A stretch of 64,000 bases of DNA from Closterium sp. NIES-65 (taxonomy: Eukaryota > Streptophyta > Zygnematophyceae > Desmidiales > Closteriaceae), in NCBI GenBank assembly GCA_948144175.1, contig CANXME010002189.1:1-64000 (forward strand). The letters run 5' to 3'. This document shows positions 1 through 64,000 of this stretch, in pieces. A program made the translations under genes and the position numbers. The notes under the pieces are model-generated. The model saw nothing but the letters and a program-made list of their open reading frames with translations. It had not been told where the DNA came from and did not search any database. Numbering within the stretch: position 1 is the first letter of the stretch; the number at the start of each line of letters is the position of its first letter.

Positions 1-850
1 TTAGCGACCCTCGAGTCGCCCTCTCCCCTGCGGCCTCGCCGCTCACTCTGTCCGCGGCCCAGCCCTGCTCCTTACGCGGCCCCGCCGCCTGCTCCTTACG
101 CGGCCCCGCACCCCGGCCCTTACGCGGCCCCGCGTCGCCTCCTACGCGGCCCTTACGCGGCCCCGCGCCGGCCCCTTCCGCGGCCCTTACGCGGCCCTTA
201 CGCGGCCACGCGGCCCGGCTCCTTACGCGCCCCGCGCCGGCCCCTACGCGGCCCTTACCGGCCCTTACGCGGCCCGCCGCCAGCTACTACGCGGCTCCGC
301 GCCGGCTCCTACGGGCTCTTACGCGGCCCCGCGACGCCCCCCCCCCCCTTACGCGGCCCTGCGCGGCCACGCCGCCGGCTCCTACGCGGCCCCCGCGCCG
401 GCTCTCACGCGGCCCCGCAGCTGGCTCCTACTCGGCCCCCCAGCCCGGCCCCTTAAGCGGCCCCACCGCCGCCTCCTACTCGGCCCTGCCCCGGCTCCTA
501 TCACGGCCCCGCCCCGGCTCCTTCGCGGCCCTGCCCCGGCTCCTACGCGGCCCTACCGCCGGCCTGACCGGCCCCGCCCCGTCTCACTTCTACACGACCG
601 AGCCGCCGTCGCCGAGCAGCCCGGGACCCGAGCCGCCCTGCAGCGAGCCGCCCGGGAGCCGAGCCGCCCTGCACCCGAGCCGCCCTGCAGCCGCCGCCCG
701 GAGCCGAGCCGCCCTGCACCCGAGCCGCCCTGCCGTCGAGCCGCCCGGGAGCCGATCCGCTGACAACCCGAGCCGCCCGGTCGCCGTTCTGCTTTTCTGT
801 CGAGCTGCGCGACCTGCCCTGCCTGGTGAGCACAGTCCCACTGTCACTGC
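1..850 (+). repeat. GC-rich repetitive leader of copia element 1
   Basis: This stretch between the unseen PBS and gag is built from degenerate short repeats. The first 540 bases are variants of TTACGCGGCCCCGCGCCGGC. From about 600 to 790 they are variants of GAGCCGCCCTGCA. Open frames here give only Arg/Ala/Gly-rich low-complexity peptides and I do not call them genes. Element 2 has an equivalent leader at 13013-13945, so the feature belongs to the family and is not a local accident. Strong secondary structure or packaging roles are possible but not shown. Confidence 0.75.
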
Positions 851-892
851 GTGCTCTCCCCCTACTGCTTGCACTGCTTCACAGTCGTCGTC

Positions 893-3800
893 ATGGCTAC
901 CCCTAGTGTCCTAGCTTTTGACGCTGAGGGTCGCGCCATTGATTTTGAGGTCTGGCTAGACGACCTGCAGCTGTTCTTACAGTGCGACAGGGCTGATGAC
1001 CTTTCTCTCTTTGACCTCACCTCTGGCGCCTCTCCTGCTCCTGCTGCTGATGCTGATCCCGCTGTCCGCGCTAAGTGGGCCACCCGCGATGCTGCTGCAC
1101 GTCTTGCTGTGCGTCGCCACCTCCCTACCTCTGAGCGTGCGCACTTTAGTCAGTACAAGAGTGCCCAGACCTTGTACGACGCTGTAGTTGCGCGCTACTC
1201 CTCCCCTGCCACTGCTGCACTGAGCCGTCTCATGCTTCCCTACCTCTTTCCTGACCTCTCTCTGCCTTTCCCACTGTCGCTGACCTCATTACGCACCTCC
1301 GCACTAGTGACACTCGCTACCGCGCCGCCCTTCCTGCTGAGTTCTGCGCTAGGAACCCCCTCCCATGTACATCGCTCTCTACTACGTAGTCGCGCGCCTC
1401 CCTGACTCCCTTCGCGTCGTCAGGGACCACTTTCTCGCAGTCTGTCCCACCACTCTCACCGTCGACCTCCTCGAGAAGGCCCTCCTTGCAGCGGAGAAGA
1501 GCATAGTCGCTGTAGGTGCTCTCGTGGTGACCCTCGCACCCCCATCTTTGAGGGGTGCTCTCCTTCCCCCTTGCTGCCCTCTGTTGCCTCTGCTGCTGCT
1601 GCCGACCTGCTTGGTCTTGAGTCAGTCGGCGCGGCGTCTGCCCCTAGTGGGAGACGTCGCTCCAGCAAGGGCAAGGGAGGCAAGGGCGCGGGTGGAGCTG
1701 GGGGGGCGGTGGCGGTGGCGGCGGTGGCGGCGGAGGGAGTGGGGGTGGCGGCGGGACTAGTGGCGGGGGTGGTTGGTGTGGTGGTGCAGCAGCGGACGGA
1801 GACGGTGGTGGTGGTGCCAGCGGTGTGGTGGAGGGCACGGCGGAGGTGGAGGCGGCGGAGGTGGAGGCAGTGGAGGCGGCAGCGGCGGAGGCAGTAGTGG
1901 TGGAGGAGGTGGAGCTGGTCGGGGTGGTACCCAGCAGCAGTAGCGGCGGTGGTGGTGGCCAGCGCTCAGCACCGGGCAGCAGCAGCAGCGCTCACGGACA
2001 TCCCTTCGCCTCAGCAGCTTCGTGAGTGGTACGCTGGGCGTCAGAGGGGTGGGGGTACTGGTCCCTGCACCTACGTTCTTCGTTCCGCGACCGCGCGGGT
2101 GAGCAGTGTGGGGGTGCCCACGCCACCCAGCGCTGCTTTGGCCGCCTGACGGACGCTTGGCGTCAGCAGTTTCCCTGGGGCTAGTGAGATCCCTCGCTGG
2201 GATGAGCTTCTCAGGGCTGGTGTAGCGATCTTTGATCTTGATTTGATGCTATCCTTACTGCTATGTATGTTGTGGATTATAGTGAGGGAGAATGAGGGTT
2301 ACCGGGTGTTTCCAGCCCGACCCGGGCATTGGTACTTGCTGCGCTAGGTACTTGTGAGGCTGCTGCTCTAGGTGCCAGTGCGTCTGCGCTCTCAGGTACT
2401 GGTGAGACTGCGTTCTCAGGTACTGAGTCGTCCTCGTCCTCCCTCACTTTCACACTTGACTCCGGAGCTTCTCGCTCCTTCTTTCGAGACCGCACTACCC
2501 TTTCGCCGCTCGCCAGGCCGGTTGCGGTCTCCTTGCTGACCCCTCTGGGGGTCCTGTCCTGTCTCACTTCTCCACTGTCCTCCCGTGTCCGGCTGCCCCT
2601 TCGGGCACCCTGTCGGGTCTGTAACTTCCCTCGTTCTCTACGAACTTGGTGAGTGGAGCGGACCTGCAGGATGGGGGTGTTCACACAGTTCACTCCTGCG
2701 CGTCAGCGGGTGACCCACTGCACGGAGGCTCGCACAGGCCGACACCTGGCCACGTTCTCGCGTCGGCCGGGGTCGAGTCTCTACAACCCTGACCGTTGAG
2801 TCTCCTCCTGTCCCTGCGTACTGGTCAGGTGGCTGCGTCGGGTCAGGTACTTGCTGCTTGCGTCCCGGTCAGGTCCTGAGTCTGCCCCCTGTTCTTGTCG
2901 CCTCCTGTCTCACGAGACTCTCCTGTGGCACCACCGTCTTGGCCACCCCTCCTTGCCCCGTCTTCGGAGCATGGCTTCCGTGTCCTTGTCTCTGGTCTTC
3001 CCCAGTCTCTCCCTCCTCTCCCCTCCGGGCCAAGACCTTCCTGTGTCCCCTGTGTCGAGGGTCGCCTCCGGGCTACTCCTCACTCCTCCCAACTTCCCCC
3101 CGACAGAGGCTCCCCTGCAGACGCTTCACATGGATGTGTGGGGCCCAGCCCCCGTCCGTGTGCAGGGTTACGAGCGATACTTCCTGTTGGTGGTTGACGA
3201 CTACTCGCGTTACAACCACAGTCCTCACCCTTGCGCAGCAAGGGTGCGGTCACTGAGGTGCTGATCGACTGGATCCGCGAGGCTCGTCTCCAGCTCAGGA
3301 AGAGCTTCGGCTCGGACTTTCCTGTTCTGCGTCTGCACTCTGACAGAGGCGGAGAGTTCTCTTCTCGCCTTCTGCGAGACTACTGTCGTGCACGGGGGAT
3401 CCGCCAGACCTTCACGGCTTCCGGACTCACCACAGCAAAATGGGATTGCTGAGCGCCGCATTGGCATGGTCATGGATGTCGCTCGTACGTCCATGATGCA
3501 TGCGGCTGCCCCCCACATTTTCTGTGGCCGTTTGCGGTGAGGTACGCGGCACATCAGCTCAACCTTCACCCCCGGGTCTCTCGGCCTGCGATGTCCCCAG
3601 TCTTGCTGTGGACAGGGAAGGTTGGCGATGCGTCTGTGTTCCGTGGTCTGGGGATCTCGGGCGTTTGTCCGCGACTTGTCTGCGGACAAGCTGTCCCCTC
3701 GTGCTGCTCCCTGTGTCTTTCTTGGCTTCCCACTGACGCCCCAGGGTGGCAGTTTTACCACCCCTCCTCTCGTCGTGTTCTGTCCTCCCAGGACGTCACG

Positions 3801-6800
3801 TTCGACGAGTCAGTCCCCTTCTACCGTCTCTTCCCCTACCGCACTCCTTCCCTCCCCCCTCCCCCGGACTTCCTTGTGCCGGTTCCCCCCCCGGTAGACC
3901 CCCTCCCCCCTCAGGTTCCTGCCCCCTCAGGTGTGTCCCAGGTAGACGCCGTTGACCCCGGTCGAGGTTACTGGTGACTCTGGTCCTGCTGCGGGTGCTG
4001 AGCCTGGGGGTGCTGACTCTGGGGGTACTGTGCGCGGGGGTGCTGTGCCTGAGGGTGCTACTGCTGGGGGGTGCTGGGCCTGAGGGTGCTACTGCGGTGG
4101 GGTGCGGAGCCTGGGGGTGCTGAGCCGGGGGGTGCTGTGCCTGGAGGTGCTGGGTCTGGGGGTGCTGGGTCGGGAGCTGCTGAGCCTGGGGGGTGCTGAG
4201 CTGGGAGCTGCTGAGCCTGGGGGTGCTGCGTCTGGAGCTGCTGAGCCTGGGGTTTCTCCTGCTGCTAGCGTCTCGCCGGGAGCCCCTCTCTCCACAGGAG
4301 CTGCGTGAGTGGTTCGCTCGCCGCTGGAGGCGTGCTGCTGAGTCTGGAGGTGCTGCTGGAGCTGGAGCTGGAGCTCCTTCGACCGTCGAGGGTGCGGGTG
4401 CTGCCGGTCCCGGAGCTGCTGGACCTGCGGGTCCTCCTGGAGCTGGAGCTGCTGAGGGCGTTCGTGCTGAGCCTGCTGCTGTTGGTCCTGCCGCTGGAGG
4501 TGTGGGTGGCGCTGGTGCTGTCCCTGAGGGTGCTGGTGCTGTCCCTGCTGAGACTGGAGCTGCCGCGCGGCCTCGGCCGTACTTCGTTCCGCTCCTTCAG
4601 CAGGTTCTTGGTCTTTCTCCTCCAGTAGAGGGTCCACCGCCTGTCCAGTCGCAGTCCCTACTGGAGACTTCCTCTCCACTGCCTGCTCCCTCTCCTTACA
4701 CTGGTCCTACTGGAGGTCTTGCTGAGCGTCGTGAGCCTGCGTCTCGCCCCGCGTCGCCTGTTCGTGCTGCTCGCGCTAGTGGTCACGGTTCGCGTCAGCG
4801 TCCTCCTCCTGTCCCTGGCACGCACCGGATGTCTCTGTGTCCGTCCACTGCTCCTCTGCGTGCCCCTTTGCCTTCTCCTCCTGAGTCCTCTCTTCCTGCG
4901 CTTGCCGACCCTGAGTCGGACTCTCTTCGCGCTGCGAGTCCTACTGTCACGCGTCTGCTTGCTACTGTCGTCACTGACCCCTCTTTTGAGTCCACTGCTG
5001 CGTCTGCTCTAGTCGCTGAGCTCGTCGACTTTGCTGCTCGATGTCGTCTCGACTACGCTGCTAGTCTTGTTGCTGAGTCTGCGTCTGTCTGTCCTCCGTC
5101 CGTCGGGGGTGAGTGTGCTCTTGGCACGGACGTCCTAGAGGACAGGCAGGAGGAGTTACAGTGTCTAGCGGCTGCTTCACCTCATCTCGCGTCTGTACTG
5201 CTTGCCCCTGAGGGAGACCCGGATGCACTAGACATCCCGACTCCGCGTTCTTACGCGGAGGCCGTAGAGGGTCCCTACTCCTCTCAGTGGCAGGCAGCTA
5301 TGGATGCAGAGATGGCTTCCTGGAAGTCCACAGGCACCTACGTTGACGCGGTTCCCCCTCCTGGGGCGAACATCGTCAGTGGCATGTGGATCTTCAGGGT
5401 GAAGCGGCCGCCGGGCTCTCCACCTGTCTTCAAGGCACGGTACGTTGCTCGTGGCTTCAGTCAGCGGCAGGGAGTTGACTACTTTCAGACCTTCTTTCCC
5501 ACCCCGAAGATGACTACTCTTCGGGTGCTGCTGCACATAGCCGCTCAGCGCGACTACGAGCTTCACTCTCTCGACTTCAGCACTGCGTTCTTGCAGGGTA
5601 GCCTGCACGAGGAGATCTGGCTTCGCCGTCCACCTGGCTTCACTGGGACTTTCCCTCCTGGCACCCAGTGGAGCCTCAGACGGCCAGTCTACGGTCTCCG
5701 CCAGGCACCGCGTGAGTGGCACGACACACTGAGGACTACGCTTGCGGCTCTTGGGTTTGCTCCTTCTACTGATGACCCGTCGCTGTTTCTTCGCACCGAC
5801 ACTTCCCTGCCGCCGTTCTACATCCTCGTGTACGTCGACGACTTGGTCTTTGCCACAGCGGACACTGCTGGACTCGCCTACGTGAAGTCCGAGCTGCTGA
5901 AGAGACACACGTGCACAGACCTGGGTGAACTGCGCAGCTACCTTGGCTTGCAGATCACTCGGGACAGAGCACGCCGCACCATTACCTTGACTCAGTCACA
6001 CATGGTGCAGCAGGTCCTTCAGCGCTTCGGCTTCACGTACTCCTCGCCTCAGGCCACTCCTCTGCCTACTCGCCACTCACTCTCAGCTCTGCCTTCGGAT
6101 GAGTCCGTAGAGTCGAGTGGTCCGTATGCAGAGCTTGTTGGCTGCCTCATGTACCTGATGACCTGCACACGACCTGACCTTGCATACCCTCTGAGCATTC
6201 TTGCACGCTATGTTGCTCCTGGGAGACACAGACCGGAGCACATGGCTGCAGCGAAGAGGGTATTGCGCTACCTGTGCAGTACGTCAGGCATGGGGCTAGT
6301 GCTTGGAGGGCGGAGTCCAGTGGTCCTTACTGGCCACGCGGACGCTTCTTGGGCTGACGACCAGGCTACGCAGCGGTCGTCACAGGGTTACACCTTCAGC
6401 CTTGGTTCCGGCTCTGTCTCGTGGCGGTCTACTCGCTCGTCTTCGGTTCTCGGCTCCAGTTGTGAGGCTGAGATCTACGCCGGAGCCATGGCTGCACAGG
6501 AGCTTCGCTGGCTCACCTACCTGCTGACTGACCTTGGAGAGCCGCCTCGTTCTCCTCCAGTGCTGTACGTAGACAACAAGGCTATGCTGGCCTTGTGTCG
6601 AGAGCAGCGCTTGGAGCACAGAACGAAGCACATTGCTCTCCGCTACTTCCTTGCTCGTGAGTTGCAGCAGCGTGGTCAGTTGCGACTTGCGTACGTGGCC
6701 TCTGAGGCCAACACTGCTGATGTGTTCACCAAGGCACTTGCGCCTTGTGACCATCAGCGCTTCTGCACCCAGCTGGGTCTTGTGCCTGTCTTGCCTCACT

Positions 6801-6814
6801 TGCTCTCCTCTTGA
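893..6814 (+). pseudogene. Copia Gag-Pol polyprotein, frameshifted in the 5' half, open RT-RNase H in the 3' half
   Basis: The Gag start is the ATG at 893 (MATPSVLAF...), the same start as in element 2. By comparison with element 2, single-base indels break the frame near 1260 and 1535 and at several points to about 4190. Recognisable pieces are the aspartic protease motif LDSGAS (Asp codon at 2458-2460), the GAG-pre-integrase HHCC zinc region (about 2900-3100) and the integrase core with MDVWGP (about 3130) and HSDRGGEF (about 3340). From about 4260 to the stop at 6812-6814 one frame is open and covers a low-complexity linker, reverse transcriptase with YVDD at 5831-5842, and RNase H with HADASW, SSCEAEIYAG and EHRTKHI. 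The whole polyprotein cannot be made as it stands. The uneven spread of indels is odd. Confidence 0.93.
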
Positions 6815-7022
6815 CTTTACTTGTACTGTGACATATATATATACCTGCTCTTGCTTGTCTAGTTTTATATATGTATGTCTGTACTCTTGCTTGTGAACTG
6901 GCCTTTGGCCTTGCTCTTGTGCTCGGACTGTGTGGTGACTTTGTGATCCACCCTGAGCTTTGCTTTGTCTTGCTTGACTGGTCTTGTGACCCCTTGTTCT
7001 CCCCCACTTTGCCTATGGGGTG

Positions 7023-7160
7023 TGTCAGAACATATCTATAGCTTATACTGCTGTGTAGGCTGTAGTGGGGTATCCCATAGGGGGTACAACCCAGTTAGGG
7101 TTTCACATTTGTACTGCTTTCATTCATAGTTCACCTCATTCCTGCTTACTCATTTTCACA
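7023..7160 (+). repeat. 3' LTR of copia element 1 (138 bp)
   Basis: The LTR begins TGTCAGAACAT and ends TTTTCACA, so it has the canonical TG...CA ends. It matches, in inverted orientation and with scattered changes, the 132-bp LTR of element 2 at 13957-14088; the shared core includes TATCCCATAGGGGGTACAAC. A short G-run (GGGGTG) directly upstream at 7017-7022 may be the end of a polypurine tract, though it is short. LTRs this small are within the range for copia elements. Confidence 0.9.
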
Positions 7161-10100
7161 AAGACATCAGCAGTGTTGGCCTCAGAGGCCACGTACGCAA
7201 GTCGCAACTGTCCACGCTGCTGCAGCTCACGAGCAAGAAAGTAGCGGAGAGCAATGTGCTTTGTCCTGTGCTCCAGTCGCTGCTCTCGACACAAGGCCAG
7301 CATGGCCTTGTTGTCTACGTACAGGACTGGAGGAGAACGAGGCGGCTCTCCAAGGTCGGTCAGCAGGTAGGTGAGCCAGCAAGCTCCTGAGCAGCCATAG
7401 CCCCCGGCGTAGATCTCAGCCTCACAACTGGAGCCGAGAACAGAAGACGAGCGAGTAGCCCACCACGAGACAGAGCCGGAACCAAGGCCGAAGGTGTAAC
7501 CCTGTGACGACCGCTGCGTAGCCTGGTCGTCAGCCCAAGAAGCGTCCGCGTGCCCAGTGAGGACCACTGGACTGCGCCCTCCAAGCACTAGCCCCATGCC
7601 CGACGTACTGCACAAGTAGCGCAACACCCTCTTCGCTGCAGCCATGTGCTCTGGTCGGTGTCTCCCAGGAGCAAAATAGCGTGCCAAGATGCTAAGAGGG
7701 TATGCAAGGTCAGGTCGTGTGCAGGTCATCAGGTACATGAGGCAGCCAACAAGCTCTGCATACGGGCCACTCGACTCTACGGACTCATCCGAAGGCAGAG
7801 CTGAGAGCGAGTGGCGAGTAGACAGAGGAGTGGCCTGAGGCGAGGAGTACGTGAAGCCGAAGCGCTGAAGGACCTGCTGCACCATGTGTGACTGAGTCAG
7901 GGTAATGGTGCGGCGTGCTCTGTCCCGGGTGATCTGCAGGTCAAGGTAGCTGCGCAGTTCACCCAGGTCAGTGCACGTGTGTCTCTTCTGCAGCTCGGAC
8001 TTCACGTAAGCGAGTCCAGCAGTGTCCGCTGTGGCAAAGACCAAGTCGTCGACGTACACGAGGATGTAGAACGGCGGCAGAGAGGTGTCGGTGCGCAGAA
8101 ACAACGACGGGTCGGCAGTAGAAGGAGCAAACCCAAGTGCCGCAAGCGTAGTCCTCAGTGTGTCGTGCCACTCACGTGGCGCCTGGCGGAGACCGTAGAC
8201 TGGACGCCGGAGACTCCACTGGGTACCAGGAGGGAAAGACCCAGTGAAGCCAGGTGGGCGACGCAGCCAGATCTCCTCGTGCAGGCTGCCTTGCAAGAAA
8301 GCTGTGCTGAAGTCGAGAGAGTGCAGCTCGTAGTCACGGTGAGCAGCAACGTGCAGCAGTACCTGAAGAGTGGTCATCTTCGGGGTGGGGGAGAAGGTCT
8401 GAAAGTAGTCAACCCCCTGCCGCTGACTGAAGCCACGAGCCACGTAACGCGCCTTGAAGACAGGCGGAGAACCCGGCGGCCGCTTCACCCTGAAAATCCA
8501 CATGCCACTGACGATGTTCGCCCCAGGAGGGGGAACAGCGTCGACGTAGGTGCTTGTGGACTTCCAGGAAGCCATCTCTGCATCCATAGCTGCCTGCCAC
8601 TGAGAGGAGTAGGGACCCTCTATCGCCTCCGCGTAAGAGCGCGGAGTCGGGATGTCTAGTGCATCCGGGTCTCCCTCAGGGCTAGCAGTACAGACGCGAG
8701 ATGAGGTGAAGCGGCGGCCAGACACTGGAACTCCTCCTGCCTGTCCTCAAGGACGTCCGTGCCAAGGGCACACTCACCCCCGACGGACGGAGGACAGGCA
8801 GACTCAGACTCAGCGACAAGACTAGCAGTGTAGTCTAGACGACAGCGCGCACCAAAGTCGACGAGCTCAGTGACAAGGGCAGACGCAGCAGAAGACTCGA
8901 AAGAAGGGTCAGTGACAGCAGTAGCAAGAAGACGCGTGACAGTAGGACTGGCAGCACGAAGAGAGTCCGACTCCGGGTCGGCAAGAGCAGGAAGAGAGGA
9001 AGCAGGAGGAGAAGGCAAAGGGGCACGCAGAGGAGCAGTAGACAGACGCAGAGACATCCGGTGCGTGCCAGGGACAGGAGGAGGACGCTGACGCGAACCA
9101 CGACCACTAGTGCGCGCAGTACGAACAGGCGACGCAGGACGAGACGCAGGCTCACGACGCTCAGTAAGACCTCCAGTCGGACCAGCGTAGGGAGAAGGAG
9201 CAGGCAAAGGTGAGGCAGGCTGTAGCTGTGACTGTGACGAGACAGGATGTGGACCCTCTAAGGGAGGAGGAGGAGGACCAGGAGAAGGTGTAAGACCAAG
9301 AACCTGCTGCAGGAGCGGAACGAAGTACGGCCGGGGCCGCGCGGCGACGCCAGAAACAGCAGGGACAACACCAGTACCCCCAGCAGGAGTACCCGCTCCA
9401 GCAGCACCTCCAGTAGCTCCAGAACCTCCAGCAGCACCACCAGGAGCACCACCAGTCGGACCTCCAGCGGCAGTCTCAGCGTCAACACCCTCAGCAGCAC
9501 CAGCTCCAGGAGAACCCTCGGACCCAGCAGCTCCAGCACCCACAGTACGAGCACCGCCGGGACGCTCGGCAGCAGTACCCTCTGCAGCCGAAGAACCTCC
9601 AGCACCAGCAGCACGCCTCCAGCGCCTGGCAAACCACTCACGAAGCTCCTGAGGGGAGAGTGGCTCTCGGCGAGACGAAGCACCTCCAGGCGTAGTACCC
9701 CCAGTCGCAGCACCCCCAGGCTCAGCACCCCCAGGCTCAGTACCCCCAGGCCCAGCACCCCCAGGCTCAGCACCTCCAGGCTCAGCACCCTCAGGCTCAG
9801 CACCCCCAGGCTCAGCACCCCCAGGCTCAGCACCTCCAGACTCCGCACCCCCAGGCTCAGCACCCGCAGGCGTAGCACCTCCAGTCTCAGCACCCCCAGG
9901 CTCAGCTCCCGCAGCAGCACGAGAGTCACCAGTGACCTCGACAGGCTCGACCGCGTCTACCTGGGACACACCTGAAGGGGCAGGACCCTGAGGGGGGAGG
10001 GGGTCTACCGGGGGGGGACCTGGTACCAAGAAGAGCGGGGGCGGGGGGAGGGACGGAGTGCGGTAGGGGAAGAGGCGGTAGTAGGGTACCGACTCGTCGA

Positions 10101-13012
10101 ACGTGACGTCTTGGGAGGACAGAACACGTCGAGAGGTGGGGTGGTAGAACTGCCACCCGGGGGCGTCGGGGGGGAACCCCAGGAAGACGCAGGGAGCAGT
10201 GCGAGGGGACAGCTTGTCCGCAGACAAGTCGCGGACAAACGCCCGAGATCCCCAGACCCGGAACGCCGACGCATCGCCAACCTTCCCCGTCCACAGCAGC
10301 GCTGGGGAGGTCTCCGGCCTGGAGACCCTGGGGTGGAGGTTGATCTGATGCGCTGCGTACCTGACCGCAAACGGCCACAGAAAATGGGGGGCAGCCGCAT
10401 GCATCATGGACGTACGAGCGACGTCCATGACCATGCCAATGCGGCGCTCTTCAATCCCATTTTGCTGCGGGGAGTCCGGAAGCGTGAAGGTCTGGCGGAT
10501 GCCTCGCGCACGACAGTAGGCACGCAGAAGGCCAGAGGAGAACTCTCCGCCTCTGTCCGAGTGCAGACGCAACACAGGAAAGTCCGAGCCAAAGCTCTGC
10601 CTGAGCTGGAGACGAGCTGCGCGGATCCAGTCGATCAGCACCTCAGTGACATCACCCTTGCTGCGCAAGGGGAAGATTGTGGTGTAACGCGAGTAGTCGT
10701 CAACCACCAGCAGGAAGTAGCGCTCGTGACCGAGTCCACGGACGCGGGCAGGGCCCCACACGTCCATGTGAAGCGTCTGCAACGGACCCTCTGTCGGAGG
10801 AAACTGGGAGGAGTGAGGGGCAGCACGCTGGCGCCCCTCGACACAGGGGACACAGGCAGGGCCAGGGCCCTGAGGAAGGGGAGGTAGAGACCGGGGAAGA
10901 CCAGACACAAGAAGACGGGAGGCCATGCCTCTGAGCCGAAGCAGAGAGGGGTGGCCAAGACGGTGGTGCCAGAGGAGGGTCTCGTGAGACAGACGGCGAC
11001 ACGAACAGGGGGCAGACTCAGGACCAGACCTGGACGCTGCAGCAGACACCTGACCAGACGAAGGGACTCTACCAGACTCAGCACCTGGAGGAGAAGCAGT
11101 GGTCAGTGTGTACAGGCTCGACCCTGGCTGACGTGTAAACGTAGCCAGGTGACGACCCGTGCTAGCCTTCGTGCAGTGCGTCACTCGCTGACTAGCAGGG
11201 GTGAACTGGTGGACTCCCACATCCTGTAGGTCAGCACCACTCACCAAGTTCGTAGAGAACGAGGGGAGGTAGAGACCAGACAGGGTGCCAGAGGGAGCCG
11301 CCGGACACGGGAGGACCGTGGAGAAGCGAGCCAGGACAGGACCCCCAGAGGGGTCAGCCAGGGAAACCGCAACAGGCCGACTAAGCGGCGTAAGTGTGGT
11401 GCGGTCCCGAAAGAAAGAGCGAGACGCTCCAGAGTCAAGAGTGAAGGTGTGGGAGGCCGAAGCCGACGTAGTACCTGAGAGCGCAGACGCACTAGTACCT
11501 GAGAGAGCAGTCTCACGAGCACCTGAGAGCACAGACGCACTGGCACCTAGAGCAGAAGCCTCACCGGCACCTGGAGCAGCAGTACCAATGCCCGGGTCGG
11601 GCGGGAAACACCGGTAACAGTCACCTTCCTCACTAATGGTCACAGCATACATGGCAGCAAGGATAGCATCAAAATCAAGATCAAAGATAGCTACACCAGC
11701 CCTAGACAGCTCTCCCCAGCGGGGGATCTCCGCGGCCTCCGGGAACTGCTGACGCCAAGCGTCCGTCAGGCGGCCAAAGCAGCGCTGGGCGGAGTGGGCA
11801 CCCCCACACTGCTCTCCAGTGCGGTCGCCAGTGCGGAGAACGTAGGTGCAGGGACCAAAACCCCCACCGCGCTGACGCTGCGTGTACCACTCACGGAGCT
11901 GCTGAGGGGTGGGGACGTCGCGAGATCGCTGCTGCTGCTGCTGCTGCTGGCGCTGACCGCCACCAGTGCCGCTCCGCTGCGAAGCTCCACTCCGACCACC
12001 TCCACCTCCGCCACCCCCCGCCTCCGCCTCCACCGCCCCCGCCTCCACTGCCACCGCCGCCACCTCCGCCACCTCCGTTACCACCGCCACCGCCGCCGCC
12101 ACTCCCGCCTCCACTGCCGCCACTAGCACCCCCACCCCCGCTACCACCTCCACTGCCACCCCCACTCCCTCCGCCGCCTCCACCTCCACCGCCACCGCCC
12201 CCACTGGCCCCACCCGCTCCCTTGCCCCCCTTGCCCTTGCCAGAGCGGCGTCTCCCGCTAGGGGCAGACGCCGCACCGACCGACTCAAGACCAACGAGGT
12301 CGGCCGCAGCGGCAGAGGCGACAGAGGGCAGGAGAGGGGAAGGAGAACACCCCTCAAAGATGGGGGCGCGGGGGTCACCTCGAGAGGCTCCTACAGCAAC
12401 TATGCTCTTCTCTGCTGCAAGGAGGGCCTTCTCGAGGCTGTCGACTGTGAGGGTGGTGGGACAGACCGCGAGGAAGTGGTCCCGGACTACACGAAGGGAG
12501 TCAGGGAGGCGAGTGACTAAGAAGTAGAGAGTGATGTACATGGGGGGGGGGTTCTTGGCGCAGAAGTCAGCAGGAAGCGCAGCGCGGTAGCGAGTGTCAC
12601 TAGTGCGGAGGTGCGTGATGAGATCAGCGACAGTGGGAAAGGCGGCAAGGTCAGGGAAGAGGAAGGGGAGCATGAGGCGGCTCAGTGCAGCAGTGGCAGG
12701 GGAGGAGTAGCGCGCAACTACAGCGTCGTACAAGGTCTGAGCACTCTTGTACTGGCTAAAGTGCGCGCGCTCAGCTGTAGGCAGGTGGCGACGCACAGCA
12801 AGACGTGCAGCAGCATCGCGCGTGGCCCACTGAGAGCGAACAGTAGCGTCAGCATCAGCAGCAGGGGCAGGGACGGCGCCAGAGGTGAGGTCAAAGAGAG
12901 ACAGACCGTCGGCCCTGTCGCACTGTAAAAACAGCTGCAGGTCGTCGAGCCAGACCTCAAAGTCAATGGCTCGACCCTCAGCGTCAAAAGCGAGGACACT
13001 GGGTGTAGCCAT
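7161..13012 (-). pseudogene. Copia Gag-Pol polyprotein of element 2 (two frameshifts, 3'-truncated)
   Basis: The start is the ATG whose first base is 13012. Gag (UBN2-like retrotransposon gag) is followed by a long Gly-rich stretch in which the frame shifts (about 12000-12030). One frame then stays open to 8656: a zinc-knuckle-like CTYVL...QC...H...C motif, protease (LDSGAS), GAG-pre-integrase (WHHRLGHPS and CVPC), integrase (MDVWGP, HSDRGGEF, NGIEER) and a long Gly/Ala/Glu/Pro repeat linker. A one-base loss near 8680 shifts to the frame that carries reverse transcriptase (YVDD at 8045-8056) and RNase H. The last few residues of the open frame (to 7136) are read-through into element 1's LTR and are not native. 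It is much less damaged than element 1 and also non-functional as it stands. Confidence 0.93.
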
Positions 13013-13945
13013 GACGACGACAGTAGAGCAGTGCAAGCAGTAGGGGAAGGGTACGCAGTGACAGCAGTGCAGTGCTCACCGGGCAGGGCAGGTCGGGCGG
13101 CTCGGGAGGAAGGTCGCCTGGCGAAACGGCCGCTAGGCTGCTGGGCGGCTCGGCTCCCGGGCGGCTCGGCTGCTGTTGGGCGGCTCGGCTGCTGCTGGGG
13201 CGGCTCGGCGGCTGCTGGGCGGCTCAGCGGCTCCGGGCGGCGCGGCTGCTGCTGGGCGGCTCGGCGGCTCCGGGCGGCTCGGCTGCTGCTGGGCGGCTCG
13301 GCGGCTCTTGGGCGGCTCGGCTGCTCCGGGCGGCTCGGCTGCTGCAGGTGGGCGGCTCGGCTGCTGCAGTCGTGCGGCGCGAGAGCAAGGGGCGGCGGGG
13401 CCGTTAGTGCTGGGGCGGCGGGGCCGCGAGACCAGGGGCGGCGGGGCCGCGTAACAGGGGCGGCGGGGCCGGGAGCGCTGGGGCGGCGGGGCCACGAGAT
13501 CAGGGGCGGCGGGGCCGTGAGCGCTGGGGCGGCGGGGCCGCGTATCAGGGGCGGCGGGGCCAGGTGCTGGGGCGGCGGGGCCGCGTATCAGGGGCGGCGA
13601 GGCCAGGAGCGTTGGGGTGGCGGGGCCGCGAGATCAGGGACGGCGGGGGTCGCGAGTGCTTGGGCGGCGGGGCCGCGTATCAGGGGCGGCGGGGCCGGGA
13701 GCGCTCGGGCGGCGGGGCCGCGAGATCAGGGACGGCGGGGGCCGCGAGCGCTTGGGCGGCGGGGCCGCGAGAGAAGAGGCGGCGGGGCCGCGTTCACTGG
13801 GTGGCGGGGCCGCGAGGGTAAGGCCGGCCGCTAGGGCGGCTCGGGGAAGGAGTGGCCCGAGGCGCGACTCGGGATGAGTGCGCTTCGGGCAGGAAAAAAA
13901 AAATTCGAGTCGTGGGCCCTAGGCACAGTTCCCACAGGGGAACCT
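13013..13945 (-). repeat. GC-rich repetitive leader of copia element 2
   Basis: Two repeat families fill the space between primer-binding site and gag. Next to gag (about 13080-13370) they are variants of GGGCGGCTCGGCTGCTGCT. Next to the LTR (about 13380-13830) they are variants of GGGGCGGCGGGGCCGCGAG, about 24-30 bp apart. Long open frames across it encode only Arg/Gly/Ala-rich low complexity. A poly-A run of ten lies at 13893-13902 on the plus strand. Confidence 0.75.
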
Positions 13946-13956
13946 GCTCTATACCA
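13946..13956 (-). other. Primer-binding site of copia element 2
   Basis: On the minus strand the 11 bases directly after the LTR read TGGTATAGAGC. This resembles the initiator-methionine tRNA primer site usual in plant copia elements (TGGTATCAGAGC) with one base missing. Its position immediately next to the CA end of the LTR supports the call. Confidence 0.8.
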
Positions 13957-14088
13957 TGTGGAAAACTGAACGAGAATGAATGAACTATGAATGAAGTGAG
14001 TACAAATATGAAACCCTAATTGGGTTGTACCCCCTATGGGATATCCCACTATAGCCTACACAAATAAGTAAGCTATAATGTTCTGACA
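13957..14088 (-). repeat. 5' LTR of copia element 2 (132 bp)
   Basis: Read on the minus strand it starts TGTCAGAACATTATAGC and ends TTTTCCACA next to the primer-binding site. It is the inverted counterpart of the LTR at 7023-7160, and carries the same central block around CCCATAGGGGGTACAACCC. Because the two visible LTRs come from different elements, their divergence does not date either insertion. Confidence 0.9.
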
Positions 14089-16305
14089 TCGTATCCGTTT
14101 CCAAATGGATATATTTTTTTCTTATGCGTTTCCGATCGGGTATGTGATATGTATCACCCATAATATATTATGTTTTGTTACGTACTTACGATTTGATACG
14201 CCCAAACATAATTCCAGAAGAAGGCAACGCGCACGTTGTAGTAGACGGCGGTCATAACCCTCAATACAGAAAATGAGCAAAAAACTGGTTTGTTTTTAGT
14301 AATTTTAGTTTACTCATGGTTCGGATTGTTCGCCGAGTCGTTTGGTCAGCTCTGGGTTGAAATCCTACGGTCGAGATTTTCCGGCCCTACTTAGATCACC
14401 CCTCTGGCACTGTTTGGCCCTAATATGATCTTTTCCCGAATTCATATTGATAGTTACGCTGAAGTAGTTTCGAGAGTGCGGAGATGTGCGGCACAGATTA
14501 GATTTCCTTTTTGATATAGAAGTGAAACGACGCAGTTCGGCAGCCACGGAAGAAGTACGTAAATTTTTGTTTCTCTCATCTTCTATGAAGCTTTTATTCG
14601 CATTATCGAGGGCTGTACAGTGCGGGTTGTAGGGTTAACATTTCGGAGATCGAAGCGCAGGTGTTTATCAGCAGCGACGTGATCACTTCCAAAATCTGAT
14701 TCCGCGCCGTCTTCTGTCATTATTCTCCCCCCTTGGCGGAAAGCTTCCGCCCTAGTGAGACAGTAGAAGTCTCACAAAACAAGAACCAACTTTTCGATTC
14801 CACCTGGGTTCACTGTTCACGGGACAGCATTGCACCCTACGAAGGAAAGTGCTACTCCATAAAAATATATTTTTTTTTTTCCTTCTCGGCGAACCCTTTT
14901 GTTGCCGCTACAGTGCAAAGGATGAAGCGAATTTGAGGCCAAATGTGCCTCTCTCCTGCGGCGATTTTTCATACCTCCCCCCTCCATCCTCCGCCAGCTC
15001 GCAGATGGCGCAGGTTATCCGCAATTCGCGGAATACAGGGTAACGAATGTTGACCTTGGGTTGACGCCCGCCTTACCTTCCACACATCTTCCCAACATTT
15101 TTTCCCCCTGGCTGCCGAACTGGACCGCATTCAGAGTTACGCTAAAGTAGCTTTGACATCTTGAGATGTGCGGCACAGATTCGTCGTCAAATTTCCCCGA
15201 TGTGTCCCGAGCCGGAAAGCAGCTTCAGTGCAGGTTTGCCAGGGGTAGGTCTGTTCAAACCAATTGACGGTACACTTCACAGAGCTCCTTCAAACCTGCT
15301 TTGCCGTAAGTTTGAAAAGGGTGTTTAGTTTTATTGGTAGGCCTAATGTAGCTTTCTTTCTTTTGAGGTACTTTTATCCCAACTTGCGCACACTTTCTGC
15401 TTATCCACTTCTGAGGTGGAAGAGTTTTTGTGCTAAAACAGAATTCGGCTTCTCCGTACATCACGCAAGCACTGTTTTCATCGGCTGTCTTCTGCCAGCA
15501 AGCACAAAACTAAACTCTCTCGGATGGCAAGCTTTCAAGGGCATCACCCCTAAACACCACGCGACAAGGTGTTTAGGGTTGATGCCCTTCATTAACATGC
15601 CAGCCAAGAGGGATTTAGTGTTGGCATCAACCCTAAAAACTTAGTCGCAAGGTGTTTCGGGTTGATGCCCCTTATCATTTGCCAGCCGAGAGGGATTTAG
15701 TTTAGTCCGGATAAAAAAACAAAACATTGTCGCGCACCTTTTGCCTGAGTAGCAACAGAGACGGCTTCCGAGGTGACACGTGGTTAAAGTCTTCTGTGTG
15801 GGCCGTGATGCCTAGGAAACTGTGTGCAGGTAGTGACGAAGGTACCTACAAAGCGCAGGTTCGAAAGTCTTTCTTCCGCAGTAACTAAAAACCTGTTTGA
15901 AAAGTTCGATTTTTTGGGATGATGGCATGTTGTTGCCAGGCTGGCATGTCCTGCGCGACATGGGACTCAACGGCTCCGCACCACTGGGTCACAGGGGCTG
16001 TCACTCGCCCAGAAAGCTAGACTCGGAGAGTCGCCCAGGTCATGCCAGTCGCCAGAGGCCGCCGGGCGACTGGCAGTCGACGGCGATGGCGAAAAATCGT
16101 GGGATATATTCCACGCTCAGCCTGACTGAGTTCCTAGGAGAGCCTTCCGTCCAACCTCCGAGGAGCCTCCAAGTACTGCTAGCAGCAGCACGGCAGGGCC
16201 CAAGCCATAGCCTCCTTCCTGAGGAAGCGCCGGTACCGTGCCTCCTGCTGTTTGGCCCCTCTTGTCGCAGATTGTGCAGCCGCCTTACTGGCTTCTGCTC
16301 TTACA
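14089..16305. other. Intergenic region without a recognisable gene
   Basis: About 2.2 kb, AT-richer than its surroundings, between the copia pair and the acyl reductase. Open frames are short and match no family I recognise. It holds the ~50-bp repeat cluster at 15508-15705. It also holds a perfect 10-bp inverted repeat (GCCAGTCGCC at 16044-16053 and GGCGACTGGC at 16065-16074) in what is probably the promoter or 5' UTR of the downstream gene. I see no RNA gene. Confidence 0.6.
15508..15705. repeat. Three copies of a ~50-bp unit, one inverted
   Basis: Copies at about 15568-15624 and 15650-15705 are direct repeats (both start with GGTGTTT-GGGTTGATGCCC-type sequence and end GAGGGATTTAGT). A third copy at about 15508-15558 is inverted, so 15539-15558 pairs with 15568-15587 (19 of 20 bases) around a 9-base loop. 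This could be a small foldback element or a locally amplified hairpin. No coding content. Confidence 0.75.
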
Positions 16306-19300
16306 ATGGCGTCTACCACCCTCGCTCCTGCTGCGCCTGCTTCTGCTGCTGCGGCTGCGGCTGCTGCCACAACCGCTGGGGCGACTGCGATGATGATCCA
16401 GCAAGGCGAGCCTTCTGGAGCAAGAAAGCTCTCGGGCTACCTCCGAAAGGTGGGGGGGAATCCAAGCTGGTCTGGGAAATACCAGGGGCCACGTGTTCAG
16501 TCCTCGCCAGTGTATTCTCTAGTAACAGGGCCTGATTCTTCGCCACTTCGCGGACTTGAATGTCGCGCGCGCACCAAGAGCTTCGATAGAGATAGCACTG
16601 CTGCTACTGCTGCTGCTGCCACATCCGCGGGGGCTACTGCGGTGCTCGAGCAGGAGGTGCTTTTTGAGACGTCCCAAAAGGTGCTCCAGCAGCAGGACGT
16701 GCCGCGGCAGCAGCAGCAGGAGGAGGGGCGGGCGTGCGGGGTGGGCATCCTGCCGTTCCTAGAGGGAAAGCACGTGCTCATCACGGGCGCGACGGGCTTC
16801 ATTGGGAAAGGTGCGGCTTCTGGTGGTCACGGTGTGGTCACGGGCTTCATTGGGGTGCTTGCTCGTGGTAGGTGTCCACACGGCGATACTCCGTTTTGGT
16901 CCTTGGAACCTCTTTTCTCTTTCCCCCCCTTCTCTCCCCACGTCTTCTCGGCCTTTCCCCCGACAGTATTGGGGGGTAATTTTGAGAATTCTCTAACATA
17001 CGTCCTCTCTCTTTCCCCCCCTTCTCTCCCCACGTCTTCCCTTCCCCACGTCTTCCCTTCCCCCCGGCAGTGTTGGTGGAGAAGATACTGCGCGAGCAGC
17101 CGCGCGTGGGGCAGCTGTATCTTCTCATCCAACCCACAGCCCGCGCCACCGCAGCGCATCGCCTCACGCAACAGGTGCGTGCGCTGCTTGCTGCTTGCCG
17201 TGCTCTCAGGTTGGTTGCTGTTCCCGCCTTGCTGTTCCCTACCCCCGCGCCCCCACAACTAGAGCCCATTCCCTCGCCCCTGTTTCCCGCATCTGCGGCG
17301 GCAGCACACAACATATCCCTCCCTCTCCTCCTGCATTCCCCCTACCCAGGTCGTCCCGTCGCCCGTGTTCTCGCTGCTGCGCGAGCGGCATGGGGAGGGG
17401 TACGGGGCGTTCATGGCGGGCAAGCTGACGGCCGTGCAGGGCAACGTGGGGGAGGACGGGCTGGGACTGGCTGCCCACGCCGCTGCTGCTCTGCATGACT
17501 CGGTCGATCTGATCTTCAACTTCGCCGCCACCGTTGACTTTGAAGCCGAGTATGTATGTGCCGCGCATATGCATGTGCATCTGCATCCCATTCAATGGAA
17601 GCTCGTTTCAAGGCTGCGCGTTGAATACAGCCTTGATTCTGCATGTTGACAGCTGCGCGTGTAACCAGATGACTGCTGCGTCGACTCGACCCAAAAGCTT
17701 GTTAGAAGGCCATTGACTTGTCAGTGAGCGCGCGATCTCTGATGGGTTGGGTGATGAGCTGCTATCATCCGGAAAATGTATGTTGATCATCCAAACCATG
17801 TGTTGCATCACGTCGCGTCAGGAGTGTCGCATCCCAATGCCCTGTAAATTTGCTGTCCTCTTGAACCTGCCACGTGTCCTGTTCGACCTGCCACGTGTCC
17901 TGTTCAACCTGCCACGTGTCCTTCTGCGTGTCAGGTATGACGTGGCACTCAATATCAACACCATGGGCCCGCGGCGGGTGCTAGCCTTCGCCAAGAAGTG
18001 CCGGAGGCTTCAATTGCTGGTGCACGTGTCCACTGGTGAGCCGCATTTGCATTCGCATCTGCATCTCCGACCGGCTCACATGTACCTCTCTGGCTCGCAT
18101 GTGCATCTCTGACTGAATCGGTGTCATGCAGTGTCAGTGTGTATGTCACTGTAACATTGTTGCACACTGCCACAAGTACCGCCCGCCCTCTCTCTCCTCT
18201 CCCTCTCGCCCTCCTCCTTTAATTCCCCTCGCAGCCTATGTGAACGGGCAGCGCGAGGGGAGATGCATGGAGCGCCCCTTCTCTCCGGGCGACAGCATTG
18301 CTGCTGAGATGCTCGCCTGCTCTCCCACCCCCTCCGCCACCACTGCTGTCGCTGCTGCTGCTGCTGCTGTTGCTGCTACTTCCCCTGCTGCTGCTGCTGC
18401 TGCTTCTTCTGCTGCAGCTGCTGATTTTGCTGCTGCTGCTGCTGCTGCTGCTACGGCTGCCACCACTGCTGCTGCCGCTGCTGCCACGTCCCCTGCGGCG
18501 ACCTCGCAAGTCCCTGTGCTGGACCTGGATGAGGAGGTCGCACTGGCGTTGAGGGAGCGAGCGGCGGTGGAGGCAGGGGCCAAGGCGAGAGGGGCGAGTG
18601 CAGAGGAAGTGGCAGCGGCGGTGGAGGCGCACATGTCCGCCCTGGGTGCCGACAGGTGGGTGGGGGTGTGTGCGCTTTTGAGAATTCTCATAAGTGACTT
18701 ACAGTGAGGGAAGTGTTGGGTGCGCCTGGTCCTTGCACACTTTCACTTCCCTTCCATTCTCGTCCCTGTTCCATACCGTGCTGCTCCATCTCTCTCCTCA
18801 CCTTCCGGCTCTTACTTGCACCTCTTTCCCCTTCTCCGCCTGCTTTCGTCCCTGCTTTTCCTCCTCTGCTCCCCCCTCCCCCTACCCCAGGGCGCGTACC
18901 TTTGGGTGGCAGGACGCGTACACGCTGTGCAAGGCAATGGGGGAGATGGCGCTGGTGGAGCAGCAAGAGGGGGCGGAAGGGGAGGGGGAGGTGGGGGGGA
19001 AGGCTGGGGGAGAAGCGCGTGTGCCGGTGGTGGTGGTGCGGCCCAGCATAGTGGAGAGTGCACTACACGAGCCCATGCCTGGATGGATCGAAGGCTTTCG
19101 GTGAGTGAGGGTGCCATGCCACGAGCCCATGACACGAGCCCATGCCACGAGCCCATGCCACGAGCCCATGCCATGCCACCACATTGTGTGTCAGTCCTCA
19201 CCTCGCGCTGTCTGCTCGCTTGCGTCAGGCACATCCCCCAAGCATTCCGTTGTACCTTTCCCCCTCACTCACTCTGGTCCTTTCCTTGGCACCGGCCCTT

Positions 19301-20975
19301 CTCACTTGTGCCTTTTGTGTTGGTGTTGTGCAATCATTTATGTGCCTTTTGAGGTGCCTCACAAGTCTTGTGCAAGCACCAGTGTGTGTGCCACATGCCA
19401 TTGTCTCTCATGGCAAGCAGCAAGCTTTTCACTTGAAACACTCCCACTTGTCTTCTCCCTTCCGTTGCGCCTCCCCGTCTCACGCTCTTATCACACTCCT
19501 CCCAATCTTCACACTCTCGTCTGTTGCGTGGTGCCAATCACAACCGGCCCACAATACCAGGGTGGCGGATCCAGTGCTGATGGCGTTTGCCAAGGGGGAG
19601 ATAATGGGCTTCCACGCTCCGCCACACGGCATCTGCGACATTGTCAGTCACACCACCGCCTTGCCTCGCCTCGCCTCCTCCCTTCCACCGCCTCGCCTCG
19701 CCTCCTCCCTTCCACCTCCTCGCTCGTCCCTCCCCGTGGCTTATTGCATTCTTAACAAATCTTGTTGCCATTTCTTACCTTTTCCCCTTCTTATCCCCCC
19801 TTTCTTCTCCTTCCCCCTCCCCCTCCCCCGCAACACCTTCCCCCGTCCCCCTCCTCCTGGCCCCCTCTTTTAGATCTGTTGCATTGTTAGCCCGTCTTAC
19901 ACTTCCTCTTCCCCTCTTGATTCTCTATATTCTGTCTGATCTGCCTATGAACCACATGCCACATGTGTGGGCAGCAGCAAGCAAACCCTCTCTACTGCTG
20001 CTTTCTGTTTGTCCCGACCCGACTGTTTCCCACATTCAGATTCCAGTGGACCTACTAGCCAACGCTATCCTTGCCATTGCTGCCAGCAATGCAAAGCCAC
20101 CACGGAGTGCCATTCGACCCACTTCCAAGCACCATCTGCCCCCTGTCTACCATGTGACGTCTTCGGATGCTAACCCGCTGTGCTTCAACGAACTGTTTGC
20201 TGCCACCACCAAGCATTTTGCTGCCAATCCCATGAAGCGGAAGGATGGGACTGCAATCTCTGTGTCCCGTATGATAGCCTTTCCATGGCCGGTGCTCTTC
20301 ATGGCTGCTATTTGGTTTCAGTATGAACTGCCCAGGCTTGTGAGTAACGTCTCCTCTTGCCCATCCTTGGTTTTTTTTGTATTGGCCCTTTTTTCCCCTC
20401 CTCACCTCACTCAATCTTCCTACCTTTGCACAATTGTGTTGCAGTTGGTGACACTTGACCCTAGAAATGGACCAGCACAGAAGCAGCGACAGGCTGCAAA
20501 ACTGACCAAGAGGCACAATCAATACAGGCGCTTAGCTAAGCTGTACATGCCTTACTGCTTCGGGAAGGCACTGTAAGTTATAATCCTTGTTACAGCACAA
20601 TCAATCCCCGCATGCACAATCACAGTATTTGTCGATCTCGTGTTTTGCCTCTTTGCAAGTCTGTGTTTCTCTTGGCCAACCGTTGCCTCTGCATGCAGAT
20701 TTGGCTCCAGCACATGGAAAACCTGTTCTCTTTTGAGTCGACTCAAAAGCACGCATGCACAATCAATCACAGCATTTGCTGACCTCATGTGTTGCCTTGC
20801 CTCTGCATGCAGGTTTGACTCCAGCAACATGGAACACCTGTTCTCTGCAATGTCACCTGAAGAGCAGCACAGGTTCAATTTCAACGTTCGTAACATCAAC
20901 TGGAACCACTACCTGTGCCATGTTCACTTCCCTGGCTTGCGCAAGTTCGTTCTGAAGGAAAAGGCCCTTAAATAA
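16306..20975 (+). CDS. FAR: Fatty acyl-CoA/acyl-ACP reductase, MS2/CER4 (FAR) family, 10 exons
   Basis: The enzyme reduces activated fatty acids to primary alcohols with NADPH. Exons by protein continuity and GT-AG sites: 16306-16810, 17071-17174, 17350-17549, 17935-18035, 18235-18655, 18891-19100, 19561-19642, 20040-20339, 20445-20572, 20813-20975. They sum to 2214 nt, 737 residues, in frame. Exon 1 encodes an Ala/Ser/Arg-rich leader of about 150 residues (MS2-type plastid targeting is likely) and then the Rossmann motif TGATGFIGK. Exon 6 has the YTLCK catalytic YxxxK motif and VRPSIVES. Exons 8-10 are the FAR C-terminal domain. Exon 5 carries a long poly-Ala insertion from CTG/GCT repeats. 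The start is the first ATG of the open frame; an upstream exon cannot be excluded. Introns contain duplicated exon edges and palindromes. Confidence 0.92.
16660..16680. repeat. Palindrome-family member inside FAR exon 1
   Basis: CTTTTTGAGACGTCCCAAAAG with one arm mismatch. It is read in frame within the coding leader as LFETSQK and flanked by related GGTGCTC-AGCAG segments (16641-16656 and 16680-16696). This is the only member found in a coding exon. Confidence 0.7.
16909..17080. repeat. Duplicated intron 1 end plus exon 2 start with an AATT-core palindrome
   Basis: Two copies of a CT-rich intron end, acceptor and exon 2 start (about 16909-16976 ending CAGTATTGG, and 17004-17080 ending CAGTGTTGG) are separated by TTTTGAGAATTCTCTAA at 16980-16996. 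The second copy leads into real exon 2. Confidence 0.82.
17863..17922 (+). repeat. 21-bp tandem repeat, three copies, just upstream of FAR exon 4
   Basis: Three copies of a unit containing CCTGCCACGTGTCCTGTTC sit in intron 3 and end 12 bases before the acceptor at 17934. Each copy contains the palindrome CACGTG. The same hexamer is amplified in ABC1K intron 10. Confidence 0.85.
18343..18488 (+). repeat. Coding CTG/GCT trinucleotide expansion in FAR exon 5
   Basis: Inside exon 5 an interrupted run of GCT/GCC/GCA codons encodes a poly-Ala tract of about 50 residues with occasional Thr, Ser, Pro and Val. It lies between a conserved YVNGQREG block and the [15 protein letters not shown] helix. 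Enzymes of this family normally have a short loop here. It probably forms a disordered or helical insertion. Whether it is retained in mature mRNA needs RNA evidence. Confidence 0.8.
18675..18694. repeat. AATT-core palindrome in FAR intron 5
   Basis: CTTTTGAGAATTCTCATAAG, 20 bp, 20 bases after the exon 5 donor. No clear flanking duplication is visible at this site. Confidence 0.7.
19113..19172 (+). repeat. Intronic repeat copied from FAR exon 6
   Basis: Four to five copies of a ~14-bp unit (CACGAGCCCATGC) start 13 bases after the exon 6 donor. The same words occur once inside exon 6 (19066-19079, coding HEPMP), so the repeat appears to have been seeded by exon sequence. Confidence 0.75.
19346..19365. 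repeat. GGTGCC-core palindrome in FAR intron 6
   Basis: CTTTTGAGGTGCCTCACAAG, 20 bp. Flanks share only TTGTGCAA on the two sides, so any duplication is short or decayed. Confidence 0.65.
20610..20847 (+). repeat. Duplicated intron end plus exon 10 start, separated by a palindrome
   Basis: Bases 20610-20730 and 20752-20847 are diverged copies of the same segment: intron sequence with GCATGCACAATCA, the acceptor GCATGCAG and the first ~35 bases of exon 10. Between them lies the perfect 20-bp palindrome CTTTTGAGTCGACTCAAAAG at 20730-20749. The second copy continues into the conserved C-terminus and is the real exon; the first is a ghost exon. Confidence 0.85.
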
Positions 20976-21290
20976 GAGGCAGGCTAATGTGGTTCAGCAG
21001 GAGTATTTTGAGACCACGCTCTTCTCTGAATGAGACTGCTCAGCACAGTCTAGAAGCCCCCCTGTGAATATATATATTTATATATTTATGTTATCTCTCA
21101 AGCTACTAAGCTACCTACTATATTTATGGATAGTCTACCTGAACCTGAACGGTTTTCCATCGTCAAACTGCCCATATTCAGAGTAAGGATGTCATACATT
21201 TGTACACACCAAAGGAGGTTCGGTTAAGGTTAAGGTTATATATTGATCGTAATCAATGTACAAATAATAATACCATAGAGCAGTCTAGAA
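20976..21290. other. FAR 3' region and LINE flank
   Basis: After the FAR stop codon comes about 300 bases with AT-rich stretches (ATATATATTTATATATTTATG at 21069-21089), probably 3' UTR and terminator, and a short GGTTAAGGTTAAGGTTA run at 21222-21238. On the minus strand that run reads as TAACCTTAACC and may be the short 3' tail of the LINE. Confidence 0.5.
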
Positions 21291-24200
21291 ACATGGCCGA
21301 GGTGGCCAGCATCCTAAAGGAGCACGTGGAACACACGTTATTCCTTTGTCCTAACGGACAACCGCCAGCAGACTGAGGAGACGCTCTATGCGGTAGCTGC
21401 CTACGGGGGTCGAAAAGGGTTGCCCAGGAGCCATGAGAATCTGAGGTCGGGGTGAATGGAGGGTGTGCCGCTCCTGTCGAAGAGGAGGAAGCGGAGTTTC
21501 TGTGCTTGCTTTATGCTGGAGAGTGTGCGTTGTCGCTTCTTGGTAGATTGGCGTTTGCTTCTCCACATATAGATCTTGAAGGCGATAAGGAATTGGGCTA
21601 AAATCAGTTGCAGTATCTCAAAGCTCGAGGAGGAGGAGTTGTGATATCTGTGGGCGCTGCGTGCATTCCACAGCGTCTTAACTGCAGCTCCCACAAGTAG
21701 GCTCCATGGGGGGGACTGTCCCACTCGTGACTGTATCGGGAAGAAAATGTGCTCGGCGGTGGTGTTTTGTCCAAGGTGGCGGTCAGCGACAGTTCGGAGG
21801 GCCGAGATGACATTTCCGGCGGAGGAGCATTCGAAGAAGATATGCGGCAATGTCTCGACGACAGCAGCTGGGCAACGAGAACAGATCCCACGATCGTCAA
21901 AGTATTGGAAACGTGACCCTGAGGGGAGGGTGAGCGTGTAAAGTCTGAAAATGATGTCCCGCTGGCGGCTCGGCTGGTCCTTGAGAAATAAGTCCTTAAG
22001 GCCAGGGAGAGGAGGAGGAGGAAGGGTGAGGTCGCGGGTCCATCGGAGGTGATGAGTTAGCAGTTGTGCTGAGTAGAGGAGACGGCGGATGTCGGCGATG
22101 CTGGGGGTGCCGTCCTGTAGAAGGTCTACCCTAGCTCCTAGCCCTGCCCCTATGTGAAGTGGCCCTGCGAGCCACCACTCCCTGACGTGCACCTCCACGA
22201 GGTCTTGTAATCGGAAGAGTCCGGTGGCAGCTAGGTCGCGGGCGATACGCTTGTTTGGCGAGACATTGTGGACAGTAGCCGAGACGGAGGAGGGGGGGAA
22301 CGAAGGCGACAACTTGGAGGGCGAGATGAGAGATGGAATAGTGGTCGTCCGAAGGCATAAACCAGTCTCCTGGAGAGGCAGAAGAGGCGTGTGGGGTTCG
22401 GAGGGCGGCCCACCAGAGAGGTTTAATAGCCTTGACAAGGTCTGGGAGGATGCGTGCTGCGTCTTCTTGGAATTCCTCCGGGACTAGGGAGCAGAATTTT
22501 TCTACAGAGATGGGGCCGACATGAAAGTTGGTGATCCGGACAATGTGTCCGATACGAAACTGCCCTGTAAGGAGGAAGCGTTCGTGTTGGCTGGTGCCAG
22601 AAGGCCGGTTGTCGGGTTTGAGGAGTACGCGGTTGAAAGCGATAGGTTCGGTGAGGATGCATTGCATTCGTAAAGGGGGGCCATGAATGACCAGGGGAAG
22701 GGAGAGGAGGGTTTTTAGTTCGTCCAGCGCCCGGGGGGGGATGAATGTTGGGAGATAGTGTCGTTTGAGGATGGCTTCGTGGGAGAGTAGACCGTGTAAC
22801 CCGAAAGGGAACGGGGTCAGGGTACGTGCTACTTCCTCAGAGGGGGTTGGTCCGAATCTGCGCAGGGCGCGCTGAATAGCAAGAGCTTTGATTTGTGTTG
22901 ACGGGGCAATCGCCCCGACCCCGCCGTCTTGCGGGGAGTTGTACAGGAGGGCTTTGGAAATGAGGCGTTGTGCGAGGCCGTCTTGTTTGTGTTTCGAGGA
23001 CGAAAGAAAGTTCCCAGCTGACACATCCATTGGTTTGATTATGTCTGGTGGGGCGGGTTGAAAGTGTCCGGGAAATGAGATGACAGAGTTCAGAAAGATT
23101 GAGGAAAGGGATTTGCGGCACGTAACTGTGGCGTGTAAGGCTGCCAGGAACTTGGCGGTGCATTGTATGCGGGCGAGAGCCTTGTTCCAGGTGGTGGAGC
23201 CTGGGTGTAGACGCTCGACGTAAATTTCGAGGATGCGTTCTGCCTCATTGGGAGCGCAGATGGGTATAATCCCTGCGTGCACGAGGTCAGCAGGGGGGAT
23301 ATTGAATGGAATTATGGAGCATTTGTTCCAGTTGGGGACCTCCCCGGAGACCGATCCAAAGATGCCAAGCAGCACTACAACATGTCCGAGCTCTGTGTCT
23401 GAGGTGAGGAAAAGGGTGACGTCATCCGCGTAGCACGCCATGAGGCGGCGTTGTGTGGAGGACAGGGCGAAACCGGGAAGGAATAGGGACATGTAGTGCT
23501 GAAAGATCTCCATGACACAAACGAAGAGCAAGGGAGCCAGTGGGCAGCCCTGTCGAACACCAGTGCGGACGGGAAAGGTGGGGCCGAGCATGTTGTTGAC
23601 CGAGATGCGTGTATGCGTGTCGGAGTGCATTAGTCGGACCCAGTGGATAAAAGGTGCGGAAAGCCCCAGGACTGATAAGGCTTGGAGGAGGAAAGGCCTA
23701 TCAACGAGGTCGTAGGCTTTGCGAAAGTCCACCGTAAGAGCGAGCAGGGGGGACGAAGAGAAGGCCGCCCAGTCCATGATATTAAGGGTATCGTTAATCG
23801 TGTCTCCTATTTTTCTGTGTTTGATGAAAGCAGTTTGGGATGGATGGATGAGCTGGGGGAGGTCGAGCTGGAGGCGGTTAGCGAGGCATAGCGCGAGTAC
23901 CTTGTAGTCAGCGTTCATTAGGGTGATGGGGCGAAGATTTTCCACTAGCGATGAGTCCCCCCTCTTGGGGATAAGGACCGTTCGTCCGATCAGCATGGAT
24001 GGAGGGAGGCAGGAGAGTGGCTCTGGAGGTGAGAGTAGGGAGTGGAAGGCCGGTGCGAAACGCGGGGAAAATTGTCGAAAGAGCTCCCCGGGGAGGCCAT
24101 CTTGGCCAGGGGTTTTTCCTCGTGAAAGAGAGAGGGGTGCTTTTCCGATTTTTGCTAGTGAGAGGGGGGCGCTGAGTCGAAGGAATAAGGGGTTTGGGAT

Positions 24201-25960
24201 GGATGAGGGGGGAATGTGTTGCCAGAAAGATGGGTTGGGGGTGACGGGGTTGTTCCCGCTGTAGAGTGTCCGGAAGAAGCTAGAGCATATGTTGGTCATG
24301 GTGGACAGGTACGAGGTCGTCTGTCCGTTAGGTAGGGTCAGGGAGTTGATGATCGAGCCTTTGATTCGCGAATTGAGTCCAGAAAGGAGGGAGGAGACAC
24401 CCATTTCTCTGTGTCCTTCCACTTTCAGCTTTGCCTTGAGTGCAATCTCGGAGGCTTTCGAGGCTTCGTATCTGGCCAGTTGGAGCCGTGCTTGGCTTAG
24501 TCGAGCTGATTCGTTCTGGTTCAAGGGCGTGTATGCTGCTTGCGACTGTAGGGAGCCAATAGTGCGCTCCAGATGCGTGACCGTGCCGTCGACACGCCGT
24601 CTTTCGAGGTTGGAGAATCTTTTGAAGTTAAGGGTGAGGTCCAGCTTCCATCTGTCCCAAGATTCCAGGGAAGGGGAGGAGGGGAAGGCAGCGAGGGCGG
24701 CGTCGATGATGTGTGCGGCGCGGGGTCTCACGAGTAGATGTTGGCGAAGTCGCCAGGGCCGGGGGGCGACAATGGGGTTAACGAACCAGAGCGAGCACAG
24801 AGGGGCGTACAGGTGATCCGTAATAGCCTCTCGGGTTTGTATGTACGGGCTGGCAGCAAGACGGGTAAGGAAGGCTCGGGAGATGTAGATTCTGTCGAGA
24901 CGGGAAGATGTGGGCGGAGACACTGAGTTGAGGCGCTGCCTGCCATAGAAGGAGAAGACGTTGGCAGGTGTGGGGAAGAGTTCACGGAATGTATCGACCA
25001 TCGAGTGATTGTCCATGAGTTAAGAGAAAGAAGCTCCTTCACGACATTCGTAATCCTTCAGAGGACAGTTTCTGTCAATAGGAAGTGTGACCGAGTTAAA
25101 GTCTCCGGCGAGCATGGTCGCGGATGCAGCGGTTGGGGTTTCCAGTGCCGGAACAAGCGTGGTGGACCACCAGATTCGACGTTCGTATAATTGTGTGGGC
25201 GCATATAAGGCAATCAGACGGATTTGATCACGGAGAAAGTTAAGGTGTACCGTGACAAGCCTGCCATCTGCAGAGGGGATCAGGGAGGAAAGCGAGATGG
25301 CCCTGTTGAAGGAGAGGATGGAGACTCCACCAATGAGGGTGGGCCGCCCGGTAGCATTGTCGGTCGAGAGCAGTGCCGGGGCGTGGGCAGAAGCGTGGGG
25401 CCGAAATTTCAAATCGAGGTTGGGGATTCTAAGGATAAGACGGGTGTCAATGAGGATGACCAGGTCGGTGGGGGCAGGAAGGCGCGAGAGCCAGGACTTG
25501 AGCTCATCCATTTTGCGGGTTTCGTTGATTCCATTCACATTGATGCAGAGGATGCGGAGGTGTGTTAACATGGTAACGACGTGAAGGCCACCGCACGGGA
25601 GAGCGTGCGTATCCACGGCCCGGGACATGTCAGGGGTTGACGCGGGGGCGAGTGGGGTGAGGGGGGGGAGGTGAAAAGTGGAGGTGTACTTCCACGCACG
25701 CGGGAGGCCGTTGGGGAGGGAGTTCCCATGGAGACTTGGCGAACTAGCATGAGGGAGGGGGATCGTACACGTATGTCGACGTCACGAGAAGGGAGGAGCG
25801 GCAGATGCTGAGTATGGGGTGCAGGAGATTTTGAGGGTGTGAGGTCTGCGGAAATGTGGGCATCGATCTTCTCCGAGCCACATGTGTCCTGATCGTCCTC
25901 AGGATCCTTATTAGGCGGGGTAGAAACGTTTTTGAAAGTTCTCAACACAATATGCTTGAT
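21290..25960 (-). mobile_element. L1-like non-LTR retrotransposon (LINE), decayed
   Basis: On the minus strand there is an apurinic-type endonuclease domain, a non-LTR reverse transcriptase and a C-terminal zf-RVT-like Cys/His domain, the order of plant L1-clade ORF2. No convincing ORF1 (nucleocapsid) is present. Only about 330 bases separate the endonuclease from the 5' limit, so the copy is probably 5'-truncated. The limits are approximate: I see no clear poly-A tail or target duplication. A TAACCTTAACC-type run near 21230 may be the tail. Confidence 0.9.
21401..25628 (-). pseudogene. LINE ORF2: endonuclease, reverse transcriptase and zf-RVT, with one stop and one frameshift
   Basis: The endonuclease starts near 25628 (LCINVNGI, AGDFNSV). 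A single in-frame TAA at 25020-25018 splits it, because SSRLDRIYIS and ITDH, the C-terminal endonuclease motifs, follow in the same frame from 25016. Reverse transcriptase motifs are LIPKRGD, LRPITLMN, TVDFRKAYD, GVRQGCPLAP and the catalytic YADD. A frameshift between about 22340 and 22240 moves to the frame that carries the zf-RVT-like stretch CSRC...HIFFEC and ends with the stop at 21401. With both lesions it cannot make a full ORF2 protein. Confidence 0.9.
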
Positions 25961-25983
25961 TTGAGTGCGCTAAAAGATCCATA

Positions 25984-26483
25984 TTAGGGCGGGGTGCATC
26001 ATGCTGAAATTGCATGAAATTGCATGATCGCGATATTAGAACCGCAACCCTGTGGAATCTGGTCGGGGTCCCCTGCGACCCAATGGCACCCCCCTATGAT
26101 GCACCACCTGCAGTTTTGCAGTCCCGAACCCCAACCACCAATGAGACGCGGTCAAGGCGTCGCATGTACATTTGGTTTCAGCGTCCATTCCGGAACCGTT
26201 TCGTATTTACCTCGCTCTAGGTTCGTTTTGTTGTTCGGCGACGATATTTTTATCGCGAGAAGGATCGGTGGTGCACGAGGTGCACCTCCAACCCTTGATC
26301 GCGTGGGATCGCAGGCATTGAGATCCAGCGTGATCGAGGGTGGTTGGGTGGCAGTTTTCGCGATCCCCCAAGTTCGTGGTGCAGCAATGCTACAATTGTT
26401 ACTGTGCGCAAAAGACAAAACACTGTAGTGAGGATCGCTTGAGATCGCGACCCTGCAAAACAGCATGATGCACCCCGCCCTTA
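25984..26483. mobile_element. PIF/Harbinger (Tourist-like) MITE, 494 bp plus TTA target duplication
   Basis: Perfect 20-bp terminal inverted repeats (GGGCGGGGTGCATCATGCTG at 25987-26006 and its complement at 26461-26480) are flanked by TTA on both sides (25984-25986 and 26481-26483). A 3-bp TTA/TAA duplication and G-rich ends are typical of PIF/Harbinger and its Tourist MITEs. Internal GATCGCGA-rich sequence recurs near both ends. No transposase frame is present, so it is non-autonomous. It lies about 25 bp from the 5' limit of the LINE. Confidence 0.85.
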
Positions 26484-27220
26484 GAAGACCTATTGCCCTA
26501 AGTGACTTCTCTGACTGTTCGCCAAGATTAACGAAACAGTGAAACAGAACATCACGAATTACTGTACACCCCAGTATCCCCAACCGGATAGATGTCTCAA
26601 ATGTGGCCCGTCCTAAAAACCAGTGTTCACGGCCTGAGAAATCCCTTTTTCTTCCTGCAGCCATACGAAAGCAGCTGGTATTTTTTTTTGCAGACCGTGG
26701 ATCGCCCAGGAGAAATCACTGTTGAAAACACTGGAACAGTGGTCGTTGTGGGGCATAATTGCGTGATTGTCGCCGGCGACTACGCCGGCGCAGCATTTCC
26801 GATCCGTGCCTGGGTTCGGAACCTAGGCAGGCGACCCGAGCGACTTCAGTTAGTTGCCTGTCGAACAGGGCCTGCGTTTCTGTGACCAGCCCCCTTTCCC
26901 GCGTGCTGTCTTTAGATAGAACAGCCCGCATTGGCTTGGCATGTCACGGCACGCCCCATCGCCCGCGATTCACGCTGGTACGCCGTCGCGCGTTGCTGTG
27001 GGGATGGGCGGGCTGACACGGCTACAGCCCCCCCGTGACTTGCGGCTGCAGCGTGGATCGCGAGGTCTGCGCTCCGCGAGATATGCGGAGCTTGCCACGT
27101 CGTTCTTGCCACGTCAGCTCGCTACACCACTTAGGTGCGTGGATTCCGGCCACAGCCCTCCGTGCGTTCCCGACACTTCAGCGATATTCTTGCGCCACGT
27201 CATCTCCACGTCATCCCACC
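26484..27220. other. Upstream region of the LarA-like gene
   Basis: No recognisable gene. Several CCACGTC/ACGT-core words occur just before the start codon (about 27094-27215), for example GCCACGTCGTTCTTGCCACGTC at 27095-27116. ACGT-core elements are bound by plant bZIP factors, but function here is only a possibility. Confidence 0.45.
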
Positions 27221-28566
27221 ATGCCTGCGCCATGTTTCCGCGTGGTCTCCGCCAGGCGCCTCCCTGTCCCCCTACAGCGCGCGCATTCGTCGCCTTCGGG
27301 GGAGCGTTCCTCCGCACGCGCGTGCTCACGGACGGCATGGAACGTCAGCAGGCAGGCGGACAGACGGATGAGCGTCGCATGCCGTGCAGCAGAGAGCGGT
27401 GACGTGGCACCTGCTGATTGGGTGAACACGGCAGGGACGCACAAGCGGCCCCAGCAGGTGTTCTACTCCAAAAAGGTGCGCCACGGGCCTTCGAATAGGG
27501 TTAAAAGAGGACGTGGGCGGGGGGCGAAGGGAGGAGGTGGGATGGTGAGGGCGGAGCAGTGAGGCGACGTGAAGAAGATGCATGGAATGAAGGGCGGCTT
27601 TTGAGCGGATCCACAAGTCTCCAACGGTTCGAGTGGAGACGGGGAGTGCATTTCCGCACCTGTCTTTATGCACATCATCCCACGCACGTACATGGGTGCA
27701 CTGGTGTCTGCCAATGGCCAATCGTGACGTGCATGCACTACTGCACGCCTGCCCTCTCGCGCTGAACACCACACAGCGTTCTGTTGCTGCGTGCCATCCA
27801 TTGCCTTGTTGTGCCGTGTGACGTGACGTGGCGTGGCGTGGGTATGGCATGGCATTGACGTGGCATGACGTTAAATGGGCATTACGTGACTCGCAGGGTG
27901 AGAAATTTCTGTTACAAACGGGCGAGAGGATGGAGCTGATGGAGTTACCCGAGGGTACAAGAGTGGTGTACCCTGGACTGTGCAAGGATGGCGAATCCAA
28001 CCCCAACAAGGCCAGTGCCACACCACGCCTCACGCATTGCACTCCCTCCCTCTCGTGCACCCGCACACACACACACAACATGCATCCTGCAATGGGTTCC
28101 TCGCAATTTGTTTCCGATCGAGTTGTCACTCGCTCATGGGAGTCACTTTTGAGATTTCTCCAAACGGATCCACTTGTCCTGCTCCTGCAGCTCGCTGGAA
28201 TGTCTGATCATGCGCTGTGCTCTGCTGTCCCTCTATCCACCTGCCACGTCTCACATCCGCTCTAATCGCTTCCTGCCGCATGCCTGCCGCCTTCCCAACC
28301 GCCCCTGCTTCGCCCCTCCCCATCTCTTCTCCTTTGCTGGCCTTCCAACTCTGCCCCCCTCCTTTCCCCCTTTTCTCCCCACTTCCCCCTTCTTTGTCAC
28401 GTGCGCACATGGGCATGCACGGCCACGTGCACGTCAGAGCAGATGCGAGCCATGATACGGCACGCTCTGGACAACCCTGTGGGGCAGCCGCCGCTAAAGG
28501 AAAGACTTCAGCAAATCAAGCACGCCAATCCCAACCCCAAGGTGCGCTGCTGCTGCCGCCGCCGCC

Positions 28567-28600
<34 letters not shown>

Positions 28601-31600
28601 TTGCTGCTGTTGCTGCTGCTGCCGCTGCCGCTGCTGTTGCTACTGCAATCCATTGTCTCGATTGCCCTCTTTTCCAGGTGCCTTTTCCAGGTGCCTTTTC
28701 CAGGTGCCTTTTCCAGGTGCCTTTTCCAGGTGCCTTTCCCAGGTGCCTTTTCTGGCTGGCAGGGCAGCTCCGTTCTTCTTTCCACTCCCAATGGCACTCC
28801 CTAACCTCTCCATCTCCAACGCCTCCCTGCACTAGGCGCTCATGTCATGTCACCCATGCACAACGCCCCACATCCCCATCCCAACCATCCCCCACCTCCT
28901 CCACCGTCCCTCCCCTCTCTCCCGGACTCATCCTCCCCTCAACCTCCCCACACCCCCTCCCCCCTCCCCTCCCCCCCTCACCCTGGCGGTCTTAAAAATA
29001 CACTCATTTCAAGTGGCTAATCCTTCCCTCAACCTCCCCACCCCCCCCTCCCCCACTCTCACCCCTTGGATCTTGGGTTGCCCCCTTGGATCTTGGGTCG
29101 CCCCCTTGGGTCGCCACCTTGGGTCGCCCCCTTGGGTCGCCCCCTTGGATCTTGGGTCGCCCCCTTGGATCTTGGGTCGCCCCCTTGGATCTTGGGTCGC
29201 CCCCTTGGATCTTGGGTCGCCCCCTTGGATCTTGGGCAGATCCTGATGGCGTTTGACGATGTGAGCGTGCCGCTGCCGCCCATGCGCCGCCCGGACTTAC
29301 GGCAACTGATCTTGGAGGAGGCGGAGAGGGACTGCGTGGCGGCGGGCATCACAGACATCCGCTTCGTGTGCTCCATCGCTCTGCACCGCTTCGTTCGCCC
29401 GGACGAGTTCCGGCACATCTGCGGGGGGTACCTGTACGGCAAGTACTACCCGCAGCGCATGGGGAATTACAACGCTGTTGATATGCACGAGACTGTGGAC
29501 ATCGGTGTCACACGGCACGGGGAGGCTGTTCAGGTGAGGGGACTTCTGAGACGTCTCAAAAGAGGAATTTAAGACATCTCATCTCAAAAGTTTCTAGACG
29601 TGTCAAAAGAGGAATGGAATTACAATGCCGTGGATATGCACGAGACTGTGGACATCGGTGTGACACCACACGGGGAGGCTGTTCAGGTGAGGGGAGATGG
29701 GGGGGGAGAGGGAGGGGGTGGTGTGCGGGAGGTGGGAGAGTGGAGGGATGGTGTGAAGGGTCGGTGTTGTGGGCTGCGAAGCTTGCATTTCCATGGCCAC
29801 AGGCCCACAGCAGTTCATGCAGCGTTCTCGTCAGTACTTGTTATCCATCCGCTGCTGTTGCCGCACTCTTCTCTTTGTCCCTACCCCTGCGCTGTGCTGT
29901 GCTGTGGCATGGCACTGCGGCACGGCGGAATGACGTGGCATGGCAGATCAACCGGCACTTTGCGGAGGCGGATCTGGTGGTGTATGCGAATGTGAACTAC
30001 GTGAGCATGGACGGCGGGTACAAGTCCTACGCCACTGGCCTCGTAAGCTCTTGTTGCGCTCACACCTGGCCTGGCTGAGTTGCGCTGAAAGCTGGGCGGG
30101 TGGGTTGGGCTGCTGAGCTGGGCGCATGGAGAGATGGGCCGAGTGGGAGGTGGAGGGAGTGAGGGGATGGAGAGAGGGAGGGTGGTGATGGGTATGTTCG
30201 GAGAGTCCTGGGTTGTTTTGTGGGTGTGTATTGAAAGAGCCGCTTTCGTGCACTGGCACTGTGCGTTAAGTTTGTGTTCTGTGACTTGTGCGTGTGTGGA
30301 TATGTGGTTACCTGGTTTGTTTCTGTATGTGTGTGTGTGCGCGCGCGTGCCCGCGCACGTGTGTATGCGTGTGCGTGTGCATGTGTGTGTGCATTCATAT
30401 GTGAACATGTGTATGCGTGCATGCAGGTGCATTACAACTGTCTGCGCCACAACCACGACTCCAACACACTGCGCAACACCAGGCATGCCTTGACCTGAAG
30501 GGGGGGGCAACACCAGGCATGCCTTGACCTGAGGGGGGGGGGCAACACCAACACCTGTGTATTGCTACAATTCAACACCAACGTCTCCCATGCCGTGTGG
30601 CTCTAGTCGGGCATTCCAGCCATGGGCAACAGCTTGCATGCTGCTGAGTCCTCATCTGTGCGCTGTGTGCACATGGCTGGCTGGCAGGTCGCTGTTTGAC
30701 CCGGCGCGCAGTGCGCTGCACAGGTCGTTCCACCGCATCGGGCGCATGATGCAGAAGCACACCGACGTCTTCCATGTCGAGACTGTCGTTGACGACCAGG
30801 TGTGCCATCCCATGCCGCATGCCTGCACGCCCACTTGCTTCCATTCCCACATGCCCCCATGCCCCCATGCCCCCATGCCCCCATATCCACATGCCTGCAT
30901 GCCTGGACGCCAGCATGAGCACGTGGGCGATGATGCCTACCTGCCCGTCAGCCTCCCTGCGCCATGCTCCAGCTTCCCTGCACCATGCTCCAGCTTCCCT
31001 GCACCATGCCCCAGCTTCCCTGCACCATGCTCCAGCTTCCCTGCGCCATGCTCCAGCTTCCCTGCACCATGCTCCAGCTTCCCTGCACCATGCTCCAGCT
31101 TCCCTGCACCATGCTCCAGCTTCCCTGCGCCATGCTCCAGCTTCCCTGCACCATGCTCCAGCTTCCCTGCGCCATGCTCCAGCTTCCCTGCACCATGCTC
31201 CAGCTTCCCTGCGCCATGCTCCAGCTTCCCTGCACCATGCTCCAGCTTCCCTGCACCATGCTCCAGCTTCCCTGCACCATGCTCCAGCTTCCCTGCACCC
31301 CCCCTCCCCATTCCCCCACCCTCCACCGCTCCTTGTCCCCTCCCGCTGCAGCTGTTCCCGTTCTACGTGGGCTTTGTGTCAGAGCTAGTGCGCAACATGA
31401 GCCCGCTGCAGAAGCTCTTTATGCACTCCACCATTCTGCTGCTCAAGGTGCGGCCTCCACGCTGCTGCTGCTCAAGGTGGGTCCAGGGAGTGAGAAGTGG
31501 AGAGGGGAGTTGCCACCAGCACCAGCAGTGCCACCACCGCCGCCCCTATGTTCCCGTTCTGCGCTGAGTTTGTGTCGGAGCTAGTGCGCAACAAGAGTCC

Positions 31601-34600
31601 GCTGCATAAGCTCTTCATGCACTCCACCATTCTGCTGCTCAAGGTGGGCCAGAGGAGGGGGGGGGGAGCGAGGATGTGAGGAAGGTACGAAAGGGGAGGA
31701 AGGTACGAAAGGGGAGGAAGGTACGAAAGGGGAGGAAGGTGAGCAAGAGGTGAGGCTTGAGCAAGAGGTGAGGCTTGAGCAAGAGGTGAGGCTTGAGCAA
31801 GAGGTGAGGCTTGAGCAAGAGGTGAGGCTTGAGCAAGAGGTGAGGCTTGAGCAAACGGAGAGCCAGCACACCTTTCCTCAGCCTGAATTTCCTTGTCTCT
31901 TCCCTTGTGTGCTTTTTTCCTCACCCCCTCCTTTCCTCGCCCCTCCCCTGTCTCTCTCGCTCTCTCCCCTGGCATGCACCAGCTGTTGCCGCTGTGGCTA
32001 TGCGTCAAGGTTTTCTGGTTCATGCGAGCCCCGTTCGGCCTGCTGCAGGTACGGCAGGGCGGGGGAGGGGAGGGGAAGGGGAAGGGGAAGGGGAAGGGGA
32101 AGAGGAGGAGGGGGGGTAATCACAATTTCTCCTTGTCTCACAGCTTGGCATTCCAGTGTGGCAAAAGCTGAGTTGTTTTGCTGGCGAGCAGTGGAGCTAA
32201 TGCTGTGCGGCGTCGCAATCCTAATTCGTGCGGTGCGGTGCGGTGCGGTGTGGGGCGGTGGTGCAGGTGACAGCAGGGGAGACCCAGGCGGTGCATGAGA
32301 GGACACTGGCCACCATATACCGGGACAAGGTCATGGACGTGCAAGGGCAGGTGAGCTGAGAGCAGGGGGTCCCACCCACCCAAGAGGGCCCATGACTTTG
32401 TCCCAAGAGACAGAAGCATGAAAGAGCCGAGTTGTGTTGAGCATTTTTTTTAGAGAGGGCTAGACTGACTGTAAGCAGCATGTCAAGCCTTAACGTGCTT
32501 CTGAAACACTATTCCATTTATCGTATGTTGGGCTTGGTCTGCCTTGCCGTTGACCTTCTCTTCCCATTACCATAGAGTCATAGACACCCTTGGTGTTCCA
32601 TGCAGACCCTTGGTGTTCCATGCAGACCCTTCTGCATTGCCCTTACTTCCTTCTCTCCCCACCTGACCGCGTGCCCTGCTGCCCTGCTGCGCTGCCCTGC
32701 TGCCCTGCTGCGCTGCCCTGCTGCCCTGCTGCGCTGCCCTGCTGCCCCCAGGCGGACATCCTCATTCTGGCGCCCAGTGCGTTGGGGCCGTACACCAAAG
32801 ACATGTTCCTCAACCCCCTCCTCGTGCGTATGAAATCAGCCGTGTTCTGAGTCGACTCACAATGACCCATGTTTTTCTAGTCGACTCAAAGCTCAGTGCG
32901 TTGAGGCCCTACACCAAAGACATGTACCTCAACCCCCTCCTCGTGCGTATACCCTTCTACACGTGCTTCACTGCACCGCACCGAACCACGTCGCACCGCA
33001 ATGCACTCTCCCGGCTCAAGCGCCCTGTGCGGCTCGGATACGCTCTCTTCAGTGCGTTGATCAAGCTTCTGTGCTGCTGACCCTCGTATGAAGCTTGATC
33101 AAGGTGCTGTGGATGCATGGGCAACTGCACAGGCGCATGCCCGTGTGTGTTCACGCAACCCATTCACCCCTTGTTTTCCTTGCCATGTCTTGCTATGCCT
33201 GCGCATGCTGTGTGCTGTGCTGCTCCCATCATCCGTCCCCATCCATGCTCTTCTCATCCGTCCCCATCCATGCTCTTCTCATCCGTCCCCATCCATGCTC
33301 TTCTCATCCGTCCCCATCCATGCTCTTCTCAGTCGCTCCGCACTCTAACCGCCCCGCGTGCCCCATGGTTGTATGAACCCATGCAGGTGAACACATACGC
33401 GCTGGGATACTATTACAACATGTGAGTCGAGTTTTGAGTCGACTCAAAACTAAACACATGCGCACTGGGATACTATTACAACATGTGAGTCGAGTTTTGA
33501 GTCAACTCAAAACTAAACACATGCGCACTGGGATACTATTACAACATGTGAGTCGCACCACTGCGCACACTCATCATACCTCACGGGAGTACATGCTGTA
33601 TGCTCAGCCCCATGCCTCCACACAACTGTGTTGTTACCTGCCATTGCATGCCAACTTATGGCTGCTTGTTTCACAGATATTCCCTCCACTTCTTTTCCAC
33701 CTTCCTTACCCCACTAGTGCTCCTTCCCTCCCGCCCCGTGCAACTCCCCCCAATCTCCCACCCCTCCTTCTCCCCCTCCTCTCTCCCCCAGGTATGTGGA
33801 CGGCGTGCCTCTACTCAAGGAGGGCGGCTGTGTGGTGAGAGACCGTGCCATGAAATCACATGCCATGCTACGCTACGTCATGCCATGATGCCATGACACG
33901 CCACGCGTACCATGTGATGACATGCCGTGCCATGCATGTTCGATTGGAGGAGCGCACTCACAGGGTGCCCATGCTCACATCACTGCACCTGCCTGCGACA
34001 CCTCTCATCTGCAGACATCCGTCCTGTCCCTGCATTCATCCACTCCACTCCACTCCCCCTCACCACAGATAATGGTGAACGAGATGAACTACGAGTGGTC
34101 ATCGCCGGCGCACGACGCGTACCGGCGGCTCTTTGAGGAGGTGCTGGCAGTGGCTCCAGGGCTGGACGAGTTTGAGCGCTTCCAGCAGCAGTTCGTGCAG
34201 GACGAGCACCTGAATGACATCTACCGCCAGGGCCTGGGGCCTGCTGCCGTGCACGGCTTTTACATGTACACGTGGGCCGCTCACGGCATGGATAAGGTGC
34301 GTGCTGTGGGTGTCTGGCGTGGGGTATGTATGGTTTGTGCAGGACGAGCAGCTGAATGACATCTACCGCCAGCCGCCTGGGCCTGGGGCCCGCTACCGTG
34401 CACGGGTTCTACATGTACACGTGGGCCGCTCACGGCATGGATAAGGTGCGTGCTGTGGGGGGTGTGGGGAACGTGGGTCATGGGGTGCTGGGCATGTGAC
34501 CATACAGTACGATGTCTGGTGGCATTGTTGGCGCTTCTGCTCATGCTCATGCTGTCGTAGCCTCTCTTGTTCGCGCACCTTTGCCGCCCCTCTGTTTCCC

Positions 34601-35872
34601 CCATTCTCCCCTTCTCCCACTCCGCCTTCCCCCTTGCGCCTGGGCAGGTGGGCAAGGTGTATGTGGTGGGTGCTGTGGACCCGCGGGGGCCGGCTGTGCT
34701 GCGCTGGGAGATGGCGGACAGCATACAGGACGCAGTGGACCAGGTGATTACCCACTGGCACAAAAGGTTGACTTTTGAGTCAACTCAAAAGTCAATGAGC
34801 TGGGAGATGGGAGACAGCATATAGGACGCAGTGGACCAGGTGATTACCAACTCCTTTTGGTAAACTCCAAGCGAGAATAGGCCTATGTGTAGGAAAGGTT
34901 GACTTTTGAGTTGACTCAAAAGTCAACGTGGTGGGAGATGGCAGACAGCATATAGTGGACCAAGTGACACCACGCCCATGCACCTACCCATGCTCCTGCC
35001 CATGCTCCTGCCCATGCACCTACCCATGCTCCTGCCCATGCTCCTGCCTATGCTCCTGCCCATGCTCCTGCCCATGCTCCTGCCCATGCTCCTGCCCATG
35101 CTCCTGCCCATGCTCCTGCCCATGCTCCTGCCCATGCTCCTGCCCATGCTCCTGCCCATGCACCTACCCATGCTCCTGCCCATGCTCCTGCCCATGCTCC
35201 TGCCCATGCTCCTGCCCATGCTCCTGCCCATGCTCCTGCCCATGCTCCTGCCCATGCTCCTGCCCATGCTCCTGCCCATGCTCCTGCCCATGCACCTACC
35301 CATGCTCCTGCCCATGCTCCTGCCCATGCTCCTGCCCATGCTCCTGCCCATGCTCCTGCCCATGCTCCTGCCCATGCTCCTGCCCATGCTCCTGCCCATG
35401 CTCCTGCCCATGCTCCTGCCCATGCTCCTGCCCATGCTCCTGCCCATGCACCTACCCATGCTCCTGCCCATGCTCCTGCCCATGCTCCTGCCCATGCTCC
35501 TGCCCATGCTCCTGCCCATGCTCCTGCCCATGCTCCTGCCCATGCTCCTGCCATGCTCCTGCCATGCTCCTGCCATGCTCCTGCCCATGCTCCTGCCCAT
35601 GCTCCTGCCCATGCTCCTGCCCATGCTCCTGCCCATGCTCCTGCCCATGCTCCTGCCCATGCACCTACCCATGCTCCTGCCCATGCTCCTGCCCATGCAC
35701 CTACCCATGCTCCTGCTCATGCTCCTGCCCATGCTCCTGCCCATGCTCCTGCCCATGCTCCTGCCCATGCTCCTGCCCGTGCTCCTGCCCATGCTCCTGC
35801 CCATGCTCCTGCGCATGCACATACCCATATCCGTACCTGTACCCATACCCATACCCATACCCATATCCATAT

Positions 35873-35966
<94 letters not shown>

Positions 35967-35967
35967 C

Positions 35968-35999
<32 letters not shown>

Positions 36000-36288
36000 G
36001 CTGCACGTGCCTCTGCAATGTCCATCTACGCCTCATTCACACGGCGTCATCCACGCCATAAACATCATTGCCTGTCTCAACTCCCCGTTCCGTCCTCCCT
36101 GCATTGCTCTGTCCCTCTCACTCTTCCCCCAGGCGCGGCTGTTCCTGGGCAACAGCAAGGCGGAGGTGACGTATCTGAGGTGCCCGCCGGTGGGGTATGT
36201 GCGCGTGCACACGGAGGGGCAGGGGGAAGGCAGTGCTGCGGAGCAGGTGCAAGGGGAGGCAGCGCAGGCCGTGGGCAATCACCACTGA
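27221..36288 (+). CDS. LarA-like (lactate racemase N-domain, DUF2088) protein, about 16 exons
   Basis: LarA is a nickel-pincer-nucleotide enzyme in prokaryotes; the substrate of this protein is unknown. Exons: 27221-27475, 27897-28014 (end uncertain), 28438-28541 (start uncertain), 29240-29533, 29947-30042, 30427-30482, 30688-30799, 31352-31447, 31983-32048, 32267-32350, 32752-32823, 33387-33421, 33792-33834, 34069-34296, 34648-34743, 36133-36288; total 1911 nt, 636 residues. Family signatures are RHALDNPVGQPPL, ILMAFDDVSVPLPP, a His in SIALHRF (cofactor-site His), INRHFAEADLVV, GGYKS (candidate cofactor Lys) and HNHDS. The usual His of the PHFFAGYSGG loop is not seen. Exon 1 is Arg/Ser-rich and may be a transit peptide. 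Exon 9 is hydrophobic (LLPLWLCVKVFWF). Introns are packed with minisatellites and duplicated exon edges. Confidence 0.82.
27598..27617. repeat. GGATCC-core palindrome in LarA-like intron 1
   Basis: CTTTTGAGCGGATCCACAAG. It shares the left arm of the family and the CACAAG right end also seen at 19346-19365 and 36343-36362. A related sequence CTTTTGAGATTTCTCCAAA lies at 28146-28164. Confidence 0.55.
28547..28648 (+). repeat. CTG/CCG trinucleotide repeat in LarA-like intron 3
   Basis: An interrupted run of CTG, CCG and TTG triplets follows the exon 3 donor by a few bases. It lies outside the model's exons. Confidence 0.85.
28672..28755 (+). repeat. 13-bp minisatellite in LarA-like intron 3
   Basis: About six copies of GTGCCTTTTCCAG. 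Each copy ends in a pyrimidine-rich stretch plus CAG and starts with GTG, so every unit boundary resembles both a 3' and a 5' splice site. Confidence 0.9.
29062..29239 (+). repeat. 20-bp minisatellite that runs into the exon 4 acceptor
   Basis: Units CCCCCTTGGATCTTGGGTCG (20 bp) and a shorter derivative lacking GATCTT are repeated about nine times. The last unit ends CTTGGGCAG in place of CTTGGGTCG and so supplies the acceptor AG at 29238-29239. The splice site is part of the repeat. Confidence 0.9.
29461..29686 (+). repeat. Duplicated 3' part of exon 4 with a palindrome between copies
   Basis: The last ~73 bases of exon 4 (29461-29533, including GATATGCACGAGACTGTGG) recur at 29614-29686 and are again followed by GTGAGG, so a second donor exists. 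The interval holds CTTCTGAGACGTCTCAAAAG (29543-29562) and a decayed relative at 29593-29608. Confidence 0.88.
30955..31302 (+). repeat. 21-bp minisatellite in LarA-like intron 7
   Basis: About 16 copies of a 21-bp unit containing CACCATGCTCCAGCTTCCCTG, with A/G variation at one site. Because 21 is a multiple of three, long low-complexity frames stay open on both strands; they are not genes. Confidence 0.93.
31352..31643 (+). repeat. Exon 8 and a downstream diverged copy
   Basis: Exon 8 (31352-31447) recurs at about 31549-31643 with the same donor-like end (CTGCTCAAG|GTG). The copy encodes a similar peptide but has no AG directly before it, so it is probably a non-spliced ghost exon. No palindrome is evident between the copies. 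Confidence 0.8.
31676..31858 (+). repeat. Two adjacent 18-bp minisatellites in LarA-like intron 8
   Basis: About four copies of GTACGAAAGGGGAGGAAG (31685-31740) are followed by about seven copies of GAGGTGAGGCTTGAGCAA (31738-31855). Confidence 0.9.
32669..32750 (+). repeat. CTGCCCTG-type repeat before exon 11
   Basis: About four copies of a 21-bp unit made from CTGCCCTGCTGCG run to within a few bases of the exon 11 acceptor at 32750-32751, forming its pyrimidine-rich tract. Confidence 0.8.
32772..32949 (+). repeat. Duplicated exon 11 end with two palindrome relics
   Basis: Exon 11 from 32772 through its donor recurs at 32891-32949 (CAGTGCGTTG...CTCCTCGTGCGTA). Between the copies are TGAGTCGACTCA (32848-32859) and TTTTCTAGTCGACTCAAA (32873-32890), two decayed members of the palindrome family. 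Confidence 0.85.
33231..33330 (+). repeat. 25-bp tandem repeat, four copies, in LarA-like intron 11
   Basis: Four near-perfect copies of a unit beginning ATCCGTCCCCATCCATGC. Confidence 0.9.
33387..33550 (+). repeat. Exon 12 in three tandem copies separated by palindromes
   Basis: Exon 12 plus donor (33387-33430) is followed by two more copies (about 33451-33493 and 33514-33550), period 63 bp. The separators are GTTTTGAGTCGACTCAAAAC at 33431-33450 (perfect) and the same with core TCAA at 33494-33513. Copies 2 and 3 lack the start of the exon and its acceptor. Confidence 0.9.
34185..34446 (+). repeat. Exon 14 end and a downstream diverged copy
   Basis: The last ~110 bases of exon 14 recur at about 34335-34446, including ACATGTACACGTGGGCCGC and the donor GATAAG|GTGCGT. 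The copy has a small insertion that changes the frame. No palindrome is seen at this junction. Confidence 0.82.
34698..34970 (+). repeat. Exon 15 end in three copies separated by two palindromes
   Basis: The exon 15 end (GAGATGGCGGACAGCATACAG...) recurs at about 34800-34850 and 34930-34970. The separators at 34768-34795 and 34899-34926 are 28-bp near-palindromes that are exact reverse complements of each other (cores TCAA and TTGA, shared arms TTGACTTTTGAG). Confidence 0.88.
34977..35820 (+). repeat. 12-bp minisatellite in LarA-like intron 15
   Basis: About 70 copies of CCCATGCTCCTG with periodic CCCATGCACCTA variants. The 3-base multiple keeps long frames open on both strands (Pro/Cys/Ser, Met/Leu/Pro or Gly/Arg/Ser/Met runs); none is a gene. 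Confidence 0.95.
35821..36000 (+). repeat. 6-bp repeat CCCATA in LarA-like intron 15
   Basis: About 29 copies of CCCATA directly after the 12-bp array, possibly derived from it because both share CCCAT. Confidence 0.95.
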
Positions 36289-37341
36289 TGCTGCCGTGTG
36301 GAATCTGCCTCACACTGTTGTGTCACACTGTCACGCTGCCCGCTTTTGAGGCGCCACACAAGGCACACTGTCACACTGACGCACTGCACTGCCCATCAGC
36401 CTCTCTGCAAGAGACTCAGCTGCTGCACATGCGGTGCGATTCGGTGTGGTGCGGTACGATTTCCATGCTAGTTGTGTGAAGGATTTCAAGAGTGTAACTG
36501 TGGTCCTGGAGTATGAAGGGTGCCATGTAGAAGGCGTTATATGCAGGGTATGTGTTGTTCAGCGAAAGCTTATGACCTGGATTAGCGTGGGCGCAATGAT
36601 AAACTGTCAAGCTGTCTGAGAATATACGGTACGGTAACAACAGTCTGGCAGGGCAAAATACCAGTCTACAATCGTAGCACTTGGTAATCAGAGCCACTTT
36701 CCTCTTGTACCGCGCATTTTTCTGCAACCAGCTCTCGTAATTTATTTTTTTCCTTCTTCACTCTAAGGCATAAACACCCCTTGGCATACTAGGCTAGGAG
36801 CCGTTGCCCTCGTGCTCTCTCGCAAGCATGTGCAGTCAAGACCGCGCCTTCCACCTCTCCTGCCTCTTTCTCCTCTCCTTCAATCCTCTTAGCTCCATCT
36901 GCTTTGGGTCAGCACCTTGTGTATCTCTGCTTCCACAGTTCACTTCTGCTTCTGCTTTGCATTCTCACAAACAGGTTCTTCTGGAACAAGTTCTGTAAGT
37001 ATACCGCAACATGAATAGGTTGTGCCTACAAGCAAGGCGAAGTCAAGGTAGCAAAACCCTGAAAGATGAATTACAATCACGCACGGTATGCCGAAAACAC
37101 TCTATACAATACTGCCTCCAGCCTGGGGCTAAGGATGTGCATGCGTTTTAACATAAAGACACGTCAGGTATGCGCCCATTCCAGCAGAGAATACTTTCAA
37201 AGCCATCCCAAATCTATGCTCCTAAACCAGCCGGTCCACGCGAGACTGGGACACGAGAGAGGAGAAGGGCTGGGAGGATGGTAGAGAGGGAGACAAGACA
37301 AGGACTGCTTGAGAAGAGTGGTTGTAGAGACTACGGCGCAG
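36289..37341. other. Convergent intergenic region between LarA-like gene and desaturase
   Basis: About 1 kb holding the 3' ends of two convergent genes. It contains one palindrome-family member (36343-36362, CTTTTGAGGCGCCACACAAG) flanked by a short duplication of CACACTGTCAC. I see no gene or RNA in the rest. Confidence 0.5.
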
Positions 37342-39787
37342 CTACTGCTGAGAAACTGGCTGTTCCGGGAGGGAGAGGCGCTTAATGTCCTTCTGATGGG
37401 GGTACTTGAGGTTGGTGGCCAGCCCTGCAGCCTCGAGCAGCTTTATGATGTACCACGTCACGTCCACCTCGTGCGCGTCCAGCCCATGCCGGCACGAGTA
37501 CTGGAACGCGTGGTGGTTGTTGTGCCACCCCTCGCCAAACGCCAGCAGCCCCACCCACCTGCATTGACAGATACGGTGGCATGGGAGGGAGGGAAGTGTA
37601 GCAGAGAAGAAAGGTGAGCCAACAGGAAGTAGGGAAGAGAGCGCAAGGCGACGAGCCCGTGCAACTGCTACCAGGCGTGCATGTGCCATCCAATCTGGCT
37701 CGCGACATGATGCCTTCTGAGCTTCCCACTGAGCCCAGTGGTTCTCTGCTCAATCTCACCTCACTGAACCTGACAGCTCTGATCCTCACCCAAAACTGAC
37801 TAAACTACCTGCAGATAGCATGCTTCAGGCCAGGAGTGGACACACTCTGGCCAAAGACACCTGAAACACAGTCTTGGACCCATTGTGCAACCGAAGAGGC
37901 TGGCTCACATAGATCTCAAGATCTCAACCCAAGTGCCTGTGGATGTAGGTGCCACAATGTGGATGTAGGTGCCACAACAAGTTCTGACACCTACATCCAC
38001 AGGCCACTTCCGAAGGGAGCGTGTGGGGGACCAAGAAGGGGGGGAAAAGGGGAGGGGAGGGGGTTGAAGGGACGGAAAGGACTTGGCAAGGGCTCACCAG
38101 TTGTTGCGTGAAAGGTCGCCGGTGTTCCAGGATTGATAGCCCCACACGTGTCCCGCTGAGTTGACTAGCCCCGTGATGTGCAGCACCACCACAGAGCGCA
38201 TGCCCTGAGACAGACAGACGGACATGGAATAAACAATAGAGTGAAACGCACAGCTGTCGTTACCCCGACCGCGGCATTTTTATCATGAATTGTCTGCAGT
38301 TCGGTTTTGAGAGGCGCAGCAATGGCTGAAAGCATCCAGAATACACAGAATTGAGCGAAAGTTGCGCAAGCGAGGGAGCACGTACGAAGCCCCAGACGAC
38401 CCAGGGGAAGCCTCCGAGGGCGTAGAGCAGCGCCACGGAGCCGACGGTGTGCCAGTGGTAGGTGGCCTCGATGAAATCGTAAAAGGGGTCGTTCTCCATG
38501 TCCGCGATGTTGTCGCGCACGCCCACCTGTGGTTTTACGTGGTACAGTACGGTACAGTGCAGAAAAAAGGTTGAGTTTGGTGGACAACACGCGGTAAGGA
38601 GTCAGTCCCTCACTCGTAAATGCTGTTACAAAATAACGTCCATTTTCCGTTCCAGGCTGAACTGCTTCCACATTGATCGTGCGGTAGCATGCAAAGGTGA
38701 GCTACGAGGCAGGAAAGCAGCGCACTTGACATTTATCTTACCCGCTGTTGCGTGAAGACTTCGTCGAAAACCCACCCCATGTGGCTGTGCCAGAAGCCAT
38801 CGCATGGCGAGTGCGGGTCGCCGGGCGTGTCGACGAAGCGATGGTGGTAGCGGTGCGCGCTCACCCACTCCTTGGGGTGGCCCTGTAGGGCGCGACGGAG
38901 AGGAAACAGAAAAAGTGGTTGTTTGTGCGGGGAAACAGAATGCGCGTTACGGGAGAGAGTAAGTTTAAAAGAACTCACTGCGCGTCACAGGAAAAGGAAA
39001 TCAGCTGAGAGAACAAGCAATCACAGCGATCGACGAGCAGGAGCAAGGAGAAGCGAGCAACGAGAAACGGCGGCGCACCTGAATGGCGAGAACCCCGAGG
39101 TAGGCGAAAGTGTACTCGAGCCACTTGGGAAGCGTGAACGAACGATGCGCCAGATTGCGGTGGTATGACAGGGTGACCCCAAACAGCCCTGAAAGGTAGA
39201 GCATCAAATGAAATGTAAAGAAGATGAGCATCAAACGCTCGATTACAATCGCTAATTCACGGTTGCGGAAGAAGAAGAAGAAGAGAAAAGAAGGTTCGGA
39301 AGCGAAGAAAAAACGCACCTGTGACGACGTAGAGGCTGAGGAAGAGGCCGAAGTTTTCCCAGGAGAAGGTGGCTGGAGCGAAGAGGCACAGGCCATGGTA
39401 CAAGCTCAAGTTGACGAGGTAGTTCCAGTCCCTCGCCGTGTAGTCCCGGTTGAAGAAATACGGCCGCTTCTGCTGCACCAGCACGTCCGAGAACGGCACG
39501 TGCACCGGCTCATACGGTGGCGGATCTGTCGCCGCGGGTTGCTTGGGAGGAGGTTCCGCCGCGACGGCGCATGAGATTTGTCGCCTTTTGGACTGCAGAC
39601 CGACGGTCGGAGCCGCAGCGGGTTTGAGGGATCGGATGAATGGAGTCGACAGGGCGGGCAATCTCGGGGAGGCTCGGAGTTTGGAGGATATGGCTCCGGC
39701 AGCAGCGCGCACGGGAATTCTCTGGATCTCCGACCCTCGGGTGAGGAAGGCCCCTGATGGGAGGACGGCCGCCGAAGTGGTCGCCAT
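37342..39787 (-). CDS. Plastid acyl-lipid/acyl-CoA delta-9-type desaturase (ADS/FAD5-like), 6 exons
   Basis: This membrane di-iron enzyme introduces a cis double bond into a saturated acyl chain. Exons on the minus strand: 39787-39319, 39188-39079, 38882-38742, 38526-38386, 38204-38098, 37558-37342; total 1185 nt, 394 residues, all GT-AG, in frame. The start ATG is followed by a Ser/Arg/Ala-rich leader of about 70 residues ending near QISCAVAAE, a likely chloroplast transit peptide. The three His boxes are present: HRNLAH in exon 2, HRYHH in exon 3 and HNNHH in exon 6, together with WVSAHRYHHRFVD and [21 protein letters not shown]-type context. Hydrophobic segments flank the boxes. Regioselectivity (delta-9 or delta-7) cannot be told from sequence. 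Divergent neighbour: the ABC1K gene, about 1.2 kb away. Confidence 0.95.
37936..38003 (-). repeat. Perfect 16-bp inverted repeat in desaturase intron 5
   Basis: CCTGTGGATGTAGGTG (37936-37951) pairs perfectly with CACCTACATCCACAGG (37988-38003) around a 36-base loop that itself holds a second copy of GTGGATGTAGGTGCCACA. It could fold in the pre-mRNA or be a foldback remnant. Confidence 0.8.
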
Positions 39788-39842
39788 GGCGCCCTATGAG
39801 GTCAACTTCTGAGACGTCTCAAAAGGTGCCCTATGAGCTCAA
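39788..39842. repeat. Palindrome with flanking microduplication in the desaturase 5' region
   Basis: GGCGCCCTATGAGGTCAA (39788-39805) and GGTGCCCTATGAGCTCAA (39825-39842) are two copies of an 18-bp segment separated by CTTCTGAGACGTCTCAAAAG (39806-39825). The site lies directly upstream of the desaturase ATG, probably in its 5' UTR. Confidence 0.85.
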
Positions 39843-41002
39843 ATCCACACAGGACGCGAGAGTGATGAGCCCTGAACAAAGCTCGAAATAAGATGAATAC
39901 CTGTTACTAGGAAGGTCCAGCAAGGAGGTAATAAGTATGAGGGGTGGGCTTGGGTTGCTCGTTCTCGCATGCGGGGTTTCCCCAATGGAGCTCGGCTCGG
40001 CTCGGCGGCATTCCGGCGGTTGCGCGGGGTTGACGGAGGCTTGGCTTAGAGCGTCGGAACTATCGAGAGATTACTGAGACGGGGAGCTCTTCTCAACCTT
40101 GGGATTCCATCCGAACCTGCGGATGAAACACGAGGATGCCCCACAATCGCATCAGCGACATCTGGCCGTTCCCAGTGCGGCTGGAACTTTGCCGGCTCAG
40201 CACGGACCAATGACGTTGTTCTGAACTCACATACATCTGCCTATCACCCGCGCGACGCCGTCCCTTTCATGGGGACGGGCAACCTCACGTCGTTTACTAG
40301 CCCCTGCTGCTCGGTTTGCCCTGTGGCAGATTCTTCTGTAAAACTGGAATCCAAACCTGTCAGGTGTGACGCGGTTCGCGATTTTGTGCCGGCTGGCTTG
40401 GGAAAAGGATCTAAGTGGGCTGAAAAGAGAAGACTAGCAGGGCGGATGAGCGAAGTAGTAGGCCCGAGAAACCGAACCTGGACTTTTGGAGGGAATGACA
40501 GAGCGCCCAAATTTCTCCTCTTCTAATTCGTTTGTCAGGGATTCCGAACTTCCCACATTGTATTTCTCTATAAGGAACTATACGTGTTCTCCATTGTTTT
40601 TTCTGTCGTTTACTTGTATATTTTATATTTTTATTATACAGATGGTTTCGGGTTTTCTGTTACGGAATGACCCACTTTGTTCATGGTTCTTGTTTTTTCT
40701 TCTCAAGGAGCGCGGTTCTCGGGACGTGTGCTTATTTTTTTAAACACGGTGCATCCAGTTGCTGACAAACTTCTTATCGCGTCAGTCAATGTGCTGATTG
40801 CTCCAAGACGCACTCCCACTTCTTTGGTTCCTGGCCACGTGAATTTTCGTCTGCGCGCCACGTGTTACTCCAGAGTCCAGCCAGACCACCATCATTACAC
40901 TAATTTGGTGCTGTTTCGAGGGGAGAAGTACATGCCAGCTACCCTGTTTTGAGTCACACACATCGTATGTGCAGAGAGTAAAGGTCGTTAGTGGTTGTCG
41001 CT
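39843..41002. other. Divergent promoter region between desaturase and ABC1K
   Basis: About 1.2 kb between head-to-head genes for two plastid proteins. No gene is recognisable. An AT-rich stretch lies at 40613-40640 (TTGTATATTTTATATTTTTA). Shared regulation is possible from the arrangement but no element proves it. Confidence 0.5.
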
Positions 41003-44000
41003 ATGGCTGTCGTCGCGACCAGGGGTCTCCGCTCTCCGACCTTGCTCCTCGCGCCACGTTGCATCTCGAGAAGCGGTCCAGGTTCAGCCAATTCCGCACG
41101 CTCTCGCTGTAATGCCCGGCAAAAGTATCCGAAATTTCTCAGCATTTCCCGCTTACCCGCGCTGCGTGTCGGTCGCGTGACTGTAGCCGCCGCTACAACC
41201 TCGCCGTCCCAAGAGTCCACCGCCCCCGGTCAATCCCTCCCCGACCGCCGCGTGTCCGGCTCCAATTGGTCGCAAAACCGCGGGAGCAGTAGCAGCAGCA
41301 GCAGAACCGAAGAGATCACCAGCGTTGTACGCGATATAAACGATTCGTCACGCGGATACGACTCGTCGCTGGAGTATCTACAGGAGCAGGACTCCTTCTC
41401 GCGCTACTCCGGCTACATTGCGCGGGCCGCGGGGCCGGGGGGGGACGAGTGGGCGGAGTACGATGCGCGCGCCATGGCGGAGTACTTCCGCGCGCGCCCG
41501 CTGCTGGTGGCGCGGCGGCTGGCGCAGATCGGCGCGGTGATGGGCGGGTGGGCGGGGAAGCGGTGGGCGGACGCGAAGCTGGGGCGCGCGGAGGAGACCT
41601 TCCAGGAGCGCGCAGGGGAGCTGCGCCAGGCGCTCGTGCTGCTGGGGCCGGTGAGATGGGGGGGGTAAGGGGCTTTAAGTGGTGCCGCTGGTCGAGGGAA
41701 GAGGGGGCCAAGGCGCAGTTTCAGTTCTCAGGGTGTGCAATTGCAGATGGGTGTGAAAGCACAATCACACATTCATTTTCCAGGCGACATTCCGTTATTC
41801 TGGCGCCCTCCCTCCCTCCCTCCCCCCCTCCATGCCTGCCTGCCTGCCTGCCTGCGTGCCAGCATGCCTTTCTTCATCTCCCATTCAGCCATCCACCCGC
41901 CCCACTCTGTTATCACTCACTCTCACTCACTCTCTCCTACCTCCCTGCTTTTCATGTGCCGATCTCCCCTACCCGACCACCGCCACCCTCACCCCCTGTG
42001 CACCCACCCCCCAGGCCTTTGTGAAAATCGCCCAGGCTGTCTCCTCTCGCCCGGTATGTGTCCTTCTCCTGGGATGCCCATGTGCCCACGTGCCCATGCC
42101 TGCGACATGCGTCATGCCGCATGCATGTGTGATGTGTGCATGTATGCTTGCGCACACAGCATCAGCTGTTCCGTCAACTATCCATCGTTCAAGTGCCGTG
42201 CATGCCATCCATTTGTGCGTAGTCCTCCTCTTCTGAGCATGCCTTGTGCCATGCCATGTGTCATGCATGCCAGGTGTCATGTCCTTCAAGGCGCCATGTC
42301 AACCCATTCCAGCATGCCACTCCCCCCCCCCCCCCCCCGCCCCAATCCCCGGCCCGCCCAACGCGTCACTGTCCCCATCCGTCTCACTCTACTCCCCTGT
42401 ATGAGAACACGATCCCTCCGGACTACGTGGTCGAGCTCTCACTACTGCAGGACCGCAGAGCGCCCGTCCTTGATGCATTGCACCCTGCAGCCACATACTC
42501 CTTGAGCGCACAATCACCCTCCCTCCCACACTCAACTCCCCTACTGCCCCCCCACCCGCCCACCCTCCCCTCCAATCAGGACGTGATCCCACCAGAGTAC
42601 GTGGACGAGTTGTCACTCCTGCAGGACCGCATAGCGCCCTTCCCCACGCGCACGGCACTAGACCTCATCGAGGCGGAGCTGGGCGTGCCAGTCGACCTGC
42701 TCTTCGACCAGATATCGCCCTCCCCTGTTGCTGCTGCTTCGCTGGGACAGGTGGGGACTGGGGGGGGTGGTGATTAGGGCAGGTAGTGATCGGGGCAGGT
42801 GGTGACTTGGGCAGGTGGTGACTGGGGTAGGTAGAGGTTGTTGCAGGTAGGGACGCAGAAAGGAAGGTCTGGGGCGGGTTTAATGACTAAACTGGGTACG
42901 TATGCTCCTTGTGCTGTGCCTTCCCTCAGCTGAGTCCCGCCCCGCTTGCTGCTGACTCCTCCCCTTGCCCCTGGCGGTGACTGCTCAAAGCTCCTCACGG
43001 CCTCCACTCCACCTCTCTCCCTTCCCCCCCCTCTCTTTTCCCCTACTTGATGCTCACCTTTTTCTTCCCTTCCCCACTCCCCCCACGTGTGCGGTCCTGC
43101 CTTCTCCCATTGGGCCTCCCCTCGTTCTCCCCCCCTCCCAGGTGTACGAGGCGAGGCTGAGGGCGGGGGGGCAGCGGGTGGCTGTGAAGGTGCAGCGCCC
43201 GGGAGTGCGGGCAGCCATTGCGCTGGACATCTTCATTCTGCGCCTCTTTGCCGGCTGGTTAAGGCAGTACCGCAAGTTAAACACAGACCTTCAAGCAGTG
43301 GTGGACGAGTGGGCTACGAGCCTCTTCAGGGTATGGCTGCGGTGTGGTGTGGTGGGGTGTGGTGTGGTGTGGTGTGGTGGGGTGTGGTATGAATGTATTT
43401 GATTTCCATCTGACAGAGGTTGAGGCAAGGCACTCGACTCACAAGCTCTGAATTCTCATACGGCAAGCAAGCAAGCCATGCCGGTTCGCACTTTCCCGTG
43501 CCCTGATTTGCCCTGATTTGCTCTGCTCACTGCTGTGCTGGGCTGTAATTGCAGGAGATGGACTACGAGCAGGAGGCACAAAACGGAATTAAATTCGCGT
43601 AAGTCTCATCTCACTCATCCCATGTTCTCACCCACTGAATTTTCTCACCTCATGTAGTAGTGTCTGTATGTGCCGTGGCCTCACCACTCCATGTGAGGGA
43701 GTGTAGGCTTGCAATCTTTGTGTGCTCCCGGATCAGCTTATTTTGTGCTTTTTGCAAATTTCTTCTCATCCGCTCCCCACTCCACACCCCCCCCACACCC
43801 ATCCTCCCAGCGAGCTGTTTGGGCAAATAGAGAGGGTGGTGGTGCCGTGCATGTATCCGGAGCTCACCACTCGCACTGACTGCATGCTCTCACTAGAGCT
43901 CACCCCCACACACCCATCCCCCCATACCCATCCCCTCAGCGAGCTGTTTGGGCGGATAGACAGGGTGGTGGTGCCGCGCATGTATCCCGAGCTCACCACT

Positions 44001-46246
44001 CGCACTGACTGCATGCTCTCACTAGAGCTCACCCCCACACACCCATCCCCCCATACCCATCCCCTCAGTGAGCTGTTTGGGCGGATAGACAGGGTGGTGG
44101 TGCCGCGCATGTATCCCGAGCTCACCACTCGCCGCGTGCTCATCATGGAGTGGATCGATGTGAGCTGTGCTTATAGTGGATCCATGTGAGATGTGCTTGT
44201 ACTGGGTCGATGTGGCATGTGAGGAGTAGGTTGATGCGAGATGCTTGCACTGAGTCAATGCATGCATTGTGTGACCCAAAAATGTTTATGGCAGATTCGC
44301 GCTTTGCTTCCCCATCTCACTCCCTCCCGTCCTCTCTCTCCCTCTTCCTGCGTGTCACACACAGGGCCAGCGCCTGGCAGACAGCAAGGACGTCAGCCTT
44401 GTGGAGGTGAGAGGGGGTGGTGAGGGGGTGGTGAGGGATGAGAGAGGATGGTGAGGGGTGAGAGAGGGTGGTGGAGGTGAGAGCACCTCCTCCTCCTTCA
44501 AATGGTCCCTGCCATTCAAAAAAGCCTCATCAGTTCCATTTTTTCAAAGCACGCACCAGCGCCCCAGCTCCTGCACTTCCTCCTTTCTCCCTCAATTTTG
44601 ATCCGTCTCAATCCCTCATCTGCTTCTCCTTCCCCGTACCCCTCTCATCCATCCCCTTGTCTATCCCCCCTCCACCCACAACCTATCCCTCCTCCACCCA
44701 CTACCCGCCCGTCACACAGGTGGGCGGGTACTGCTCACTCTCACAGCTGCTGGATTACGGATTCTACCACGCCGACCCTTGAGACGTCGCTAAGGCCCTC
44801 CTCCACGCACTATTTATTCCTGCCATCCCCCCAACTTCCCCCCCGCTCTCCCCCCACAGGTGGGAGTGTACTGCTCGCTGTCACAGCTGCTGGACTATGG
44901 CTTCTACCACGCCGACCCGCATCCCGGCAACTTCCTCCTCACGCGCGACCAACGCCTTGCATACCTGGGTGGGTGAGCTGGCAGCTTGAGGGGAGCGCAC
45001 CTGGGTGGGTGAGCTGGCAGCTTGAGGGGAGCGTACCTGGGTGGGTGAGCTGGCAGCTTGAGGGGAGCGTACCTGGGTGAGCATGCCTGGGCATGGGGCG
45101 CATGGAGCGTGACATGTGGGAGGCGTTCATGTGTCACTCACATGCGGTGACTGAGGTTGGTGTTGTGTCTCACCAACCCACCTACTTACCGCACGTTTCC
45201 TTTCACCCCCCGGCCAGACTTTGGCATGATGGGGCGCATGGATCGGGATGTAAGAGAGGCGTTCATCCGAGCAGCGGTGCATCTGGTCAACCGCGAGTTT
45301 GACTTGCTCGCAGGGGACTTCGTCACTCTCGGGTGAGCTGCGTTTTCTCGCCTGGGTTTGCCGTGCATTCCTTAGTCGACTCAATCGTCACCTCATCCGA
45401 GCAGCGGTGCATCTTGTGAACCGCAAGTTCGACCTGACTTTTGAGTCGACTCAAAAGTCACCTCGTTACAATGGCACACGACATCTTGTGAACCGCGAGT
45501 TCGACCTGCTGGCCGGGGACTTAGTCACCCTTGGGTGAGCCGCATTGCAATCGTCTCCTTTGCACCCTCTCGCTGACTCTCCACTGCACAGTCTACACCT
45601 CCTCCGCACCTTCCCGCCCAGCCTGCTGTTCCCGGGGCACGCGATGGGCAAGGCGTCATACATCCTTCTCCCATGTCCGCTTCCCTCCTTCTCTGCTCCC
45701 CTTTTCCCTCTCCCACCGTGCAGCCTACTCCCACCGGGGCAGGAGATGAGCGAGGTGTCGTTCGCCCTCACGGCCATATTCAAGGATGCGGTCAGCTCCG
45801 GCGTGCGGAACATCAGCTTCGGCAGCCTCGCCACTCAGCTCGGCCAAACCATGTACGCTCGGCCTAACCACGTGGGCTAAGCCGAACCACGTGGGCTAAG
45901 CCTAACCACGTGGGCTAAGCCGAACCACGTGGGCTAAGCCTAACCACGTGGGCTAAGCCGAACCGTGTAGGCCAATGTGTGCTATACTGCCCAACGCTGA
46001 ATGCTCCAGGTCGTCATGTCGTCATCCCCATCCAACCCCTCGCCGGTGCACCCTTCCCCTGGTGGTTCGCTGCTACTCCCATCATGAGCCTGGATCCTTG
46101 GGCTAGTGCACCCTTCCCCCTGAGCCAGGTACAACTTCAAGATGACTTTTGAGTCGACTCAAACCCTCCCCGGTGCACCCTTCCCCTTGTGCCAGGTACA
46201 ACTTCAAGTTCCGCCTGCCTGCTTATTTCTCCCTCGTCGTTAGAAG
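41003..46246 (+). CDS. ABC1K: Plastid ABC1K (UbiB/ADCK-family) atypical kinase, 11 exons visible, 3' end outside window
   Basis: These kinase-like proteins act in plastoglobules and membranes on prenylquinone and tocopherol metabolism. Exons: 41003-41650, 42015-42053, 42580-42750, 43142-43330, 43555-43598, 44069-44159, 44365-44406, 44860-44968, 45218-45332, 45724-45852, 46196-46246. The N-terminus is a Ser/Arg-rich probable transit peptide. Motifs in order are KIAQAVSSRP (the KxGQ position, here with Ala for Gly), PPEYVDELSLLQD, the Ala-rich loop AAASLGQVYEA, VAVKVQRPG (Lys), EMDYEQEAQN (ExD), VLIMEWID, HADPHPGNF (catalytic loop) and DFGMMG. The general organisation resembles the plant ABC1K3 type, but the exact subfamily is uncertain. 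Exon 11 ends at 46246 and the next intron is filled by the 27-bp array, so the last exons lie right of the window. Exon edges are repeatedly duplicated. Confidence 0.93.
42403..42648 (+). repeat. ABC1K exon 3 start and an upstream diverged copy
   Basis: Bases 42403-42469 (ACGATCCCTCCGGACTACGT ... CTGCAGGACCGCAGAGCGCC) are a decayed copy of the first ~65 bases of exon 3 (from 42580). The copy lacks a good acceptor and is probably not spliced. Confidence 0.78.
43805..44159 (+). repeat. 129-bp tandem triplication covering ABC1K exon 6 and its acceptor
   Basis: Copies of the exon start lie at 43811, 43940 and 44069, exactly 129 bp apart, each preceded by its own CAG. Only the third continues into the conserved VLIMEWID and a donor. 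The intervening sequence is free of stops in the exon frame, so skipping the first two acceptors is not forced by the reading frame. Use of an upstream acceptor would add 43 or 86 residues in frame. Confidence 0.9.
44720..44968 (+). repeat. ABC1K exon 8 and an upstream ghost copy ended by a palindrome
   Basis: The ghost copy at 44720-44778 has an acceptor (CACACAG) and encodes the start of exon 8 up to YHADP, then runs straight into a palindrome-family member (44777-44795, CCTTGAGACGTCGCTAAGG), whose TGA is an in-frame stop. The true exon 8 at 44860-44968 carries the full HADPHPGNF catalytic loop. Inclusion of the ghost copy would truncate the kinase before its active site. Confidence 0.88.
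44959..45080 (+). repeat. 36-bp tandem repeat containing the exon 8 splice donor
   Basis: The sequence ACCTGGGTGGGTGAGCTGGC is repeated three times at a 36-bp period from 44962, with a fourth partial ACCTGGGTGAGC near 45070. The first copy holds the real exon 8 donor, so three to four equivalent 5' splice sites lie in tandem. Confidence 0.85.
45087..45134 (+). repeat. Decayed copy of the start of ABC1K exon 9
   Basis: GGCATGGGGCGCATGGAGCG ... GAGGCGTTCATG resembles the real exon 9 start at 45224-45268. It lacks the DFG Asp codon region and is not expected to be used. Confidence 0.7.
45262..45533 (+). repeat. Exon 9 end in three copies with palindromes between
   Basis: The 3' half of exon 9 (45262-45332) recurs at about 45391-45434 and 45482-45533. 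A decayed member TTAGTCGACTCAA lies at 45372-45384. A perfect 26-bp member lies at 45435-45460, with core GAGTCGACTC and outer bases TGA/TCA. The last copy again ends with a donor (GGGTGAGC). Confidence 0.88.
45611..45670 (+). repeat. Decayed copy of the start of ABC1K exon 10
   Basis: CCAGCCTGCTGTTCCCGGGG followed by GCGATGGGCAAGGCGTC parallels the acceptor and first ~45 bases of exon 10 at 45721-45770. It is a further intronic ghost of the neighbouring exon. Confidence 0.72.
45863..45973 (+). repeat. 19-bp minisatellite with CACGTG in ABC1K intron 10
   Basis: About six copies of CCGAACCACGTGGGCTAAG, alternating CCGAA and CCTAA starts, begin 10 bases after the exon 10 donor. Each has the CACGTG palindrome. 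Confidence 0.9.
46043..46213 (+). repeat. Duplicated intron end plus exon 11 start with a palindrome
   Basis: The segment GGTGCACCCTTCCCC...CCAGGTACAACTTCAAG occurs at about 46108-46141 and again at 46172-46213, the second leading into real exon 11. Between them is TGACTTTTGAGTCGACTC followed by AAA (46143-46163). An earlier partial copy lies near 46043. Confidence 0.85.
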
Positions 46247-49200
46247 GTCAGTCAACCCGCCCCGTCCCTTGCTGCCAGTCAACCCGCCCCGTCCCTTGCT
46301 GCCAGTCAACCCGCCCCGTCCCTTGCTGTCAGTCAACCCGCCCCGTCCCTTGCTGCCAGTCAACCCGCCCCGTCCCTTGCTGTCAGTCAACCCGCCCCGT
46401 CCCTTGCTGCTAGTCAACCCGCCCCGTCCCTTGCTGTCAGTCAACCCGCCCCGTCCTTTGCTGCCAGTCAACCCGCCCCGTCCCTTGCTGTCAGTCAACC
46501 CGCCCCGTCCCTTGCTGTCAGTCAACCCGCCCCGTCCTTTGCTGCCAGTCAACCCGCCCCGTCCCTTGCTGTCAGTCAACCCGCCCCGTCCCTTGCTGCC
46601 AGTCAACCCGCCCCGTCCCTTGCTGCCAGTCAACCCGCCCCGTCCTTTGCTGTCAGTCAACCCGCCCCGTCCCATGCTGTCAGTCAACCTGCCCCGTCCT
46701 TTGCTGCCAGTCAACCCGCCCCGTCCCTTGCTGTCAGTCAACCCGCCCCGTCCCTTGCTGTCAGTCAACCCGCCCCGTCATTTGCTGCCAGTCAACCCGC
46801 CCCGTCCCTTGCTGTCAGTCAACCTGCCCCGTCCCTTGCTGTCAGTCAACCCGCCCCGTCCCTTGCTGTCAGTCAACCCGCCCCGTCCTTTTCTGCCAGT
46901 CAACCCGCCCCGTCCCTTGCTGCCAGTCAACCCGCCCCGTCCCTTGCTGTCAGTCAACCCGCCCCGTCCTTTGCTGCCAGTCAACCCGCCCCGTCCCTTG
47001 CTGTCAGTCAACCCGCCCCGTCCCTTGCTGTCAGTCAACCCGCCCCGTCCTTTGCTGCCAGTCAACCCGCCCCGTCCCTTGCTGTCAGTCAACCTGCCCC
47101 GTCCTTTGCTGCCAGTCAACCCGCCCCGTCCCTTGCTGTCAGTCAACCCGCCCCGTCCCTTGCTGTCAGTCAACCCGCCCCGTCCTTTGCTGCCAGTCAA
47201 CCCGCCCCGTCCCTTGCTGTCAGTCAACCTGCCCCGTCCCTTGCTGTCAGTCAACCCGCCCCGTCCCTTGCTGTCAGTCAACCCGCCCCGTCCTTTGCTG
47301 CCAGTCAACCCGCCCCGTCCCTTGCTGCCAGTCAACCCGCCCCGTCCCTTGCTGTCAGTCAACCCGCCCCGTCCTTTGCTGCCAGTCAACCCGCCCCGTC
47401 CCTTGCTGTCAGTCAACCCGCCCCGTCCCTTGCTGTCAGTCAACCCGCCCCGTCCTTTGCTGCGAGTCAACCCGCCCCGTCCCTTGCTGTCAGTCAACCC
47501 GCCCCGTCCCTTGCTGCCAGTCAACCCGCCCCGTCCCTTGCTGCCAGTCAACCCGCCCCGTCCTTTGCTGCCAGTCAACCCGCCCCGTCCCTTGCTGTCA
47601 GTCAACCCGCCCCGTCCCTTGCTGTCAGTCAACCCGCCCCGTCCTTTGCTGCCAGTCAACCCGCCCCGTCCCTTGCTGTCAGTCAACCTGCCCCGTCCCT
47701 AGCTGCCAGTCAACCCGCCCCGTCCTTTGGTGCCAGTCAACCCGCCCCGTCCCTTGCTGTCAGTCAACCCGCCCCGTCCCTTGCTGCCAGTCAACCCGCC
47801 CCGTCCCTTGCTGTCAGTCAACCCGCCCCGTCCCTTGCTGTCAGTCAACCCGCCCCGTCCCTTGCTGCCAGTCAACCCGCCCCGTCCCTTGCTGCCAGTC
47901 AACCCGCCCCGTCCCTTGCTGTCAGTCAACCCGCCCCGTCCCTTGCTGCCAGTCAACCCGCCCCGTCCCTTGCTGTCAGTCAACCCGCCCCGTCCCTTGC
48001 TGCCAGTCAACCCGCCCCGTCCCTTGCTGCCAGTCAACCCGCCCCGTCCTTTGCTGTCAGTCAACCCGCCCCGTCCCTTGCTGTCAGTCAACCCGCCCCG
48101 TCCCTTGCTGCCAGTCAACCCGCCCCGTCCCTTGCTGCCAGTCAACCCGCCCCGTCCTTTGCTGCCAGTCAACCCGCCCCGTCCCTTGCTGTCAGTCAAC
48201 CCGCCCCGTCCCTTGCTGTCAGTCAACCCGCCCCGTCCTTTGCTGCCAGTCAACCCGCCCCGTCCCTTGCTGTCAGTCAACCTGCCCCGTCCCTAGCTGC
48301 CAGTCAACCCGCCCCGTCCTTTGGTGCCAGTCAACCCGCCCCGTCCCTTGCTGTCAGTCAACCCGCCCCGTCCCTTGCTGCCAGTCAACCCGCCCCGTCC
48401 CTTGCTGTCAGTCAACCCGCCCCGTCCCTTGCTGTCAGTCAACCCGCCCCGTCCCTTGCTGCCAGTCAACCCGCCCCGTCCCTTGCTGCCAGTCAACCCG
48501 CCCCGTCCCTTGCTGTCAGTCAACCCGCCCCGTCCCTTGCTGCCAGTCAACCCGCCCCGTCCCTTGCTGTCAGTCAACCCGCCCCGTCCCTTGCTGCCAG
48601 TCAACCCGCCCCGTCCCTTGCTGCCAGTCAACCCGCCCCGTCCTTTGCTGTCAGTCAACCCGCCCCGTCCCTTGCTGTCAGTCAACCTGCCCCGTCCTTT
48701 GCTGCCAGTCAACCCGCCCCGTCCCTTGCTGTCAGTCAACCCGCCCCGTCCCTTGCTGTCAGTCAACCCGCCCCGTCCTTTGCTGCCAGTCAACCCGCCC
48801 CGTCCCTTGCTGTCAGTCAACCTGCCCCGTCCCTTGCTGTCAGTCAACCCGCCCCGTCCCTTGCTGTCAGTCAACCCGCCCCGTCCTTTGCTGCCAGTCA
48901 ACCCGCCCCGTCCCTTGCTGCCAGTCAACCCGCCCCGTCCCTTGCTGTCAGTCAACCCGCCCCGTCCTTTGCTGCCAGTCAACCCGCCCCGTCCCTTGCT
49001 GTCAGTCAACCCGCCCCGTCCCTTGCTGTCAGTCAACCCGCCCCGTCCTTTGCTGCCAGTCAACCCGCCCCGTCCCTTGCTGTCAGTCAACCTGCCCCGT
49101 CCTTTGCTGCCAGTCAACCCGCCCCGTCCCTTGCTGTCAGTCAACCCGCCCCGTCCCTTGCTGCCAGTCAACCCGCCCCGTCCCTTGCTGTCAGTCAACC

Positions 49201-52200
49201 CGCCCCGTCCCTTGCTGCCAGTCAACCCGCCCCGTCCCTTGCTGTCAGTCAACCCGCCCCGTCCTTTGCTGCCAGTCAACCCGCCCCGTCCCTTGCTGTC
49301 AGTCAACCTGCCCCGTCCTTTGCTGCCAGTCAACCCGCCCCGTCCCTTGCTGTCAGTCAACCCGCCCCGTCCCTTGCTGCCAGTCAACCCGCCCCGTCCC
49401 TTGCTGTCAGTCAACCCGCCCCGTCCTTTGCTGCCAGTCAACCCGCCCCGTCCCTTGCTGTCAGTCAACCTGCCCCGTCCCTTGCTGTCAGTCAACCCGC
49501 CCCGTCCCTTGCTGTCAGTCAACCCGCCCCGTCCTTTGCTGCCAGTCAACCCGCCCCGTCCCTTGCTGCCAGTCAACCCGCCCCGTCCCTTGCTGCCAGT
49601 CAACCCGCCCCGTCCCTTGCTTCCAGTCAACCCGCCCCGTCCCTTGCTGTCAGTCAACCCGCCCCGTCCCTTGCTGTCAGTCAACCCGCCCCGTCCTTTG
49701 CTGCCAGTCAACCCGCCCCGTCCCTTGCTGTCAGTCAACCTGCCCCGTCCCTTGCTGTCAGTCAACCCGCCCCGTCCCTTGCTGCCAGTCTACCCGCCCC
49801 GTCCTTTGCTGCCAGTCTACCCGCCCCGTCCCTTGCTGTCAGTCAACCCGCCCCGTCCCTTGCTGTCAGTCAACCCGCCCCGTCCTTTGCTGCCAGTCAA
49901 CCCGCCCCGTCCCTTGCTGTCAGTCAACCCGCCCCGTCCCTTGCTGCCAGTCAACCCGCCCCGTCCCTTGCTGCCAGTCAACCCGCCCCGTCCCTTGCTG
50001 CCAGTCAACTCGCCCCGTCCTTTGCTGCCAGTCAACCCGCCCCGTCCCTTGCTGCCAGTCAACCCGCCCCGTCCCTTGCTGTCAGTCAACCCGCCCCGTC
50101 CCTTGCTGCCAGTCAACCCGCCCCGTCCCTTGCTGTCAGTCAACCCGCCCCGTCCCTTGCTGCCAGTCAACCCGCCCCGTCCCTTGCTGCCAGTCAACCC
50201 GCCCCGTCCCTTGCTGCCAGTCAACCCGCCCCGTCCTTTGCTGCCAGTCAACCCGCCCCGTCCCTTGCTGTCAGTCAACCCGCCCCGTCCCTTGCTGCCA
50301 GTCAACCCGCCCCGTCCCTTGCTGCCAGTCAACCCGCCCCGTCCCTTGCTGCCAGTCAACCCGCCCCGTCCCTTGCTGTCAGTCAACCCCCCCCCGTCCC
50401 TTGCTGTCAGTCAACCCGCCCCGTCCTTTGCTGCCAGTCAACCCGCCCCGTCCCTTGCTGTCAGTCAACCTGCCCCGTCCCTTGCTGCCAGTCAACCCGC
50501 CCCGTCCCTTGCTGCCAGTCAACCCGCCCCGTCCCTTGCTGTCAGTCAACCCGCCCCGTCCCTTGCTGCCAGTCAACCCGCCCCGTCCCTTGCTGCCAGT
50601 CAACCCGCCCCGTCCCTTGCTGCCAGTCAACCCGCCCCGTCCTTTGCTGCCAGTCAACCCGCCCCGTCCCTTGCTGCCAGTCAACCCGCCCCGTCCCTTG
50701 CTGTCAGTCAATCCGCCCCGTCCCTTGCTGTCAGTCAACCCGCCCCGTCCTTTGCTGCCAGTCAACCCGCCCCGTCCCTTGCTGTCAGTCAACCCGCCCC
50801 GTCCCTTGCTGCCAGTCAACCCGCCCCGTCCCTTGCTGCCAGTCAACCCGCCCCGTCCCTTGCTGCCAGTCAACCCGCCCCGTCCTTTGCTGCCAGTCAA
50901 CCCGCCCCGTCCCTTGCTGCCAGTCAACCCGCCCCGTCCCTTGCTGTCAGTCAACCCGCCCCGTCCCTTGCTGCCAGTCAACCCGCCCCGTCCCTTGCTG
51001 TCAGTCAACCCGCCCCGTCCCTTGCTGCCAGTCAACCCGCCCCGTCCCTTGCTGCCAGTCAACCCGCCCCGTCCCTTGCTGCCAGTCAACCCGCCCCGTC
51101 CTTTGCTGCCAGTCAACCCGCCCCGTCCCTTGCTGTCAGTCAACCCGCCCCGTCCCTTGCTGCCAGTCAACCCGCTCCGTCCCTTGCTGCCAGTCAACCC
51201 GCCCCGTCCCTTGCTGCCAGTCAACCCGCCCCGTCCCTTGCTGCCAGTCAACCCGCCCCGTCCCTTGCTGCCAGTCAACCCGCCCCGTCCCTTGCTGCCA
51301 GTCAACCCGCCCCGTCCCTTGCTGTCAGTCAACCCGCCCCGTCCCTTGCTGGCAGTCAACCCGCCCCGTCCCTTGCTGCCAGTCAACCCGCCCCGTCCCT
51401 TGCTGCCAGTCAACCCGCCCCGTCCCTTGCTGCCAGTCAACCCGCCCCGTCCCTTGCTGTCAGTCAACCCGCCCCGTCCCTTGCTGTCAGTCAACCCGCC
51501 CCGTCCTTTGCTGCCAGTCAACCCGCCCCGTCCCTTGCTGTCAGTCAACCTGCCCCGTCCCTTGCTGCCAGTCAACCCGCCCCGTCCCTTGCTGCCAGTC
51601 AACCCGCCCCGTCCCTTGTTAGTCAACCCGCCCCGTCCCTTGCTGCCAGTCAACCCGCCCCGTCCCTTGCTGCCAGTCAACCCGCCCCGTCCCTTGCTGC
51701 CAGTCAACCCGCCCCGTCCCTTGCTGCCAGTCAACCCGCCCCGTCCCTTGCTGTCAGTCAACCCGCCCCGTCCCTTGCTGCCAGTCAACCTGCCCCGTCC
51801 TTTGCTGTCAGTCAACCCGCCCCGTCCCTTGCTGTCAGTCAACCTGCCCCGTCCCTTGCTGCCAGTCAACCCGCCCCGTCCCTTGCTGCCAGTCAACCCG
51901 CCCCGTCCTTTGCTGCCAGTCAACCCGCCCCGTCCCTTGCTGTCAGTCAACCCGCCCCGTCCCTTGCTGCCAGTCAACCCGCCCCGTCCCTTGCTGTCAG
52001 TCAACCCGCCCCGTCCTTTGCTGCCAGTCAACCCACCCCGTCCCTTGCTGTCAGTCAACCCGCCCCGTCCCTTGCTGTCAGTCAACCCGCCCCGTCCTTT
52101 GCTGCCAGTCAACCCGCCCCGTCCCTTGCTGTCAGTCAACTTGCCCCGTCCCTTGCTGCCAGTCAACCCGCCCCGTCCTTTGGTGCCAGTCAACCCGCCC

Positions 52201-55200
52201 CGTCCCTTGCTGTCAGTCAACCCGCCCCGTCCCTTGCTGTCAGTCAACCCGCCCCGTCCCTTGCTGCCAGTCAACCCGCCCCGTCCCTTGCTGTCAGTCA
52301 ACCCGCCCCGTCCCTTGCTGTCAGTCAACCCGCCCCGTCCCTTGCTGCCAGTCAACCCGCGCCGTCCCTTGCTGCCAGTCAACCCGCCCCGTCCCTTGCT
52401 GTCAGTCAACCCGCCCCGTCCCTTGCTGCCAGTCAACCCGCCCCGTCCCTTGCTGCCAGTCAACCCGCCCCGTCCCTTGCTGCCAGTCAACCCGCCCCGT
52501 CCCTTGCTGTCAGTCAACCCGCCCCGTCCCTTGCTGCCAGTCAACCCGCCCCGTCCCTTGCTGTCAGTCAACCCGCCCCGTCCCTTGCTGGCAGTCAACC
52601 CGCCCCGTCCCTTGCTGCCAGTCAACCCGCCCCGTCCCTTGCTGCCAGTCAACCCGCCCCGTCCCTTGCTGCCAGTCAACCCGCCCCGTCCCTTGCTGTC
52701 AGTCAACCCGCCCCGTCCCTTGCTGTCAGTCAACCCGCCCCGTCCTTTGCTGCCAGTCAACCCGCCCCGTCCCTTGCTGTCAGTCAACCCGCCCCGTCCC
52801 TTGCTGCCAGTCAACCCGCCCCGTCCCTTGCTGCCAGTCAACCCGCCCCGTCCCTTGTTAGTCAACCCGCCCCGTCCCTTGCTGCCAGTCAACCCGCCCC
52901 GTCCCTTGCTGCCAGTCAACCCGCCCCGTCCCTTGCTGCCAGTCAACCCGCCCCGTCCTTTGCTGCCAGTCAACCCGCCCCGTCCCTTGCTGCCAGTCAA
53001 CCCGCCCCGTCCCTTGCTGTCAGTCAACCCGCCCCGTCCCTTGCTGCCAGTCAACCTGCCCCGTCCTTTGCTGTCAGTCAACCCGCCCCGTCCCTTGCTG
53101 TCAGTCAACCTGCCCCGTCCCTTGCTGCCAGTCAACCCGCCCCGTCCCTTGCTGCCAGTCAACCCGCCCCGTCCTTTGCTGCCAGTCAACCCGCCCCGTC
53201 CCTTGCTGTCAGTCAACCCGCCCCGTCCCTTGCTGCCAGTCAACCCGCCCCGTCCCTTGCTGCCAGTCAACCCGCCCCGTCCCTTGCTTCCAGTCAACCC
53301 GCCCCGTCCCTTGCTGTCAGTCAACCCGCCCCGTCCCTTGCTGTCAGTCAACCCGCCCCGTCCTTTGCTGCCAGTCAACCCGCCCCGTCCCTTGCTGTCA
53401 GTCAACCTGCCCCGTCCCTTGCTGTCAGTCAACCCGCCCCGTCCCTTGCTGTCAGTCAACCCGCCCCGTCCTTTGCTGCCAGTCTACCCGCCCCGTCCCT
53501 TGCTGTCAGTCAACCCGCCCCGTCCCTTGCTGTCAGTCAACCCGCCCCGTCCTTTGCTGCCAGTCAACCCGCCCCGTCCCTTGCTGTCAGTCAACCCGCC
53601 CCGTCCCTTGCTGCCAGTCAACCCGCCCCGTCCCTTGCTGCCAGTCAACCCGCCCCGTCCCTTGCTGCCAGTCAACCCGCCCCGTCCTTTGCTGCCAGTC
53701 AACCCGCCCCGTCCCTTGCTGCCAGTCAACCCGCCCCGTCCCTTGCTGTCAGTCAACCCGCCCCGTCCCTTGCTGCCAGTCAACCCGCCCCGTCCCTTGC
53801 TGTCAGTCAACCCGCCCCGTCCCTTGCTGCCAGTCAACCCGCCCCGTCCCTTGCTGCCAGTCAACCCGCCCCGTCCCTTGCTGCCAGTCAACCCGCCCCG
53901 TCCTTTGCTGCCAGTCAACCCGCCCCGTCCCTTGCTGTCAGTCAACCCGCCCCGTCCCTTGCTGCCAGTCAACCCGCCCCGTCCCTTGCTGCCAGTCAAC
54001 CCGCCCCGTCCCTTGCTGCCAGTCAACCCGCCCCGTCCCTTGCTGTCAGTCAACCCGCCCCGTCCCTTGCTGTCAGTCAACCCGCCCCGTCCTTTGCTGC
54101 CAGTCAACCCGCCCCGTCCCTTGCTGTCAGTCAACCTGCCCCGTCCCTTGCTACCAGTCAACCCGCCCCGTCCCTTGCTGCCAGTCAACCCGCCCCGTCC
54201 CTTGCTGTCAGTCAACCCGCCCCGTCCCTTGCTGCCAGTCAACCCGCCCCGTCCCTTGCTGCCAGTCAACCCGCCCCGTCCCTTGCTGCCAGTCAACCCG
54301 CCCCGTCCTTTGCTGCCAGTCAACCCGCCCCGTCCCTTGCTGCCAGTCAACCCGCCCCGTCCCTTGCTGTCAGTCAATCCGCCCCGTCCCTTGCTGTCAG
54401 TCAACCCGCCCCGTCCTTTGCTGCCAGTCAACCCGCCCCGTCCCTTGCTGTCAGTCAACCCGCCCCGTCCCTTGCTGCCAGTCAACCCGCCCCGTCCCTT
54501 GCTGCCAGTCAACCCGCCCCGTCCCTTGCTGCCAGTCAACCCGCCCCGTCCCTTGCTGTCAGTCAACCCGCCCCGTCCCTTGCTGTCAGTCAACCCGCCC
54601 CGTCCTTTGCTGCCAGTCAACCCGCCCCGTCCCTTGCTGTCAGTCAACCCGCCCCGTCCTTTGCTGCCAGTCAACCCGCCCCGTCCCTTGCTGTCAGTCA
54701 ACCTGCCCCGTCCCTTGCTGCCAGTCAACCCGCCCCGTCCCTTGCTGCCAGTCAACCCGCCCCGTCCTTTGCTGCCAGTCAACCCGCCCCGTCCCTTGCT
54801 GCCAGTCAACCCGCCCCGTCCCTTGCTGTCAGTCAACCCGCCCCGTCCCTTGCTGCCAGTCAACCTGCCCCGTCCTTTGCTGTCAGTCAACCCGCCCCGT
54901 CCCTTGCTGTCAGTCAACCTGCCCCGTCCCTTGCTGCCAGTCAACCCGCCCCGTCCCTTGCTGCCAGTCAACCCGCCCCGTCCTTTGCTGCCAGTCAACC
55001 CGCCCCGTCCCTTGCTGTCAGTCAACCCGCCCCGTCCCTTGCTGCCAGTCAACCCGCCCCGTCCCTTGCTGCCAGTCAACCCGCCCCGTCCCTTGCTTCC
55101 AGTCAACCCGCCCCGTCCCTTGCTGTCAGTCAACCCGCCCCGTCCCTTGCTGTCAGTCAACCCGCCCCGTCCTTTGCTGCCAGTCAACCCGCCCCGTCCC

Positions 55201-58200
55201 TTGCTGTCAGTCAACCTCATCCAACGCTCGCTTGCTGTCAGTCAACCCGCCCCGTCCCTTGCTGTCAGTCAACCCGCCCCGTCCTTTGCTGCCAGTCAAC
55301 CCGCCCCGTCCCTTGCTGTCAGTCAACCTGCCCCGTCCCTTGCTGCCAGTCAACCCGCCCCGTCCCTTGCTGCCAGTCAACCCGCCCCGTCCCTTGCTGC
55401 CAGTCAACCCGCCCCGTCCCTTGCTGCCAGTCAACCCGCCCCGTCCTTAGCTGTCAGTCAACCCGCCCCGTCCTTTGCTGCCAGTGTACCCGCCCCGTCC
55501 CTTGCTGTCAGTCAACCCGCCCCGTCCCTTGCTGTCAGTCAACCCGCCCCGTCCTTTGCTGCCAGTCAACCCGCCCCGTCCCTTGCTGTCAGTCAACCCG
55601 CCCCGTCCCTTGCTGCCAGTCAACCCGCCCCGTCCCTTGCTGCCAGTCAACCCGCCCCGTCCCTTGCTGCCAGTCAACCCGCCCCGTCCTTTGCTGCCAG
55701 TCAACCCGCCCCGTCCCTAGCTGCCAGTCAACCCGCCCCGTCCCTTGCTGTCAGTCAACCCGCCCCGTCCCTTGCTGCCAGTCAACCCGCCCCGTCCCTT
55801 GCTGTCAGTCAACCCGCCCCGTCCCTTGCTGCCAGTCAACCCGCCCCGTCCCTTGCTGCCAGTCAACCCGCCCCGTCCCTTGCTGCCAGTCAACCCGCCC
55901 CGTCCTTTGCTGCCAGTCAACCCGCCCCGTCCCTTGCTGTCAGTCAACCCGCCCCGTCCCTTGCTGCCAGTCAACCCGCCCCGTCCCTTGCTGCCAGTCA
56001 ACCCGCCCCGTCCCTTGCTGCCAGTCAACCCGCCCCGTCCCTTGCTGTCAGTCAACCCGCCCCGTCCCTTGCTGTCAGTCAACCCGCCCCGTCCTTTGCT
56101 GCCAGTCAACCCGCCCCGTCCCTTGCTGTCAGTCAACCTGCCCCGTCCCTTGCTGCCAGTCAACCCGCCCCGTCCCTTGCTGCCAGTCAACCCGCCCCGT
56201 CCCTTGCTGTCAGTCAACCTGCCCCGTCCCTTGCTGCCAGTCAACCCGCCCCGTCCCTTGCTGCCAGTCAACCCGCCCCGTCCCTTGCTGTCAGTCAACC
56301 CGCCCCGTCCCTTGCTGCCAGTCAACCCGCCCCGTCCCTTGCTGCCAGTCAACCCGCCCCGTCCCTTGCTTCCAGTCAACCCGCCCCGTCCCTTGCTGTC
56401 AGTCAACCCGCCCCGTCCCTTGCTGTCAGTCAACCCGCCCCGTCCTTTGCTGCCAGTCAACCCGCCCCGTCCCTTGCTGTCAGTCAACCTGCCCCGTCCC
56501 TTGCTGTCAGTCAACCCGCCCCGTCCCTTGCTGTCAGTCAACCCGCCCCGTCCTTTGCTGCCAGTCTACCCGCCCCGTCCCTTGCTGTCAGTCAACCCGC
56601 CCCGTCCCTTGCTGTCAGTCAACCCGCCCCGTCCCTTGCTGTCAGTCAACCCGCCCCGTCCTTTGCTGCCAGTCAACCCGCCCCGTCCCTTGCTGTCAGT
56701 CAACCTGCCCCGTCCCTTGCTGCCAGTCAACCCGCCCCGTCCCTTGCTGCCAGTCAACCCGCCCCGTCCCTTGCTTCCAGTCAACCCGCCCCGTCCCTTG
56801 CTGTCAGTCAACCCGCCCCGTCCCTTGCTGTCAGTCAACCCGCCCCGTCCTTTGCTGCCAGTCAACCCGCCCCGTCCCTTGCTGTCAGTCAACCTGCCCC
56901 GTCCCTTGCTGTCAGTCAACCCGCCCCGTCCCTTGCTGTCAGTCAACCCGCCCCGTCCTTTGCTGCCAGTCAACCCGCCCCGTCCCTTGCTGTCAGTCAA
57001 CCTGCCCCGTCCCTTGCTGCCAGTCAACCCGCCCCGTCCCTTGCTGCCAGTCAACCCGCCCCGTCCCTTGCTGCCAGTCAACCCGCCCCGTCCCTTGCTG
57101 CCAGTCAACCCGCCCCGTCCTTTGCTGCCAGTCAACCCGCCCCGTCCCTTGCTGCCAGTCAACCCGCCCCGTCCCTTGCTGTCAGTCAACCCGCCCCGTC
57201 CCTTGCTGCCAGTCAACCTGCCCCGTCCTTTGCTGTCAGTCAACCCGCCCCGTCCCTTGCTGTCAGTCAACCTGCCCCGTCCCTTGCTGCCAGTCAACCC
57301 GCCCCGTCCCTTGCTGCCAGTCAACCCGCCCCGTCCTTTGCTGCCAGTCAACCCGCCCCGTCCCTTGCTGTCAGTCAACCCGCCCCGTCCCTTGCTGCCA
57401 GTCAACCCGCCCCGTCCCTTGCTGCCAGTCAACCCGCCCCGTCCCTTGCTTCCAGTCAACCCGCCCCGTCCCTTGCTGTCAGTCAACCCGCCCCGTCCCT
57501 TGCTGTCAGTCAACCCGCCCCGTCCTTTGCTGCCAGTCAACCCGCCCCGTCCCTTGCTGTCAGTCAACCTGCCCCGTCCCTTGCTGTCAGTCAACCCGCC
57601 CCGTCCCTTGCTGTCAGTCAACCCGCCCCGTCCTTTGCTGCCAGTCTACCCGCCCCGTCCCTTGCTGTCAGTCAACCCGCCCCGTCCCTTGCTGTCAGTC
57701 AACCCGCCCCGTCCTTTGCTGCCAGTCAACCCGCCCCGTCCCTTGCTGTCAGTCAACCCGCCCGGTCCCTTGCTGCCAGTCAACCCGCCCCGTCCCTTGC
57801 TGCCAGTCAACCCGCCCCGTCCCTTGCTGCCAGTCAACCCGCCCCGTCCTTTGCTGCCAGTCAACCCGCCCCGTCCCTTGCTGCCAGTCAACCCGCCCCG
57901 TCCCTTGCTGTCAGTCAACCCGCCCCGTCCCTTGCTGCCAGTCAACCCGCCCCGTCCCTTGCTGTCAGTCAACCCGCCCCGTCCCTTGCTGCCAGTCAAC
58001 CCGCCCCGTCCCTTGCTGCCAGTCAACCCGCCCCGTCCCTTGCTGCCAGTCAACCCGCCCCGTCCTTTGCTGCCAGTCAACCCGCCCCGTCCCTTGCTGT
58101 CAGTCAACCCGCCCCGTCCCTTGCTGCCAGTCAACCCGCCCCGTCCCTTGCTGCCAGTCAACCCGCCCCGTCCCTTGCTGCCAGTCAACCCGCCCCGTCC

Positions 58201-61200
58201 CTTGCTGTCAGTCAACCCGCCCCGTCCCTTGCTGTCAGTCAACCCGCCCCGTCCTTTGCTGCCAGTCAACCCGCCCCGTCCCTTGCTGTCAGTCAACCTG
58301 CCCCGTCCCTTGCTGCCAGTCAACCCGCCCCGTCCCTTGCTGCCAGTCAACCCGCCCCGTCCCTTGCTGTCAGTCAACCCGCCCCGTCCCTTGCTGCCAG
58401 TCAACCCGCCCCGTCCCTTGCTGCCAGTCAACCCGCCCCGTCCCTTGCTGCCAGTCAACCCGCCCCGTCCTTTGCTGCCAGTCAACCCGCCCCGTCCCTT
58501 GCTGCCAGTCAACCCGCCCCGTCCCTTGCTGTCAGTCAATCCGCCCCGTCCCTTGCTGTCAGTCAACCCGCCCCGTCCTTTGCTGCCAGTCAACCCGCCC
58601 CGTCCCTTGCTGTCAGTCAACCCGCCCCGTCCCTTGCTGCCAGTCAACCCGCCCCGTCCCTTGCTGCCAGTCAACCCGCCCCGTCCCTTGCTGCCAGTCA
58701 ACCCGCCCCGTCCCTTGCTGTCAGTCAACCCGCCCCGTCCCTTGCTGTCAGTCAACCCGCCCCGTCCTTTGCTGCCAGTCAACCCGCCCCGTCCCTTGCT
58801 GTCAGTCAACCCGCCCCGTCCTTTGCTGCCAGTCAACCCGCCCCGTCCCTTGCTGTCAGTCAACCTGCCCCGTCCCTTGCTGCCAGTCAACCCGCCCCGT
58901 CCCTTGCTGCCAATCAACCCGCCCCGTCCCTTGTTAGTCAACCCGCCCCGTCCCTTGCTGCCAGTCAACCCGCCCCGTCCCTTGCTGCCAGTCAACCCGC
59001 CCCGTCCCTTGCTGCCAGTCAACCCGCCCCGTCCTTTGCTGCCAGTCAACCCGCCCCGTCCCTTGCTGCCAGTCAACCCGCCCCGTCCCTTGCTGTCACT
59101 CAACCTGCCCCGTCCCTTGCTGCCAGTCAACCTGCCCCGTCCTTTGCTGTCAGTCAACCCGCCCCGTCCCTTGCTGTCAGTCAACCTGCCCCGTCCCTTG
59201 CTGCCAGTCAACCCGCCCCGTCCCTTGCTGCCAGTCAACCCGCCCCGTCCTTAGCTGCCAGTCAACCCGCCCCGTCCCTTGCTGTCAGTCAACCCGCCCC
59301 GTCCCTTGCTGCCAGTCAACCCGCCCCGTCCCTTGCTGCCAGTCAACCCGCCCCGTCCCTTGCTTCCAGTCAACCCGCCCCGTCCCTTGCTGTCAGTCAA
59401 CCCGCCCCGTCCCTTGCTGTCAGTCAACCCGCCCCGTCCTTTGCTGCCAGTCAACCCGCCCCGTCCCTTGCTGTCAGTCAACCTGCCCCGTCCCTTGCTG
59501 TCAGTCAACCCGCCCCGTCCCTTGCTGTCAGTCAACCCGCCCCGTCCTTTGCTGCCAGTCTACCCGCCCCGTCCCTTGCCGTCAGTCAACCCGCCCCGTC
59601 CCTTGCTGTCAGTCAACCCGCCCCGTCCTTTGCTGCCAGTCAACCCGCCCCGTCCCTTGCTGTCAGTCAACCCGCCCCGTCCCTTGCTGCCAGTCAACCC
59701 GCCCCGTCCCTTGCTGCCAGTCAACCCGCCCCGTCCCTTGCTGCCAGTCAACCCGCCCCGTCCTTTGCTGCCAGTCAACCCGCCCCGTCCCTTGCTGCCA
59801 GTCAACCCGCCCCGTCCCTTGCTGTCAGTCAACCCGCCCCGTCCCTTGCTGCCAGTCAACCCGCCCCGTCCCTTGCTGCCAGTCAACCCGCCCCGTCCCT
59901 TGCTGCCAGTCAACCCGCCCCGTCCCTTGCTGTCAGTCAACCCGCCCCGTCCCTTGCTGCCAGTCAACCCGCCCCGTCCCTTGCTGCCAGTCAACCCGCC
60001 CCGTCCCTTGCTGCCAGTCAACCCGCCCCGTCCTTTGCTGCCAGTCAACCCGCCCCGTCCCTTGCTGTCAGTCAACCTGCCCCGTCCCTTGCTGCCAGTC
60101 AACCCGCCCCGTCCCTTGCTGCCAGTCAACCCGCCCCGTCCCTTGCTGCCAGTCAACCCGCCCCGTCCCTTGCTGTCAGTCAACCCGCCCCGTCCCTTGC
60201 TGTCAGTCAACCCGCCCCGTCCTTTGCTGCCAGTCAACCCGCCCCGTCCCTTGCTGTCAGTCAACCTGCCCCGTCCCTTGCTGCCAGTCAACCCGCCCCG
60301 TCCCTTGCTGCCAGTCAACCCGCCCCGTCCCTTGCTGTCAGTCAACCCGCCCCGTCCCTTGCTGCCAGTCAACCCGCCCCGTCCCTTGCTGCCAGTCAAC
60401 CCGCCCCGTCCCTTGCTGCCAGTCAACCCGCCCCGTCCTTTGCTGCCAGTCAACCCGCCCCGTCCCTTGCTGCCAGTCAACCCGCCCCGTCCCTTGCATT
60501 CAGTCAATCCGCCCCGTCCCTTGCTGTCAGTCAACCCGCCCCGTCCTTTGCTGCCAGTCAACCCGCCCCGTCCCTTGCTGTCAGTCAACCCGCCCCGTCC
60601 CTTGCTGCCAGTCAACCCGCCCCGTCCCTTGCTGCCAGTCAACCCGCCCCGTCCCTTGCTGCCAGTCAACCCGCCCCGTCCCTTGCTGTCAGTCAACCCG
60701 CCCCGTCCCTTGCTGTCAGTCAACCCGCCCCGTCCTTTGCTGCCAGTCAACCCGCCCCGTCCCTTGCTGTCAGTCAACCCGCCCCGTCCTTTGGTGCCAG
60801 TCAGCCCGCCCCGTCCCTTGCTGTCAGTCAACCCGCCCCGTCCCTTGCTGTCAGTCAACCCGCCCCGTCCCTTGCTGCCAGTCAACCCGCCCCGTCCCTT
60901 GCTGCCAGTCAACCCGCCCCGTCCCTTGCTGTCAGTCAACCCGCCCTGTCCCTTGCTGCCAGTCAACCCGCCCCGTCCCTTGCTGCCAGTCAACCCGCCC
61001 CGTCCCTTGCTGCCAGTCAACCCGCCCCGTCCCTTGCTGTCAGTCAACCCGCCCCGTCCCTTGCTGGCAGTCAACCCGCCCCGTCCTTTGCTGCCAGTCA
61101 ACCCGCCCCGTCCCTTGCTGTCAGTCAACCCGCCCCGTCCCTTGCTGCCAGTCAACCCGCCCCGTCCCTTGCTGCCAGTCAACCCGCCCCGTCCTTTGCT

Positions 61201-64000
61201 GCCAGTCAACCCGCCCCGTCCCTTGCTGTCAGTCAACCCGCCCCGTCCCTTGCTGTCAGTCAACCCGCCCCGTCCTTTGCTGCCAGTCAACCCGCCCCGT
61301 CCCTTGCTGTCAGTCAACCTGCCCCGTCCTTTGCTGCCAGTCAACCCGCCCCGTCCCTTGCTGCCAGTCAACCCGCCCCGTCCCTTGCTGCCAGTCAACC
61401 CGCCCCGTCCCTTGCTGCCAGTCAACCCGCCCCGTCCCTTGCTGTCAGTCAACCCGCCCCGTCCCTTGCTGTCAGTCAACCCGCCCCGTCCCTTGCTGCC
61501 AGTCAACCCGCCCCGTCCCTTGCTGCCAGTCAACCCGCCCCGTCCCTTGCTGTCAGTCAACCCGCCCCGTCCTTTGCTGCCAGTCAACCCGCCCCGTCCC
61601 TTGCTGCCAGTCAACCCGCCCCGTCCCTTGCTGCCAGTCAACCCGCCCCGTCCCTTGCTGCCAGTCAACCCGCCCCGTCCCTTGCTGCCAGTCAACCCGC
61701 CCCGTCCTTTGCTGCCAGTCAACCCGCCCCGTCCCTTGCTGTCAGTCAACCCGCCCCGTCCCTTGCTGCCAGTCAACCCGCCCCGTCCCTTGCTGCCAGT
61801 CAACCCGCCCCGTCCCTTGCTGCCAGTCAACCCGCCCCGTCCCTTGCTGTCAGTCAACCCGCCCCGTCCCTTGCTGTCAGTCAACCCGCCCCGTCCTTTG
61901 CTGCCAGTCAACCCGCCCCGTCCCTTGCTGTCAGTCAACCTGCCCCGTCCCTTGCTGCCAGTCAACCCGCCCCGTCCCTTGCTGCCAGTCAACCCGCCCC
62001 GTCCCTTGCTGTCAGTCAACCCGCCCCGTCCCTTGCTGGCAGTCAACCCGCCCCGTCCTTTGCTGCCAGTCAACCCGCCCCGTCCCTTGCTGTCAGTCAA
62101 CCCGCCCCGTCCCTTGCTGCCAGTCAACCCGCCCCGTCCCTTGCTGCCAGTCAACCCGCCCCGTCCTTTGCTGCCAGTCAACCCGCCCCGTCCCTTGCTG
62201 TCAGTCAACCTGCCCCGTCCTTTGCTGCCAGTCAACCCGCCCCGTCCCTTGCTGCCAGTCAACCCGCCCCGTCCCTTGCTGTCAGTCAACCTGCCCCGTC
62301 CCTTGCTGCCAGTCAACCCGCCCCGTCCCTTGCTGCCAGTCAACCCGCCCCGTCCCTTGCTGCCAGTCAACCCGCCCCGTCCCTTGCTGCCAGTCAACCC
62401 GCCCCGTCCCTTGCTGTCAGTCAACCCGCCCCGTCCCTTGCTGTCAGTCAACCCGCCCCGTCCCTTGCTGCCAGTCAACCCGCCCCGTCCCTTGCTGCCA
62501 GTCAACCCGCCCCGTCCCTTGCTGTCAGTCAACCCGCCCCGTCCTTTGCTGCCAGTCAACCCGCCCCGTCCCTTGCTGCCAGTCAACCCGCCCCGTCCCT
62601 TGCTGCCAGTCAACCCGCCCCGTCCCTTGCTGCCAGTCAACCCGCCCCGTCCCTTGCTGCCAGTCAACCCGCCCCGTCCTTTGCTGCCAGTCAACCCGCC
62701 CCGTCCCTTGCTGTCAGTCAACCCGCCCCGTCCCTTGCTGCCAGTCAACCCGCCCCGTCCCTTGCTGCCAGTCAACCCGCCCCGTCCCTTGCTGCCAGTC
62801 AACCCGCCCCGTCCCTTGCTGTCAGTCAACCCGCCCCGTCCCTTGCTGTCAGTCAACCCGCCCCGTCCTTTGCTGCCAGTCAACCCGCCCCGTCCCTTGC
62901 TGTCAGTCAACCTGCCCCGTCCCTTGCTGCCAGTCAACCCGCCCCGTCCCTTGCTGCCAGTCAACCCGCCCCGTCCCTTGCTGCCAGTCAACCCGCCCCG
63001 TCCCTTGCTGCCAGTCAACCCGCCCCGTCCCTTGCTGCCAGTCAACCCGCCCCGTCCCTTGCTGCCAGTCAACCCGCCCCGTCCCTTGCTGTCAGTCAAC
63101 CCGCCCCGTCCCTTGCTGTCAGTCAACCCGCCCCGTCCTTTGCTGCCAGTCAACCCGCCCCGTCCCTTGCTGTCAGTCAACCTGCCCAGTCCCTTGCTGC
63201 CAGTCAACCCGCCCCGTCCCTTGCTGCCAGTCAACCCGCCCCGTCCCTTGCTGTCAGTCAACCCGCCCCGTCCTTTGCTGCCAGTCAACCCGCCCCGTCC
63301 TTTGCTGCCAGTCAACCCGCCCCGTCCCTTGCTGCCAGTCAACCCGCCCCGTCCCTTGCTGTCAGTCAACCCGCCCCGTCCCTTGCTGCCAGTCAACCCG
63401 CCCCGTCCCTTGCTGTCAGTCAACCCGCCCCGTCCCTTGCTGCCAGTCAACCCGCCCCGTCCCTTGCTGCCAGTCAACCCGCCCCGTCCCTTGCTGCCAG
63501 TCAACCCGCCCCGTCCTTTGCTGCCAGTCAACCCGCCCCGTCCCTTGCTGTCAGTCAACCCGCCCCGTCCCTTGCTGCCAGTCAACCCGCCCCGTCCCTT
63601 GCTGCCAGTCAACCCGCCCCGTCCCTTGCTGCCAGTCAACCCGCCCCGTCCCTTGCTGTCAGTCAACCCGCCCCGTCCCTTGCTGTCAGTCAACCCGCCC
63701 CGTCCTTTGCTGCCAGTCAACCCGCCCCGTCCCTTGCTGTCAGTCAACCTGCCCCGTCCCTTGCTGCCAGTCAACCCGCCCCGTCCCTTGCTGCCAGTCA
63801 ACCCGCCCCGTCCCTTGCTGTCAGTCAACCCGCCCCGTCCCTTGCTGCCAGTCAACCCGCCCCGTCCCTTGCTGCCAGTCAACCCGCCCCGTCCTTTGCT
63901 GCCAGTCAACCCGCCCCGTCCTTTGCTGCCAGTCAACCCGCCCCGTCCCTTGCTGCCAGTCAACCCGCCCCGTCCCTTGCTGCCAGTCAACCCGCCCCGT
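46247..64000 (+). repeat. Giant 27-bp minisatellite inside an ABC1K intron (about 657 units, continues beyond window)
   Basis: The unit begins GTCAACCCGCCCCGTC and is 27 bp long. Common variable sites are position 25 (C or T), position 18 (C or T) and position 8 (C or T). It fills 17.75 kb without spacers. It starts exactly at the donor of exon 11, where GTCAGT at 46247 is the same junction found at every T25 unit boundary. Rare variants mark blocks: CTACCC units, a TTGTTAGTC deletion unit (51616, 52857, 58932), TAG-containing units, a 28-bp unit near 50390 and a 31-bp unit near 55213. The 27-base period keeps several frames open for thousands of bases on both strands. These peptides (VNPPRPLLS, SQPAPSLAA, GRGGLTDSK types) are artefacts of the repeat. 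Confidence 0.98.

Follow-up and report, generated by a model that had tools for sequence, protein, structure and literature searches.

What are the short palindromes that lie between two copies of the adjoining host DNA in a 64-kb stretch of the Closterium sp. NIES-65 genome (here, the window), and how did they get there? To our knowledge, neither a mobile element nor a repair scar with this combination of palindrome and duplication has been described. Below, we establish the extent of the family, describe the duplications and the inserts, and weigh the mechanisms that could have produced them.

A palindrome family throughout the Closterium genome

An initial annotation counted at least 17 palindromes in ~30 kb, and this density is non-random. 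Within bases 1-46,600, 15 sites match at least 13 of the 16 arm bases, whereas ten Markov-1 shuffles average 0.2, and decayed copies add to these sites. The copies at 16979, 29590, and 32844 match 12/16 (four such matches versus 0.6 per shuffle); 32873 and 44776 match 11/16, which arises by chance 8.9 times per shuffle, and their assignment to the family therefore rests on position. One further decayed palindrome, at ~45369-45388, was recognized by eye. In the whole 64-kb window, 14 sites have at most three mismatches in the 16 arm bases, and the core is 4 nt long at all 14, though 0-12 nt were permitted. Searching for palindromes de novo gave 10 that score at least 8, eight of them in this family; ten shuffles gave 0-4 each. 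At the threshold of at most three mismatches in 16, the copia part, the LINE, and the 27-bp array of the window hold no site, in line with the earlier remark that the family is missing from the copia elements and the array.

The genome-wide search that the initial annotation proposed, using CTTTTGAG-N4-CTCAAAAG with at most two mismatches, returned 51,893 places in the 874-Mb Closterium sp. NIES-64 assembly (~59 sites per Mb) versus 211 for the reversed control pattern. The shuffles, the reversed control, and the long perfect palindromes rule out a chance origin, and we conclude that the family is real and genome-wide. The sites occupy intron-bearing genes and contigs of up to several megabases. 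The TCGA form has 0 exact matches in viral_contigs. In 257 Gb of prokaryote genomes, at least 117 stretches carry the 16-base arm pattern versus ~60 expected for random sequence with equal base use, and there is therefore no sign of the family there.

Table 1. Palindromic sites of the window, with the duplicated host segments beside them and one empty site
Feature	Position	Flanking duplication or context	Match or score
Palindrome TTTTTGAGACGTCCCAAAAG, ACGT core	16661..16680	Short direct duplication ~16642-16660 / 16681-16702	Dovetail 12.5; p 0.11 masked
Decayed palindrome, AATT core	16979..16998	Duplicated intron-end segments ~16907-16978 / 16999-17082	12/16
Palindrome CTTTTGAGAATTCTCATAAG	18675..18694	Apparently intronic; no convincing duplication	
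Palindrome CTTTTGAGGTGCCTCACAAG, probably decayed GCGC core	19346..19365	Weak duplication 19324-19345 / 19366-19391	Score 10.5; p 0.15 masked
Perfect palindrome CTTTTGAGTCGACTCAAAAG	20730..20749	Between 123-bp copy 20607-20729 and 95-bp copy 20750-20844 (intron end and exon start)	
Weak family member	27598..27617	No duplication	13/16
Family member	28146..28165	No convincing duplication	14/16
Compound insert, two palindromes (29543-29562; decayed, 29590-29609)	29543..29609	Exon end and donor copies 29463-29542 / 29616-29695	
Two decayed palindromes	32844..32892	Exon-end copies 32775-32831 / 32894-32950	
X-P-X-P-X, palindromes 33431-33450 and 33494-33513	33431..33513	43-bp exon end three times: 33388-33430, 33451-33493, 33514-33556	
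Two palindromes, 34772-34791 and 34903-34922, extended to 28-30 bp	34772..34922	Exon-end copies 34703-34756, 34799-34852, and from 34923	
Palindrome CTTTTGAGGCGCCACACAAG	36343..36362	19-bp copies 36324-36342 / 36364-36382	Score 12; p 0.12 masked
Palindrome CTTCTGAGACGTCTCAAAAG, exactly 20 bp	39806..39825	17-bp copies 39789-39805 / 39826-39842	Score 13; p 0.11 masked
Decayed palindrome, ACGT core	44776..44795	Copies of 111 bp (44665-44775) and 120 bp (44796-44915) (intron end and exon start)	11/16
X-P-X-P-X in ABC1K-like gene (named by eye)	45369..45484	Copies from 45263, 45393, and 45482	
Palindrome CTTTTGAGTCGACTCAAACC	46146..46165	Intron end and exon start copies 46106-46141 / 46173-46208	
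Empty site, single copy in window	45696..45800	Near-identical copy on C831 has X - CTTTTGAGGCACTTCAAAAC - X	

Duplicated flanks and empty sites

The palindromes were reported to sit at junctions of duplicated host segments of variable length, and both points hold. In a dovetail test, which aligns the suffix of the left flank against the prefix of the right flank, 12 of the 18 window sites scored at least 12 versus 12.0% of 3,000 random positions away from the sites (binomial 8e-8; short-period arrays masked). Without masking, 15/18 sites score at least 10, but so do 39% of random positions. Masking a short tandem repeat in one copy lowers 16979 from 39.5 to 4.0, and 34903 drops to 3.5. Beyond the window, in stretches chosen around other matches, 68 of 96 sites have an abutting duplication versus 25% at random (unmasked). 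The duplicated segment, X, ranges in the window from 17 bp at 39806 up to about 95-123 bp at 20730, and overall from 13 to about 120 bp; near-exact copies are 16-66 bp long among 47 sites, some of which are array ends. In fresh cases, X lies within a few bases of the palindrome, with 60/60 identical positions at L123:8308 and 23/23 at L124:8346. No near-exact duplication accompanies 47 of 138 centers, and the junctions give no clear signal of microhomology, with mixed overlaps and fillers inflated by array ends.

Sites also lie beside coding sequence: the palindrome at 36343 is downstream of a LarA-like stop codon, and by eye the one at 39806 adjoins a desaturase-like start codon. The ABC1K-like structure combines the decayed palindrome at ~45369-45388 with a palindrome at 45435-45460, whose right arm continues as GACTCAAAAGTCACCTCGTTACAATGGCACACGACA to about 45483, and it is common to the window and the near-identical copy on contig C831.

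Paralogs bear on the order of events. At both 32844/32873 and 33431/33494, paralog C2090 lacks a palindrome and has the flank only once. C831, which matches parts of the window at 87-100% identity, carries an insert where the window (45696..45800) has none, a difference that probably reflects loss. At the position of 29543, a paralog has the duplication and lacks the palindrome. The possibility that duplications arose independently of palindromes, also raised in the initial annotation, thus applies to this paralog and to many palindrome-free duplications, but not to the two sites at which both are absent together from C2090.

Constant centers, variable arms, and arrays

The insert is often a perfect palindrome of about 20-52 bp (the 52-bp case is at L132). 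Its center is constant and consists of TTTTGAG, a core tetramer, and CTCAAAA. The tetramer is self-complementary at 101 of 114 sites, which include array members and are not all independent, and these self-complementary cores are of four kinds only: TCGA, ACGT, GCGC, and AATT. By eye, 12 of the 13 remaining cores differ by one base from one of the four. TCGA, ACGT, and AATT had been recognized from the outset; a further proposed core, GGTGCC, is probably a decayed GCGC.

The outer arms vary in length and sequence around this conserved center. In an unselected set of 31 isolated TCGA sites, arm length is 10-19 bp for 53 of the 62 arms, and the two arms are equal within 1 bp at 16 sites versus 7.6 predicted by shuffling. 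At all five AATT/ACGT sites whose arms both exceed 14 bp, the two arms belong to one subfamily (by eye). Twenty further loci were picked for one long arm, 17 of which gave an isolated site; L160, at which another site was measured, was left out. At 16/16 of these loci, the long arm measures 29-47 bp and the opposite arm at most 22 bp, and therefore these arms were not trimmed as one hairpin. Near-exact duplicated flanks were seen at 16 of the 20 loci, a count made without a random control. The long-arm sequence GACTCAAAAGTCACCTCGTTACAATGG (at most two mismatches) has 221 matches on one strand and 222 on the other (control, 0), and identical arm sequence is found beside differing flanks. Repeated tailing may explain L129:8027, which carries a second GACTCAAAAGTCACCTC run.

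Some inserts are arrays. In L178, 11 units of 47 bp, each starting GACTCAAAA and finishing TTTTGAGTC, stand between a left and a right tail, and by eye one X duplication encloses the whole array. Arrays repeat from center to center, with units of 47 bp at C718 and of 42 bp and 53 bp in L131 and L125, and the genome-wide match list adds periods of 37, 63, 64, and 77 bp. The far part of the 47-bp unit has 22 matches in 20 chosen loci, of which 17 retain the center and five are not joined to a recognizable center, two of the five being copies of one locus. An origin of the unit from part of a coding gene was discarded, as the reading frames beyond the unit disagree.

Three origins had been proposed earlier. 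A mobile palindromic unit and joined transposon ends both fit the exact center, the variable arms, the presence/absence between paralogs, and the same arm beside differing flanks. Hairpin-primed repair that copies local sequence is ruled out for the arms, because the same arms recur at many loci and are thus not local.

Origin of the inserts

We tentatively favor a mechanism in which identical tails, copied from a template, are added to both ends of a staggered break and joined via the self-complementary tetramer. Starting from the observed insert and duplication, exact center, four cores, variable but recurring arms, and presence/absence between paralogs, we infer a break, its stagger, tailing, annealing, and a template, which could be the 5' end of an RNA or the end of a DNA. 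Host DNA would first suffer a double-strand break whose two cuts are far apart (13 to about 120 nt), and filling in of the overhangs would leave a copy of X on each end. Each 3' end would be extended on one short template, by differing amounts but always to the same template end. The tails would thus finish ...CTTTTGAG-NNNN, the last four bases being self-complementary, and the tail expected at broken ends would be CTTTTGAGNNNN. Two identical tails could anneal via NNNN, or join end to end, to give X - palindrome - X, and fragments tailed at both ends could be strung together into arrays.

The constant center with variable arms, the unequal arms, the four cores, the recurring long arms, the arrays, and the paralogs suggest such tail joining. 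In particular, a self-complementary core would be required if two identical tails anneal by their last four bases; a hairpin loop needs none. However, the excess of equal arms counts against tail joining and leans toward a palindromic donor, although subfamilies could cause this excess; since both arms are of one subfamily at 5/5 sites, the tails would not be drawn at random. Also against tail joining are the five far-part matches without a center, the common palindrome-free duplications, the paralog of 29543, the centers without near-exact duplication, the lack of clear junction microhomology, and the 0 matches to Rfam in 14,500-46,400 of the window.

A very small palindromic mobile unit, i.e., a folded hairpin or short double-stranded palindrome of at most about 100 bp captured at staggered breaks after trimming of its outer ends, is an unlikely source, though the perfect palindromes of up to 52 bp, the equal arms, the shared subfamilies, and the copy number of about 52,000 speak for it. 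The center would persist either under cover of a bound protein or as the recognized tip of the hairpin. The very unequal arms at 16/16 long-arm loci and the self-complementary cores (101/114), which a hairpin loop does not need, weigh against such a unit; moreover, random donor fragments should often lose the center, which 17/22 far-part matches in the chosen loci keep.

We consider it improbable that a dimeric endonuclease cuts at the palindrome and produces self-complementary ends of 4 nt, with fragments ligated into other sites and arrays. The symmetric 7-4-7 site, the four cores, and the center-to-center units of the arrays speak for such cleavage; yet cleavage alone leaves unexplained the first insertion into a palindrome-free site with X duplicated on both sides.

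MITEs and other DNA transposons with terminal inverted repeats have inverted symmetry, flanking direct repeats, a fixed duplication length, and conserved outer ends. The palindromes share the inverted symmetry, the short direct duplications, and the high copy number, and could be joined or internally deleted terminal inverted repeats. This origin is nevertheless very unlikely: the duplication length is not fixed, and around the constant center the outer ends vary from copy to copy. Only 49 half-sites NNCTCAAAA lie away from a center on both strands of about 266 kb, and therefore no element with such ends is abundant there; a longer element with palindrome ends NNCTCAAAA was not found in this sample. 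Non-LTR retrotransposons, which use target-primed reverse transcription, make target duplications of variable length, as seen here; however, the inserts are palindromic, and no tail (by eye in 20 loci), orientation, or longer element was found at the sites read. Helitrons leave no target duplication, whereas 12/18 window sites and 68/96 others are duplicated.

Local tandem duplication could instead be a general habit of the genome, the palindromes having entered or arisen at the junctions later. Palindrome-free duplications are common (92/129 in one count, at least two of the 92, L122:1820 and W:44715, being palindrome cases missed by the filter; 45/68 in another); one of them (31353/31549) is single in a paralog, and the paralog of 29543 is duplicated without a palindrome. 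We regard this order of events as very doubtful, given that C2090 lacks both palindrome and duplication at two sites and that X abuts the palindrome in fresh cases. The converse idea, that duplications now free of a palindrome go back to old palindrome events, is not supported, decayed palindromes not being clearly enriched in their spacers (of 39 spacers, 41% match at least 9/16 and 5% at least 11/16, versus 33% and 2% among 699 controls). By eye, a few spacers resemble decayed palindromes. The palindrome-free duplications show no preference for codon phase (70 against 67 ± 3). Separately, the window duplications have a synonymous excess (23/37 changes, from seven donor-side rows, a single pair contributing two of them, plus one row on the acceptor side).

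Schiml et al. reportedly found in 2016 that paired nicks in plants lead to tandem duplications. The likeness is that staggered breaks give short direct duplications; the paired-nick process is not known to leave a constant palindrome at the junction. An assembly artefact or allelic duplication, suggested by the identity of C831 to parts of the window, is barely credible given PacBio reads with an N50 of 30 kb that should span such structures (PMC10407611), copies that have often diverged, and a motif present at tens of thousands of places.

Described systems and significance

Three described systems come close. Mammalian interstitial telomeric (ITS) and TERC-ITS insertions arise at breaks from short sequence copied from RNA, with target duplications at 6/130 rodent and 4/25 primate ITS loci; the authors also consider insertions in opposite orientations from a single RNA (Nergadze et al. 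2007, PMC2246262). They resemble the Closterium inserts in their variable extent around a constant core, in some target duplications, and in empty paralogous sites (two window sites in C2090; one in the window that is filled in C831). However, ITS are few and have telomere repeats, whereas the Closterium palindromes number about 52,000, have four self-complementary cores, and mostly have duplicated flanks in the tested samples. In Volvox organelle genomes, short hairpin-forming palindromes in introns and spacers make up about 80% of noncoding nucleotides, are often inserted in one another, and proliferate in organelles but are called inert in the nucleus (PMC2670323); the terms "target site" and "duplicat" are absent from that text. 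The Closterium palindromes likewise occupy introns and spacers but differ in lying in intron-bearing genes and in contigs of up to several megabases. Introners are short elements, some with inverted repeats, that make introns in diverse eukaryotes and have target duplications of 3-9 bp where present (PMC9860276). The Closterium duplications are longer, and some palindromes fall outside introns; at both 32844 and 33431, the intron position, with splicing read from sequence, is the same in C2090 without the insert.

It is possible, if still doubtful, that Closterium mends or exploits staggered breaks by template-copied "sticky adaptor" tails and that more than 50,000 scars, most with duplications, have resulted, many reshaping exon-intron borders. 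Standard repeat finders could overlook such 20-bp units. If insert and duplication are one event, this would be either the smallest nuclear mobile unit known to us or a new template-driven end joining; it would predict that a transcript or a DNA end terminates at the center of the palindrome and that tails are captured at induced breaks, and it would explain some partial exon copies in Closterium introns. Altogether, the palindrome with its duplication may be the trace of a process, not yet described, that mends DNA or inserts it and that, at this scale, has affected the structure of genes in an alga related to land plants.

A palindrome family with four self-complementary cores

The initial annotation described a family of palindromes in the window, and our searches bear this out. 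At least 13 of the 16 arm bases were matched at 15 sites, compared with 0.2 per shuffle, and the core was exactly 4 nt in 14/14 window matches, even though 0 to 12 bases were permitted between the arms. When positions 1-46,600 were searched for palindromes without a preset motif, 10 were returned, 8 of them belonging to the family; ten shuffles gave 0 to 4. As that annotation had suggested, the arm pattern was also searched genome-wide (an 874-Mb assembly of 2400 contigs, with the window falling on contig C1891), and with at most two mismatches it occurred 51,893 times versus 211 times for the pattern read backwards. Twenty 10-kb stretches around listed matches held 97 sites at ≥13/16, a density that is not typical because the stretches were picked around matches. 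Over 246 kb, perfect palindromes of at least 18 bp included at least 52 family members among the matches listed, together with three visible others and runs of N; shuffled sequence gave none.

The constant part of the palindrome is TTTTGAG-NNNN-CTCAAAA. The core was TCGA in 53 cases, ACGT in 20, GCGC in 19, AATT in 9, and another tetramer in 13, of which 12 differ, by eye, at a single base from one of these four. None of the remaining twelve self-complementary tetramers occurred as a core in this sample.

Duplicated flanks and their controls

The flank duplications are real. Because the genome is full of tandem repeats, they need careful control: raw alignment of the left and right flanks alone was not striking, and in the unmasked dovetail test, in which a suffix of the left flank is aligned to a prefix of the right, 39% of random positions already scored ≥10. 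With short-period arrays masked, the score was ≥12 at 12/18 family sites versus 12% of 3000 random positions, upholding the previous claim that the palindromes lie at junctions of duplicated host segments. Random positions scoring ≥25 formed five clusters, of which four are palindrome-free duplications already catalogued. The excess extends to the genome sample, where 68 of the 96 testable sites in the twenty stretches scored ≥20 compared with 25% of 1500 random positions, a comparison that is unmasked and counts array members individually. By a stricter criterion applied without a random control, 138 centers in ~266 kb comprised 61 single centers with a near-exact duplication (some of them array ends), 30 in multi-copy structures, and 47 without a near-exact duplication. 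Five fresh cases from other fetched stretches (L numbers) show the unit clearly and are listed below with the window features; X denotes the host segment duplicated on both sides of the palindrome.

Features of the window and fresh palindrome loci
Feature	Location	Strand	Details
Copia-type open reading frames	4.2-12.4 kb of window		
Non-LTR retrotransposon	22134-25628	minus	RVT_1 22134-25016 and Exo_endo_phos 25023-25628, in separate frames
LarA-like gene (PF09861)	27897-36285		15 exons found
27-bp-type tandem array	46250-64000		strong strand skew; unit determined by eye within 46.25-47.2 kb
Palindrome locus	L134:4516		47-bp X copies flanking AAATCACTTTTGAGAA / TTCTCAAAAGTGATTT
Palindrome locus	L128:3836		44-bp X copies flanking GAGTGACTTTTGAGAA / TTCTCAAAAGTCACTC
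Palindrome locus	L132:4612		19-bp X copies flanking a 52-bp perfect palindrome
Palindrome locus	L123:8308		60-bp X copies, zero differences
Palindrome locus	L124:8346		23-bp X copies, zero differences

Host genes, empty sites, and palindrome-free duplications

The host genes in the window carry many introns and, except for the LarA-like gene, were named by eye. The spliced LarA-like protein is 100% identical to a protein of Closterium sp. NIES-64, whose genome was assembled with Canu from PacBio reads (read N50, 30 kb; PMC10407611). The gene is also present in other green algae; the named non-algal matches include a protein from a Latescibacteria MAG with 59% identity over 95%, and a horizontal origin is possible. 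The non-LTR retrotransposon adjoins a reductase-like gene and has, by eye, a short stem-loop (TTGAT-TACG-ATCAA) near its 3' end at 21.25 kb. Read by eye, the palindrome at 16661-16680 apparently lies inside an open exon of the reductase-like gene, where it would seem to be an in-frame coding insert.

A diverged LarA-like paralog on contig C2090 (two aligned stretches, 91% and 79% identical) has one X copy and no palindrome at 32844/32873 and at 33431/33494; the 34772 region had no match within the C2090 stretch fetched. At 29543, the exon end of the paralog is duplicated around a G-rich spacer that holds no palindrome, and a Naga37s-1 protein resembles it there. The copies within each locus are, by eye, more alike than those across loci, pointing to independent duplications or gene conversion. 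Duplications arising independently of the palindromes, which the annotation had named as a refutation of its observation, are supported in part: 29543 argues against any simple requirement for a palindrome at each duplication, and at the other two sites both are absent together.

Closterium is haploid in its vegetative cells. Window parts 32640-33492 and 44640-46260 recur on contig C831 with 87-100% identity and local rearrangements; the segment was either copied recently or is redundant in the assembly. The window and C831 share the inserts at 45438 and 46146, while in one near-identical segment of C831 the arrangement X - CTTTTGAGGCACTTCAAAAC - X stands opposite a lone X in the window. The redundant halves there differ from the window, and the adjoining flank is 562/569 identical. 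This pattern fits an older insert lost from the window through recombination between copies; because it fits loss, we treat the pair as a presence/absence case, which does not prove recent gain.

Among 129 non-array local duplications of high identity in ~266 kb, the spacer held a palindrome in 37 and none in 92, the latter including at least two palindrome cases missed by the filter; with another setting, 23/68 held a palindrome. Spacers were ≥50 bp in 71/92 palindrome-free duplications and 20-49 bp in 22/37 palindrome cases. Since palindrome-free duplications are common and gave no clear evidence of having begun as palindrome events that later decayed, local duplication in this genome probably stems from two or more sources. 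Partial exon copies without palindromes lie in introns at 31353-31450/31549-31646, which is single in the C2090 paralog, and at 34191-34310/34333-34459, where NIES-53 protein P0006 has a tandem copy of the exon. Long-spacer local duplications of ~20-80 bp outside arrays are frequent in L122-L150, and many resemble, by eye, exon ends copied into introns.

Arms, mechanism, and relation to known systems

The TCGA-class arm runs on as GACTCAAAAGTCACCTCGTTACAATGGCACACGACACATTTT, and its first 27 bases occur at 221 and 222 places on the two strands (≤2 mismatches; control 0). Near-exact duplicated flanks of 12-61 bp were present in 16/20 fetched long-arm loci, among which those on C43 (L151) and C700 (L162) look like mutual copies and the one on C831 (L165) is a copy of a window site. 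Seventeen of the 20 gave an isolated site and L160 was left out; one arm measured 29-47 and the other 8-22 in 16/16. Having been selected for one long arm, these loci inform on symmetry only. A separate search for the far part of the long-arm unit gave 34 and 32 places. In 20 of these loci, a subset chosen for having no visible long-arm partner and including several copies of one another, 17/22 matches were joined to a center (≤4 changes in 14 bases) and 5/22 were not. On C718, a single insert comprises a left tail, 11 head-to-tail 47-bp units, and a right tail; every unit starts with GACTCAAAA and ends in TTTTGAGTC. At L125:9353-9493, GTGCCTCAAAAGTCGCAAAA-like units of 20 bp are repeated in tandem, a half palindrome amplified alone.

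We tentatively favor, at somewhat less than even chance, a mechanism in which both ends of a staggered break would receive templated tails and two identical tails would then join via their self-complementary four-base ends; we infer it, because neither an enzyme nor a template was found. Such tailing explains why the center is exact, why the cores are confined to self-complementary tetramers, why the arms vary and are often unequal, why the flanks are duplicated, and why units tailed at both ends form chains. Two features are not explained by tailing alone. At 31 unselected isolated TCGA sites, where 53/62 arms were 10-19 bp, the arms were equal within one base at 16 versus 7.6 expected by shuffling, an excess that favors hidden subfamilies or the main rival explanation, a small palindromic donor that lost sequence from its outer ends. 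Moreover, in the few long AATT and ACGT cases, both arms are, by eye, of one subfamily.

Searches of an open-access library turned up no description of such a family, and "palindrom" is absent from the text of the Closterium genome paper (PMC10407611). Nearest in kind, as far as the excerpts consulted describe them, are telomerase-RNA copies at mammalian breaks, Volvox organelle palindromes, and introners; each departs from the present family in one or more respects, tested or stated. We regard the palindrome-duplication system as categorically new, with the reservation that it could turn out to represent an extreme case of template-directed end joining.
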